This document shows positions 1-64,000 of a DNA stretch of 64,000 nt, in pieces. Position 1 is the stretch's first letter. Every line of letters starts with the position of its first letter. Position numbers and translations under genes: made by a program. This stretch comes from Lunularia cruciata (taxonomy: Eukaryota > Streptophyta > Marchantiopsida > Lunulariales > Lunulariaceae). The DNA is taken from positions 24,174,732 through 24,238,731 of the forward strand of contig OX419757.1 of the NCBI GenBank assembly GCA_948567375.1. Direction: 5' to 3'. A model generated the notes under the pieces. That model was not told the origin of the DNA, did no database searches, and was given only the letters and a program-made list of their open reading frames with translations.

Positions 1-405
1 AGACAAGAAGAAATGAAGAAATTTTGAGGGTTTTGGCTTGTGCTATGGCAGGAGCAGGAGAAGAAACTCTTGAGTTTTGCTTGAGCTTGGACTGAGACAG
101 AACTGGACTGAAGAAAAGGGGTAAAGTATTTGAGTTTGCTTTGCTGAGGAGGTGGGAAGAAAGGAAGAAATTTTGAGAGAAATCTGCTGGTTGAGAATGG
201 CAAGAAAGGAGTGAAGGAAATTTTGAGAGAAAACTGCTGGCTGAGTATTGGAAGAGAGGGAGAATTTTGAGAGTTCTTCTGTTTAGCCTTGGCAAAGTGA
301 CAGTGAGAAGAGAGGGAGAAATTGAAATTAGGTTGGCTTGGTCACACACAGAGGCTAGAGAAGGAGTTTGAGAGGTGGAGCTTGGCCTTGGACAAGAGTT
401 GAAAC
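1..405. repeat. purine-rich degenerate minisatellite
   Basis: A/G-rich stretch of loosely repeated modules built on the phrase AAATTTTGAGAGAAA followed by CTGCTGG. Copies of the phrase start near 168, 218 and 262, a spacing of about 45-50 bases. Stops interrupt the forward frames and nothing resembles a gene. It runs into the 90-base repeat that follows. Confidence 0.55.
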
Positions 406-406
406 T

Positions 407-555
407 TCAAGTATATGCTGTGAGTGTTGGCAGAAGTGAAGTTCTTATGAAATTTCTAGAGGTGAAGTGTAGGAGTAGAGTGAATTTTTGAATGTAGAAG
501 AGAACTATTGTGAGTGGTGGCAAAAGTGAAGTTCTTATTAAGTTTTCATAGGTGA
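407..555. repeat. 90-bp minisatellite, left block
   Basis: Tandem unit with the landmark GTTCTTATGA at 441 and again at 531, exactly 90 bases apart. The same unit, with the same period, resumes on the far side of the solo LTR at 4333, so the array was once continuous and was split by the insertion. As 90 is a multiple of three, a frame on the minus strand stays open through it; that is a by-product of periodicity and I do not call a gene. Confidence 0.8.
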
Positions 556-1106
556 TGTGGTACCGACATTTTTGTTTTTTTCTCAATTTTGAAGAAGAAG
601 TGTACAGAGAAGTTGAATTGCGCCTGTATGGCCAAAGAAGGCAAAGAAAGGTGTCCTTGTGATATAACCCAAGGTAACGTGACTTTAGAAGGCAAGGTAC
701 TTTGAGTTGACCTGTCAGCATACAACCTGAAGTAAGGAGTCTTCATCTTGGGGGTGCTCAACCCAAGGCAAGGACAGTGTAACAACTTTCCTTTGGGGTG
801 AGACATTCAAGAAGGTACCGTTCAAAAATGGTGGTCATACGCGTGAAGGACACTTGACAGTGACAAGAGCATGCATGAGGTGTAATTTCTTGGTAGAAAC
901 TTGAATTGAAGAAAGATGGAGAAGGTGTGACCCCATAAATTTAGGCTAAAGACAAAGCAATGACAAGAAATTTCCCATCACTGTTAAGAAGTTGTCCTAT
1001 AGGAGATCATGGGAAGGGAAGTGTAGTCAAAGACACGCTAGTGTATTGAGAGGAAGTCAAGAGAGTTAATCCAAGAATCAGTAGGAAGAAAAGTCCCCAG
1101 CCTAGA

Positions 1107-3531
1107 GTGGAAGAGAGAAAGATGGGAGGTGGGAAGAAGAACTCCAAATTTGTAGTGAGAAATCATGCAATTTGGAGGTTAGATATGATTGCAAGAATCA
1201 AAGTTCTGAGCAGGCTTTGGATCACATTCTTGGCATGGAATTGGAATGTTGGTTTTCTAGGTTTCATGACTGAGATCATTGAGAGTAAGTGTCTTGATGG
1301 CCTTGAAGAAGAAGAGAAGCAAGAAAATCCGGTTTGATGGACAAAGTTGGATTGGAGATAAGTACTCAGAAGAGAAGTAGGCACAAAGGAGGGTGCCACG
1401 TTCTTGGGGAAGGGAGAAGTTGTAGAAGAAACCCAAGAAGTAAGGAATGCTTTCTCTTTGAAGCGCACAAAGAATGGCTACAAAGTGGAGAGCTACAAGG
1501 ATCCTATCAAGAAGGGGTTGTGAGTGCTCTAATGGCAATCTTGAAGCCGGATAGAACGACTTATGTGATGAAGCACCAAGTGGTGTTCTTCCATAAGATG
1601 TTTGCAAGAGAGCCAATTAACTAAGCAAAGTGTTTTCATCAGAGGACAAGATAGATGATGTGGAATTTGTGATATAAGTCACCACCACATTACATTGTGC
1701 CATTTGCAGCCCATTTTTACTTGGGATTGAATCTATTGAATGCGGCAAAGAGGCACAGGTGTCTCATTTCCATCCCAACTTGAAAGAGATGTTGATGCAG
1801 AGGAGTAGCAGTACATCCTGCAAATCAGGAGTAGCGATGAATAGTACAAGCAGACGAGGCAAAATGTGCAAGTGAAGGTGAGTACTCCGAAGTTGAAGAA
1901 GAGGAGTTGACAAGGAGAAGAAGAAGAAGTGGAGAATGTGTGACCTTAGAAAGCCAGAAGTGTGAACCCAAGGAGAGAATTGGTGGTGATTGCATTGCCA
2001 AATGAAGAGTCGGAAAGAGAGGCTGAGTGCAAGTCTGAAGACTCAGAGAAGGAAAAAGAACCCGAGTTCACACTATTGAGTGGGAGCACAAGCAGTGACA
2101 ATGAGGACGGTAGGGAGATGTAGACAGTACCCAAAGAAGAGGAAGCTAAGATGGAGATGGTGAAGAAAGGTAACTCAAAACTGGAAGATGAAGTTCCAAA
2201 GCAGGAGGAAAAGAGAGTTACAATTCAGAGGGAAGTTTGTTCTAGACAAAGGGAAAAGTATGAAGTAGGGCCGAGTAATGTGAGAGAAGTGGAGAGTGGA
2301 AGTTTGAGAAGCGATGAATCCATTCCTATAAGGCAATTACAGCTAAGAAGGCAAGTATCAAGAGAGGAAGAGACAAAGAAGGAGATGAGTCTGCAAGCCA
2401 AGGTAATTCTGAGTGAAGGAATAGAGTATTTGTGGGAGGTTGTGTGCCCATTGTTGGTGAAGTTAGAGCACAAGAAGGACATGCAGTCAAAGTGTCCGGA
2501 GGTGAAGATTGTATTGCAAGTGTTAGCTCACTTGGAAGAAGAGAACTCGGAGTTGAAGAAAAATATCACTTGAGGTGAGGAGGAAAGGGAAGTACTACAA
2601 GTAGATGTTGTAGTGCAGAATCAAGTGATTGAGAACTTGAAGAGAGAAGCGAGGAGTAGAGAGGGACTCATAGAGCAGAGTGACATATCGAGGGAAAGGC
2701 AAGTAGTTGAGTATGAAATCTTGAAGCAGTAGTTTGCTAATTTGAGATTAGAAATTATCCATGCTATGGCAAGAGTAGCAAAGAAAGAGCAAGAGCTCGA
2801 TAGAGTGATGGAGAGTGTACAAGAGAAAAAGCAACTTTGGCAAAGAGAGTTGATAGCAAGATATAGAGAGGAGGAAAGGTTAAGATAGTTACTTTGCAAT
2901 TAGGAGGAGAAGATTGTGCAAAAGGAGAAAGAAAAGGAGACTATGAAAGCCAAGTTCAAAGTGGAATTGGCAATGTACAGAGAAGATTGGCTTGCAACTC
3001 GAGAATGGGAGAGAAAAATGCAACTGGAACCATTGAAGGAGATTGTGATCAAGATGAATTTGATGCTAAGTATAGATGCCAACATGCAAATTGAAGAGAC
3101 ACAGCTACACAACTTGAAGTTGTTGGTGCAAGAGATGAAATACAAAGGACAAAGATTTGAATGCTTTACTTATCAATCTCAAAACTCGTGTAGATAGGAA
3201 GATATTAGAAGTGGAAGATAATATCAAGATTATATTAGACTTGGTGAAATTAGAGATAGATAAACTTAGGAAGGATCTAAAAGTGAAACCCAAAGTAGAT
3301 GACATAGGAGTCCAGATATATTAGGAGTTACCAATGAAGATATTAGATAAGAGTGGGTTGGGAGATAGAGGTTTAGAAGGTTTACACACTAGTAGAATTG
3401 GAGATCAAGAAAGAGAAATGTTAGAATTAGTAGAGGAATTAGGAGTTGTGAAACCCAAGGACAGAGTAGTAGTGAGTGAAGTTACTTCAGGTTTGAAAGC
3501 CGAGGAAGAAGTAGACATCGGATTGGAGTAG
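1107..3531 (+). pseudogene. U3-borne reading frame of the giant LTR, copy A (fossil)
   Basis: Remnant of the long frame carried by this LTR family. Open pieces lie at 1107-1337, 1334-1624, 2151-2573, 2916-3197 and 3334-3531. The first pieces carry the N-terminal region, with phrases such as NHAIWRLDMIARIKVLSRLW and, further on, FHKMFAREPIN. The middle is rich in E, K, Q and R, as in a long coiled coil. The last piece is the tail, with LELVEELGVVKPKDR. The same pieces recur in the same order in the copies at 13117-15623, 20816-23250 and 58850-62010. Function is unknown. The N-terminal phrase pattern loosely recalls the 'putative plant transposon protein' domain, which only a profile search could confirm. 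The frame is broken in several places. Confidence 0.6.
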
Positions 3532-3648
3532 TACCAGATTTGAGATTTGAAGAGGCAGATATGAAGAGAGATGGTTTGTCATTTTGGATCTACAGGTTAG
3601 AAGAGTTGTTAAGAAGCGGTATAGTTGTTATAACTGTCGTTTTCTTCA

Positions 3649-3658
3649 CTATTTAAGA
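3649..3658 (+). promoter_or_regulatory. TATA-like box of giant LTR A
   Basis: CTATTTAAGA lies just after the reading-frame remnant and about 0.67 kb before the LTR end. Near-identical boxes occupy the matching place in the other full-size copies (12991-13000 on the minus strand, 23369-23379 and 62120-62129), which marks it as the likely LTR promoter and places the reading frame in U3. Confidence 0.5.
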
Positions 3659-4332
3659 GTGACATTTGCAAGAAATTGTTATTCAATGCTCATTATTTAT
3701 GAGAATAGATAAAGCAAAGTGCTATGAAGCAGTGCTCGTCATTTGAGCTTGATTCTGAGTATCAACATTGTGATTGTGATTGTGTGTGAATAATTTTGGA
3801 GTGCAAGTCAGTGTGTTTGTTGGATGTTAGATTTTGCAACCTTGATCTTCATTTTGTGTGTTTGATCTTGAGCAAAGTGCAATTGGAGCAATGCCTTGAT
3901 AGATCTGAGAGGAATTGTAGTGTTGGTAGTATTCTGCATTTGTGAGTGCAGCGCAATGTTGATGTGAAGCAATTTTGATCAAGAAAGTTGTGCCTTCAAT
4001 GGAGAGGTGGAACACAATTTTGAGGCAAAGTCGTTTTGCAATGAAGTGCCATTTTTGGGAGAGCCTGGATCATCACAATCAAGATTGTTTGGATAGAATT
4101 GATGGAGTTGTGATTAAGAAGTGTTAATTTTTGACAAGATTGCAAATTAATGCTTGTTACTCTCTTTTGGATGTGGTTTCTACCTGAGAGATTAAAGACA
4201 CAACCAAGAAGAATTGAATATTGTTACTATTTGACTTTGTATTTGACCAATTCTGACTAGTATCTCTACGGGAATGAATGTTACTTACTTGATTACCGCA
4301 AAAAGTGATATTTGCCGGGTTGTCATAGATGA

Positions 4333-4620
4333 AATGCATGAGTAGAGTGAATTTTGGAATGTAGAAGAGAACTATTGTGAGTGGTGGCAGAAGTGAAGTT
4401 CTTATGAAGTTTCCAGAGGTGGAGTGCAAGAGTAGAGTGAAATTTTGGATGCAAAAGAGAACTATTGTGAGTGTTGGCAAAAGTGAAGTTCTTATGAAGT
4501 TTTCTAGAGGTAGAGTGCAAGAGTAGAGTGAAAATTTGAATGTAGAAAGGACGGTTGTGAGTGTTGGCAGAAGTGAAATTTCTATGAATGATAAATTTGG
4601 AAGCGGATGTGTGTTATGAA
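4333..4620. repeat. 90-bp minisatellite, right block
   Basis: Continuation of the array at 407-555. The landmark starts at 4398, 4488 and 4578 (the last diverged), again with an exact 90-base period. The minus strand stays open through 4157-4648 with a repeating 30-residue pattern caused by the period. Confidence 0.8.
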
Positions 4621-4980
4621 TTAGGATTAAAGTCGAAGGAAGCTCCATTCTAGGAGCCCACAGTCCGGTCTACCTAAGTGGAGTAATACAACAGTCTGGG
4701 TGCTGGGTTAAAGTCTGGTTAGAACATTCACTATTTCTATAGAGACCACCTTAACTAATTTCCCGAACCTAAACATCAGAACCATAGCTGAGCTTGACAC
4801 GGGAATAGATCATGATACCAACATAGGTAGGAACCTTAAAACCATACAGCCATGACAAGCCCGGTGTTGAGAAAGCCAAGAACAAACATAGAACCTTTGG
4901 AAATAGTTGACCTTAGGGGAAGTTACAACAATAAGTTCATATAGAGACAGATTCCCAACAATCCATGAGTAGGAAGGAAT
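4621..4980. other. unrecognised interval
   Basis: Mixed-composition sequence with no convincing frame, no similarity to the other repeats of the window and no visible tandem structure. It may be the edge of another retroelement; I cannot assign it. Confidence 0.4.
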
Positions 4981-5640
4981 GTCAGTCTACAGGAAAAATC
5001 CAAAAGAAAGACAATAAGGACAAACTGAGCACAAGCAGCCATGTGCCTGGCACACTCTCAAAACCAAACATTCTCCGCAACACCAGCTGCACAAGAGATC
5101 TAAACATCACCTTCTTCAACTTCCATGTGGTAAGATGAGCAAGTATAGAGACAATGAAACAACAATGAATTCTAAAGCCTAGAAGACCCAAAGAGAAAAG
5201 GCTCTTTTCGCAAAGGGAAAAGAGTGATTTATGAGTGAATAAAAAGCTCTAAACCCTACATTAATTCTCATCTTCACATAAGTAGACCAACTATAGTAGT
5301 GAGAAAACTCAAGGCCCAAGTACTTATGAGAAGAAACTTGCTCCAAATGCTGTCCATAAAAAAGAAAGATATTGCTCCTTGCTGAAACATGGTTTTTGCC
5401 TCTTGAGGCTGAAGCTTTGTTTTAGCTCTCACATATGCCACTAAGGTGAGGTCCATGGAGCATGAAAGACTTCCCTACCAAGGTTTTTGTGCAACTCTAT
5501 TTATTGGTTGGTATACAATCTGATTGCATGGGCCACAAGGTGGAATATCTGTGAGCGACATTGGAGATTGCACATTGGTGCATTGATTCTCATCTTTACA
5601 CAAGTAGACCAACTATAGTCATGAGAAAACTCAAGGGCCA
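4981..5640. mobile_element. L1-type LINE mosaic, alternating orientations
   Basis: Three abutting pieces of the LINE ORF2 C-terminal half. Bases 4981-5371 are minus strand and include the phrase LAHLTTWKLKKVMFRSLVQ, matching LAHLTTWELKKVLFRSLVQ of other copies. Bases 5372-5580 are plus strand and match 18940-19130. Bases 5582-5640 are minus strand again and repeat part of the first piece. This is debris from inversion or insertion of LINE into LINE; nothing here is functional. Confidence 0.75.
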
Positions 5641-6025
5641 AGAGTGTGGAGAATGCTTTGTGTGTGCAAAGAGAGAGCCTTCGGAAGTGACAAGGTAGTG
5701 AAGGATTTAGGGGAGAATGCTTTGAGTGCAAGAGTGAGGAGAAAAATGCTTAAAGGAGATCTATATGAATTGACAGGACAATAAGGAGTTTGGGAGGATT
5801 CTTCAAGTTGACAGAGAGCCTTTGGTAGTGATAGGGCAGTGAAGGAGTTTGGGGAAAATGCTTTGAGTGCAAGAGTGAGGAGAAAAATGCTCAAAGGAGA
5901 TTTGTGTGAATTGGCAAGATAGTAAGGAGTTTGGAGAATGCTTCAAGTGCAGGAGTGAAGAGAGAAATGCTCAAAGAGAGATCTGTGTGAATTGATAGGA
6001 CAATAAGGAGTTTGGGAGGATGCTT
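5640..6025. repeat. compound minisatellite, left block
   Basis: Tandem modules with the landmark GAGAATGC at 5713, 5853 (as GAAAATGC) and 5934, spacings of 140 and 81 bases, so 81-base units plus an extra module of about 59. Shared phrases are AGTGCAAGAGTGAGGAGAAA and CAATAAGGAGTTTGG. It resembles the purine-rich repeats at 1-405 in style but not in unit. Confidence 0.7.
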
Positions 6026-6708
6026 TGTAACACCCATTTGTGCATTTGTGTGGTATTGTGATATTTAGCTTGGTATTACAAGTACTTAAGAGATATTATT
6101 TATATAGAGATAAAGGATGGTTCTATATTAGTCATGGTTAGCTAAAGTTAGTCATAGCTAAGATAGAGGGAACCTTACTTTAGAGGAAGTAGAAAAGATG
6201 AGCACCACTATTTTGGATTTTAGTGTATTGACTTGGTATTATTCCTAGGTGTTTGGTTTTGAGGAAAGAGTTGAGAACTCTTGGGCCCACAAGCCTTTTT
6301 TGTTTTGGATTCTTCTTTAGTCCAAGGATAGCCCATGTGAAGGAATCCTTGACTTAGTGGTTGGGTCAAGATAAGATCACATGCTTAGGGGAATATGCCC
6401 ATGTGAATGGATATTCCTTTCTACTTTTTGACTTTTAGCCTAGTAACTTGAGTTACTCTAGTAATTAGTAACTTTGGTACATAACTATTTCACAAGTATA
6501 TAAACAAGGGGTGAGGAAGTACTCATCATCCTTTCATTTGCAACTATCTCTCTCTCATTGAGTTCTCTAGTGAGCAATGTCTTGAGTCTTGGAGTGTAAG
6601 CCTTGGAAGAGTATGATGGAGTTGGGGTTCCTTGCCTTCTTAGTCCATGGTGCGCTACCATAATAGCCATCAGAGGTTCATCTTGAGTGAGAGACAGGCC
6701 GGCTCACA
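6026..6708 (+). mobile_element. solo LTR of the G2 Ty3/gypsy family
   Basis: A 683-base LTR, starting TGTAACACCC and ending GGCTCACA. GCTT precedes it (6022-6025) and GCTT follows it (6709-6712), so the target duplication is 4 bases, or 5 with a change. It sits inside the compound minisatellite, which resumes directly after. Its sequence, in reverse orientation, matches the 3' LTR of G2 at 56764-57449 over the whole length. The solo state implies loss of the internal part by recombination between two LTRs. Confidence 0.85.
6497..6505 (+). promoter_or_regulatory. TATA box of the G2-family LTR
   Basis: TATATAAAC in the 3' third of the LTR, followed by a pyrimidine-rich stretch with a run of CT repeats. 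The same box appears on the minus strand in the G2 LTR near 56964-56972. A typical core promoter position for a plant LTR. Confidence 0.55.
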
Positions 6709-6840
6709 GCTTCAAGTTGACAGATAGTCTTTGGTAGTGATAGGGCAATAAGAGAGGGAAAAAGGTTTTGAGTGGCCAAGAGTGTGGATAGGAGCTTTGA
6801 AAAGCTTGATAATGAAGAGATATCAATGTGAAGTGAAGAG
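6709..6840. repeat. compound minisatellite, right block
   Basis: Continuation of 5640-6025 after the solo LTR, with the module CTTCAAGTTGACAGA, TTTGGTAGTGATAGGGCA and AAGAGTGTGGA. It ends where a LINE 3' end is joined. Confidence 0.65.
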
Positions 6841-7020
6841 CTTTAGCATTAGGGAAGTATATGACGGAGATTAGTTTACATTGGACCAATTTTTTACAAA
6901 TTGGTCAGATGTTCTAGGCTTGTTGGGGCTCATATTTCATGTGTTTTGCATTGTGTTTTGAGCCTTTTGACTCTTTGGGTCTTCCGGGCTTTATATTTCA
7001 TTATTTCATTGTTTCATTGT
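6841..7020 (+). mobile_element. 5'-truncated L1-type LINE 3' end
   Basis: Last 180 bases of the LINE: the end of ORF2 (LALGKYM type), the 3' UTR with GACTCTTTGGGTCTTCC, and a tail of TTCATT/GTTTCATT repeats. 5' truncation is usual for target-primed insertion. Confidence 0.8.
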
Positions 7021-7073
7021 AGAATCAGATGGCTACCACTCCACTTTAGAAGTTCAACACATAGTCCATCAAG

Positions 7074-7275
7074 ACATAGTCTCAACTCTCTTACAGGTTG
7101 AAGCTTTAGCATTTGAGAAGTATATGACCAAGATTAGTTTACATTGGATTAATTTGTTTTAGATTGGTCAGATGCCCTAAGCTCTTGCTTAGGCTCACAT
7201 TTCATGTGTTTTGTATTGTTTTTTGAGCCTTTTGACTCTTTGGGTCTTCCGTGCTTTATATTTCATTCTCATTGT
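7074..7275 (+). mobile_element. nested LINE 3' end with target duplication
   Basis: About 200 bases of LINE 3' end on the plus strand within a minus-strand LINE. CATCAAG stands on both sides (7067-7073 and 7276-7282), a 7-base target duplication, and the host LINE reads through correctly if it is removed. Confidence 0.8.
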
Positions 7276-7691
7276 CATCAAGGTCTTGAGCCTTACCATT
7301 GGCCAATATTGGAGTTGGTACTTGATATCAACTTCAAAGAGATCCAAGGCTAAGTGCCATGTTGGGAGCATTAAGGAAAAAGTATAGATCCTTCACATAG
7401 TTACAAAGCTCCTTCAGGTCTAGCAATGGAGATAAAGATCTGATGGTTACCTTCTTCCAAAATGCCTTGGGATTTGCTCCTTAGTTCAGTGCTCAACTCA
7501 ACTCCCTTGAGTCTCAAAAAATGCCCACTTCTTGCCCTTCACCAACTTTTTAAGATACAAAAGCCTGAGTTTGTGCAATCTGATCAAGAGATCTATCTAT
7601 AGCTTTGGTCCTTGCCATTTGACAATCAACCACCTATTGCAAGGGAGACCAAGTCTATTCCTGTGAGACCCTCTTGGAAGCAAAGTAGTTG

Positions 7692-8090
7692 AACAATGAA
7701 CAATGAACAATGAAATATATAGCCCAAAAGACCCAAAGAGTCAAAAGGCTGAAAACAAAATACAAACATATGAATGTGAGCCTAGGGCAACAGACCAATC
7801 TGTAACAAACTTGTTTGATGTAAACTAATGCCAATCATATACTTCCCTAACACTAAAGCCTCAATCTGTAAGAGTGTTGAGAAATCACTACAACTAATCT
7901 GATATTTTACTTTGAAGGCTTCAAGGCTATATCAACAATTTCTTTCTCCATCTTGGACTCCTCCATTGTGCCAATCACTTATCACTCACAGTCAATCTGG
8001 AAGTTTTACTTCCAACACCAAAACTTCAAAATTTTTAAGTATTTTCAAGTAGGCATTGCTTCTATTTTATAGCTCTAAGCACTATTAGGT
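7692..8090 (-). mobile_element. nested LINE, 3' end joined to 5' UTR
   Basis: Starts with the reversed tail (ACAATGAACAATGAACAATG) followed by the 3' UTR and the end of ORF2. Near 7900 it jumps to the start of ORF1 and the 5' UTR (CTTCCAACACCAAAACTTC), so almost the whole body is missing. This looks like an internally deleted copy or two fused copies. The 5' edge near 8090 is not sharp. Confidence 0.65.
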
Positions 8091-8918
8091 GTTGTACTTT
8101 GAAACTCCAACACATCCTTTGTCAAAGAGTGGAAAGGTTGCATGGTGTTGAGAACTCCACTTGAGTAGATTGGTGATGTCAATGGAGCAAAGTAGCAAAT
8201 AGCAAGGAACCAAGGTGTAATAACTCCTCCAATCTTCAACCATTGGTATTGTCCACTTGAGTTTTGGCTTATCAAAGAGATTGATTTCTCAAAGCCAAAA
8301 TTAACATAAGTAGCAATAAATCCAAAGCCCCTTCCTTTGAATTACCTCTGCTTGTTCCAAGTTGAACCAACAAGAGTGGTTGATGCAGATAGAAGAAGTT
8401 CAACCAACTAATTGTTACATTGTTGAAAATCAAACTCCACTCCATAGAGCTCAATTCTCATGGATAGCTTGTTGGTATAGATCTCTCTTGTGAAAATCTA
8501 GATGGATTTTCTCTCTAAAGGCATGGTCAATAGGTAATTTGGCTCCATTGAGGCAAGAAAGAAGGAAGGCACAAGATAAAGGTGCATGGTCTGATTCAAG
8601 TTGAGGGTCTAAAATAGCAAAATCTAAGAAAATGTGTATATCATTGGGTGAGATGAGCATATAATCTACAATGGTTGATCTTACAAATTTTTGGAAATTG
8701 AGAAATGCCATTCAAGATCTTCAAGCTACAATTGTGTCAAAAGCTCAAAAAATGCTCACTCATGGGATTGGACATAAGATCTTTGGAATAGTGGGACCAT
8801 ATGGTACCCATATTTTTGTTTTTTTCTATTTTTGAGGAAGAAGTGTACAAATGAAGTCATATTGTACTTGCATGGCATCAAAAGGTGAAGAATGTTGTCT
8901 TTGGGTTGTAACACAAAG

Positions 8919-10805
8919 TGTGGTACCCACATTTTTCATTTTGGACGAGTTTTGAAGAAGAAGTGCCTTGTTGAAACCAAATGGGGAAGAAATGAGTGGA
9001 AACGTGTGTTTTGATCAAGCTTGAGGGAGTTAAATTTGTGTAAGAGGAAAAAGGACTCGGACTAGATCAAACCCGAAGAAGCTTATTTTGTGTCAGAGGA
9101 GGAAAAAATTTGCCGGAGGAGGGTTTCTTAGTATAGGAATAAAGGTTACAAGTCAGGAATACTGCAGGGACATATCTGAATGATCACAAGTCCAAATCAA
9201 GTGTACTATATCTCGTTGGAAGCGTCTCGTTCAGGGCTTTCCATTGCCACCAAAATCGCAAAGTTTAGAGGTCTATAGAAGAAGTTAGAAGCATTTGAAG
9301 TTTTGGGAGTAGATGTGAAGAGTAGTTTGGTATCTTCGGATCAATGTGACTTCGGACTTTGTATTTTGGACTTCGGGTTTACATGACTTTGGGTCATGAG
9401 ACTTCACTTCAAGACTAAGATGCCCAACTAAATCTGAGGTAGCTGGACCTCGGAGTGTAGTGAAAGTGACTTAGAGAATATAACGGGAAACATTAGAGGA
9501 AGTTAGAGTAAGGAAAGAAGATATTTAGGATACTCATGACTTATCTTATCTTCTGATTGAAGATAAGATAGAATTAAAGGAGAAGTAGCAGTAGTGAATA
9601 AACCCTAAGTACAGGATCAGACAATGTCTTTTGGGTCAGTTATATGAGTGAATAAGGGAAAGTGGGTTACAAATTGAAGGTGTAGATAGTGTATTCATAC
9701 TTTTAATTATAATTCTTGATGATCACACAATAGAATTAGTAAGTAATTGATAGTAGTTAAACCCAAAGTAAGAGAAGTAGGAGTGCAGGTGGCTTTGGAT
9801 TTGATATTTGACACTTTAGAGAAGAGTGGGTCGGAAGATAAAGTAGTAGAAAGGTTACCCATGACCTCAATTGTAGATCAGAGCAAAGAAGTAGTAAAAT
9901 TGATAGAAGAGTTAGGAGTTATGAAACCCGAGGACAAAGCAATAGGAAGTAAAGTTACTTTGGGTTTGGGTTTGAAAGCCGAAGAAGAAGTAGACACCAA
10001 CTTGGATTAGTAATCGATTTGAGATTTGAATAGGTAGATACGAAGAGGTGCATTGTCATTTTGAATCTGTAGGTTTGTAGAGTCATTAGGAAGAGGTACA
10101 TTAGGAAGATAACTGTCAATTGTTTCACTACTTAAGGGGAGAATTCTTAGTCTTATGTTGTTCAGTGCTCACAATTTTGAGAATAGATAAAGCAAAGTGC
10201 TATGAAGAAGTGCTCGTCGCTTGAGCTTGATTGCGAGTATGAACTTTGTGTTTGTGTTTGTGAGTGTGTGGAGAAACTCAAAGTGCAAGTCAATGTGCTT
10301 GTTGGATGTTGGATTCCACAGCTTTGATCTTCATTCTGTGTGTTTGATCCTGAGTGAAGTGCATCAGAGCAATGCCTTGATAGATCTGAGAGGTATTGTA
10401 GTGTTGGTAGTATTTTGCATTTGTGAGTGCCGTGCAAAGTTGATGTGAAGCAATTTTGATCAAGGAAGTTGTGCCTTCAATGGAAGGGTAGAACACAATT
10501 CTAAGGCAAAGTCGTTTTGCAATGAAGTGCCGTGTTTGGGATAGCTTGAATCATCACAATCAAGATTGTTTGGAAAGATTTGATAGAGTTGTGATTAAGG
10601 AGTGTTACTTTGTGACAAGACTTAGAATCAGTGTTTGTTACTCTCTTCTGGGTGTGGTTTCTACCTGAGAGATTAAAGACACAACCAATAAGAACTACAT
10701 TGTTACTGTTTGACTTTGTAGTTGGACATTTCTGACTCGTATCTCTGTGAGAACAAAATTTACTTACCTGATAACCGCAAAAGTGATATTTGCCAGTTTG
10801 TCACA
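8919..10805 (+). mobile_element. 1.9-kb solo LTR, variant of the G1 family (D2)
   Basis: Starts TGTGGTACCC, ends TTTGTCACA, and is flanked by perfect CAAAG duplications (8914-8918 and 10806-10810). The last 1.05 kb or so is the family 3' part: the tail of the reading frame, then the R-U5-like end. The first 0.8 kb is not like the other copies beyond the terminal 20 bases. It is either a subfamily with a replaced 5' segment or a recombinant. The intact duplication suggests it is younger than its host. Confidence 0.85.
9747..10010 (+). pseudogene. tail of the U3-borne frame in LTR D2 (fossil)
   Basis: Encodes only the conserved C-terminal tail of the LTR-borne protein: TLEKSGSEDKVVERLP and then KLIEELGVMKPEDKA, ending in an acidic stretch. 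The same tail is found at 3334-3531, 13117-13446 (minus strand), about 23090-23250 and 61835-62017. The N-terminal and coiled-coil parts are absent from this LTR. Confidence 0.6.
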
Positions 10806-10879
10806 CAAAGTAAAGTGACTTTGTGTCAGAAGACAAAGTACTCATATTGGTCTTGTCAGCATTCAAACTGAAGTAAGGA

Positions 10880-10996
10880 GCTGAGAGCCTTCTTGGGACA
10901 TGTCAGATACTACAAACACATCATATCAAACTATGTGGTGCTTGCTGCACCCTTGACAAAGCTGATGAAGGAGTATGAAGACTACCTGTGTGAAGT
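10880..10996 (+). mobile_element. pol fragment inside the G1 5' LTR, left part
   Basis: Matches 28204-28320 of the G1 core (start of the RNase H region, with LRAFLGHVRYYK-like coding). It begins directly after the 39-base duplication and is cut by a LINE; it continues at 19694. Confidence 0.8.
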
Positions 10997-11009
10997 AATA
11001 TTGACTTCT

Positions 11010-12180
11010 TAGGAATTGAAGATTTCAAAAGATTGAGAAAGGAGATTTCCCAAAAGTTTGGCATGTCATTTCTTAGTGCCTACTTTTCCAAACCTTGATA
11101 TTTTGGTCTTGTTAGAAGAACTTTGCCAAGAGCTTTCCATGAATACCAAGATTGTAACGTTCTGACTTTGTGTTGAAAGTTCTTGGTAAACGAATTTTTT
11201 GACAAAGGATCTATATTTGAGAGTTCATTTCTTCATCATTATGAGTCCAAATGAAGTGATTTTTGTGGCAGTAGAAGTACCTTAAAAAAATATTTTGATT
11301 GATCTCAAGCACACTTAAAGATCACATCTCTATAGAAATTTATAAGGATTTGAATTTTGTCATCTTTGGCAGATTTTAGGGTTTGAACTGCAATTTTGAA
11401 TGACTGTATCTTTGCCAATACTTTAGCAAATGGAGTGATTAGGAATTCAATAGAAGCCCCATGCTAGGAGCTTTCTTTCAAGGTGAAGCTTGTGCATTTG
11501 GGAGCAGTACACAAAGAGTTCTAGGATTTTGAATTCTGAGGAAGCTTTAAGGAGTTTATGTGATTGTGCAAAAACTTGGAGGGGTATTGCTCTGCAGTCA
11601 CAAGTGCAATCCATCAAATATTTTTGCATCAGAATCTATGACTTACAAGCTCTCTTTGAAGGCCAGCATTGCAGCATATGGAGGTCTCAGCAAGCAGTGG
11701 TGACAATTCTCATTCTCATCTATTCTTCGTGAATGGTTATTGATTTTGGAGTTTCGTTGGCAGATACTCAGATGGTTGTATCTTTTCCACTACTTGAAAA
11801 AATGGAGTCTCATTGGAAGCACCATTCCAAGTGCTTTCTTTCAAGACAAAGTTTGTGCAGTTTGGAGCAGTATACAAGGAGTTGTGGATTTCTGAATTCT
11901 CTGGAAGTTTTGAGAACTCCATGTGATAGGGCAAAAATTTAGAGGGGTATTGCTATGTGGTCACAAGTGCAAATCCAGTGATTATTGTTGCATCATAACC
12001 TATGACTTACAAGCTCTGTTCCAAGTTAAAAGTTGTTGCATATGATGGTTTGAGAAAACAATGATGACAATTCTCATTCTATCACAAGTCCCGGATCTTG
12101 GTGTTTGGAGTACCTACTTTGGAGGGGCGGATCTCTTCACTCAAAGACCCAATTCAGGTGATTCTTATGTCATAAGAACC
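11010..12180 (+). repeat. LINE 5' UTR monomers, copy e
   Basis: Imperfect tandem units of about 175-185 bases, each with a core like GTCCAAATGAAGTGATTTTT followed by a CATTAGAA-type phrase. Cores lie near 11244, 11424, 11600, 11794, 11965 and 12145. No frame is evident. The same structure occurs in the 5' UTRs at 30400-31690, 38700-39833 (minus strand) and 41940-42270. Confidence 0.65.
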
Positions 12181-12990
12181 ACAAAGTCATAAGATTTCTA
12201 TTCAAAATCAAGGAAGGGGCTTTGGAGGTATTGCTACTTCTATCAAATTTGGCTTTGAAAAATCAGTCTCTTTGATAGGCCAAGATTCAAGTAGACAATA
12301 CCCATGGTTGAGGATTGGAGGATGTGACAACCCAGAAAATATTACTTGTGTGGTAATCAGGTAAGTAAAGTTTGTTCCCATAGAGATACAAGTCAAAAAT
12401 GTCTAAATACAAAGTCAAATGTCACAATGTAGTCCTTGATTTTGTCTTTAATCTCTCAAGTAGCAACTACACCCAGAAGAGAGTAACAAGCACTAATTTG
12501 CAGTCTTGTCACAACAATTTGTCACCCATAATCACAACTCCATCAAATCTTTCCAAACAATCTTGATTGTGATGATTTAGGCCCTCCCAAAAATGAAACT
12601 TCACTGCAAAACGACTGTGCCTCAAAATTGTGTTGAACTCTTCCATTGAAGGCACAACTTCCTTGATCAAAATTGCTTCACATCAACACTGAGCTACACT
12701 CACAACTACAAAATACTACCAACACTACAATTCCTCTTGGATCTGTCAAGGCATTGCTCCGATTGCACTTCACTCAAGATTAAACACACCAAATGAAGAT
12801 CAAAGCTGCGGAATCCAACAGCCAACAAACACACTAACTTGTACTTCAAAATTCTCCACACACTCACAATTACAAACACAAAGTTGATACTCGGAATCAA
12901 GCTCCAACAACGAGCACTACTTCACAACACTTCAGTTTATCTATTCTTAGAAATAATGAGCTCTGAACAACATATGACTGCAAATGCCAC

Positions 12991-13000
12991 CTTTAAATAG
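12991..13000 (-). promoter_or_regulatory. TATA-like box of giant LTR C
   Basis: CTATTTAAAG on the minus strand, about 0.67 kb before the LTR end and just after the reading-frame tail. The position matches the boxes in the other full-size copies. Confidence 0.5.
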
Positions 13001-13116
13001 GCAAAGCACTTCAATAGCTATCTGACAACTATATAGTTTCCTAACAACTCTAACCACTTGTAGATCCAAAATGACAATGCACCTCTTCATATCTGCCTCT
13101 TCATATCTCAAAATTG

Positions 13117-15623
13117 TTACTTCTCCAATTTGATGTCTACTTCTTCTTTGGCTTCCAATCTTGATCCCGAAGTAACCTCACATACTACTCTATCCTCGGG
13201 TTTCACAACTACTAATTCTTCTATCAATTCTACTACTTCTTTCTGATCTGCCATTCCTCTCATAGGTAACCTTTCTAATTCTCTATCTCCCGACCCACTC
13301 TTCTCTAATATCTCCAATGATAATTCTGAAGATATATGCACTTCTACTTCATCAACTTTAGGCTTTGCTCTAACATCCTTCCAAAGTTTATCTATCTTTA
13401 ACTTTACTAAATCTAATCTGATTGTGATATTTTCTTCTTCTTCCAATATTTTCCTACCTACACGAGTTCAAAGACTAATCAGCAAAGCATTCAAATCTTC
13501 ATCCTTTAGATTTCTCCTCTTCATCTCCTACACCAACAACTTTAACTCGTGCAACCTTGTTTCTTCAATTCTTACATTGGAGTTTGTACTCAACATTACA
13601 TTCATCTTTGTGACATCTCCTTCAATGGCTTGAGTCTCATCTTCCTCTCATGTTCTCTATCCGCCACCAATCTTGCCAATACATTGCTAGTTCAGCCTCA
13701 AATTTGGCTTTCACAATCTCCTTCTCCTTCTCCTTCTAAACAATCTTCTCCTCTAGATTACAAAGTAACTCCTGTAATCTTTCTTCTTCTCTATATCTCA
13801 TTGCCAACTCCCTTTGCTAGAGCTGCTTCTTCTCTTCTACACTCTCCATCACTCTATCAAGCTCTTGCTCCTTCTCTGCTACTGTTGCCATATTATGGAT
13901 AATTTCTAATCGTGAATCAACAAACTGTTGTTTCAAGATTTCATACTCCGCTATCTATCTTTCCCTTGCTATGACGTTCTGCCCTATAACTTGCTCTCTA
14001 CTTCCCACCTCCTTCTTTAAATTCTCAATCACTTGATTTTGTACTATTGCATCTACTCATAGTACCTCCTTCTCCTCCTCACCTCGGATTATACTCTTCT
14101 TCAACTCCAAGTTCTCTTCCTCTAATCTCGCTAACACCTGCAACACATTCTTTACTTTTGGACACTTTGACTGCATCTCTTTCTTCTTTTGCTCCAACTT
14201 TGTTAACAATGGGCATACAACCTCTAGTAAATACTCTACTCCTTCACTTTGATTTAGCTCAACTTGTAGACTTTTCTCCTTCTTTGCTCTTCTTCACTTG
14301 AAACTCACCTTCTCTGCTGCAATTGCGTTATTGGAATGGATTCTTTGCTCCCCAAACTTCCACTCTCCTCTCCCATTCTCTTACTCAATCCCGCTTCATA
14401 CTTTCCTTATGGAATGGACTCCTCTGTGAATGGTCACCCTCTTCTCCTCCTTCTATGGAACTTTATCTTTGGGTCTCGAGTTACATTCTTCCTCCATTTT
14501 CTCACTTTCCTTCTTCCTCCTCGGGTACCAATTGCATCTCTACTCCATCATCACTCTTGCTGCTTGCTTCAGCACTCTGCAATGTGAATTCAAGTTCTTC
14601 CTCCTTCTCCAAGTCTTCTAGCTTGTTCTCGGCTTCACCTTCTGATTCTTCACCCAATGATGCAATTACCACCAAGTCTTTCCTCGGGTTCATTTCCTGG
14701 TCTTCTGAGGTCTCGTTGCCCCTACTTCTTCTTCTTCTTGTCAATTCCTCTTTGGATTGTTTAAACTTTGGAGTTTTTACTTTCAATTGCACGCTCTGCC
14801 CCATCTGGACGTAGTACTTGTCATTGCTCCTTATTTGCAAGATGTATTGCTGCTCCTTTGCATTATCATCTCTTCTCAAATCAAGGTGGAAGTGCGACAC
14901 CATCTTTTGTCTCTCTGCCGTGTTGAGCAAATTCAGCCCCAAGTAGAAGTGGGCTACAAATGACACAATGTAGTGTGGAGGCAACTTGTCTTGCAAGTTC
15001 CACACCATTTGTCTCATATGCTGACACAAACTCTTTGCCCAATTGATCGGTTTGCCTACAAACATCTCATGGAAAAACACCGCTTGATGTTTCATCACAT
15101 AAGTAGTTCACTCAGGCTTCAAGATAGCCATCATTGCACTTACAATGCCTCTCTTTACAGGGTCCTTATAGCTCTCAACTTTGTAGCCTTTCTTTGTGCG
15201 CTTTGAAGAGAAGGCATCTCTCACTTCTTGGGTTTCTTCAGCTACCTCTCCTTTCCCCAAGAATGTAGCTCCCTGCTCTTTACCCACCTCTCTTCCAAGT
15301 ACTAACCTCCAATCCAACTTTGTCCAATGAGCTTGATTTCCTCTCTTATCTTCTCCCTTGGGCCTATCAAGACATTTACTCTTGATTATCTCAATCATGA
15401 AACCTGGAAAGCTTATGTTCTAGTTCCATGCCAGGAATGTGATCCAAAGTCTGCTCAAGACTTCAATTCTAGGGATCACATTTGATCTCCAAATTGCATG
15501 ATTTCTCACTATGAATTTTGAGTTCTTCTTCCCACATCCCATCTTACTTTCCTCTCCTCTGAGTTGGTGGCTACTCTTCCGACTGATCCCCGGACTAACT
15601 CTCCTAACTTCCTCTCGACACAC
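13117..15623 (-). pseudogene. U3-borne reading frame of the giant LTR, copy C (fossil)
   Basis: Best preserved copy of the LTR-borne frame. Open pieces on the minus strand: 15623-15420 (KKNSKFIVRNHAIW), 15398-15108 (LDWRLVLGREVGKEQGATFL), 15098-14502 (198 residues: VFFHEMFVGKPINWAK, then HYIVSFVAHFYLGLNLL, then an acidic E/K-rich hinge) and 13446-13117 (tail, with ELVVVKPEDR). The stretch between 14500 and 13450 is E/K/Q-rich on this strand and fits the coiled-coil part. No signal peptide, membrane segment, zinc knuckle or protease motif is visible, so it is unlike gag or env proteins I know. The forward-strand frames here are serine/leucine-rich shadows. Broken, function unknown. Confidence 0.6.
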
Positions 15624-16186
15624 TTGTGTGTCTCTTACTACACTTCCTTTCCCATGATCTCCCTAAGGATGACTCCTTGATGGCAATGGAAAATTACTTG
15701 TCATCTCTTTGTCTCTATCCCGAGTCTTATAGTGACATGCCTTCTTTGTCTTTCTTCACTTTGAGTTTCTGTCAAGAAATCAAACCTCTTTCATGCTCCT
15801 ATCACTGTCAATTTTCCCCCGCTCATAGGCCAACCATTTTTGTGTGCGGTACATTCTTGAATGTCCAACCCCAAAGGAAAGTTGTTACACTATCCTTGCT
15901 TTGAGTTGAGCACCCCCAAGCCAAAGTCTCCTTACTTTGGGTTGAATGTTGATAGGGAAATCCAAGTACTTCCTCTTCTGACACAAAGTCACTTTACCTT
16001 AGGTTACAACCTAAAGACACCATTCTTTGCCTTCTGATGTCATATAGGCACAATGCAACTTCTTTTGTACACTTCTTCTTCAAAAATAAGAAAAAAAAAT
16101 GTAGGTACCACAATGGAGTTGCTACACCTTACTTCCTTGCTGTTTGTTACTTTGCCCCATAGACATCACCAATCTATTCAAGTGGA

Positions 16187-16966
16187 GTGTTCAATACCAT
16201 GCAGCCTTTCCACTCCTTGACAAAGGATGTGTTGAAATTTCAAAGTAAAGGTGCAATACTTGTTCTTGGTGATTTTAATGCTAGGATCCAAGCCTCTCAG
16301 ATTCCTGAGTTTAGTTACCTTGAGAATGATCCTTTCCATAGTTTGATAGACCATTCTTGTGCTTGGTCCCCCTCTTCCAAAGATCTCATGTCCAATCCCA
16401 TGAGTGAGCACTTTTTGAGCTTTGGTACCAATTATAGCTTGAAAATCTTGAATGGCCTTTCTCAATTTCCAGAAACTTATAAGGGCACATGCTTTGCTTC
16501 TGGTGGACCAAGCATTGTAGGTTATCTGCTTGCCTCACCCAATGATATACACATTGTCTCTGATTTTGTTGTTGTAGATCCTGAACCTGAATCTGACCAT
16601 GCACCTCTATGTTGTCCCATCTTTCTTTCTTGCCTCAATAGAACCATATTACCTTTTAACCATACCTTTAGAGTGAAACTTTGTCTAGATTTTCACAAGC
16701 AAGATTTGTACCAACAAGCTATCCATAAGACATTGAGCTCTTTGGAGTGGAGTTCTGATTTTCAACAACATAGTGATCAGTTGGTTGAACTTCTTCAATC
16801 TACATCTACTACTTTATTTCCAAGAGGTTCTCATAGGAGAGACTCGGTCTCCCTTGCAATAGGTGGTATGATGCTGATTGTAAAATGGCAAGGATCAAAG
16901 CTATGGATAGGTCACTTTATGAGATTGCAAAAAATCAGGCTTTTGTCTCTTATAGAAAGTAAGTGA
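16187..16966 (+). CDS. LINE ORF2 endonuclease domain, copy e (partial)
   Basis: 259-residue open stretch of an APE-type endonuclease, the nuclease that nicks target DNA for LINE insertion. Visible motifs: LGDFNARIQ early on, and near the end of the domain SDHAPLCC (the D-H pair of the family). It lacks the N-terminal motif (WNVHGLT, present in other copies), because the solo LTR and a deletion separate that part; the bases just before the LTR (12203-12322) encode part of the preceding region. Downstream it runs into the linker to the reverse transcriptase in another frame, so the copy is dead. Family assignment is firm. Confidence 0.8.
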   Translation: MFNTMQPFHSLTKDVLKFQSKGAILVLGDFNARIQASQIPEFSYLENDPFHSLIDHSCAWSPSSKDLMSNPMSEHFLSFGTNYSLKILNGLSQFPETYKGTCFASGGPSIVGYLLASPNDIHIVSDFVVVDPEPESDHAPLCCPIFLSCLNRTILPFNHTFRVKLCLDFHKQDLYQQAIHKTLSSLEWSSDFQQHSDQLVELLQSTSTTLFPRGSHRRDSVSLAIGGMMLIVKWQGSKLWIGHFMRLQKIRLLSLIESK

Positions 16967-17104
16967 AGTGCAAGAAGTGGGCATACTTGAGACTCAAGGA
17001 GGTTGAGTGGCGCACAGAGTTGAGGCGCAATCCCAAGGCTTTCTGCAAGAAGGTAACAATCAGATCTCCATCTCCATCCTTGGATCTGAACGAGTTGTAA
17101 CTAT

Positions 17105-18376
17105 GTGAAGAATTTGTCCTTTTTCCCTAATGCTCCAAGCATAGCACCTAGGCTTGGATTTGCACTCACCATCTCTAAAGCTGATGTCAAGTACCAACTC
17201 AAGAAGTTGGCCAATGGTAAGGCGGAAAACCTTGATGGACTATGTGTTGAACTTCTGAAGTGGGGTGGTAATAATCTGATTCCAATACTCACTTCTCTCT
17301 TGAATGAGGCAATCAGGTGTAGCTTTCCTGATAGATGGTGCTTGAAGAAGGTAGTTCCAATTCACAAGCCTGGCCAGCGAGATATTGTTACCAATTACCG
17401 TACCAGACTAGTTGGTAGTATCTCTGCCAAAATGTATGGTTGAATTTTGGAGTCTAGGTTGAGCACTTGGGCTGAAAATTCCAGAATTTGAGCTAAGTGC
17501 CAAGTTGGTTTTAGATCAAGCTTTAGTACCTTGGACAACCTATTTGGTACTCCATGTTTTGTGGTGGAAATCTAAAGGTCTTGGGAGAGCTCTCTATGTT
17601 GCATTTATTGATTTCAGAAAGGCCATTGATAAGGTGCTTAGGAAATCTCTAAGTGAGAGACTCATTGAAGTTTGTGTTTCAGCTGATCTGATTGGTGCTA
17701 TGTCTAGACTCTATGAGAATGTGGTTGTGAGACTTTCAAATTTGAGCTCTCAAGATTTCCTTAGCTCAATGGGTGTGATTCAAGGTTGCTCTCTTTCTCC
17801 AACTCTGTTTGGAATCTTCATTGATGATCTAGAGAGACTACTCATGGAATTTGAGCTATAGGTGTACAGGTTGGCTCTTTGATGATACATGCACTCCTTT
17901 ATGCAGATGATGTAGTGCTACTCTCCACCAATCCACAAAGTTTATAGAAGTTTTTGGATTCTCTTCTTTGCTTTTGCAATCAAACAAAGATGGAGGTGAA
18001 CCTTGACAAGTCCAAGGTGATTGTGGTGGGTTCTAAAGGTGTCACACCTTTCCTTTTTGATGGACAGCAGTTGGATCATGTTTCTCCTTATAAGTACTTG
18101 GGCCTTGAGTTTTCTCATGACTATAGTTGGTGTATTTGTGTGAAGATGAGAATCAATGCAGGGTTTAGAGCTCTGTATTCCCTCATGAATTGCTCTAGAC
18201 TTGCTCATCTTACCACATTGGAGTTGAAAAAGGTATTTTTCAGATCTCTTGTGCAGCAGGTGGTTCTCTATGGTGCTCAGATTTGGGGTCCAGGTACTAA
18301 GAAGACATGGTGGGAAAAGGTGGAGAAAGTTCAGAAATTGATTTTGTGTGATGAAATTGGGATGAGGACTCAATGA
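17105..18376 (+). CDS. LINE ORF2 reverse transcriptase domain, copy e (frameshifted)
   Basis: Reverse transcriptase of the L1-type LINE in three open pieces (17105-17443, 17505-17861, 17954-18376). Motifs: LKKVVPIHKPGQRD (fingers), FIDFRKAIDKV (motif A), GVIQGCSLSPTLFG (motif B), then the catalytic YADD at 17899-17910 in a short stretch between the pieces, and SYKYLGLEF-like thumb sequence (SPYKYLGLEFSHDYSW). Stop or frame changes near 17430, 17862 and 17945 inactivate it. The last piece is cut by the minus-strand LINE at 18374. Confidence 0.8.
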
Positions 18377-18911
18377 ATAATGAACAATGAACAATGAAAT
18401 ATAAAGCCTGAAAGAACCAAAGAGTCAAAAGGCTAAAAACACAATACAAAACACATCAAATGTGAGCCTAGGCAAGAGCCTAGGGCATCTAACCAATGTG
18501 TAACAAACTGGTCCGATGTAAACTAACCCTGGTCATGTACTTCCCTAACGCTAAAGCCTCAATATGTAAGAGTGCTGAGAAATCAATACAACTAATCTGA
18601 TGTCTGACTCTAATCTGCTGGTAACAAGGGCAGTCAACAAACACATGGTGCTCATCCTCAACTTTGTTCATAGTACACAATTTTGCAAAGTTGCATGGAG
18701 TGGTCTATCTGCTGCCAATGCCCTTGTTCTACTTCTAGTCTATGAGAGCTAGTTCTATACCAAGCAATAACATGTCTAAGTGAAGTAGAAATCCTAGCCA
18801 AGAGATAGTCTTGCTCACAATACACGAACATAGGATTTACAAATTGTTGATAGAACACCATCTTGGTACCGGGTTGCTACCATAAGCAAAGTAAGAACTG
18901 CTCCTTGATCA
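18374..18911 (-). mobile_element. 5'-truncated LINE (copy f) inside copy e
   Basis: About 540 bases of LINE 3' end on the minus strand, beginning with the reversed (GTTCATT)n tail. It is flanked by GGACTCAA (18366-18373) and GGAACTCAA (18912-18920), a target duplication of 8-9 bases. It encodes on the minus strand the C-terminal knuckle region (phrase KVEDEHHVFVDCPCY). Because host and insert are opposite copies of the same family, 18374-18911 and 18912-19693 form a long inverted repeat. Confidence 0.85.
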
Positions 18912-19585
18912 GGAACTCAAACTCCTTATGTATTGTTGCTTGATGAAATAGGTTTTTTGCCTCTTGAGGCTAAAGCTTTGTTTTTGGCTCTCACATATGC
19001 CACTAAGGTGAGATCCATTGGAGCATGAGAGACTTCTCTAACAAACATTTTGTGCTACTCTATCTATTGGTTGGTATACAGATCTGATTGCATGGGCTAC
19101 AAGGTGGAATGTTTTTGAGCAACATTGGAGATTGGAGCCTATTGCACTACAAGAAGTGATCAAGGAGCAGCTCTTACTTCACTTATGGCAGCAACTCGGT
19201 ACAAAGATGATGTTCTATCAACAATTTGTAAATCCTTTGTTGGTGAATTGTGAGCAAGACTATCTCTTGGCTAGGATTTCTACTTCATTTAGACATGTGA
19301 TTGCTCGATATAGAAATAGCTCTCATAGACTAGAAGTAGAACAATGGTATTGGCAGCAGATAGAGCACTCTATGTGACTTTGCAAATTATGTACTATGAG
19401 CAAAGTTGAGGATGACCACCATGTGTTTGCTGATTGCCCTTGTTACCAGCAGATCAGAGTCATACATCAGATTTGTTGTAGTAATTTCTCTACACTCTTA
19501 TAGATTGAGGCTTTAGCGTTAGGGAAGTACATGACTGAGGTTAGTTTACATTGGACCAGTTTGTTACATATTGGACAGATGCCCT
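18912..19585 (+). CDS. LINE ORF2 C-terminal region, copy e (partial)
   Basis: C-terminal part of ORF2, open at 19132-19377: LLARISTSFRHVIARYRNSS, then SHRLEVEQ. Further on, in another frame, comes the C-x2-C ... H-x4-C knuckle typical of L1 ORF2 ends (C-KL-C followed by KVED and a CPCY phrase). The stop after the IGQMP-like end lies near 19585; the 3' UTR and tail follow. It is needed for RNA binding in L1 relatives; here it is broken. Confidence 0.7.
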
Positions 19586-19693
19586 AAGCTCTTGCCTCGG
19601 CTCACATTTCATGTGTTTTGTATTGTGTTTTCAGACTTTTGACTCTTTGGGTCTTCTAGGCTTTATATTTCATTGTTCATGGTTCATTGTTCA

Positions 19694-20452
19694 AGTCAAC
19701 AAGAAGCTTTCTAGGTATTAAAAAAGAAAGTGGTTGAAGCACCAATTATGAGGGCTCTAAATTAGGAGTGCACGTTTCATGTATATGTGGATACTTTTTC
19801 CATGGCAATTAAAGTAATCTTGAGTTAGAAGGATGAAAAGAAGAAGGACTACCCAATTTTTATGCCATTTGACAAGTACTAGTTTCAAAAAAGAATTATT
19901 TGACTATTGAAAGAGAAGCCCTTGAAATGGTTTATGCCTGCAAGAAGTTTTGCCACTACCTATTGGATACGAGTTTATCTTCTATGTTGACCATTACGTG
20001 TTGCAAGATTTGGTCAAGAAGGCAAACTTGTCCGTGCAAATTGCAAGATGGATCTTATTATTGCAAGAATTCACATATATTGTACAAGTAAGGAAGGGAG
20101 ATTCACATTCAAACACAGACTTCCTCTCTAGGTTAGAAACTCAAGACCAAGCATGGGAGGTCAATACTCGCTTCCCTAACAAAGAGTTGTATCAATTGAT
20201 AGCAATGCAAAGTATGAGGTATGCAGCAGAATACCACTATCTGCATACTCTCCAATGTCCCCATGGGCTTGACCTGGAGTAGACTGCAGTCTTTCTCAAG
20301 AAAATAGGGCCGTATTAGCTTAAACACAACATTTTCTTCAAGATGGGCAAAGATGAAGTACTTCGGTGATGCTTGGAGGCATACAAAGTCAGAGGAGTAA
20401 TTGAGTCTTTACAATCTGAAGCATCAGGGAGAGACTATGCCCTGAAGAATAC
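19694..20452 (+). mobile_element. pol fragment inside the G1 5' LTR, right part
   Basis: Continues 10880-10996 and matches about 28321-29081 of the G1 core: the RNase H region (TIEREALEMVYACKK), the connection to integrase (DFLSRLETQDQAWEV) and the first bases of the integrase zinc-binding region. It stops abruptly at a repeat of the 39-base LTR stretch that precedes its left end. It is therefore a copy of the family's own pol placed in its own LTR. Confidence 0.8.
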
Positions 20453-20815
20453 TCATATTGGTCCTATCAACATTCATACCGAAGTAAGGAAACTTTGTCT
20501 CGGGATGCTCAACCCAAGGTGAGGACAGTATAACAACTTTTCTTCGGGGTTGGACATTCAAAAAGGTACCGCACACAAAAACGGTTGGCATATGAGTGGG
20601 GGAAAATTGACATTAACAAGAGCATGCAAAAGGTGTGATTTCTTGTTAGAAGCTCAAAGTGAAGAAAGGCTGAGGAGACACGCCACTATAAAATTCAGGA
20701 TTGAGATAAAGAGATGACAAGTAACTTCCTATCACCATTAAGGAGTTGTTGTGAGGGAGATTGGGGAAAAGGGATTGTAGTAAGAGACACACTTGTGCAT
20801 CAAGATGAGGTCTAG

Positions 20816-23250
20816 ATGGTTAGTCCAGGAGTTGGGCGGAAGGGTAGCCACCAACCCAGAGTGGAGGAGAGTGGAAAGAAGAACTTGGAATTCATAGTGA
20901 GAAATCATGCAATTCGAAGGTTAGATATGTTTGCAAGAATCAAAGACTTGAGCAAGCTTCGGATCACATTTCTTGCATGGAATTGGAACCTTAGTTTTCC
21001 AAGTTTCATAAACAAGATAATAGAGAGTAAGTGTCTAGATGGACCCGAGGCAAAGGATAAGAGAGGAAATCCGGCTTGCTAGATAGAGTTGGATTGGAGG
21101 CTAGTACTTGGAAGAGAGGCAAGTGAGGAGCAAGGAGCCACATTCTTGGGGAGAGGAGAGGTAGCTGAAGAAACCTAAGAAGTACAAGACGCCTTTTTTT
21201 CAAAACGCACAAAGAATGGGTATAAGGTTGAGAGTTATAAGGACTTTGTGAGGAGAGACATTGTAGGAGCAATGATGGCCATCTTTAAGCCGGAGCAAAA
21301 TTCTTATGTGATGAAACATCAAGCGGTGATTTTCCATAAGATGTTTGCAAGGGAACCAATCAATTGGGCAAAGTGCTTTCATCATTGCACACGACAAATG
21401 GTGTGGAATTTGCAAGATAAGTCACCTCCACACTACATTGTGCCATTTGTAGCCCATTTTTACTTGGGATTGAATCCATTGAATGTAGTGGAATGACATA
21501 AGATGGTGTTGCACTTCCATCCCAACTTAAGGAGAGATGATGATGCTGATGAGCAGCAATACATTCTTCAAATCAGAAGTAATGCTGGGGTAGAGTGTGA
21601 GATTGGCAGTGAATGCTCCAAAGTCTAAGAAGAGGAGTTGACCCAAAGGAAGAAGTAGCAGCGATGAGACCACGGAAGACTAGAAAAGTGAACCAAAAGA
21701 AAGACCTAGTGGTAATAGTGTCATTGGGAGAAGAATCGGAAGGAGAAGCCGAATACAAGTCAAAAGTCTTGGAGAGAGAAGAAGAACTTGAACTCACATT
21801 TCAGAGTGGGTGAAGCAAATAGCAAGAGTGAGGATGGAGTGGAGATGCAGCTGGTACTAGAGGAAGAAGAGGGAAAGCTAGAGATGGTAGAAGAAGATAA
21901 GTGGAGGGAAGAACAGGAAGTTCCAAAGAAAGAAGAGAAGAACGTTATCATTCAAAGAGGTATCCGATCAAGAAGAAGCACAATGCATGAAGCGGGGTCA
22001 AGTCAAAGAAGAAAAATGGGAAGTGAGAGTTTGGAGAGCAAGGAATCAATTTCAATCATGCGGCTTCAGCTGAGGAGAAGAGTGTCATGTGAAGAAGAAG
22101 CAAAGAAGGAGAAAAGCCTACAAGAAAGAGGGAACTAGATTGGAGGAGTTGAGTATCTACGGGAGATTGTCTGCCCATTGCTAATGAAGCTAGAGGAGAA
22201 GAAGAAAGAAATACAGTGGGAGTATCTTGATGTAAAAATTGTGTTGCAGGTGCTGGCGTAGTTAGAAGAAGAGAACTCGGAGTTGAAGGAGAGTATAATC
22301 CAAAGAGAGGAGCAAAAAGAGGTACTACGAGTAGATGCAATAGTACAAACTTGGGTGATTGAGAATTAAAAAAAGCAATAGGGAGTAAAGAGATAATAAA
22401 AGAGCATAATGTCATAGCTAGGGAAAGATAGATAACTGAGTATGAAATCTTTAAACAGTAGTTTGCTGATTCTCAATTAGAAATCATCCATGATATGGCA
22501 AGGGTAGCAAAGAAGGAGCAAGAGCTTGATAGAGTGATGCAGAGTGTAGAAGAGAAGAAGCAACTCTAGCAAAGAGAATTGACATTGAGGTATAGAGAAG
22601 AAGAAAGATTGAGGGAGTTCCTTTGTTTTCTAGAAGAGAAGATAATGCAGAAGGAAAAGGAGAAGGAGGATATGAAGGCCAAATTTGAGGTAGAACTGAC
22701 AATATACCGGGAAGACTGGTAGGCAGATTGGAAATGTAAGAGAAGAATGAGCCTTGAGCCATTGAAGGAGATATCAGTGAAGATGAACACAATATTGAGT
22801 ACTGAAGCTAGTGCAAGAATTGAAGAAACAAGGTTGCACGAGTTAAGATTGTTGGTGCAAGAGACAAGAAGAAGGAATGCAAAGGATAAAGACTTTAATG
22901 CTTTATTGATTAGTCTCAAGACTTGTGTAGATGGGAAGATATTAGAAGTGGAAGACAATATCATGATTATATTAGATTTAGTTAAGTTTGAAATAGATTA
23001 ACTTCAGAAGGATGAAAGAGAAAAACCCAAAGTAGGAGAAATAGGAGTACAAATAATTTCAGAGTTGCTGTTATAGATATTAGAAAAAGATGGGTTACAA
23101 GGCAAAGATGTGTGTAGATTGCCCATGACGAGAATTTTAGATCAAGAAGAAGAGGTGTTAGAATTGGTAGAAGAATGGGTAGTTGGTAAACCCAAGGATA
23201 GAGTAGGGGATTGGAAGTTGAAGAAGAAGTAGACATTGGATTGGAGTAGT
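20816..23250 (+). pseudogene. U3-borne reading frame in the G1 5' LTR (fossil)
   Basis: Third copy of the LTR-borne frame, in the LTR of an element that still has its gag-pol core, which ties the frame to this family. Open pieces: 20816-21082 (EFIVRNHAIRRLDMFARIK), 21248-21496 (REPINWAKCFHHCTRQMVWN and HYIVPFVAHFYLGLNPL), 21613-21813 and 21788-22138 (acidic and basic charged hinge), 22747-23001 (coiled-coil end) and, near 23090-23250, the tail with VLELVEEWVVGKPKDR-like coding. The order equals copies A and C. Broken in several places. Confidence 0.6.
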
Positions 23251-23368
23251 AATAATTTTGAGATTTGAAGAGCTAGATATGAAGAGGTGCATTGTCATTT
23301 TGGATCTGCAAGTTGGTAAAGTAGTTGTAGAACGGTATAGTTGTTAGATAACTACTAAAGATCTCTAC

Positions 23369-23379
23369 TTATTTAAAGA
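23369..23379 (+). promoter_or_regulatory. TATA-like box of the G1 5' LTR
   Basis: TTATTTAAAG, 0.67 kb before the LTR end, after the reading-frame tail and followed downstream by ATATATAAAGCAAAG at about 23425. Either could be the start-site element; the first is conserved among copies. Confidence 0.45.
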
Positions 23380-24053
23380 GCGTGTTTGCAGTATGTTGTT
23401 GTTCATTATTCATTTTCTTGAGAATATATAAAGCAAAGTGCTGATTTCACTGCTTGTCACTTGACCTTGATTCCGAGTATAAGCATTGTGTTTGTGTTTG
23501 TGAGTGTATGTAGAATTTCAAAGTGCAAATCAATGTTTTTGTTGGATGTTGAATTCCGCAGCCTTGATCTTCATTCTATGTGTTTGATCCTAAGTGAAGT
23601 GCAATTGGAGCAATGCCTTGATAGATTTGAGAGGAATTGTAGTGTTGGTAGTATTTTTCAATTGAGAGCGCAACGCAATGTTGATGTGAAGCAATTTTGA
23701 TCAAGGAGGTGTGCCTTCAGTGGAGGAGTGGAATACAATTATGAGGCAAAGTCATTTTGCAATGAAGTGTCATTTTTGGGAGAGACTGAATCATCACCAT
23801 CAAGATTGTTTGGAAAGATTTGATGGAGTTGTGATTATGGGTGACAAATTGTTGTGACAAGACTGCAAATTAGTGTGTGTTACTCTCTTCTAGGTGTTGT
23901 TGCTACTTGAGAGATTAAAGATGCAACCAAGAAGAAATAATTTGGTTACTTTGCTTTGTATTTGGACATTTGTTACTAGTATCTCTTGGAGAACAAAATT
24001 TACTTACCTGATTACCACAAAAGTGATATTTGCCAAGTTTTCATATGAGTTTT

Positions 24054-24071
24054 TGGCACTGCTGCCGGGGA
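24054..24071 (+). other. primer binding site of G1, tRNA-Asp type
   Basis: TGGCACTGCTGCCGGGGA, ten bases after the LTR end. It resembles TGGCGCCGTTGCCGGGGA, the tRNA-Asp primer site of plant Tat/Athila elements. It fixes the 5' LTR end and supports the placement of G1 in that group. Confidence 0.7.
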
Positions 24072-24132
24072 TACAAATCTTGGAAGTGGAAGACTACAAA
24101 GCCAAACTTTAAAGGTTTTGAAACCAATATGA

Positions 24133-26250
24133 ATGTCTACATTGAGAGACAACAAGAAGAGAGAGTTTGAAGATGAACTCATCATGAAGAAGAAGAACGC
24201 CAAAAGATCCAATCTACTTTTGACAAAACTGAACGAGAGGCATTGGACTTTCAATTTCTTCATGAAGTTCAAGAAGCCTTGCAAGAACTCAAACAAAAGA
24301 AAGGTGGAAGCGGGTGGCAAGGCTACTTCTTGTCTCCATCTTCCAAGAAGAAGAAAGACTCCAATGGGCATACATACTCTTTGCGACCTAGTACATTGAC
24401 TTCCCCTAAAGCTATAAAGGAAGTCAAGTTTATAAAGAAATTTTTTTTGCAAAAAGACATCACAAACTTTGACGGAAGAAGAGTGTCAATATCTTCTATG
24501 CACAATTCTTTGATTGGCTCAAAGGACTTTCAAAGAACACTCTGAGGGTATTGAAACTCTTGCTTCTACTTGGGTTGAAGTCGACACAATCAAAGAAGAA
24601 GTAATTGTTGAAGAAGACCTCACGGTGAACTTGACCAATTAGAACCCTTGGGTTGTCAACACAACGTCAATACAAACCAATTCCTCAGTTCCATCAAGTT
24701 CAACCTTACCCAAGCAAACTCCACCAAGTCAAACAATGACTTTGTTACCTGTCACCCGACACACCTATCAAAAGTATAAGGGGACACAACAAGACAAATA
24801 CCCCAATGAATTTATCAAAGAATTAGAAGTCATTTCCTTTACCAATAAGGAATATGACTTGGCGGATCACTTGCAGATTTTCCCCAGTCTACTCCATAAG
24901 AAGGCTCAGAGTTAGTGTACGCATATAACTCAGAACAGGTTCATACAAGTAGATTGGGCAGACTTGAGAAAAATTTCCTAGAATTATTCCAGGAAGTTGA
25001 TCACAACACAAGTGTCTTTGCATCACTCAACGATTTGGATAGAGGAAAGAAGGAGAAGTTGAGAGACTACTCTGAGCAGTTCATGGCTCTCTTGAAGCAA
25101 GTCCCAAAGCAATTGGGTGTGATGGGTTACTCCGATGCCCAAGCCATTACTTGGTTCCTGAGAAGACTGTCGGTAGAGATTCTTATCCTTGCCAAGGAGA
25201 GAAGTGTAACTTCACTGGACAAGTTTCTCAAACATGTTGCCCGATACAAGGCGGCTCACTCTCATTCTTCTGACAGAATCAAGAGACAAAGGGCAAGAAG
25301 CCTAGAAAAAGAGCTTCTTGTAGTACATCCACTTCTTCAAAAGAATCCTCCACATCTTCAAGTTCTTTTTTGGAATCCGAAGAAGAGTCAAAGCCAAGAA
25401 GAATACAAAGATGCAAAGGAAAGAAATTACTGACACTCCCAACAAAGAGTGTACATAAGGCAAAAAATAGGATAGATACTCCTATAAAAAAGTTTGTGGA
25501 TTTTAAGATCTAGATGATTAGGGTGAAGGACCAAAGAAAGCCTCCATCATTTTGCAAATCCAATGTATGGTGTATGCCCGCGTGTAGCAAGTCAGGCCAT
25601 GCAAATCTGGAATGAAATACTTGTAATGCATTCCTAGTGCATTAGATGGATTGGGTCCTGAGATGGAACCAAGAAGAGAAAGAGGAGGTGGTGTACCAAA
25701 CTCAAGGGGTACTACCTCAGGCAAGCACATTGTACCAAGGTCCAAGGTATGGACCAAGGAAGTATAACCCCAATGCTCCCCCACAATGACCATTGATGAG
25801 CAACCAAAATTGACCTCAAAATGTTGCACCCGGAGCATGTTATAGTTGTGGCTTGATGGGACATTGGTCTCCAAACTATCCGGAGCCAAGATGAAAAATT
25901 GGGTATGTTCCCTTATGTGGGTATTGTGAAGGATTGGGTCACATGGGCAACCAATGCCCTCATCTATCAAACCCAAAGCTACCTGTGAAATATGTACAGA
26001 CCCGAGCTGAGAGTGCTGCGCTTTAAGCAAACGAGATACAACTATACATTGTATAACACTTGAGGAAGAGAGACCTCAAGAAGGGAGCCTGGCTTATGAA
26101 GATGAATGGTCGGACCTTGAAATTTTGAAGGTTGAGACATGCTCAAGTAAGAAGAAGTGTGATCCCAAGGAACTAAGTACTACCTCTTTGTCTTCACAAA
26201 AGGCAAAGAGACTGCACCCAAAGGCATTCTTTTTGCCAAGGAGGAAAAGA
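24133..26250 (+). pseudogene. G1 gag region (fossil)
   Basis: Gag of the Ty3/gypsy element. The best open piece is 24915-25433, with a retrotransposon gag-like stretch (KEKLRDYSEQFMALLKQVPK, then ITWFLRRLSVEI). Two zinc-knuckle-like motifs follow near 25845-25965 (CYSCGLMGH and CGYCEGLGHMGNQC). A leading charged region lies at 24133-24545. Gag forms the particle that packages element RNA. Broken in several places. Confidence 0.7.
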
Positions 26251-26524
26251 TTCTAGCAAAAGCTAAAGCTAAAGCTTTGCAGAAAGAACTCAAGGAAGTA
26301 GTACTCAGAACTCAAGAGATGAGTTTGGAGGAGGAGATGAAGATGAAGCCTCTAGTTTTTCCGGTGGACATCAAATCCAAAGTGAAGGATTTGATCCAAG
26401 CCGAGGTGGGCCAACCCAAGGAACATTGGATCAAGACCACTAGTACTCCAATCACCATCATGAAGCACCCCAAAGTCAAATTTGAACATGGTGAGACTTC
26501 AAACCAAAGACAAAGGCAAAAAAG

Positions 26525-27043
26525 GTGAAACTGGGAGGAGTACCTCAATACAATATTGTAGCGGATTTGGCATCCACAAGTGTGAATGTTACATTCAAAC
26601 AATTGTTGGAAGACAATAAGTTGTATAATAAGCAGCTAAGTTCCGCCCTCAAGAAAGTAAGGGTGATGTCTAAAAACAACCTGCCAGCCATTTATCATAT
26701 TGAACAAGAAGATCTAGGATCTCCCCAAGTTGATGTGGAGATTGCAAGGTGCATGATCACATCAATACTCATTGATTTAGATCTTGGTGTGAATGTCATG
26801 ACCAAAGATATTGCAAATTGGTTGGGGTATCATACGTTTGAACCAACACCTCAAGTTTTGAAATTTGTAGACCAAACCAGGAGACGGCCATTGGACATGC
26901 TGTCAAACATTACCACAATCATTGGAGTGTTACCTTTCAAATTGAACTATATTGTATTAAGACCATTTATAACGACGGATTACCTACTATTGATCAGAAG
27001 ATCTTGGTTGTATAGTGCCCAAGTTGAAGTGGATTGGCACTAG
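26525..27043 (+). pseudogene. G1 protease region (fossil)
   Basis: 172-residue open piece with an aspartic-protease-like context (ARCMITSILIDLDLGVNVM, then VLPFKLNYIVLRPF and DYLLLIRRSWLY, the pattern seen around the plant Ty3 protease end). The role would be cleavage of the gag-pol polyprotein. Position between gag and reverse transcriptase agrees. Confidence 0.6.
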
Positions 27044-27479
27044 GAAAGGTTGCAATTTAAGGACATATCGTCCAAGGACCAGAACCCAGTGACTGGAAGT
27101 TGGACAAAGATTCCACACCTTGGGGAAACAACTTTGTCAAAAGACAAGAATGAATCCGAACATTCATCATCTTCGTCTTCAGAAGATTCTGACGACAAAG
27201 TCCAAGTCAATACAAGGTAGACGTCAACGATGAAGACCCATATGACCTCACCTTGGGTGAAAATGACTTGGAGGAAGGAGGTTTGATGGCAGCTTGACTA
27301 AGATTGAGCCGAGTGAGTTATGTTGAAGGAGTCATCAACCCCGATGACTATCAAGATGTTGTTTTGGATGAAGGAAGAATCTTAAAATTTTTGAAAATAG
27401 TCACTTCAAAGGAATTGGCAAGATACACTGCCTTGTTTATAGAATTCTAGGATGTATTTGCCTGGTCTATTGATCAAAT

Positions 27480-28203
27480 TAGACAACACTGGATTGATCT
27501 AGTTGAAGGTGTAGTTTTGATTTGGCAAAGAGAGTACCGCTTGAACCCGATGTCTTGCTCTTGGAAAAAGATGAATTGACAAGTACATAGGGGCGGAATA
27601 ATCTTTCCTGTCTTATGTAGTGAGTGAGTCTCACCCATTGTCATTATCCCAAACAAGAAAACTAGGAAGATTTGAGTGTGCCAAGATTTTTTCAAGCTGA
27701 ATTTGGTTACAAGGAAGGATCATCATCCCTTGCCTTCTACCAATACAATTTTGGACCAAGTAGTTAGTCATCCTTGTTATAGTTTTCTCGATAGATTTAA
27801 GGGTATAATCAAGTATCCATCCAAGAAGAAGACAAGGATAAAACTATATTCACTACCAATTGGGGAACTTTCACTTACAATCAAATGCCCTTTGGGTTGT
27901 GTAATACTCCCGCTACTTTCTAGCGGATGATAGATGCAATCTTCAAGGATTTTCTATGCAAATTTATGGAAGTCTTCATCAATGATTTTTGTGTGTTTGG
28001 GCAAAGGGATGTACATTTGGATTACCTTCACCAAACTTTTGGAAGGTGTGGGATTGTCGGTTTGTCATTACACCCAAAGAAATGCTTCTTCACAATGATG
28101 GAGGGAATTCTTTTGGAGCATTGTGTGTCAAGCCAAGGTATTGATGTTGATGTCAAGAAGGTTAAAGTTATCTTAGCTTGGAATCCCCTAAAAACATTTG
28201 GGA
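27480..28203 (+). pseudogene. G1 reverse transcriptase region (fossil)
   Basis: Ty3-type reverse transcriptase. Visible stretches: RKDHHPLPSTNTILDQVV, CYSFLDRF, MEVFINDFCVFG around the catalytic site, and SLHPKKCFFTMMEGI, then SQGIDVD. The MEVF...DF.VFG pattern is common in the Tat/Athila group. Broken in several places. Confidence 0.75.
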
Positions 28204-28998
28204 GCTGAGAGCCTTCTTGGGACATGTCGGATACTACATACACTTAGTATCAAACTATGTGGTGATTGCTGCACCCCTTACAAAGTTGTTGAAGAAGTCC
28301 AAAGACTACCTATGGGAAGCAAGTCAAGAAGAAGCTTTCCAAGTTATGACGAAGAAACTGGCTGAAGCACCAATTATGAGGGCTTTGAATTAGGAGCAAC
28401 CTTTTCATGTATATGTGGATACTTTGTCCATAGTAATTGGAGTAGTCTTGAGTCAGAAGGATGAGAAGAAGAAGGACTATCCAGTTTATTATGCCAGCCA
28501 ACAATTATCAGTTTTAGAAAAGAATTATTTGACAACTTAAAGAGAAGCCCTCGGAATGGTTTATGCTTGCAAGAAGTTTTTCCATTATTTGTTGGGATAC
28601 GAGTTTGTCTCAATGTTGACTATTATGCATTGCAACATTTGGTCAAGAAGGCAGACTTGTCCGGGTGAATTGCAAGATGGATCTTGTTATTGCAAGAATT
28701 CACATATACTATACAAGTAAGGAAGGGAGCTTTGCATCCAAATGTGGACTTCCTATCCAGGTTAGAAACTCAAGACCAAGAATGGGAGGTAGACAATCGC
28801 TTCCCTGAAAAAGAGTTGTATCAATTGACAGCAATGCAAAGTATGAGGTATGCAGCAGAATACCACTATTTGCATACTCTCCAATGTTCTGATGGGATTC
28901 ACCCAGAGCAAAGGGCATTCTTTCTCAAGAAAATGGGGTCATACGAACTTAAACCCAACATTTTATTCAAGATAGGCGGAGACAAAGTACTTTGGTGA
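28204..28998 (+). pseudogene. G1 RNase H and connection region (fossil)
   Basis: Starts with ELRAFLGHVGYYIHL-like coding and continues through the RNase H fold (YVDTLSIVIGVVLSQKDEKK-type coding) to VDFLSRLETQDQEWEV and the stretch before integrase. It is the source or sister of the 876-base fragment found in the 5' LTR (10880-10996 with 19694-20452). Confidence 0.7.
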
Positions 28999-29001
28999 TG
29001 C

Positions 29002-30100
29002 TTGGAGGCATACAAAGTTGGAGGAGTAATTGAGTCTTTACACTCTAAAGCATCAGGGGGAGACTATGCCTTGAAGAATACTGTAAAGAAGATTCTTTCC
29101 CTGGAGTATTGGTGGCCTACAATGTATAAAGACACACATGACTATATCCAAAGTTGTGATCCTTGTCAACAAACAGGAAAGCGGATAGCTACTTCTCAAT
29201 GGCCTTTGAGACCAATTTTACCATTGGTGCCATTTAAGAAATGGGGAATTGATTTTGTGGGATGGATACAACCGGTAACCCAAGTCACAAGAAAATGATA
29301 CATTTTGGTTTGCACTAACTATGCTACCAGGATGGTTGAAGCCAAAGCAACTCACAGAGATGATGCGGAAATAGTGGCAGAATTTTTCTTTTGAAATATC
29401 ATCTCCCAATATGGATGTCCTTTAGAATTGGTCAGTGATAGATGGGCATATTTCTTGAACTCTATGATGGAGGCATTAACCAAGTACTTTCAGATTAAAC
29501 ATTGGAAGATGACTCCTTATAATCCCAAAGATAATGGCCTAACAAAGCAGGCAAATGGGTTACTCTGTAAAATTCTTAATAAAGTGACTATCAATTATGC
29601 CTACAATAAGAATACAAAGCTACCAACCGCATTGTGGGCATATCAAATGACAAAAAAGATCACAACCAAGAAAACTCCATACTTCTTGACATAAGGCTTG
29701 CACCTCATCGTACCAGTTGAATTTGAGGTACCGACGTACCAGATTTTGTGTGGGAGAACGGTTGTCAGAAGAAGAAAGTCAAGATTTTTGGATCCATCAA
29801 CTGATGTGGTTAGAAGAGCAAAGAGACGATGCAATGCAAATCATGAAAGATGTACAAGAACAGAGGAAAGTCAGGCACAATCAGCACATCAAGCCTATTA
29901 TTGTTTGTGAAGGAGATTTGGTTTGTTATATGACAATTGCCAAATATGTTTTCTAGGAAAATTGCATTTGAGATGAATGGAGCCCTATTGAGCACTTTAT
30001 ATTTATGACAATGGGTCCACTCAACTTGCAAACTTGGAGGTGCAACCATTTGCCACTCAAGTGAACAGGTGGAGAGTTTGAAAATATTGGAGGATAGACT
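29002..30100 (+). pseudogene. G1 integrase region (fossil)
   Basis: Integrase: zinc-binding region at 29002-29298 (WWPTMYKDTHDYIQSCDPCQ and WGIDFVGWIQPV), core region at 29300-29690 (KYFQIKHWKMTPYNPKDNGL) and C-terminal part to about 30100. It would insert the cDNA with a 5-base target duplication, in agreement with the solo LTRs of the window. Broken. Confidence 0.7.
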
Positions 30101-30151
30101 CGGAGGTCTCTAAGACACCCAAGGTCTATGTTTGCGGGGATGTTCACATTT

Positions 30152-30164
30152 GAAGGAGGGAGTA
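30152..30164 (+). other. polypurine tract of G1
   Basis: GAAGGAGGGAGTA directly before the TGTGGTACCC of the 3' LTR, the usual primer for plus-strand synthesis. It fixes the LTR start and so proves that TGTGGTACCC is an LTR end and not a transposon inverted repeat. Confidence 0.75.
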
Positions 30165-30234
30165 TGTGGTACCCACATTTTTGTTTTTTTCTTATTTTTG
30201 AGAACAAGTGAATAGAGGAAGTCGTATTGTACGT
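30165..30234 (+). mobile_element. 3' LTR of G1, first 70 bases only
   Basis: TGTGGTACCCACATTTTTG and the following bases match the 5' LTR start at 8800. The match ends near 30234, where the 5' UTR of a LINE begins. I do not find the rest of this LTR downstream in the window. Confidence 0.75.
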
Positions 30235-30399
30235 GGAGAAGAGGATTTGCAAGTTTGAGAGGAGAGGAGTCCCAAAAGTTAGCACGCCATATCTCACTAC
30301 ATACATGTCCAAACATTGCGGTTCTGGTCTTGTTAGAAGCGCCTTGCCACGTGCTTTCTACATCAACCAAGATTGCTTCATTTTGAGCTCTCTACATGA

Positions 30400-31690
30400 A
30401 GTTATGAGTGAATGAATATTTGATAGATGATCCATATTTGAGAGTTTGTTTCTTCATCATTAGGAGTCCAAACGGAGTGATTTTTGTGGCATTGGATGCG
30501 CTTCAAACAGATATTTCAATTGATAGAAAGCATATTTGTCTAGAAAGTTACAAGCATTCAAATTCTATCATCTTTGGTAGATTTTAGGGTTTGAATTGAA
30601 ATTTTGATTGACTGTATCTTTGCCAATACTAAAGCAAATGGAGTTATTTGGGTCTCATTGGAAGCCCTATGCTGAGAGATTTCTTTTGAGAGATTCTTTC
30701 AAGGTAAAGTTTATGCAATTTAGAGCAATACACAAAAAGTTATGGAACTTTCAATTCTGAGGAAGCTTTGAGCAGTCTATATGATTGTGCAAGAATTTGG
30801 AGGTGCATTGCTCCGTGGTCACAAGTTCAAATCTAGTGAAACTTTTTGCATCAATATTTGTGCATTACAAGCTCTCTTTCAAGGCCAAGCTTCGAGCATA
30901 TGGAGGTCTGAGCAAGCAGTGGTGACAATTCACATTCTGTCACATCTTGTGCATCTTGGTGTTTGGGGTACCAACTTTGTTGTACGAGTTCTCTTCACTT
31001 ACAAACCCAATTCAAGTTATTCTTGAGTCATAAGAACCCCACACTCATAGGCTTACCAATTAATTCATATTTGCAAAATTTGAATATCCAAGACTGATGA
31101 TATGACCATTTGTTTTACAATGACAATTCTTAGTATTTGTTAAAATCTGCACATGTGAAGTAGGATTGTGCTGTACTTATAGGTCCAAATCAAGTGGTTT
31201 TGTGGCAATAGAATGAGTATTGTGCAAGGTTTCTATTGAGGTTTGATTTGTTGCAATTGGAGGTTAGACAAGGAAGTTGTGACACTTTGAAATTTGTGAC
31301 TCTTTGTACATCACAACATTGTGAATTGCAAATTCAAGCTATTGTATCTTTGTATTCAATGACCCAAATGAAGTGATCTTTGGGTCATTAGAATCAGCTT
31401 ACTCAAACGTTTACACTGAAAAATTCTTGTTAGAGTTAAGAGGACAGATTAGGAGCTATAGGTACCCTAATTTTTGCAGCCCTTGGTAGCTTTGTGCATT
31501 GCAGATTTGGAATACAGTATCTTTACATTCACAAGTCCAAATGAGGTGATTCTTATCTCATTAGAACCAGCTTCTCCAAGTCCTTGCTTGAATACTTGTC
31601 TAGTAGTACTTAGAGATGTAACAAAAAAGCTATGCCTACTTGAAAATCTTGAAATTTTGGTGTTGCAAGTAAAACTTGTAGATTGATTGT
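30400..31690 (+). repeat. LINE 5' UTR monomers, copy g
   Basis: Seven imperfect units with cores near 30468, 30634, 30820, 31003, 31185, 31359 and 31534, spacings of 166-186 bases. The core is GTCCAAATGAGGTGATTCTT-like followed by CATTAGAA. Tandem monomers in a LINE 5' UTR recall the promoter monomers of mouse L1. No frame is evident. Confidence 0.7.
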
Positions 31691-31711
31691 GAGAGATTAG
31701 TGATTGGCATA

Positions 31712-32528
31712 ATGGAGGAGTCCAAGATGATGAAAGACATTGCTGATATAGCCTTGAAGCAAAAAAAATTACCTGAAATGTATAGGAAATATAGTGACTT
31801 CCACAAAGAGCTTAGCTTAGGTACAAAGAAGCTTCTTTGCACCTATGTCCTAGTGCATGAGTACTCTCATGACTGATTTGGAAGTTGTAAAGGTAGAGAT
31901 CAGCGCTATAAAATAGTTATTGAACTTGGTAAACCAAGAGCTTCAGGACCTAAAGCATAGTACTATCTCGCTGTTAACATCAACCAAGGGGATGGTTGAT
32001 GCTATTAAGAAGGTTGCTTCTTTGGGAGCACAAGCCAGCGACATTGCTACACAAAGTGGAATGCTCTAACAGATTGTGAACACATTAGAAGTGAAGATGA
32101 GTTCTTATGCTAAAGCTACTAAGGTGGCTCAAATCTCTTACTTGCAAGAGCATGAGGTTGAGAAGGAGAACCAACTGGTCAAAATGAAGAACTTGAGGAT
32201 TTCAGGTTTGCCACAGATTGAGAAGGAAGATACCAAGGCCATAGTGTGTGAGTTTATTACTGATTGTTTGAGAGTCCATGATCCTCAAATTGTGCAAGCA
32301 TATAGATTGGGACAGCAAGGTGCAAAACCAAGGAATTCAATGATGGAAAACAAAGTTATATTGAAGGGATGGTGCATCTGGTTAGACCCTGATCTCACAT
32401 CTCTCCAATGGCAAGGAAAGAAGGGAGAATTAGTAAAAGCAAAGGATGCTCAACAAGCAGGTTTGGTAGAATTCTTGAGAGATAAAAGAGATGTGATTAC
32501 TCAAAAGAAATTGCCATCTACTGCATAG
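31712..32528 (+). CDS. LINE ORF1 protein, copy g (N-terminal part interrupted)
   Basis: RNA-binding chaperone-like protein of the LINE. The likely start is ATG at 31712 (MEESK), since the same start context occurs in the other copies; the open stretch without stops is 32076-32528. In order: an N-terminal heptad-like coiled coil (MNTLEVKMSSYAKATKVAQ), an RRM-like block beginning MKNLRISGLPQIEKEDTKA and including VQAYRLGQQGAKPR, then a C-terminal block with VILKGWCIWLDPDLTSLQW and VEFLRDKRDVITQKK. This is the coiled coil/RRM/C-terminal-domain order of animal L1 ORF1 (Transposase_22), without zinc knuckles. Usual plant L1 ORF1 proteins have zinc knuckles instead. In-frame stops before 32076 make this copy inactive. 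Confidence 0.7.
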
Positions 32529-32546
32529 CAATTCTAGACCCTTAGA

Positions 32547-33413
32547 GTGCTATTTTGGAATGTTCATGGGCTCACACATACCAAGTACTCTAGCACTAAG
32601 CCTTTGTGGGATGATGCTGATATGATCAATCTTGTGGAGACATGGGAACATGAAGGAAACACCATTCAAGACATTGAAGGCTTCACTCTCATCAGTTCAA
32701 CCTGGAACAAGCAGAGTGGAACAAGCAAAAGCAACATAGAGGAAGGGGCTTTGGAGGTATTGCTACTTATGTCAAATTTGGCTTTGAGCAATCAGTTTCT
32801 TTGATAGGCCAAGACTCAAGTAGACAATACCAATGGTTGAGGATTGGAGGAGTTGCTACACCTTGCTTCCTTGCTGTTTGTTACTTTGCTCCATTGACAT
32901 CACCAATCTATTCAAGTGGAGCTCTCAACACCATGCAACCTTTCCACTCCTTGACAAAGGATGTGTTGGAGTTTCAAAGTAAAGGTGTAGTACTTGGTGA
33001 TAAGTGATTTCAATGCTAGGATCCAAACTTCTCAGATTCTTGAGTTTAGTGACCTTTAGAATTATCCTTTCCATAGTTTGATAGACCATTCTAGTGCTTG
33101 GTCCCGCTCTTCCAAAGATCTCATGTCCAACCCCATGAGTGAGCACTTTTTGAGCTTTGGTACCAATTGTAGCTTGAAAATCTTCAATGGCCTTTCTCAA
33201 TTTCCAAAAACTTATAAGAGCACATGCTTTGCTTTTGGTGGATCAAGCACTATAGATTATATGCTCACCTCACTCAATGATATACACATTGTCTCAGATT
33301 TTGTTGTTGTAGATCCTCAACCTGAATTTGACCATGCACCTCTATGTTGTGCCATCCTTCTTTCTTGCCTCAACAGAACCACATTACCTATTGACCATGC
33401 CTTTAGAGGGTAA
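32547..33413 (+). CDS. LINE ORF2 endonuclease, copy g (frameshifted)
   Basis: ORF2 begins about 20 bases after ORF1. The N-terminal motif LFWNVHGLTHTKYSS and the LVETWEHEGN phrase (catalytic N and E of APE-type nucleases) lie in 32547-32804. The middle is in 32801-33007 (SSRQYQWLRIGGV). The end, with FDHAPLCCAI, is in 33078-33413. Three frames are used, so at least two frameshifts are present. The GDFNAR motif is partly destroyed near 32995-33020. Confidence 0.8.
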
Positions 33414-33620
33414 CTCCATCTAAATTTTCACAAGCAGGATCTGTACCAACAAGCTATCCATGAGAAATTGAGCTCTATGGAGTGGAGTTCTGATTTTCAA
33501 CAATGTAGTGATCATTTAGTTGAACTATTTCAATCTACATCCATTACTTTATTTCCAAGAGGTTCTCACATGAAGAGACTCAATCTTCCTTGCAATAGGT
33601 GGTAGGATGCTGATTGTAAA

Positions 33621-34256
33621 ATGGCAAGGATCAAAGCTATGGATAGGTCACTTGATCAAATTGCACAAAATCAGGCTTTTGTATCTTATAGAAAGTTGGT
33701 GAATTGCAAGAAGCGTGCATTCTTGAGACTCAAGGAGGTTGAGTTGTTGGATTCCCTTTTCTGCTTAAGAAATCAAACAAAGATGGAGGTGAACCTTGAC
33801 AAGTCCAAGGTGATTGTGGTGGGTTCTAAAGGTGTCACACCTTTATTTCTTGATGGACAGCAATTGGAGCAGGATTTTTTTTGTAAGTATTTGGGTCTTG
33901 AGTTTTCTTATGACTATAGTTGGTCTACTTGGGTAAAAATGAGAATCAATGCAGGGTTTAGAGCTTTGTATTCACTCATGAATTGCTCTAGACTTGCTCA
34001 TCTTACCACATGGGAGTTGAAGAAGGTGTTGTTCAGATCTCTTGTGCAGCCGGTGGTTCTCTATGGTGCTCAGATTTGGGGTCCAGGTACTAAGAAGACA
34101 TGGTGGCAAAAGGTGGAGAAAGTTCAAAAATTGTTTTTGTGTGATGAACTTGGAGTGAGCACTCAAACTCCGTATGTATTGCTGCTTGCTGAAATAGGGT
34201 TTAGGGTTTACCATACCAAGCATTTTGTGCCACTCTATCTGTTGGTTGGTATATAG
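33621..34256 (+). CDS. LINE ORF2 linker joined to reverse transcriptase end, copy g
   Basis: 211-residue open frame in which the linker (MARIKAMDRSLDQIAQNQAF, then RLKEVEL) is joined near 33750 to the region after the YADD box (FCLRNQTKMEVNLDKSKVIV, KYLGLEFSYDYSW, LYGAQIWGPGTKKTWWQKVE). About 1 kb encoding the fingers, palm and YADD motif is missing, compared with copy e. The frame remains open across the deletion by chance. Confidence 0.75.
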   Translation: MARIKAMDRSLDQIAQNQAFVSYRKLVNCKKRAFLRLKEVELLDSLFCLRNQTKMEVNLDKSKVIVVGSKGVTPLFLDGQQLEQDFFCKYLGLEFSYDYSWSTWVKMRINAGFRALYSLMNCSRLAHLTTWELKKVLFRSLVQPVVLYGAQIWGPGTKKTWWQKVEKVQKLFLCDELGVSTQTPYVLLLAEIGFRVYHTKHFVPLYLLVGI

Positions 34257-34615
34257 ATCTGATTGCATGGGCCACAAGGTGGAATGTTTATGAGTGACAT
34301 TGGAGAATGGAGCCTATTGCACTACAAGAAGTGATCAAGGAGCAGTTCTTACTTTGCTTATAGCAAGAATCCGGTACCAAGATGATGTTCTACCAGCAGT
34401 TTATAATTCCTATGTTGGTGTATTGTGAGCAAGATTATCTCTTGGCTAGGATATCTACTTCACTTAGACATATTATTGCTCAGTATAGAACTAGTTCTCA
34501 TAGATTAGAAGTTGAACAATGAACAATGAACAATGAAATATAAAGCATGGAAGATCCAAAGAGTCAAAAGGCTGAAAACACAATACAAAACACATGAAAT
34601 GTAAGCCTAGGCAAG

Positions 34616-37600
34616 GGCCTAAGGCATCATACAAACCTGTAACAAATTGGTCCAATGTAAACTAATCTTTGTCATATATTTCCCTTATGCTAAAGCTTCT
34701 ACCTGTAAGAGAGGTGAGAATTCACTACAAGTAATTTGATGTCTAACTCTGATCTACATGTAACAAGGGTAATCAAAAAACACATGGTGCTCATCCTCAA
34801 CTTTTCTCATAGTACACAATTTGCAAAGTTGCATGGAGTGCTCTATCTGCTGCCAACGTCCTTTTTCTACTTCTAGACTATGAGAACTAGTTCTATACTG
34901 AGCAATAACATGTCTAAGTGAAATAGAAATCCTAACCAAGAGATAATCTTCCTCACAATATACCAACATAGGATTTACGAACTACTGATAGAACACCATC
35001 TTGGTACCAGGTTGTTGCCATAAGCAAAGTAAGAACTGCTCCTTGATCACCTCTCAAAGTACAATTGGCTCCAATCTCCAATGTCGCTCAGAAACATTCC
35101 ACCTTGTGGCCCATGCAATCAGATCTATATACCAACCAATAGATAGAGTGACACAAAAAGCTTGGTAGAGTAGTCTCTCATGCTCCATGGACCTCACCTT
35201 AGTGGCATATGTGAGAGTTAAGAACAAAGCTTCAACCTCAAGAGGTAAAAAGCATGTTTCAGCAAGCAGCAATACATAAGGGGTTTGAGTCCTCACTCCA
35301 CGCTCATCACACCAAATTTTTTTCTGAAATTACTCCACCTTTTGCCACCATGTCTTCTTAGTACCTGGACCCCAAATCTGAGCATCGTAGAGAACCACTA
35401 ATTGCACAAGAGATATAAATAGCACCTTCTTCAACTCCCATGTGGTAAGATGAGCAAGTCTAGAGCGATTCATGAGTGAATACAAAGCTCTAAACCCTGC
35501 ATTGATTCTCATCTTCACACAAGTAGACCAACTATAGTCATGAGAAAACTCAAGGCCTAAGTACTTATAAGAAGAAACTTGCTCCAAACGTTTTCCGTCA
35601 AAAAAGAAAGGTGTGACACCTTTAGAACCCACCACAATCACTTTGAACTTGTCAAGCTTCACCTCCATCTTTGTTTCATTGCAAAACAAGATAATAGAAT
35701 CCAAAAATTTTTGTAACTTCAAGTTGGTAGAAAGGAGCACTACCTCCTCTACATAAAGGAGTGCATGTATCATGAAAGAGCCAACTTGTACACCTATAGC
35801 TCCGGCTTCCATAAGTACCCTCTCTAGATCATCGATGAAAATTCCAAACAAAGTTGGGGATAGAGAGCAGCCTTGAAACACACCCATTGTGCTAAGGACA
35901 TCTTGAGAGCTCAAAGATGAAAGCTTCACAACCACTTTCTCATAGAGTCTAGAGATAGCAAAAATCAGATCCGCTGAAACACCAACTTTTGTGAGTCTCT
36001 CACTAAGAGATTTCCTATGCACCTTATCAAAGGCCTTCCTAAAATCAATAAATGAAACAAAGAGAGCTCTCCCAACACCCTTAGATTTCCACCACAAAAC
36101 ATGGAGTACCAATAGATGATCCAAAGTACTAAAGCCTGGCACTTAGCTCAAATTCTATACTTTTCAGCCCAAGTACTCAATCTAGACTCCAAAATTTGAC
36201 AATACAACTTGGCAAAGATAATACCCACTAGAATGGTATAGTAATTGGTGACAACATCTCTCTGGCCAGACTTGTGAATAGGAACTACCTTCTTCAAGCA
36301 CCATCTATCAGGAGAGCCACACCTGATTGTCTCATTCAAGTGAGAAGTGAGTACTAGAATCAGATGGCTACCGCCCCACTTAAGTAGTTCAACACATAGT
36401 CATCAAGGTCTTCAGCCTTACCATTGGCCAGCTTCTTGAGTTGGTACTTGACATCAGCTTTAGAGATAGTGAGAGAAAAACCAAGGCTAGGTGCCATGCT
36501 GGGAGCATCGGGGAAAAAGTATAGACCCTTCACATAATTACAAAGCTCCTTCAAGTCCAGCAATGGAGATGGAGATCTGATGGTTACCTTCTTCCAAAAA
36601 GTTTTGGGATTGTTCCTCAGTTCAATGCTCAACTCAACCTCCTTGAGTCTCAAAAATGTTTGCTTTTTGCACTTCACCAACTTTCTGTACAAAACAAAGG
36701 CCTGATTTTGTGCAATCTGATCAAGAGACCTATCCATAGTTTTGATCCTTGCCATTTCCACAATCAGCATCATACCACTTATTGCAAGGGAGGCCAAGTC
36801 TCTTCCTATGAGAACCTCTTGGAAACAAAGTAGTTGATGTAGATTGAAGAAGTTCAAGCAATTGATCATTACATTGTTGAAAATCAGAACTCCACTTCAT
36901 AGAGCTCAATTTCTCTTGGATAGGTTGATGGTACAAATCTCTCTTTTGAAAATCTAGACAAAGTTTCCCCATAAATGTGTGCTTAGTGGGTAATGTGATT
37001 CTATTGGGGCAAGGAAGAAGGATGATACAAGGTAGAGGTGCATGGTCAAATTCTGGTTGAGGATCTAAAATAGCAAAATTTGAAACAAGGTGGATATCAT
37101 TAGCTGAAGTGATCATATAATCAAAAGTGCTTGATCCACCAGAAGCAAAGCATGTGCTTTTACAAGTTTTTGGAAATTGAGAAAGGTCATTCAAGATCTT
37201 CAAGCTACAATTGGTACCAAAGCTCAAAAAGTGCTCACTCATGGGGTTGGACATGAGATCTTTGGAAGAGCAGACCAAGCACTAGAATGGTCTATCAAGC
37301 TATGGAAAGGGTCATTCAACCTGAGAGGCTTGGATCCTAGCATTGAAATCACCAAGAACAAGTATTGCACCTTTAGTATTGCACCTTTAGTTTGAAACTC
37401 CAACACATCCTTTGTCAAGGAGTGGAAAGGCTGCATGGTGTTGAGAACTCCACATGATTAGATTAGTGATGTCAATGGAGCAAAGTAACAAACAACAAGA
37501 AAGCAAGGTGTAGCAACTCCTCCAATCTTCAACCATTGATATTGTCCACTTGAATCTTGGCCTATCAAAGAGACTGATATTTCAAAGCCAAATCTGACAT

Positions 37601-37804
37601 AAGTAGCAATACCTCCAAAGCCCCTTCCTCTATGTTTCCTCCGCTCCAAGTTGAACCGACAAGAGTGAAACCTTCAATGTCTTGAATGGTATTTCCTTCC
37701 TGTTCCCATGTCTCCACAAGATTGATCAGATCAGCATCATCCCACAAGGGCTTAGGGCTGGAGTGCTTGGTATGTGTGAGGCCATGAACATTCCAAAACA
37801 ACAC
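34616..37804 (-). CDS. LINE ORF2: endonuclease, reverse transcriptase, CCHC knuckle (copy h)
   Basis: About 1,060 codons on the minus strand. Endonuclease: LFWNVHGLTHTKHSS and LVETWEQEGN at 37804-37565, FDHAPLPCIILL near 37050. Linker: QIAQNQAFVLYRKLVK. Reverse transcriptase: CLKKVVPIHKSGQRDVVTNY (36300), FIDFRKAFDKVHRKSLSERL (motif A, 36060), GVFQGCSLSPTLFG (motif B, 35880). The YADD position is changed to YVEE (35755), which should abolish catalysis. Thumb: SSYKYLGLEFSHDYSW. C-terminal region: LPLEVEALFLTLTYATKVRS and the knuckle with KVEDEHHVF near 34790. Open pieces are 37804-37565, 37649-37458, 37278-36730, 36869-36360, 36339-36148, 36142-35330, 35296-35054 and 34969-34754, so there are several frameshifts. 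Confidence 0.8.
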
Positions 37805-37822
37805 TCTAAGGGTCTGGAATTG

Positions 37823-38665
37823 CTATGGAGTAGCTGACAATTTCTTTTGAGTAATCACAACTCTATTATCTCTCAAGAATGCAACAAAAACTTCTTGTTG
37901 AGCCTCCTTCACTTTTGCTAATTCTCCCTTCTTTGCTTGCCATTGGAGAGATGTGAGATCAGGGTCCAACCAAATGCGCCGCCCCTTCAGTATAGCCTTG
38001 TTTGCCATCATTGAATTACTCTGAGTTTCTTAGCCAAACCTCACCAAAATGCTTCTTGGTTGTGTACCTTTCTGTCCCACTCTATATGCTTAAACAATTT
38101 GAGGATCATGGACTCTCAAAGAATCAGCAATAAACCCACTTACTATGGCCTTGGTGTCTTCTTTCTCTATCTCTAATAAACTTGAAATCCTCAAGTTCTT
38201 CATTCTGACCAATTGGTTCTCCTTCTCAACCTCATGATCTTGCAAGTAAGAGATTTGAGCCACCTTAGTAGCTTCAGCATATGACTTCATCTTGACCTCA
38301 AATGTATCAACCATCTCTTGCAACCCTCCATTTTGTAAAGCAATGTTGGTGGCTTGTGCTCCCAAGGAAGCAACCTTCTCAATAGCATCCATCATACCCT
38401 TTGTGGAGTCTAACATCAAATTGTTGCTCTTCTTGAGTTCTTGGATATCTAAGGAGATTGAATTAAGAGATTCTTTCATGGTCATGACTTCAGCTCTTAC
38501 GGTGTCCAAATATACCATCAGAGTGTTCATACATTGAGACATAGGGGCAAAAAAGCTCTTGAACTCCTTGTGGAAGTCATTTACTTTTTTATACATTTTA
38601 GCAAGTTGTTGCTATTTTGAAGCTATATCAGCAATTTCTTGCACCATCTAAGAAGCTTCCATTCA
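37823..38665 (-). CDS. LINE ORF1 protein, coiled coil plus RRM type (copy h)
   Basis: The main open piece (38596-38090, 168 residues) has a coiled-coil stretch (MKESLNSISLDIQELKKSNN, then VEKVASLGAQA-like) and enters the RRM-like block at MKNLRISSLLEIEKEDTKAI, ending VHDPQIV. The C-terminal block continues in a second piece (38011-37823: ILKGRRIWLDPDLTSLQWQ and VAFLRDNRVVITQKK). A stop separates the two near 38090, and one lies in the N-terminus near 38630. The architecture agrees with copy g and resembles animal L1 ORF1. No C-x2-C-x4-H-x4-C knuckle is present. Confidence 0.7.
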
Positions 38666-39833
38666 GGAGTCTCCAAAGTGATACTATGAGAATATATTCT
38701 CTAATTTGGTTTTGGAATTTTGGTTTGTAAGATTTTAAAGAAATTTTACAGATTTAAAATTCCCATGGTTTTTGTTTCAAAGTGTGAGACTCTACATAAT
38801 CTATATCTACCAATAGATCTACAAATGCTTGTTCTAATGAATCAAAGATCTACTCATTTGGACTTGTAAATCAAAAGTTATAAACTTTTGAATTTGCACT
38901 TTCTTACATTAAATTTATGAAATCCTACAGATTTTGAAAATTGACAACCTTGGCCACATGACTTCAAAATCTACAAATGAAAACTCAATCAATAGCTCTT
39001 GAAGACTTCTTTCAGATGAACCAAAAATGAATTGATTTGAGCAAATAGATATGGAGTTATGGGCCCTAGAGTTTTTTATGCAAAACTTCTAAACCTCATT
39101 GAGTCACAAAATTCAAATGCTTGGAACTTCAAGTACAAAGCTTCAAATTCTATGAAAATGGTTTAAATCAATAGCTCTTGACAAAATGCTTCTAATGAAA
39201 AAAAGATCACCTCATTTGAAGATGTGAGTCCAAAATTCCAGCCTTTGAAAGTTGCAGATCTGACCACCACCACATGCACAAGACCTCAGATTCATGAAAT
39301 TTGAAACTTGATCCACAAAACTCCAACTTCAGAAAAAATGCATTCAAAATAAAGAACCCTCAGAGGTGTTCCCAATAAGTTTCATATTGAAACATTTGGA
39401 GATGGAACCAAAAAGTTACAATGTGTTGAAATTTGAACTCAAACCCTAAAATTTACCAAAGATGATAGAATTTGAATCTCCATTACTATCTATGTGTACA
39501 TGATCTTTGAGTGTGCTTAGTATCAACCGAAAGATTTTTCCAAGGCGCTCCTAATGCTACAAAAATCAATTGATTTGGACACCATATGATGAAGATATGA
39601 ACTCTCAAATCTGGATTCTCTATCAAAAAGTTTGATTAGTCATTACTTTTGGCACAAAGCTTAGTTAGATGCAATCTTGGTAACTATGGAAAGCCCTTGT
39701 CAAGGTGCTTCTAAAAAGACCAGAACCAAAGTGTTTGGAAATATATGCACTGAGATATGGCTTGCTCAATGTTTGGGAGTCTTCTCCTTTCAAACTTTAG
39801 AATTCAACAAGACCATCCAACATGTCCCATTAT
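38666..39833 (-). repeat. LINE 5' UTR monomers, copy h
   Basis: On the minus strand, cores like TCCAAATGAGTAGATCTTTG lie near 39560, 39385, 39205, 39025 and 38848, spacing about 175-180 bases. Units diverge strongly from one another but match unit for unit in parts with copy g. Confidence 0.6.
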
Positions 39834-40181
39834 TAAACAAGGACATTGGCAGCAGATAGAGCACTCCATGCAACTTTGCAAATTACGTATTACGAGTAAA
39901 GTTGAGGATGAGCACCATGCATTTGTTGATTGCCCTTGTTACATGCAGATCAGAGTTAGACATCAGATTACTTGTAGTGCTTTCTCAACTCTCTTATAGG
40001 TTGAAGCTTTAGCGTTAGGGAAGTATATGATGGAGATTAATTTACATCAGACCAATTTGTAAGAGATTTTTTTGATGCCCTAGGCTCTTGCCTAGGCTTA
40101 CATTTCATATGTTTTGTATTGTATTTTCAACCTTTTGACTCTTTGGGTCTTCCGTGCTTTATATTTTATTGTTTCATTGTA
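39834..40181 (+). mobile_element. 3' end of LINE copy g
   Basis: Resumes copy g after the inserted copy h: knuckle region (KVEDEHHAFVDCPCYMQIRV), end of ORF2, 3' UTR and a short tail (ATTTTATTGTTTCATTG). Confidence 0.8.
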
Positions 40182-41862
40182 AACCTTGACAAGTCCAAAT
40201 TGATTGTGGTGAGTTCTAAAGATATCACACCTTTCCTTTTTGATGAAAAGTAATTGGAGTAGGTTTCTTATTATGAGTACTTGGGTCTTGAGTTTTCTTG
40301 TGAGTATAGTTGGTCTACTTGTGTAAAGAAGCAAATCAATGTAGGTTTTAGAGCTTTGCATTCTCTATGGTGCTCAGATTTGGAGTCCAAATGCTTGCTG
40401 AAACAAGGCTTTTGCCACTTGAGGTTGAAGGTTTGTTCTTAGCTCTCAAATATGCTGCTAAGGTGAGGTCCATGGAAGCATGAGAGACTTCTCTACCAAG
40501 CTTTTTGTACCACTCTATCTATTTGCTGGTATATAGATCTACTTGCATGTGCTACAAGGTGAAGTGTTTTTGAGCAATGTTGGAGATTGGAGCCTATTGC
40601 ACTACAAGAGGTGATCAAGGAGCAGTTCCTACATTGCTCGTGGAAAGAACCCAATACCAAGATGGTGTTTTATTAGTAGTTTGTAAATCCTTTGTTCCTA
40701 TATTGTGTAATACCAAGAGCTAGCCATATGATCTAGATGTGAAATTTGGTTTGGTAACATCTAAAATGATGTTATACGCGATGGTCAAAATAGATCAGAT
40801 AGAAGTATCACCAAAAGAGTACTTCTACTAAAAGGGCAAAAACTAAAATAGACTTGAGAACCTTAGAACCAATAGTTAAACATATGATTTAAAGGTGAGA
40901 ATTGGTTAGGTAACATTTGGAAGGATGTTACACATGATGGACTAAACAGATCAGAAAGAGGTATCACCAAGAGGGGACTTCTACTAATAGAGTAGGAACC
41001 AAAAGATGCTTGAAATCTTTGAAGGCAATTTTGGAGGCCTAAATGGATGAATTAGGCCTCAAAAATGTGCAGATTCCACTCCCATCCCAATGGAAGAAAG
41101 GTTGGCCTTCCTTCCCCCAACTTTGTCTTGTCAAGAGCTTTCCAATGGTACCTTACTTGATTCTAAGATTCCTATAGGAAGATTCCCTAAAAGATTCCCT
41201 TTGGTCAAAGCTTGTTTGACCAACCAGATAGGACCTAGACCAGACATGTCACCCATCCAAGTAAGTAATCCAAGGGTTGAACTTGCTGACATGTCACCTA
41301 TCTGTGTGCCTAATCCTATGGTGGAGCTTCCTTGGAAGAGATCCTCTTTGTCTATATAATAAAGATAGGTGCTCCTTTGGGGCATCAAATGTTTGAGTGT
41401 GTAATCTGTGTTTTCTCTCTTCTCTTGTCCTTGGAGTATTACATATTGGAAGCAAGATTATCTATTAGCTAGGATCTCTACTTCACTTAGATATATTGAA
41501 TGGATAACTAGCTCTCATAGAATAGATGTAGAACAAGAAAGTTGGCAATAGATATTGCATTCCATGTGGTTTTGCACATTGTGTTCTACGGGTAAAGTTG
41601 AGGATGAGTGCCATGTCTTTATTGAGTGCCCTTGTTACGCATGGATTAGAGTTAAGCATCAGATTAGTTGTAGTGATTTCTCAACTCTCCTACATATTGA
41701 GGCTTTTGCATTAGGGAGGTATATGATCGAGATAAGTCTACATCAAAATAGTTTATTACAAATTGGTCAGATACCCTAGGCTCTTGGTTAGGCCTACTTT
41801 CAGCCTTTTGACTCATTGGGTCTTTTGGGCTTTATTTTCATTGTTCACTATTCATTGTTCAT
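40182..41862 (+). mobile_element. 5'-truncated LINE copy i, split by an LTR
   Basis: Starts in ORF2 after the YADD region (ACCTTGACAAGTCCAAATTG), with a deletion near 40370, and runs to the tail at about 41862 (CATTGTTCACTATTCATTGT). The LTR at 40706-41443 interrupts the C-terminal region; the knuckle is at 41555-41779 (KVEDECHVFIECPCYAWIRV). It directly follows the tail of copy g in the same orientation. Confidence 0.8.
40706..41443 (+). mobile_element. 738-bp solo LTR, family F3 (copy a)
   Basis: Starts TGTAATACC, ends GTATTACA, with perfect TATTG duplications (40701-40705 and 41444-41448). A TATA box, TATATAATAAAG, lies at about 41353, 90 bases before the end. The same LTR occurs at 48583-49324 and, diverged, at 55981-56552. 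The ends are also inverted repeats of 8 bases, common for LTRs. No internal region of this family is present in the window. Confidence 0.8.
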
Positions 41863-43999
41863 ATTTTCTCTCTGTAAAGTTGTAAAGTTGTAAAGATTCT
41901 AGCTGAAGAAACTGTAATTCAAGCTGTATTGTATCTTTATACTCAATGATCCAAATGAAAGTGATCTTTGTGTTAATGGAATCAGCTAATTGAGACCTTT
42001 ATATTGAGAGTTTATTGTCAAATATAAGAGGAAAGATTAGAAGCTCTAGGTACCTCAAATTTTGCAGCCTTTGGTATCTCTATGCAATGTAGATTTGGAA
42101 GATAGTATCTTTGCACTCACATGTCCAAATGAGGTTATTCTTATCTCATTAGAATCAACTTCATGAGATCATAACTTGAACATCTATTTAGTATTACTTA
42201 GAGCTATATATTAGAAGTTATGTCTACTTGAAAATCTTGAAGTTTTGGTGTTGGAAGTAAAACCTCTAGATTGATTGTGAGTGTTTAGTGATGGTGCAAT
42301 AGAGGAATCCAAGACGTTGAAGACAATTTTGATATAGCTATAAAGCAAGAAAAATTATGAAATGTATAGGAAGGCCAATGACTTCCACAACAAGCTTAGA
42401 GTCTTATTTCCACCTATGTCCCAATGCATGAGTACTCTCATGGCTAATATGGAAATTGTATTATGGAAATATGGAATATGGAAATTGTAATATGGAAATT
42501 GATTGAGGTCACCAATGTGAAAGAGTCCTTGAACCTAGTCAACCAATAGATTCAAGACCTCAAGAAGAGTACTATTTTGTTATTAATATCAACCAAGGGG
42601 AAGGTTGATGCTACCAAAAATGTTGCTTCTTTGGGAGCACAAGCCACTAACATTGCTACACAAAGCAGATGACTCCAACCAATTGTGTGCATATTAGAAG
42701 TGAAGATGAGGTCATATGTTGAGGCTACTAAAGTGGCTCAAACCTCTTACTTGCAAGAGCATGAGGTTAAGAAGGAGAATTGACTGGTCAAAATGAAGAA
42801 CTTGAGCATGTCAAGTTTGCCAAAGATAGAAGGAAGAAGGAAGACAACAAGGCTATAATACGTGAGTTTATTATTAATTCTTTGAGAATCCATGATCCTT
42901 AGATTTTGCAAGCATATAGATTTGGACAACAAGGTGCACAACCAAGAGGTATTTTGATAAGGTTTGGCTTAGAAACTTAGAGGAATTCAATGATGGCAAA
43001 CAATGCTATATACTCAAGGGGCTGCACATCTGGTTAGACCCTAATCTCATATCTCTCCAACGGCAAGCATGGAAAGGAGTGAAGGAGACTCAACAAGTAG
43101 GTTTTGTTGCATTCTTGAGAAATAATAGAGCTATGATCACCCAAAGGAGATTGTGAACTATTGCATAGAAATTCCAAACCCTTACAGCGCTATTTTGGAA
43201 TGTTCATGTGCTCACACATACCAAGTACTCAAGCGCTAAACCTGTGTGGGATGATGTTGTTCTGATCAATCTTTTGGAGACATGGGAACATGAAGGAAAC
43301 ACCATACAATACATTAAAGGATTCACTCTTTTTGGTTTAACCTAGAACAAGTAGAGGCAACATAGAGGATGTGGCTTTGGAGATATTACTACTAACATCA
43401 GATTTGGCTTCAAAAAATAAGTCAATTTGATAGGCCAAGATTAAAGTGGACAATACCAAATGCTTGAAGATTGGAGGAGTTGATACACCTTACTTCCTTG
43501 TTATTTGCTACTTTGCTCCATTGACATCTCAAATTTAATCTTCTAGAGATCTCAACGCAATGCAGCCTTTCCACTCCTTGACAAAGGATGTGTTGGAGTT
43601 TCAAATTAAAGATGCATTACTTATTCTTGGTGATTTGAATGCTAGGATCCAAACTTCTCAGGTTCTTGAGTTTATTGACCTTGAGAATAACCCTTTCCAT
43701 AGCTTGATAGAAAATTCTAGTCCTTGATCCCACTATTCCAAATATCTTATGTCCAATCCTATGAGTGAGCACTTTTTGAGCTTTAGTACCACTTGAATGA
43801 CCTTTCTCAAATTCTTGAAACTTGTAAGAGCACATGCTTTGCTTCTAGTGGATCAAGCACCATAGATAATACGCTCACTTCACCTAGTGATATACACCTT
43901 ATCTCAGATTTTGTTGTTTTAGATCCTCAACTTGAATTTGACCATGCACCTCTATCATGTGCCATCCTTCTTCCTTGACCCACTAGAACCACAATACCT
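41863..43999 (+). mobile_element. LINE copy j: 5' UTR, ORF1, endonuclease
   Basis: Follows the tail of copy i. Two 5' UTR monomers (cores near 41951 and 42122), then a decayed ORF1 at about 42290-43170 (phrases TKVAQTSYLQEHEV and SLRIHDP type) and the start of ORF2 (FWNVHVLTHTKYSS near 43195), to the endonuclease end (FDHAPLSCAILL near 43960). It stops near 43999, so it is truncated at the 3' side. Many stops; no long open frame. Confidence 0.75.
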
Positions 44000-45206
44000 A
44001 TTTAAAGTGGTCTTCAAGAGCTTTTGATTGAGATCTTGCTTCTAGAATTTGAAGCTCTATGGTAAAGGTTGTGAGATTTTGAAATTTGTATGATATCCAA
44101 AACTTCTATATTAGAAAATGCAAATTCAAAAGCTTATAACTTTTGATTAACATGTCCCAATGAGTAGATCTTTGGTTTAGGAAAACAAGTATTTGTAGAG
44201 ATATTGGTGGATATGGATTAATATGGAGTCTCATTTAGTAGAATAGAAACCATGAGAATTTGAATACTATAAAATTCTCTTAGATTTTGCAAACCAAGTT
44301 TTTTGAGCTTTCCCCAAATTCATAGAGCTTGAGTGAAGGTAGAGGATATATTTTCATAGGAGCAGTTCCATGTTCCAGAATAGAAGCTTCCAAGATGGTG
44401 CAAGGTATTGCTAGTATAGCCTCAAAACAGCCACAACTTGCTGAAATGTCCAAAAAATTGAATGACTTCCACAAGGAACTCAAGAGCTTTTGTGCCTTTG
44501 TATCTCAATGCATGAGCACTCTTATGGCAGATTTGGAAACCGTACAACCAAAGGTCATGACTATGAAAGAGTCATTAAATTGGGTCATCCAAGATATCCA
44601 AGAACTCAAGAAGAGCAACAATCTGTTGTTAACTTCCACCAAAGGGAACACCATTCAAGATATTAAAGGTTTCACTTTGGTTGGTTCATCTTGGAACAAG
44701 AGGAGGCAACATAGAGGAAGGGGCTTTTGGAGGTATTGCTATTTATGTCAGACTTGGCTTTCAAAAATCAGTCTCTTTCATATACCAAGACTCAAGTGGA
44801 CAATATCAATGGTTGAAGAATGGAGGAGTTGTCACACCTTGTTTCCTTGCTGTTTGTTACTTTGCTCCATTGGCATCGTCAATTTACTCAAGTGGAGCTC
44901 TTAACACCATGCAACCTTTCCACTCCTTGACAAAGGATGTGTTAGAGTTTCAAAGAAAAGGTGTAGTACTTGTTTTTGGTGATGTTAATGCAAAAATCCA
45001 AGCTTCTCAAATTCCTGAGTTGAGTGACCTTGAGAATGATTATATCTATACCTTGATAGATAATTCTAGTGCTTTGTCCCGCTCTTCCCTAGATTTGATG
45101 AGCAACTCCATGAGTGAGCACATTTTGAACTTTGGTACTAGTTGTAGCTTGAAGATCTTGAATGGTCTTTCTTAATTTCTTGAAACTTGCAAAAGCACAT
45201 GCTTCT
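44000..45206 (+). mobile_element. LINE copy k: 5' UTR, ORF1 start, endonuclease
   Basis: Another 5' UTR end and ORF1 start (44329-44640, with MVQGIASIASKQPQLAEMSK and ESLNWVIQDIQELKKSNN). Near 44645 it jumps into ORF2 (NTIQDIKGFTLVGSSW). The endonuclease middle is open at 44681-45175, with SSGQYQWLKNGGV and VFGDVNAKIQ (family GDFNARIQ). The match ends near 45206. Both an internal deletion and a missing 3' part are evident. Confidence 0.75.
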
Positions 45207-46092
45207 CTTGTCTTGTGGTGTATCTATCACTCTAGAATTGCTCTTGATTACGTTGTGTATGGAGTGTAGGTTACAAAGGTTGACGCTGATTATTGTGAGT
45301 AGGATTAAGTTGTGACTAGATATCATAGTTAGTAATGTTTTGAGCAATTGGACTATCAAGGAGTGAGTCATATACCATGGTCCGTTCCCTGCTGGTTGTC
45401 ATAGTGTAGTTTCCATTATGTACCCCCAGTCAGATAAATGAAGGTATCAGTTCTGGGTGATGTTTGGTATGTTGGACCAACTCATCTTTGAAAAAGAAAA
45501 TAACCATATACACATATTATCCTATGTGCATATGGTATCTTCTTTGATGTCCTAATGCATAGGTTTCATGAAGGTCAAATCATCAAACAGTAATTGTATG
45601 ACGGTTGATGTTGTCAGCGGCAATGTGGCTTACCACAAATATTACATGTACGAAGCAGCATTTCTAGTTAAAGTGGAGCATTTTTCACTACAAGATGGAT
45701 CGATGCGTGGGAGATTGTGGAGATGGGAGAGGAGAGGGAGAGACGTGAGACAATTTTGACAATTTCTGAGGGCTCTCTAGCATGTAGCATTTGAGTGAAT
45801 AGTCGATTCTCTTTTTTTTTTCAATTTTGGTTCCATTGGCACCTAGATTGAAGACTATGGAGAATGGAGTAGAAAGTTATGAAGATTTTTAGCTTTTTTA
45901 GGGTTGAGAGTGATCATTATACATTCAGAGTGATGGGTTGGGAATTTTCATTTTCAATCTCTTGGTTTTCATGATTAAGTTCTATGGGAAGTTAATTTGA
46001 AAATTTTAGAGATGGAAATTGAAAGTTATGAGAGCTTATAGATTTTAGGGTTTGGAGAGATTGTTTTCTTATGTGAGTTGGGATGAGAGGGG
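45207..46092. other. unrecognised interval before the RLE-type LINE
   Basis: No coding similarity found. The part after about 45780 is AT-rich with repeated TATGAGAGCTTATAGATTTT-like phrases and could be the 5' UTR of the RLE-type LINE; the part before may be another repeat edge. The boundary is not visible. Confidence 0.35.
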
Positions 46093-46727
46093 TTGTGGTT
46101 TTGCAGATATGGGGAGAGATGGAGAGGAGTATCATGTGTTACTATCACTATTCTTGTGCTAGCCATAGCTACACCTTCCCATGTGGGATCGCCTAGAGCG
46201 GGTCGGGATACACCATGCCCGGTGTGTCACCGACGCTTTACCTCCCAAGGGGTAAAGACCCATGTGGGAAGGATGCACAAAGACTATGATTGCACCACTT
46301 GGGATGCCCACGTGAGACGAGTGACCACATTGACAACAATGACACTCAGGATTATGCACGCTTCTTCTATACCGATCTTCCAGGGATACCGATCGAGTCG
46401 TGGGAGTGGTTAGCTTCTCAAGCGGGTTGCATTTTGGGGTTATTTGAGACTAGTTTTCCATGTCCACGTCTATTCCATAGGCTACCCCGCACACTCCATG
46501 ATGAGGCTAGACAGGCTTTTTGCCTAACACTGGATCGTTTGGCACATGATCCCTTGGACGAGTTAGTATGGTTCCTATTCCTCCTACTCCCTCAATGGTG
46601 TCTTTGTTATGCTAGAGGGGGATGTGCGGGGCATAGAGAGGTGGCGGCTAGATTTCATCAATTCCGAGTGGGAGATTGGGCAGCCCTTCAGGAGGAGTCT
46701 ATAAGGGCTACACGAGTTAAGAGATAG
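46093..46727 (+). CDS. RLE-type LINE N-terminal region with C2H2 zinc finger
   Basis: The first piece (46093-46413) contains CPVCHRRFTSQGVKTHVGRMH, a C-x2-C-x11-H-x4-H finger as in the DNA-binding N-terminus of R2-like LINEs, which finds the target site. The second piece (46290-46727, another frame) continues with HDEARQAFCLTLDRLAHDPL and WFLFLLLPQWCLCYARGGCA, the stretch between finger and reverse transcriptase. A frameshift separates the two near 46310. The true start codon is not clear; an upstream start is possible. Confidence 0.65.
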
Positions 46728-47011
46728 GCATCACCACAGGATACCACAGATTCCACTTGATTACGATGATGTAGGACATTGGGTCAGGCAGGAGAGTTTA
46801 GTAGAGCAGCATAGGCGCTACACCTTTGTCTATAGCGAGTCCTACTGATGAGACCATCTCTTCCCTACGCTCATTGCATCCTATAGCAATAGAGGGACTA
46901 CCAATAAAGGTCTTAGATTATCAACCTGAGCAGCCTTTATGTCTTGATAGGTCATTATTTGCACAAGTATTGTGCACTACCCCTCGCCTTTCCTCAAGAG
47001 GCTTGTAAGGG

Positions 47012-48130
47012 ATGGTTTATGAGCACCTTAGAGATTGCTTCCAGGCAGATGATCCCTCTAGTGGTTTTACTGAGTTGTTTCAGGTGGCTGCAGTAGTAGC
47101 GAGAGGAGACATTCCTATGTCTGTTACTCGGGTCTTAGGTGCTAGTCAACTTCTCATGAACAAGAAGGACACAGGAGGCATTAGACCGATTGCTATTGGA
47201 TAGATCTTTTTGCATTTGGTCAGTTGTACCATTGTCCTTCAGCATTGTTCTCACTTTCGACAACACCTTAGTCCACATTAGTTTGAGTAGCTACACTGAG
47301 AGGATGTGAGGCTATATCTCTAGGCATTAGAGCACTCCTAGATATCCATCCGGAGTGGGTCGTCCTACCGGTGGATGTTGAGAATGCTTTTAATAGCATC
47401 TCACGTGCATCCATCTTTAGAGAGCTTAGGGAGGCTGGTGGATCCTTGGCGAGTCTCGTTCCTTTTGTGCGGTCTTTTTAGGGCTCTCATGCTTCTCTTT
47501 ACTACCAGCATGGTGGTTCACAAGAGGGAGTCACCGTCTTGGAGCCAGCTGTTGGTACACATCAAGGAGATCCTTTTGGGGGGCCCTTATTTTCCATGGC
47601 TCACTTTAGAGCTCTCCTATTTACTACTTTGGCCATGCCAGGTTGTGTATTTCCCTCCTTGGCAAATGATACACACATCGTAGGCCCTATAGATCAGATT
47701 AGGGAGGCCTTTGACTACTTGACTACCAAGCTACATCTAGTAGGCTTGAGAGTCAAGGTGTTAAAGTGTAGGGCATGGTCCCTTTTAGGTATCCCTCCAC
47801 ACCTTGAGCTTCCAGAGGGGTGTATCACATCCACAGATGGACTTTGTGTTCTTGGAGTGCCAGAGGATTGGAGGATTTTGTCACACGCTTCTTGGACGTT
47901 GCCCTTGCAGAGGATGTTCTCCATGTGGATGACCTTCCATTACTAGGAGATCCGTAGGTGGAATTTGGTATACTCTCTTCCAATATTGCTTGTCAACCAT
48001 CCTACCTATCCGTACAATGCCTCCCTCACTGTCCTTCCTATCATGTCTAAGAGCATTTGATAGAAGGATTATGGGAGTCTTTGGTGATATTATTGGACCA
48101 AGGACTTTTGAGTGTGTGACAAGGGATTTG
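47012..48130 (+). CDS. RLE-type LINE reverse transcriptase (broken)
   Basis: Pieces in several frames: VAAVVARGDIPMSVTRVLGA and KKDTGGIRPIAIG (47012-47203, fingers), VDVENAFNSI-like coding at 47371-47400 (motif A), GTHQGDPFGGPLFSMAHF at 47555-47610 (motif B) and FPSLANDTHIVGP near 47660-47700, where the second catalytic residue of the ADD box reads N. CVLGVPEDW follows. The motifs are those of R2-like reverse transcriptases, quite unlike the YADD of the neighbouring L1-type copies. Several stops and frameshifts. Confidence 0.75.
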
Positions 48131-48582
48131 GCACATAGATAGATGGCTCTACCAATCTCATGTGGGGGGGTTGGCTTGCTTTCTACGGAGGAGATGGCAC
48201 CTATAGCATTTTTGGGTAGTTGGGCTCTCTCGGCACCCCTACTTTCCCCTCGTATTGTGGTTGCTGATAGGCCGGTTTTGGAGACTTATGTGACAGAGGT
48301 GGAGGGAGGATCCTTTTCTCTCCAGGTGTTATTGCGGTAGACGAGAGATAGTCTATCCCCACGAGCACGAGAAGGTTTTCCACCGTTTGCTTCACAATCA
48401 TCAGATTGGACTAGAGGTCTACAGTCTTCCTTGATGGAGCAACAGTTTGAGCATACGCTACATTCTCTCTTAGTTGACTCGTCCATTCCTCAAGCTACTA
48501 GAGCACGCCTACGCTCTTGCTCCGGCAAGGGTGGAGGCTTGTGGATCCTAGCTTGACCATGCATTAGGGCTTTCTGATTTGC

Positions 48583-49324
48583 TGTAATACCAAGAGCTAG
48601 CCATATGATCTAGATGTGAAATTCAGTTTGGTAACATCTAGAATGATGTTATACATGATGGTCAAAATAGATAAGATAGAAGTATCACCAAAAGAGTACT
48701 TCTACAAATAGGGCAGAAACCAAAATAGACTTGAGAACCTTAGAACCAATAGCTAGACATATGATTTAAAGGTGAGAATTGGGTTGGTAACATCTGGAAG
48801 GATGTTACACATGATGGACTAAACAGATCAGAAAGAGGTATCACCAAAAGGGGACTTCTACTAATAGAGTAGGAACCAAAATATGCCTGAAATCTTTGAA
48901 GGCAATTTCGGAGGCCTAAACGGATGAATTAGGCCTCAAAAATGTGCAAATTCCCCCCCCCCTCCAATAGAGGAAAGGCTGGCCTCCTCCCCCTTGCTTT
49001 GTCTCATTGAGAGCTTTCCAACAGTACCTTACTCACGTGATTCTGAGATTCCTATATGAAGATTCCCTAAAAGATTCCCTCTAGTCAAAGCTTGTTTGAC
49101 CAACCAGATAGGACCTAGACCAGACATGTCACCCATCCAAGTAAGTAATCCAAGGGTGGAGCTTGCTGACATGTCATGTATTTGTGTCCCTAATCCTGTG
49201 GTGGAGCTTCCTTGGAGGAGATCCTCTTTGTCTATATAATAAAGAGAAGGTGCTCCTTTGGGGCATCAAATGTTTGAGTGTGCAATTTGTGTTTTCTCTC
49301 TTCTCTTGTCCTCAGAGTATTACA
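48583..49324 (+). mobile_element. 742-bp solo LTR, family F3 (copy b)
   Basis: Same LTR as at 40706. Flanks TTTGC (48578-48582) and CTCGC (49325-49329) are a decayed 5-base duplication; the LINE reads through when it is removed, as judged against LINE copy 2 at 53540-53580. The TATA box lies near 49233. Confidence 0.8.
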
Positions 49325-50107
49325 CTCGCACAGGCTACTTTCTCTACAAAAATGAGGTTTTGCCTAGGTTTGGTCCACCCATCTGCATCTTCACTACTCA
49401 CTTGTGAGTGTGGTTCTACACTAGATGCAACGGCGGTCCACATGACACGGTGTCCTTTTGGAGGACAGAGGATAACTACCCATGATGCCATTAGAGACAT
49501 AGTGTTTGCTATGGCATGAGAGAGTGGATACTTGGCTTGGAGGGAGCGTTCGTATGCGTTGCAGACGACACGTGTCAGGGCAGACTTATACTTGGTCCGA
49601 GATGATCAGGTGACAATAGCGGATGTCGTGGTCACGGACCCTACACGGGATGCAGTTTCGGAGGGAGTGATTACCCATCCCCTTGGATGGGCGGCGAGTG
49701 CAGCAGCAGGTCGCAAGGTCTCCAAGTATAGGGGCATGCAGCAAGGTCACCTCTTTGTTCCTCTAGCCTTGGAGTTATATGGAGCGATGGACACGGCATT
49801 TGACACATTTGTCAGGGAGTGCGCGAGAGCTTATCATGTTAGGCGTCAAGGGGTACCACTCTCACTCTCATACTTTGTAGCATATTTTAGACAGTGTGTG
49901 TCCATTGCTCTACAGAGGGCAGTGGCTGGTGCAATTCATAGGAGAGCAATCACATTAGGTGATGTTTCTTCGGATGCTCCAGTTGTGTGTAGACCGTATG
50001 ACTTGCATAGCTCAGATATCTTAGGTGCAGTAGGGCAGATTTCTCATACAGACTCTATTGGGGCTTACCCCATGTTACCTTTTTTGTCTCCCCCTTGTAT
50101 GGCTTGA
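49325..50107 (+). CDS. RLE-type LINE CCHC knuckle and restriction-like endonuclease
   Basis: The knuckle CECGSTLDATAVHMTRC (C-x-C-x7-H-x4-C form) is followed by GGQRITTHDAIRDIV, as in R2-like elements. After a stop near 49518, the longest open frame (49532-50107, 191 residues) carries the nuclease: VRADLYLVRDDQVTIADVVV and then GRKVSKYRGM, matching the R-x-D, D-V and K-x2-K-Y spacing of restriction-like LINE nucleases. It would nick the target to prime reverse transcription. The C-terminal region after it (VPLALELYGAMDTAFDTFV) is conserved in copy 2. This is the least damaged part of the element. Confidence 0.75.
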
Positions 50108-51095
50108 TGGGGTCCTCCCATCCTCATTTTTCCTACGCGGTCTCCTTTTACCAGTTAAAGAGGAGCTGGAATGGCTAGAGAAAAGTAAACTGGACCAACT
50201 CATGAAGTGGACTGTCCAATTTACCATCTACAGTACTTACTGTACATGAATAAAGCAAACTGTCAGCACCAACAAACATGTAAGGTTTACTAGAGATGTT
50301 CGCTTTCTTGAACTCACCATAACTGAATCGCTACTCCACTCACTACCAACATGATGTACCATCTTCAACCACGGTTAACAGGGCCTTCCCGTCACTACAT
50401 TTAGCAACAAAATCTGGTAAGGCTACGGATTCGCTCCGGATTGAGATGGAATGTATATTTCTGATCTTGGAAAGAACATAGTTACCATGCTGAATTCACA
50501 TTCTTAAATTGATGCAGATTTTTAATTGTTCACCCCGTAGCAGCATTTATCTCTTGCGTACAGGTGATCTGAGTCTCGGTGAGTAGAATAGATCTACAGA
50601 TCTGTACCTTATTTATATTACCCTTACCAGGGTGAGTACTGGTTACGTGCTTGTCATCCCCAGATCATCCATTGAAAGTGATTCCAAAGCAATCAGTCCC
50701 TGAAGATGCTCTCCCACTCTGCTGCTACTACATAATCTGTAGTGATGACGTCATCCGGACTTTATGGCAGTGGATGGAAGCTGAGTAGACGAGATGAACC
50801 AAAATGAACCAAAATGTAAGAACCTTCTCAGAGTAAACCAATCAAAGCTTGTCTTCCTGAAGTGATCTACGATACTTAGTCAGTCTTCATGACTCATCTT
50901 TCAGTCCGCATGCTTTCCTCGGTGATGTCCTCGAATACATGGTTTCCTCCTCGATGTCTTCATAATACAAATAGATTATTAGTCTGATAGGCAATGTTTT
51001 CATCTGTGAGCAAAAGGTTTAGGTTCAATGATGTCAGGAGTGAAAGCTGACTTTCGACTTATGTATGACAACATCGAGAGATATGTTTGCTATGT

Positions 51096-51165
51096 TTAAT
51101 TGGGGAGAAGCGACCGCGTAGAACATATTAAGGATGGACGACCCCATCAAGGGAGAGATGAGAAA
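51096..51165 (-). mobile_element. 3'-end fragment of an RLE-type LINE
   Basis: On the minus strand: TTGATGGGGTCGTCC and TTCTACGCGGTCGCTTC, matching the 3' end of copy 1 (50105-50160: TTGATGGGGTCCTCC and CCTACGCGGTCTCCTT). Only about 65-70 bases, an extremely 5'-truncated copy. Confidence 0.65.
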
Positions 51166-51188
51166 AAAAAGAGGTAAAATTATATTAC

Positions 51189-51228
51189 TCTAATCTTCAA
51201 CTATATTTAAATATAGTTGAAGATTAGA
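51189..51228. repeat. perfect 40-bp palindrome
   Basis: The arms TCTAATCTTCAACTATATTT and AAATATAGTTGAAGATTAGA are exact reverse complements with no spacer. It could extrude as a cruciform or fold as a hairpin in RNA. Confidence 0.9.
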
Positions 51229-51857
51229 ACCTAGATTAGACTCAAGGGGAACGTTACACCCATATCACCTTTTCGGTAATTCTACTTCATCGGATAATAC
51301 TAACCCAATCTAACCGTTCATTTTAATAAGAATAGATATTACGAGTACAGAACAACCGCGAGTAACGACCAATAGCAAGTAGTGGCAGGATCCGGGGCAA
51401 GGTTGGGATCTCTGCAAGGTCAACTAGCGGTGGCCAAGGGGGGAGGCCTCTCCAGGCGGGGCCTCCATGGCGCTGCCCCGGGAGATAAATTTGATCACTG
51501 ATAGATTATGATGATCATAGATTATGTTTTTTAGACATCGATGCTTTGGATTGAAAGAGTTCTAGATGGTTGTGTCGAACTTATATTTTAACGGCTTATT
51601 CTATGTTTTCTCTATATCATTGCTTTGAATTATCATTCTGGACAACATTTCTGTATATATGAAAAAGGGCTCGGATCACATATTGCCCGTAAATCGATGA
51701 ATGCAACAAATGTTCACTTCCATCATACGACAAACTTACAAAAGTGAAGGTAAGATTTCAAAATCACAAGTCATGCATTAAAGGATGGGACTTGCTTTAT
51801 GAGGCACTAAGCACCATTTCTCTCTTATTGGTCATGACCGACACTTCTTGTTAAATC

Positions 51858-51985
51858 TATTCGGTTCAGTTTGTTACAGATTCGTTCGGATGCCCTAGAC
51901 TCTTGCTTAGATTCACATTTTATCGTATGTGTTTACTTTTGATTCTTGACTCTATCTAACATTATATTTCAAACTTTGAATATTC
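51858..51985 (+). mobile_element. diverged L1-type LINE 3' end
   Basis: CAGTTTGTTACAGATTCG, GATGCCCTAGACTCTTGCTTAG and following bases match the LINE stop and 3' UTR, but with more differences than other copies and a tail reduced to ATTATATTTCAAA. This is the oldest-looking copy of the family here. Confidence 0.6.
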
Positions 51986-53289
51986 TTATTAAAACAAACC
52001 ATTAGACATGGTTGATATTATAAAGTGAGATAGATTTGTAAAAAAGGTGAAATGGATTTACTAATTTCATTTATTAATAATAATTACTGGTAATATTAAT
52101 AATAATCCCCAACTATACTTAATTATCCCATACTTAATTTACTCTTCCCTAATCCAAATATGGTGGTGCAATTTCACCAACAACGACTATCCGTTGCAGT
52201 TGAAATGAGTTGCCAATAGGGACTATTGGAGTTCGCTGATTCGGTAATTATAATGTAAAGACTATAGATTTTGTTGCTACCTTTATGTTTAGCACACTTG
52301 AAATTTTAATTTTGAAGTACGGTCAGCGAAAATACAGATTGCTTGAAATATGAGTAGCATGAGTACGATTCGAATGTTCTCAGCTGAAAGATATCTTCAA
52401 TTTGAAAGCTGACAAGACATGGACATCGTGTGGACAAGGCGTCACATATGCCATGATGGCATCCCAGCATGTGCAGTAAGTTTGATTCGAGGATTCAATG
52501 AAAGGAACCATCAGAAACCAACCAATCATTATCGTGGACAACAGTAATAGCTGACTTGAACCCCATCTTCTTGTGTGAATGACGACCTTCTCATGACATC
52601 AGTAGGAATCGTGAATCCTTTTATATGGTATAAAATATTCGAAAAGAAATTTCACTGTACTGAAGATATGTTCAACGATGCGTACATCGCTATGAAGTGA
52701 ATCCTTTACAGGTTTGAATCTGTTCCTGGAGACCAAGTGTCAAGTGCAGACACTTCTCGGGTAGATTTTTATTCTTGAAATCATGAATGTTAGTCAAGGT
52801 TTTTGGGTAGCAGAGCTAAAGGCATCCAGCTGTTTGTAATAAATCGAGTGCGAACTTCGACTAGTGTGAGATTTCCTTCCAAGGAGAGCATCTAACAGCC
52901 TCCGATTTTTCGCACGACTCCTTCCCACAGAATGTACATTCCTTACAATTTAACCAATGTAATAATGTAAAAATGTCAGCTTCTGTAAACAGTTGATACT
53001 GTCTTCTGGTAGAATTACAGTGTACAAGAAACAAGAGACATAGATCACCCTGGCAGAGTTGAAAGTTTCACATAAAGCCGGGGGTGCTTAGGCGCGGTTG
53101 AGATTAAGTGATCTTTAGTACATGGATTTCTTTCGGCTTCCAGAAAAGATGTGATTCTTTCTGATGTTTCTATACCGGTCACCAGTGTTCGGTTTTCTAG
53201 TGCTCGCTAAAATTATAGGGAATGAAGGACAATATCACAACTCCACTGCCCATAGGAGGGTAATGAATCGTTATTCTTAAACCAGGTTT

Positions 53290-53390
53290 TAACAAAGAAC
53301 CTGAAAAGTAAAAGAGAAGGAGACCGCGTAGAAAACATGAAGGATTGGAAGACCCCATCGAGCCGGCAAGGGTGAACAGTTAGAAAGATG
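53290..53390 (-). mobile_element. second 3'-end fragment of an RLE-type LINE
   Basis: On the minus strand: CTCGATGGGGTCTTCC and TTCTACGCGGTCTCCTTC, the same 3' end as copy 1 and as 51096-51165. A short minus-strand frame here includes the end phrase WGLPILHVFYAVSF, similar to WGPPILIFPTRSPF after the stop of copy 1. About 80-100 bases remain. Confidence 0.6.
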
Positions 53391-53509
53391 TTTGCTCAAA
53401 AGTTGGAATAAAGTTTGCTCATTGGGTGCAACTTGAGCTTCTATGGATGCCCTAAATAGGAATAATGACTTACTCTGCAAGAGATGAAGCTTTGCTACTG
53501 ACTTGATAG

Positions 53510-55835
53510 CAGTAGGCTCTTTGATCTTGGATCCTAGCTCAACCATACATTCAAGACTGCAGAGTAGCACCAACTATCTTCTCTACAGCAATGAGGTTCC
53601 GTCGAGGTTTGGTTCACTTGTTTGCATCTTTGGTTCTCACTTGTGAATGTGGTTCTACACTAGATGCAATAGTGGTCCGTATGACATGGTGTCCTTTTGG
53701 AGCACATAGGATAGCTACCCATGATGCCATCAGAGATATAGTGTTTGCTATGGCATGAGAGAGTGGATACCTTGCTTGGAGGAAGCATTCATATACTTTG
53801 TTGACGACATGTGTTAGAGTAGGTTTATACTTGGTTTGAGATGATCAAGTGACCATGGCTGCTGTTGTGGTTATAATCCTTATGGGTGATGCAGTTTTGG
53901 AGAGAGTTATTGCTCATCCTCTCAGATGGGCGGCACGGTGAGCAACAACACGCAAAGTCTTCAAGTATAGGGGTATGCAACGTGGTCACCTCTTTGTTCC
54001 TCTAGCCTTGGAATCATATGGAGCTATGGACATGCCATTTGACACATTTGTCAAGGAGCGCACAAGAGGTTATTGTATTACATGCTGGGAGTACCACTCC
54101 CACTCTCATACTTTGTAGCATACTTTAGAAAGAGTGTAACCATTGCTCTACAAAGAGCATTGACTGGTGCAGTCCATAGGAGAGTAAGCATTGTAGGTGA
54201 TGCTTCTCCAAATGCTCAAGTAGTTTGTAGAACTTACAATTGGATCTGATTGGTGCTATATCTAGACTTTATGAGAAAGTGATTGTGAGACTTTCATCTT
54301 TGAGCTCTCAAGATGTCCTTAGCACAATGGGTGATTCAAGGCTACTCTCTATCCCCAACTCTGTTTGGAATCTTCATCTAGAGGGAGTACTCATGGAAGT
54401 TGGAGCTACTGCTGTACAAGTTGGCTCATTGATAATAGATGCACCCCTTTATGCAAATGATGGAGTGCTCCTCTCCATCAATCTAGAGAGTTTGTAGAAG
54501 TTGTTGGATTTTCTCCTTTGCTTTTGCAATCAAACAAAGATGGAGGTGAACCTTGACAAGTCTAAGGTGACTGTGGTGGGTTCCAAAGGTGTCATGCCTT
54601 TCCTTTTTGATAGATAGCATCTTGAGTAGGTTTCTTCTTATAAGTACTAGGGCCTTGAGTTTTCTCATGACTATAGTTGGTCTACTTGTGTGAAGAATAA
54701 AATAAGTGCAGAGTTTAGAGCTTTGTATTCACTCCTGAATCGCTCTAGACTTGCTCCTCCCACCACATGCAAGTTGAAGAAGGTGTTGTTCAGATCTCTT
54801 TTTCAACCGGTAGTTCTCTGTGGTGCTCAAATTTGGGGTCCAATGACTTAGAAGACATCGTGGAAAAAGGTAGAGCAAGTTCAGAAATTGTTTTTGTGTG
54901 ATGAACTTGGGGTGAGGACTCAAACTCCCTATGTATTAATGCTTGCTGAAATAGGGTTTTCACTCTTGAGGCTGAAGCTTTGTTCTTAGCTTTCACATAT
55001 GCTACTAAGGTGAGGTCCATGGAGCATGAGGAGTTCCCTACCAAGGTTTTTGTTCCACTCTATCTATTGGATATATACATATCTGAATGAATGGGCCACA
55101 AGGTCAAATGTTTCTGATGGACATTAGAGATTGGAGCCTTTTGCCCTACAAGAGGTGATCAAGGAGAAGTTCTAACTTTGCTTATAGCAAGCACACGATA
55201 CCAAGATTGTGATCTATCAACAATTTGTAAATCTTATGTTGGTGTATTGCGAGCAAGATTATCTCTTGGCTAGGATTTCTACTTCACTTAGACATGTTAT
55301 TTCTTAGGATAGAACTAGCTCCCATAGACTAGAAGTAGAACAAAGACGTTTTCAGTAGGTAGAGCACTCCATACGGCTCTACATATTGTGTATTGTGAGC
55401 AAAGTTGAGGATGAGCAGGATGTATTTGTTAATGGCCCTTGTTACCAACAGATCAGAGATAGACATCAGATTACTTGTAGTGATTTCTCAACTCTCTTAC
55501 AGATTGAGGTTTTAGCATTTGGGAAGTATATGATCAAGATTAGTTTAGATCATACCAGTTTGTTACAGATTGGTCTCTTGCTTAGGCTCATATTTCATGT
55601 GTTTTGTATTTTGTTTTGAGCCTTTTGACTCTTTGGGTCTTCCAAGCTTTATGTTTCATTGTTCATTGTTCATTGTTCAACTTGCATAGCTTGAATATCT
55701 TAGTTACAGTATGGCAAATTAATCATAAAGATACTATTAGGGTCTAGCACTATTTTACCTATTTTTATGGCTTGATAGTCTTCCCATTCTTTGTAGTAGT
55801 ATTATCTTCACTATTCCTTGAAAAATTGTCCTCAA
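53510..55835 (+). mobile_element. RLE-type LINE, copy 2 (5'-truncated, split by an L1-type LINE)
   Basis: Begins near 53510 (GATCCTAGCTCAACCATACA matches copy 1 at 48544) and covers the CCHC knuckle (near 53645-53705), the nuclease region (near 53810-53970) and the C-terminal region to 54236. After the inserted LINE it resumes at 55681 (CTTGCATAGC) and ends near 55835. No long frame is open; it is more decayed than copy 1 but lacks the F3 LTR, so it shows the empty site. Confidence 0.75.
54237..55680 (+). mobile_element. 5'-truncated L1-type LINE copy m
   Basis: Starts in the reverse transcriptase (DLIGAISRLYEKVIVRLSSL), includes the YADD position read as YAND (near 54450), thumb, C-terminal region (54790-55380), knuckle (55386-55619, KVEDEQDVFVNGPCYQQI), 3' UTR and a clean tail of three GTTCATT-type units ending at 55680. 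Flanks AACTTACA and AACTTGCA give an 8-base target duplication with one difference. Several stops and frameshifts. Confidence 0.85.
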
Positions 55836-55980
55836 GTTGTCAATTGTAAAAGACCAAGAAGAGAAATAGGAGAATGGAAGATCAGAATGAAAGATCCCAT
55901 TGGGACTCTTGAATGAGAGAAACTCCAAATGCTTAGCATGAGCATGGGCTTTGGTATTATAGCCAATTATACAAGGCAAT
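55836..55980. other. unrecognised short interval
   Basis: About 145 bases between the end of the RLE-type LINE and the F3 LTR. A minus-strand frame of 78 residues covers it (55755-55991) but matches nothing I know. Confidence 0.35.
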
Positions 55981-56552
55981 TGTAATACCAATAGTTAGAT
56001 ATATTATCTGAGGTGAAAATTGCCTTAGTAATATCTAGAAGGATGTTAGGTATGATGGGCTAGGTAGATCAGATAGAGGTGTCACAAAAAGGATACTTCT
56101 AATAATAAGGTAAGGCTCAAAAATAGTCTAAACCCCCCCCCCCCCCCCCCCCACCCCCCTACCCCCCACCCCCCTACCTCCCATAATCCCACACACACAA
56201 AGGAAAGGCTGGTCTTCCCTCCCCCTAGGTTTGTCTAATTGAGATCCTTCCGATGGTACCTCACCCATATGATTTCAAGATTCCAATAAGAAGATTCTCT
56301 AAAGATTCCATCAGGTCAAAGATAATTTGATCAACCTGATAGCATGTCATTGATATCATGCAGATAATCTAAGGGTAGAGCTCATTGACATGTTGGCAAT
56401 TCATGTATCTGATCCAAGGGTGGAGCTTCCTTTGGAGGAGTCTTCGTGGCAACATAATACAATCAAAGTGCTCATTTGGGGCATCAAAGATTGAGTTCAG
56501 AACTTTGTATTTTCTCTTGTGTTTCTCTTAAGGTCTCCTATCCTCAAAAAAA
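55981..56552 (+). mobile_element. F3-family LTR, diverged copy c
   Basis: Starts TGTAATACCAATAG and follows the F3 LTR through GGTATCACC-like and GGGGCATCAAA phrases to a worn end near 56552 (AAAAATACA). It has a C-rich expansion at 56133-56179 where copy b has a run of ten C. No clear duplication. Confidence 0.65.
56133..56179. repeat. poly-C tract
   Basis: A run of about 20 C followed by C runs broken by single A or T. It sits at the position where the F3 LTR at 48583 has a shorter C run, so it grew by slippage. The length may be unreliable in any assembly. Confidence 0.8.
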
Positions 56553-56763
56553 TACACCTAAATAGATGAATTAGGCCTAAAAAATGTGCATATTCCTACC
56601 TCCTCCTCCACCACCCCACCTCCACCTTTTCCATTTATCTCATTGAGAGCTTTCCAACTATACCTCACCCATGTGATTCTAAGATTCCTATAGGAAGATT
56701 TCCTCTAGTCAAAGCTTGGTTGACCAACCATATAGAACCAAAACCAACATGTCATCCATGCAC
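56553..56763 (+). mobile_element. F3-family LTR fragment d
   Basis: Begins CCTAAATAGATGAATTAGGC, the middle of the F3 LTR, directly after copy c, and continues to CCAACATGTCATCCA, where G2 begins. It is the left part of an F3 LTR into which G2 was inserted. Confidence 0.65.
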
Positions 56764-57449
56764 TATGAGCCGGCATGTCACTCAAGATGAATCTCTAATG
56801 GCTATTATGGTAGCGCAACATAGATTAAGAAGGCAAGGAACCCCAACTCCATCATACTCCTCCAAGGCTAACACTCCAAGACTCAAGACATTACTCACTA
56901 GAGAACTCAATGAGAGAGAGAAAGTTGCAAATGAAAGGATGATGAGTCCCTCCTCACCCCTTGTTTATATACTTGTGAAATAATTATGAACTAAAGTTAC
57001 TATTTACCATAATAACTCAAGTTACTAGGCTAAAAGTCAAAGTAAAGTCAAGAAGTATAAGGGAATATCTATCCACATGGGTATATTCCATTAAGCATGT
57101 GATCTTATCTTGACCCAACCACTAAGTCAAAGATTCCTTCACATGGGTTATCCTTGGACTCTAGAAGAGTCCAAAACAAAAAGGCTTGCGGGCCTAAGAG
57201 TTCTCAACTCTTTCATCAAAGCCGAACACTTAGGAATAATACCAAGTCAACACACAAGAATACAAAATAGTGGTGCTCATCTTTTCTACTTCCTCTAAGT
57301 AAGGTCCCTTCTATCTTAGCTATGAATAACTTTAGCTCATCATGGCTAATGTAGAACCATATTTTATCTATATAAATAATATCTCTCAAGTACTTATAAT
57401 ACCAAGCTAAATATCACAATACCACACATATGCACAAATAGGTGTTACA
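56764..57449 (-). mobile_element. 3' LTR of G2
   Basis: 686 bases; in element sense starts TGTAACACC (at 57449) and ends GGCTCATA (at 56764). It matches the solo LTR at 6026-6708 throughout, including the TATA box. The target bases on the left are F3 LTR sequence. Confidence 0.8.
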
Positions 57450-57459
57450 TTTACCCCCA
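57450..57459 (-). other. polypurine tract of G2
   Basis: In element sense TGGGGGTAAA, directly before the LTR start. It orients G2 and marks the LTR at 56764-57449 as the 3' one. Confidence 0.65.
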
Positions 57460-57484
57460 GACTAAGTTTCACTTTGTTCTCAAA

Positions 57485-58199
57485 GTGAAGGTCTTTCTAC
57501 CTTCTATGATACATCTTCAACTTATCATGGTTAATCCTATCAAAGTGTTTTCCTCCCAACTGCTTGAGATCAAAGGTGTAATTACTCCACACCTTCTCCA
57601 TTATGAAAGGTCCAAAGTACTTAGGCAAAAACTTTTTTTGCACTCTCTCGAATTGAATGGAATTGAACAACATTACCCAATCACCTTCTTTGAAAGGCTC
57701 CAGCTTCTTCTTGCCTTACCTCTTGTCATAGCTCCCCTTTTTTTTTCCCTTTGGACTTGCTCTACTCAAACCATAGCAATTGCTCTTGCATCTTCCAATT
57801 CCATGAGTTTATCCTTCTTTGACTTCTCTGCATCACCTCCTTGTGCTTTCTTCAATCTCCAATGAATGCTTTGGCATGAAGATCAAAGTGAATAGGCAAG
57901 GTAGACTCAATACCATATACAAATTGAAATGGAGAATATCCAATGGAAGTCTTCATGGTTGTCCTATAATCCCACAAAAAAACATGAATCTTCTTATGCC
58001 AATGATGTTGAGCCCTCTCTATTTCTGCATCTTTGGCCAACATCATGCACAAGGTCTGATTGGTTCTCTCTTCCAAGCTATTGGAATTTGGCTTATAGGA
58101 TGTAGTTATTCTATGTGTGATAGAGAAATGTCTTAGCATGGCTATAGTGATACTTCCTATAAACTCTCCTCCTCTATCAGAACCCAACTCCAAAGTGCA
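57485..58199 (-). pseudogene. G2 integrase core end and C-terminal module (fossil)
   Basis: 58193-57852: MELGSDRGGEFIGS, YKPNSNSLEERTNQTLCMML and TSIGYSPFQFVYGIE, the second half of the integrase core. Downstream, towards 57500, coding like FLPKYFGPFIMEKVW and INHDKLKMYH is the GPY/F-type C-terminal module. No chromodomain follows before the polypurine tract. Broken. Confidence 0.7.
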
Positions 58200-58849
58200 T
58201 TATGGTACCTATATTTTTTGTTTTTTTAAGTTTTTGTTCTATTTGGAAGAAGAAGTGTATAGATGAAGTTGTATTGAACCCCAAATGTCATTGAAAAGAG
58301 AAGAACTATGCCTTTGGTTTGTAACCCAAAGTAAAGTGACTTTGTGTCAGACACAAAGTACTCAAATTGGATCTATCATAGTTCAGTCCAAAGTAAGGAG
58401 ACTTTGCCTTGGGGTGATCAACTTGATGCAAAGATAGAGTAACAAATTTCCTTTGGGTTAGAAATTCAAGAATTGTACCACACACAAAAAAAGCTAAGGA
58501 GACAGAGACAATGAGAAGAGAAGTGCATGCGGATAGTGTGATTTCTTGGTAGACAAGCATTTGAAGAATGATTGAGAAACATCAAACTATAAAGTTAGGT
58601 TCCAAATCAAGAAGGAAACAAATGACAAGTGAATTTCCTTTGCCTTTTCGGAGTCATCTTGAGGGAGATCAGGGAAGAGGAGTTGTAGTGAGTGAAGTTG
58701 GGAAGAATTCATAGGGATTTAGAGCTGCAAGTCCAGGGGATAGAAAAATTGTCTTGCAAAACCACATCATGAAGGAGAGTAGAATGAAGGGAATCAAGAA
58801 GTGCCCTACATTGGCATCAAGAAACCCAATGATTAAGAGGTAAGACATG

Positions 58850-61800
58850 ATGGCTTGTATGAAGTCCTCAATAGACTTTGCATTACTTTCCTTGCATGGA
58901 ATTGGAACCTGAGTTTTCCCAATTTCATGGAAGAGATTGCGGCCAGTAATTGTGTAGATGGGCCGGTGATAGTAGGGAAGAGAGGCAATCCGGCTCGATG
59001 GATATAGTCGGAGTGGAGATTGGTGTTAGTAAGAGAGTGGAGAAGAGCACAGGGCCACGTTCTTAGGGAAAGGAGAAGTCAAAATGAAACCCAAGAGATT
59101 AAAAATTCATTACCTCAAAGCGCACAAAGAATGGATACAAGGTGGAGACTTATCAAGACCGAGTGCAAAGAAGTATTGTAGGAGTGATGATAGTCTTGTT
59201 TAAATCCAAGCACACTTCCTTTGTTATGAAGCAACAAGAAGTGTTCTTCCACAAGATGTTTGCAAGAGAACCGATCAACTGGGCAAAGTGTTTCTATCAG
59301 CGGACGAGGCATATGGTGTTGAATTGGAGGACTTTGACACCACCACACTACTTCATTCCTTTTGCAACACATTTCTACCTTGGGCTTAATTTGTTAGGTA
59401 GTGATGAGAAGAAGAAGGTTGTCTTGAATTTCCATCCCAATCTACATTCAGAAGCCAATGACAAGGAGCAATAGTACATTTGGCAATTGAGAAGTAATGA
59501 TAATTATTTTCTGAAAACGGGACAAGATTGTAAGATGGTTGTGCCCTTGCCAAGCAAGAAGAAGAGAAGTTGACCCAAGGTGGAGAGCTCACTAGTGCAG
59601 CCCCAAAAATGAAGAAGAATTGGGTAGAGAGAAGGAAAGCAAGTCCTGAGGATTGGACCAGAGAGGAGGGTGAATCGGAAGGCAAAGCAAAGTTTGCATT
59701 TGAGGGGTCGAAGGAAGAAAAAGTAGAATTAACCCTCTAGATTGAAGAGTCCAATGAGGAGAGCAAGGGTGCAACCAAGGTGCAACAAGGTCAAGAGAAA
59801 GAGTTTTCTTTGCAAGAAGAAATTGAACAGCAAGAGGTAGAAGAAGTGACTATGGTGGAGTTAGCGACTGTGGTGCCCACATTTTTTTGTTTTTTTCAGA
59901 ATAAAGGAGAAGAAATGTATAGAGAAGTTGGATTGCGCTTGTATGGCCGAAGAAGGTGAAGAAAAGAGTCTTTGGGTTGACTTTACTTTGGGTCATAAGG
60001 CGAAGTACTCAAAAATGCCCTGTCAGCATACAATATGAAGTAAATTGTCTTTGGATCGGAGGGGAGCTCAACCCGAGGCTAAGACAGTCTAACAACCTTT
60101 CGTCAGGGCAAGAAATTCAAGAAGGGGCCATTACAAAACTGGCGGCTCATATGCGCAAAGGTTGATTGATAGTGACAGGTGCATGCCGGAGGTGTGATTT
60201 CTTGGTAGAAACTCGAAGTGACGGAAGACGAAGAAGCACAACTCTATAAAAATTGAAACTACAACAAAAAAATGTCGAGCAATTTTCCTTTGCCGTTGAG
60301 GAGTCATCTTGCAGGTGATCGGGGAAAGAGAAATAGAGGGGTGGAACACAATTCTGAGGCGAAGTCGTTTTGCAATGAAGTGCCATTTTTGAGAGAGCCT
60401 GAATCATCACAATCAAGACTGTTTGGAAAGAATTGAAGGAGTTGTGATTAAGGAGTGTTAATTCATAACGAGACTGCAAATCAGTGCTTGTTACTCTCTT
60501 CTGGGTGTGGTTTCTACTTGAGAGATTAAAGAAGAACTCAAGAAGAACTACATGTTATTGTTTGACTTTGTATTTGACCAATTCTAACTTGTATCTCTGC
60601 GGGAACGAACTTTACTTACCCGATTACCGCAAAAGTGATATTTGTCGGGTTGTCACAGCGACGGAAGGAGAAGAAGGATTGGTAGCCAAGTGGAGGCAAT
60701 ACGGGCAAGAAGGATAATTTTCAAAGGCGGCCTAACAAATCATCAATTTGGATGATGAAGAAATTTTTGAGGATGATGTATCACTGACAGTACAAGATCT
60801 TGACTTTGTAGTAAACCATTGGATTCAAAAGAGAAGAACACAATCAATGAAGTCCTTGAAGAGAAGATAGAAGAAGAAGCAGGGTGTGAGGGAGTAGAAT
60901 ACCTTCAAGATGTGGTGTGTCCGTTGTTGTTGCAGATGATGATGAAGAAGAAGGAGATGCAAAGCAAACATGAAGTGCAGACTAAATTGAAGGTGTTGGA
61001 GAGATTGGAATCTAAGAATTAAAAGTAGGAGAGCCTGATCATAGGTGTTGTAGGAGAGTCTGATCAGAGGAGAAGAAGAAAGAGAAATACTACAAGCATA
61101 TGCAACATTGTAGAAGAAGATCAACAAGAATTTGCAAGAGAAGTTTGAGAAGTAGGGAGGAGAGTTGGTGATGAAAGTGAAAGACATTACGCAAGAAAGC
61201 CTTTGGGTGGAGAAGTAACAAGCCAAAGTAAAGTTGGAGCAAGAAACTAGAAAGGAATTGGTGGAAGCTAAGGAAGACGAGCTCAATGCATTTTGACAGA
61301 AGGTAGAAGAGCAGACAACAGCTTGGCAACGGGAATTGACTAAGCATCATCAAGAAGAAAGGAAGTTAAGAGGTCTTGTGAAGACATTGGAGGCAAAGAT
61401 TGATCAATAAGGAAGAAGTTGGAGGATTGCGCAGTGGAGTATGAGGAGGAGTTGAAGATTAGTAAAGCTATGATGGAGAAGGAGACAAGAGAAGCAAGAG
61501 AAAGAATTGATTGAAGAAGCGTTGTGGAACTAAAGGCAAGGTTCACATGGAAGCCAAAGTGAGAATGGAGGAATTGCATTAACAAAAATTGCAATTGCTT
61601 GTGTAGGAGATGAGAAGTAAGAATGCAAAGAACAAGGATGTCATGTTAATCAGTCTTAGAACTCGGATTGATAGGAAGATGTTAGATGTAGAGAATAACA
61701 TTTCTATCAGACTCGGTTTGATTAAGTTAGAGTTAGAAAGTCTTCAGAATATTGTACATATTAGACCCAAAGTAATAAATATGGGTGCGCAATTGTCTTT

Positions 61801-62010
61801 GGATTAAACACTTGATACTTTAGAGAAGAGAGGTTTGCAAGATAATGAGCTAAAAATATTACCTGTGAGGATAATTGTAGATCAAAGTGAAGATATGTTA
61901 GAATTGGTAGTTGGAAGTTGTAGAACCCAAAGTACAAGAGGTGAAGGGACTTTCCTTGGGTTTGGAAGCCAAAGTAGAGGTAGACATTGGAGCGGATTAG
62001 GACCAGTTTT
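58850..62010 (+). pseudogene. U3-borne reading frame of the giant LTR, copy E (fossil)
   Basis: Fourth copy of the frame. Open pieces: 59142-59474 (VFFHKMFAREPINWAKCFYQ and FATHFYLGLNLLGSDE), 60819-61022 (coiled-coil start), 61610-61807 (coiled-coil end, LINKLELESLQNIVHIRPKV-like) and 61835-62017 (tail). It is more diverged from copies A, B and C than these are from one another. The nested short LTR lies between the N-terminal region and the coiled coil. Broken. Confidence 0.55.
59869..60657 (+). mobile_element. 789-bp short solo LTR of the G1 family (E2), nested in copy E
   Basis: Starts TGTGGTGCCC, ends TTGTCACA, with perfect GCGAC duplications (59864-59868 and 60658-60662). The first 0.47 kb matches the 5' part and the last 0.32 kb matches the 3' end of the giant LTR; about 3 kb between them, with the reading frame and TATA-like box, is absent. 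It is the youngest layer of this nest, judging from order and the intact duplication. Confidence 0.85.
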
Positions 62011-62119
62011 GAGATAGGAGGAGGTAGATATGAAGAGGTAGTTTGTCATTTTGGATCTACAGGTTCGTAACGTTGTTAGGAAGTAGTTTAGGAAGTTAGA
62101 TAATTATCAAGAGCTTTGC

Positions 62120-62129
62120 CTATTTAAAG
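62120..62129 (+). promoter_or_regulatory. TATA-like box of giant LTR E
   Basis: CTATTTAAAG, 0.66 kb before the LTR end, the same place and sequence as in the other giant copies. Confidence 0.5.
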
Positions 62130-62791
62130 GAGTTTTTGCAGTAAAATGTTGTTCAGTTTTCAAATTCTTGAGAATAGATAAAGCAAAGTGATGTGAAGAA
62201 GTGCTCGTCTCTTGAGCATAATTCCGAGTATCAATTCTATGTGTGTGCTTGTGATTGTTGAGAGAATAGTGTGTTTGCTGGATGTTGGATTCCACAACCT
62301 TGATCTTTGTTTTTGTGGTTGATCCTGAGTGAAGTGCAATTGGAACAACGCCTTGATAGATCTAAGAGGAATTGTAGTGTTGGTAGTATTTTTGCTTTTG
62401 TGAGTGTAGTGTTGAGTTGATATGAAGCAATTTTGATTGAGGAAGTTGTGCCTTCATTGGAGAGGTGGAACAAAATTATAAGGCAAAGTTGTCTTATAGT
62501 GAAGTAGCCATTTTAGGGATGGACTGAATCATCACAATCAAGATTGTTTGGAAAGATTTGAATGATTTGTGATTATGGGTGACAAATTGTTGTGACAAGA
62601 CTGCAAGTCAATGCTTGTTACTCTCTTTTGGGTGTAGTTTCTACCTAATAGATTAAAGAAGAAATCAAGAAGAACTACATTGTTACTTTGCTTTGTATTT
62701 AACCATTTTTTACTTGTATCTATGCGGGAATGATCTTTACTTACCTTATTACCGCAAAAAAATTGATATTTGCCAAGTTGTCACAAGCATC

Positions 62792-64000
62792 CAAACCTAG
62801 TGATAATGTGTTCATAAAGAAATCTACCAACTTCATCTTCATTGTTGTTCCTCAATGATCTAGCCTCAACCCACTTGGTAACATAATCAATAACTACCAC
62901 AATGTACCGAGTGTTCCTTGGAGTTCTATTAAGAAGACCTACAAAATTGATCCCCACTACAAGGTACTAGCAATGGAATTGATCTAAGTGGTAGAGTGCA
63001 AGTAAACTCTTTAGAAAAAGCCTGACAAACATGACAAGTTTTGCAATAATCTAGACAATCCTTGAAAATCCCCCTCCAATGATAACCTACATCTAGAATC
63101 TTGAAAGCAATCACCTTTATTGCAAAGTGTACTCCATACACTAAACCTTCATGAAACTCCTTTATGAGTAGAATAAACTCTTCCTTACCCACTTCTCTTT
63201 GAAGTACACCATTTTCTCCTTGGTGAAAAAGAATATCCTCCACCATTATGTATGGTCTAGATCTTGCTGCAAGGGCCTTCCTCTCCCTAGCATGCATCCC
63301 TTCTGGATAATTACCTCTTGTCACAAAATCCACAATCTCCTTGTACTCCATTGGAACCTTTTTGAGTGATTGAGATTGTCATGAGTTCCTCATTTGGGAA
63401 GGAATCATCCATTGGCTCATCTGCGTCATGATCATAGGCCCTAGATAACAAACTTGCATTTGCATGTTTCTTCCTTGGCCTATCCTCAATGGTGTAGTCA
63501 TACTCAGACAAAAATATCATCACCTTGCGAGTCTCCTTTCCACATTAGACTTGTTGAAGATGTACTTCAAAGCCTTGTGATCTGTGACAATGGTGGCTTT
63601 CCCTCCAATCAAGTAGTGTCTAAACTTCTTGAGACCAAAGATCACTCCCAACCCTTCTCTCTCCATGACATAGTAGTTCTTTTCTGCTGAAACTATCTGC
63701 CTATTAGTATAAGCTATTGGATGATCATGCCCATCTTGGTCTAATTTACTAAGAGTGCATCCTATAGCTACATTGGAAGCATTATTGTAGAGGATGAAAG
63801 GCTTACTCCAATCAAGTTTAGCAAGAACTGGAGGTACAACAAGGGATTGCTTGAGCTCCTCAAAAGCTTTGAGAGCCTCCTTGTACTAAAAAATCACCAT
63901 TATTCTACATCCTTCTTCATGTAGATGGTCAATGCATAGGCCTTATTGGAAAATGAAAAGATGAACCTCCTATAGTACCCAACCATCTCCAATAATTGGC
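62792..64000 (-). pseudogene. G2 RNase H and integrase zinc-binding region (fossil)
   Basis: On the minus strand, from 64000 downward: RNase H coding (AIGCTLSKLDQDGHDHPIAY and FRHYLIGGKATIVTDHKALK-like), then 63523-63311 (EYDYTIEDRPRKKHANASLL) and 63351-62929 (ILFHQGENGVLQREVGKEEF, then YHWRGIFKDCLDYCKTCHVC), the HHCC zinc-binding part of integrase. It joins the core at 58199 across the nested LTR. Confidence 0.7.

Follow-up and report, generated by a model that had tools for sequence, protein, structure and literature searches.

The 3.7–3.8 kb terminal units found in the genome of Lunularia cruciata are genuine LTRs belonging to a Ty3/gypsy element, and their U3 region holds a frame of 857 uninterrupted codons whose start ATG and stop codon are both conserved. 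We consider it probable that the family carries a third gene in U3, with a product that is a late accessory protein. U3 consists of a leader of ~410 bp, the 857-codon gene, a further ~120 bp and a TATA-like box, and the gene fills about two thirds of the 3.8-kb LTR.

Results

Long LTRs and a Ty3/gypsy core in the window

The window, that is, the whole 64-kb stretch of DNA analyzed, contains three solo LTRs (A, B and C), one broken element (G1) and a 3′ LTR fragment (F; Table 1). The sequence-only reading had described giant LTRs of equal size once later insertions are subtracted, each with the remnant of a long frame at the same place and with a conserved TATA-like box behind the frame, which would put the frame in U3. 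All of this was borne out: LTR C without its nested insert measures ~3,791 bp, in line with A and B; frame remnants lie at equal places in A, B, the G1 5′ LTR and C; and TATTTAA is found 117–120 bp past the frame stop in A, B, G and C, with TACTTAA at the corresponding position in fragment F. We regard this box as the putative promoter of the element. The target duplications match at 4 of 5 bases at A and C and at 3 of 5 at B. The nested 789-bp LTR c2 is missing most of the frame as well as the TATA-like box.

Table 1 Features of the 64-kb window
Feature	Position	Strand	Remarks
Solo LTR A	556..4327	+	3,772 bp, ends TGTGG...CATA; flanking duplication GGTGA/GATGA
Decayed U3 frame, LTR A	960..3531	+	conserved ATG to conserved stop
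TATA-like box TATTTAAG, LTR A	3650..3657	+	behind frame
Fragment F, 3′ part of 3.8-kb LTR	9759..10805	+	stop and TATA-like region present
Solo LTR B	12323..16112	-	3,790 bp; flanks TCCAT/TCCTC, without clear duplication
TATA-like box TATTTAAA, LTR B	12992..12999	-	behind frame
Decayed U3 frame, LTR B	13117..15704	-	14502-15107 still open, 201 codons
RH/INT fragment, second copy	19692..20453	+	just upstream of G1 5′ LTR; 85% to 28320-29082
G1 5′ LTR	20463..24045	+	first ~155 bp missing
Decayed U3 frame, G1 5′ LTR	20714..23249	+	
TATA-like box TATTTAAA, G1 5′ LTR	23370..23377	+	behind frame
gag-pol core of G1, broken	24046..30153	+	gag-like, RT, RNase H, INT (H2C2)
Primer binding site-like TGGCACTGCTGCCGGGGA	24054..24071	+	behind G1 5′ LTR
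pol stop TGA, then polypurine tract	30151..30164	+	11 bp between stop and LTR
G1 3′ LTR stub (~70 bp)	30165..30234	+	begins with the shared LTR start
Solo LTR C with nested insertion	58201..62785	+	duplication TGCAT/AGCAT
Frame remnants, LTR C	~58775 to ~62000	+	
c2, nested 789-bp LTR inside C	59869..60657	+	internally deleted; exact duplication GCGAC/GCGAC

The gag-like part of G1 matches Ty3_capsid below the family cutoff. Its pol shows the RT, RNase H, integrase order of Ty3/gypsy elements, with Pfam matches in the succession RVT_1 (1e-10), RT_RNaseH_2 (3e-28), Integrase_H2C2 (1.5e-11) and rve (1.2e-5, under its own cutoff). In this decayed copy, Pfam gave no additional RNase H besides that of pol (three frames; the PROT-RT, RH-INT and post-INT gaps), and no chromodomain at the integrase end (29691-30172, three frames). 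The primer site presumably corresponds to the 3′ end of tRNA-Asp, whose complement it resembles. The distance from the pol stop to the LTR was the same in 4 of 4 copies inspected, so that the gene occupies the place of an env-like third gene, yet lies within U3. As for the earlier claim that G1 shows the LTR nature of the long units, the primer binding site-like sequence, the purine tract and the shared LTR start at 30165 are all present, but the 3′ LTR is a stub and G1 itself thus has no complete LTR pair, which was found elsewhere in the genome.

Genome-wide survey

We surveyed the 566-Mb host genome. Riccia fluitans was dismissed as the host, since this genome matches the integrase protein of that species at 71% at best. 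A young set of 20 elements was taken purely by gag-match rank (rows 2–21), the query being a copy already known to carry the frame. The frame was present at the expected place in the 5′ LTR of 18 of these 20 elements, at the 3′ LTR probe of 12 and at both LTRs of 10; inspected by eye, the sites of the misses held pol, other transposons, the LTR portion that follows the frame, or sequence left unidentified. An older set comprised 20 copies ranked by likeness to G1, in which the frame was scored if at least 100 residues were found in the 5′ flank, and here it was detected in 15. The five other copies (#5, #11, #15, #16 and #19), with 0–370 bp of LTR-like sequence at gag, may have had their flanks cut or may belong to a frame-less subfamily. 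Some old 5′ LTRs appeared frame-less in that blastn alignments ended near LTR position 2,956; at the protein level, a diverged frame is present in them. Between subfamilies with the frame, the matched protein stretches are about 29–58% identical.

One element could be bounded completely (C8:40361899-40376265). Paired LTRs of 3,779 and 3,735 bp (95.4% identical across 3,432 compared bases), a primer site (TGGCGCCGCTGCCGGGGA), a polypurine tract and an exact duplication, CTAGA/CTAGA, occur together in this one element, inspection of its interior having covered the first 1.2 kb. Units of 3.7–3.8 kb directly adjoin gag in copies #9, #12 and #17, and exact 5-bp duplications were seen at 7 of the 10 insertions with both flanks inspected. 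Two further units, c4 and c13, are solo LTRs with the exact duplications GTGGA and AATAT, which exclude them as 3′ LTRs. The survey thus supplied one complete case of the ~3.8-kb LTR pairs with a 5-base duplication that the sequence-only reading had suggested looking for. The two outcomes named there as contrary to it, a frame missing from most copies with paired LTRs and a core flanked by short LTRs, were not what we found, given the frequency of the frame in the young and the older set, the long units adjoining gag and the C8 pair.

Selection on the U3 frame

In the alignment of the window copies A, B and G, one phase across columns 403–2987 contains 44 stops, compared with 174 and 269 in the other phases. 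The start ATG is present in 9 of 9 LTRs, and five LTRs are free of indels across 858 codons. We scored a frame as intact when it was stop-free by listing or by direct translation; raw open-frame length, which reads through stops, was not used. On this measure, two of the six long-frame LTRs fetched are stop-free over 857 codons, as are two of the 53 best full-length frame matches, one of them being the query itself.

The dN/dS ratio of the three window copies is 0.15–0.22 in the coding frame and about 0.7–1.1 in both remaining forward frames as well as in two reverse frames. The remaining reverse frame, with common third positions, gave 0.28–0.33, which exceeds the forward value and led us to reject an antisense gene. 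Across nine LTRs, third-position divergence is doubled in the frame (excess 0.146, shuffle s.d. 0.010, z 14.6), ruling out a chance open frame; there is no such excess in the parts of these LTRs ahead of or behind it. Since the codon-position bias sets in at the conserved ATG, this ATG is probably used. When the paired LTRs of a single element are compared, their differences amount to 0.048, 0.051 and 0.044 by codon position, and to 0.042 outside the frame; this evenness indicates that selection acts on the transposing lineage and that decay begins only after insertion. Judged by these substitution patterns, our comparisons show that the frame is under purifying selection during transposition and decays neutrally once inserted.

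Two kinds of signal lie ahead of the start. An acceptor-like AG is located some 60–70 bases upstream of the ATG, the pattern being matched in 7 of 9 LTRs, in 6 of which an extra ATG stands between this site and the start. Also, a TATA-like CTATAAAAA is found ~27 nt ahead of the ATG in 6 of 6 young LTRs aligned, with weaker forms in B and c20 and a degraded one in A.

The predicted product

The gene would encode an acidic protein of ~99 kDa, in which a conserved N-terminal part is followed by a charged linker and then by a C-terminal half that resembles a coiled coil. Homology searches at E <= 1 returned nothing for its N-terminal 386-residue piece (3,236 candidates) or for an 803-residue reading with the same N-terminal part (3,368 candidates). 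At E 0.1, no Pfam family, including Athila ORF-1 (PF03078), matched two intact copies of the frame; RNA_pol_Rbc25, Exo_endo_phos_3 and PRS7_OB appeared under their cutoffs in 1 of 5 members and were gone in the intact copies, and we regard them as chance matches. A PDB sequence search with the protein found none at E 1, and an AlphaFold prediction from a five-row alignment had a mean pLDDT of 35. With no homologue, accepted domain or PDB match and with such a pLDDT, any function assigned to the protein is a guess from the position of its gene.

Discussion

We propose that the element is ordered as LTR, primer site, gag-pol, polypurine tract, U3 (leader, gene, promoter) and R-U5. The gene would be translated from the 3′ LTR portion of the element RNA, possibly from a spliced messenger, as the acceptor-like AG seen in most LTRs might suggest, and the protein would serve the element in a late accessory role. 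By analogy, the most likely interpretation is that of a late accessory gene in a position like that of sag in MMTV: as expected of a sag-like gene, the frame lies wholly in U3, between the LTR start and the TATA-like box, and is conserved under selection. As to its origin, the site of second-strand priming probably moved: the tract first used would have lain behind an env-like third gene and the later one ahead of it, after which the gene would have been part of U3 and copied into both LTRs in each round. No relative with this gene outside the LTR was seen among the copies examined. Its location in U3 means that the gene is doubled at each insertion, survives in solo LTRs and has the polypurine tract on one side and the promoter on the other.

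Might the gene instead be self-contained, with CTATAAAAA driving it from every LTR, solo LTRs included, in a unit that ends in R and yields a protein acting in trans, for example in anti-silencing or RNA export? The constancy of this box in the young LTRs favors such an arrangement, as do the solo LTRs L051, L052 and L054, which retain long frames, each with at least one stop, and the larger number of candidate sites for R/U5 than for gag (8,352 versus 2,355, unscored counts from queries of unequal length). However, a transcript starting ~30 nt past CTATAAAAA would coincide with the ATG that is probably used, leaving no leader, and the box has degraded in A; we therefore regard the arrangement as unlikely. 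The related proposal, in which the LTR is a replicating gene unit with its own promoter and polyadenylation region and solo LTRs are potential sources of protein serving gag-pol members in trans, seems to us quite improbable.

We give very little credence to the notion that a captured host or foreign gene hitch-hikes in the LTR without use to the element. It would agree with the lack of any known relative in our searches and with the broken state of most best matches, but purifying selection acts between elements and not between the LTRs of one element, and a passenger would have lost its frame across subfamilies as diverged as these. Least credible of all is that the 3.8-kb units come from another mobile element, or belong to only some members, of a family whose core otherwise has shorter LTRs. 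This could be read from the nearly full LTR and stub of G1, from the existence of c2 and from the five older copies without the frame, two of which (#5 and #11, 97% alike) have a TATTTAAA box just ~260 bp ahead of gag. Against it, full units adjoin gag in three copies, and the C8 pair comes with its duplication, primer site and polypurine tract. Moreover, c2, without a TATA-like box, resembles a deletion within a long LTR, no short-LTR pair was seen, and #5 and #11 carry antisense pol of another element further upstream.

The extra genes described in plant LTR retrotransposons lie in the internal region, whereas here a large gene lies in U3. A gene that makes up two thirds of the LTR offers one testable reason for the great length of some LTRs, and pipelines that take LTRs as non-coding would overlook such genes. 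As young copies exist, expression and function can be tested in the living plant.

In the literature searched, we found no plant family described with a gene inside its LTR. MMTV, a mouse retrovirus with LTRs of ~1.3 kb and an env gene in addition, resembles the Lunularia element, compared by arrangement only, in that its LTR is long because a gene, sag, lies inside. That gene is much smaller than the 857-codon gene, and the Lunularia element is a plant Ty3/gypsy element in which pol and the LTR lie too close together to leave space for a further gene. Like it, Athila and other OTA elements are non-chromovirus Ty3/gypsy elements with large LTRs, up to about 5 kb in the account of PMC6317226, and a sense third gene behind pol. 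Their extra ORF is placed in the internal region in the description given by PMC7264820, whereas the Lunularia gene is inside U3 and matches neither Athila ORF-1, found in just 16% of Athila elements by the figures in PMC6317226, nor other Pfam families. Ogre/Tat/Retand elements also combine very long LTRs with extra ORFs. The likeness to Ogre/Tat drawn in the sequence-only reading extends to position only, in that no additional RNase H, a mark of Tat as PMC6317226 presents it, was detected in G1, a decayed copy. Retrosat2 of rice, a chromovirus of the Tekay/Del group as classified in PMC6317226, likewise has long LTRs (>3.2 kb), together with an additional ORF of unknown function, according to PMC3485330. 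As treated in the latter source, this ORF0 is upstream of the gag-pol ORF and apart from the LTRs; the Lunularia gene, in contrast, lies within U3.

The frame within the LTRs

The window holds one Ty3/gypsy LTR family, represented by five pieces (LTRs A, B and C, the 5′ LTR of element G1 and fragment F) and a nested short copy, c2 (see table). The family LTRs have the ends TGTGG...TCACA. The target duplications of A and C match at four of five bases; that of B matches at three of five only and is unconvincing. A, B, C and the G1 LTR proved, as the sequence-only reading had held, to be giant LTRs of one family, each with the remnant of a long frame. The frame inside the LTRs is confirmed as observed. 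In c2 the TATA-like box is missing along with most of the frame, so this copy looks more like a long LTR that lost its interior than a member of a short-LTR subfamily.

Features of the window and LTRs of the complete element on contig C8
Feature	Position	Strand	Remark
LTR A	556-4327		
LTR fragment F	9759-10805		
LTR B	16112-12323	minus	
G1 5′ LTR	20463-24045		truncated
LTR C	58201-62785		
c2, 789-bp LTR	59869-60657		nested in LTR C; exact duplication GCGAC
RH/INT fragment of a second copy	19692-20463		same direction as G1
Open frame, 185 codons	25518-26075		antisense to G1 core
Open frame, 195 codons	49520-50107		
LINE-like mosaic	16115-20450, 31331-45204, 54242-55683		
C8 element, 5′ LTR	C8:40361899-40365677		3,779 bp
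C8 element, 3′ LTR	C8:40372531-40376265		3,735 bp

In G1, the 5′ LTR is followed by a primer-site-like sequence, a broken gag-pol core with matches to RT, RNase H and integrase, and a pol stop with a purine tract; the same LTR start then recurs, the 3′ LTR being a stub only. The RH/INT fragment adjoining the 5′ LTR upstream appears to be what is left of a neighbouring element, either tandem or deleted. The antisense frame in the G1 core is probably due to chance. Elsewhere the window contains a further open frame and a dense mosaic of broken LINE-like pieces, many mutually inverted, with endonuclease-like and RT-like frames as judged by eye.

Selection on the frame

In the alignment of A, B and the G1 LTR (columns 403-2987), the open phase contained 44 stops, versus 174 and 269 in the others. 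Third codon positions were about twice as divergent as first and second, and dN/dS was 0.15-0.22, compared with about 0.7-1.1 in the other forward frames and two of the three reverse frames, and 0.28-0.33 in the reverse frame that shares third positions. When the three copies were scanned in 120-column windows from column 500 to 3,020, third positions were the most divergent in every window, weakly in the last. Across nine LTRs (these three, three further 5′ LTRs, one 3′ LTR and two solo LTRs), the third-position excess was 0.146, above all 5,000 shuffles (z 14.6); none was found in the 415 columns before the frame or the 807 after it. The start ATG is present in all nine and the stop codon is conserved. 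The TATA-like box TATTTAA, a putative promoter, lies 117-120 bp after the stop in A, B, C and the G1 LTR (TACTTAA in fragment F), which upholds the placement of the frame in U3.

The two LTRs of a young element on contig C8 differ evenly over codon positions (0.048, 0.051 and 0.044; 0.042 outside the frame), whereas differences between elements show the third-position excess. Thus, constraint on the frame acts during element transposition and ends at insertion, a pattern of selection followed by decay that marks the gene as the element's own, not the host's.

Elements across the genome

We searched the window's own assembly (566 Mb, 74 contigs; eight of those seen are 60-85 Mb). The C8 element is bounded by LTRs with 95.4% identity (K2P 0.048 over 3,432 bases), with a primer site, TGGCGCCGCTGCCGGGGA, a polypurine tract and the target duplication CTAGA on both sides; the long units are therefore true paired LTRs with a 5-base duplication, as proposed. 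Of the six long-frame LTRs fetched, three are solo and lie between exact duplications (ATGAT, CTAAC, TCCTT); the same holds for copies c4 (GTGGA) and c13 (AATAT). The integrase piece had six protein matches, the named one, at 59% identity over 80%, belonging to Riccia fluitans. The assembly itself reaches at best 71% identity to that integrase protein and is therefore not R. fluitans; the host is probably a liverwort, or close to one.

The gag search from the C8 element gave matches of 94-100% identity (best 40 of 2,355 candidates scored), and rows 2-21 were probed with 300 bases at the expected LTR places. The 5′ probe met the frame in 18 of these 20 elements, the 3′ probe overlapped it in 12 and both did so in 10; by eye, the misses fell in other transposons, in pol, in LTR sequence past the frame or in sequence not recognised. 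A second set comprised 20 older copies, ordered by their similarity to the beginning of the G1 gag (rows 2-22 of 40, row 15 omitted). In 15 of them, protein-level comparison found 100 or more residues of the frame in the 5′ flank, part of these matches sitting in further LTR pieces upstream. The expectation that most copies carry the frame thus held in both sets. Matched stretches in #2, #14 and #18 were about 29-58% identical. In six 5′ LTRs that belong to subfamilies (L010, L012, L014, L021, L022 and L026), the frame has diverged too far for most of it to align with LTR B by blastn, but translated search recovered it; in part, these frames matched each other. In #20, a polypurine tract precedes a full 3′ LTR.

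Could the 3.8-kb units be foreign to the gag-pol core, or confined to part of its family, the core otherwise having shorter LTRs? Five older copies (#5, #11, #15, #16 and #19) favour this, as the protein-level search found no frame in their 5′ flanks and LTR-like sequence at gag spans only 0-370 bp. These are either cut LTRs or a frame-less subfamily. The flanks of #5 and #11 (L013 and L019, contig C10) are 97% alike; each has a TATTTAAA box some 260 bp ahead of gag and, further upstream, another element's pol in antisense. They show no LTR start motif upstream and no frame, and may have undergone rearrangement or represent a different type of U3. However, LTR units of 3.7-3.8 kb are directly continuous with gag in #9, #12 and #17, and the C8 element is bounded by such a pair. 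We therefore regard two element types as highly improbable.

Since only best-scoring sites were scored, neither of the following stop-free fractions describes the whole family: 19 of 116 matches to the N-terminal 348 residues (best of 24,504 candidate sites) and two of 53 to the full protein, one being the query (best of 35,078). Two of six fetched copies, picked for long open frames, were intact over 857 codons, and five LTRs had no indel in 858 codons.

Predicted product and expression

The product of the L049 frame has a computed 857 residues, 99 kDa and pI 5.4. Its N-terminal half is conserved and has no known domain. A linker of charged residues leads to the C-terminal half, in which E, K, R and Q abound and a crude periodicity measure points to heptads around residues 481-536 and 601-656. 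No homologues of the N-terminal part were found (E ≤ 1, among 3,236 and 3,368 candidates), no Pfam family in two intact copies (E 0.1) and no PDB chain by sequence (E 1); the fold model was not usable.

The pol stop lies 11 bp before the LTR in four of four copies read (decayed c20 has an additional earlier stop), and the frame begins about 410 bp into the LTR, so the next gene on the RNA would be the U3 frame. Full-length RNA would start behind TATTTAA of the 5′ LTR, terminate within the R region of the 3′ LTR and carry the U3 gene last. An acceptor-like TTCTTG(GT/AC)AG before the frame ATG, matched in seven of nine LTRs, would fit splicing ahead of the gene; in six of these seven another ATG intervenes. 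Less probably, the gene could possess its own promoter, for which a CTATAAAAA box some 27 nt upstream of its ATG would be a candidate. Both signals lie at LTR positions ~330-415 (~480-565 in L049).

Comparison with known systems

The structural part of the sequence-only interpretation is supported. In the literature on extra ORFs and ORFs in LTRs, where subscription papers fell mostly outside coverage, we found no plant family with an ORF in its LTR. Extra ORFs of plant LTR retrotransposons are described in the internal region (PMC7264820), by a method that would not exclude ORFs in LTRs, but the passages covered identify no ORF of that kind; those of PMC11963269 do not mention LTR-borne ORFs. 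Ty3/Gypsy bursts in the liverwort Lunularia are described in PMC9985172, whose text lacks the word ORF. The ORF0 of rice Retrosat2, according to PMC3485330, lies upstream of the gag-pol ORF, whereas the present frame is inside U3. MMTV sag is expressed from spliced RNA (PMC3026287), and the U3 gene may be expressed likewise. Its position argues that it is an accessory gene, a counterpart of the env-like ORFs that Athila-type elements carry in sense orientation: a third gene that U3 would have swallowed once priming had come to use the polypurine tract preceding it.
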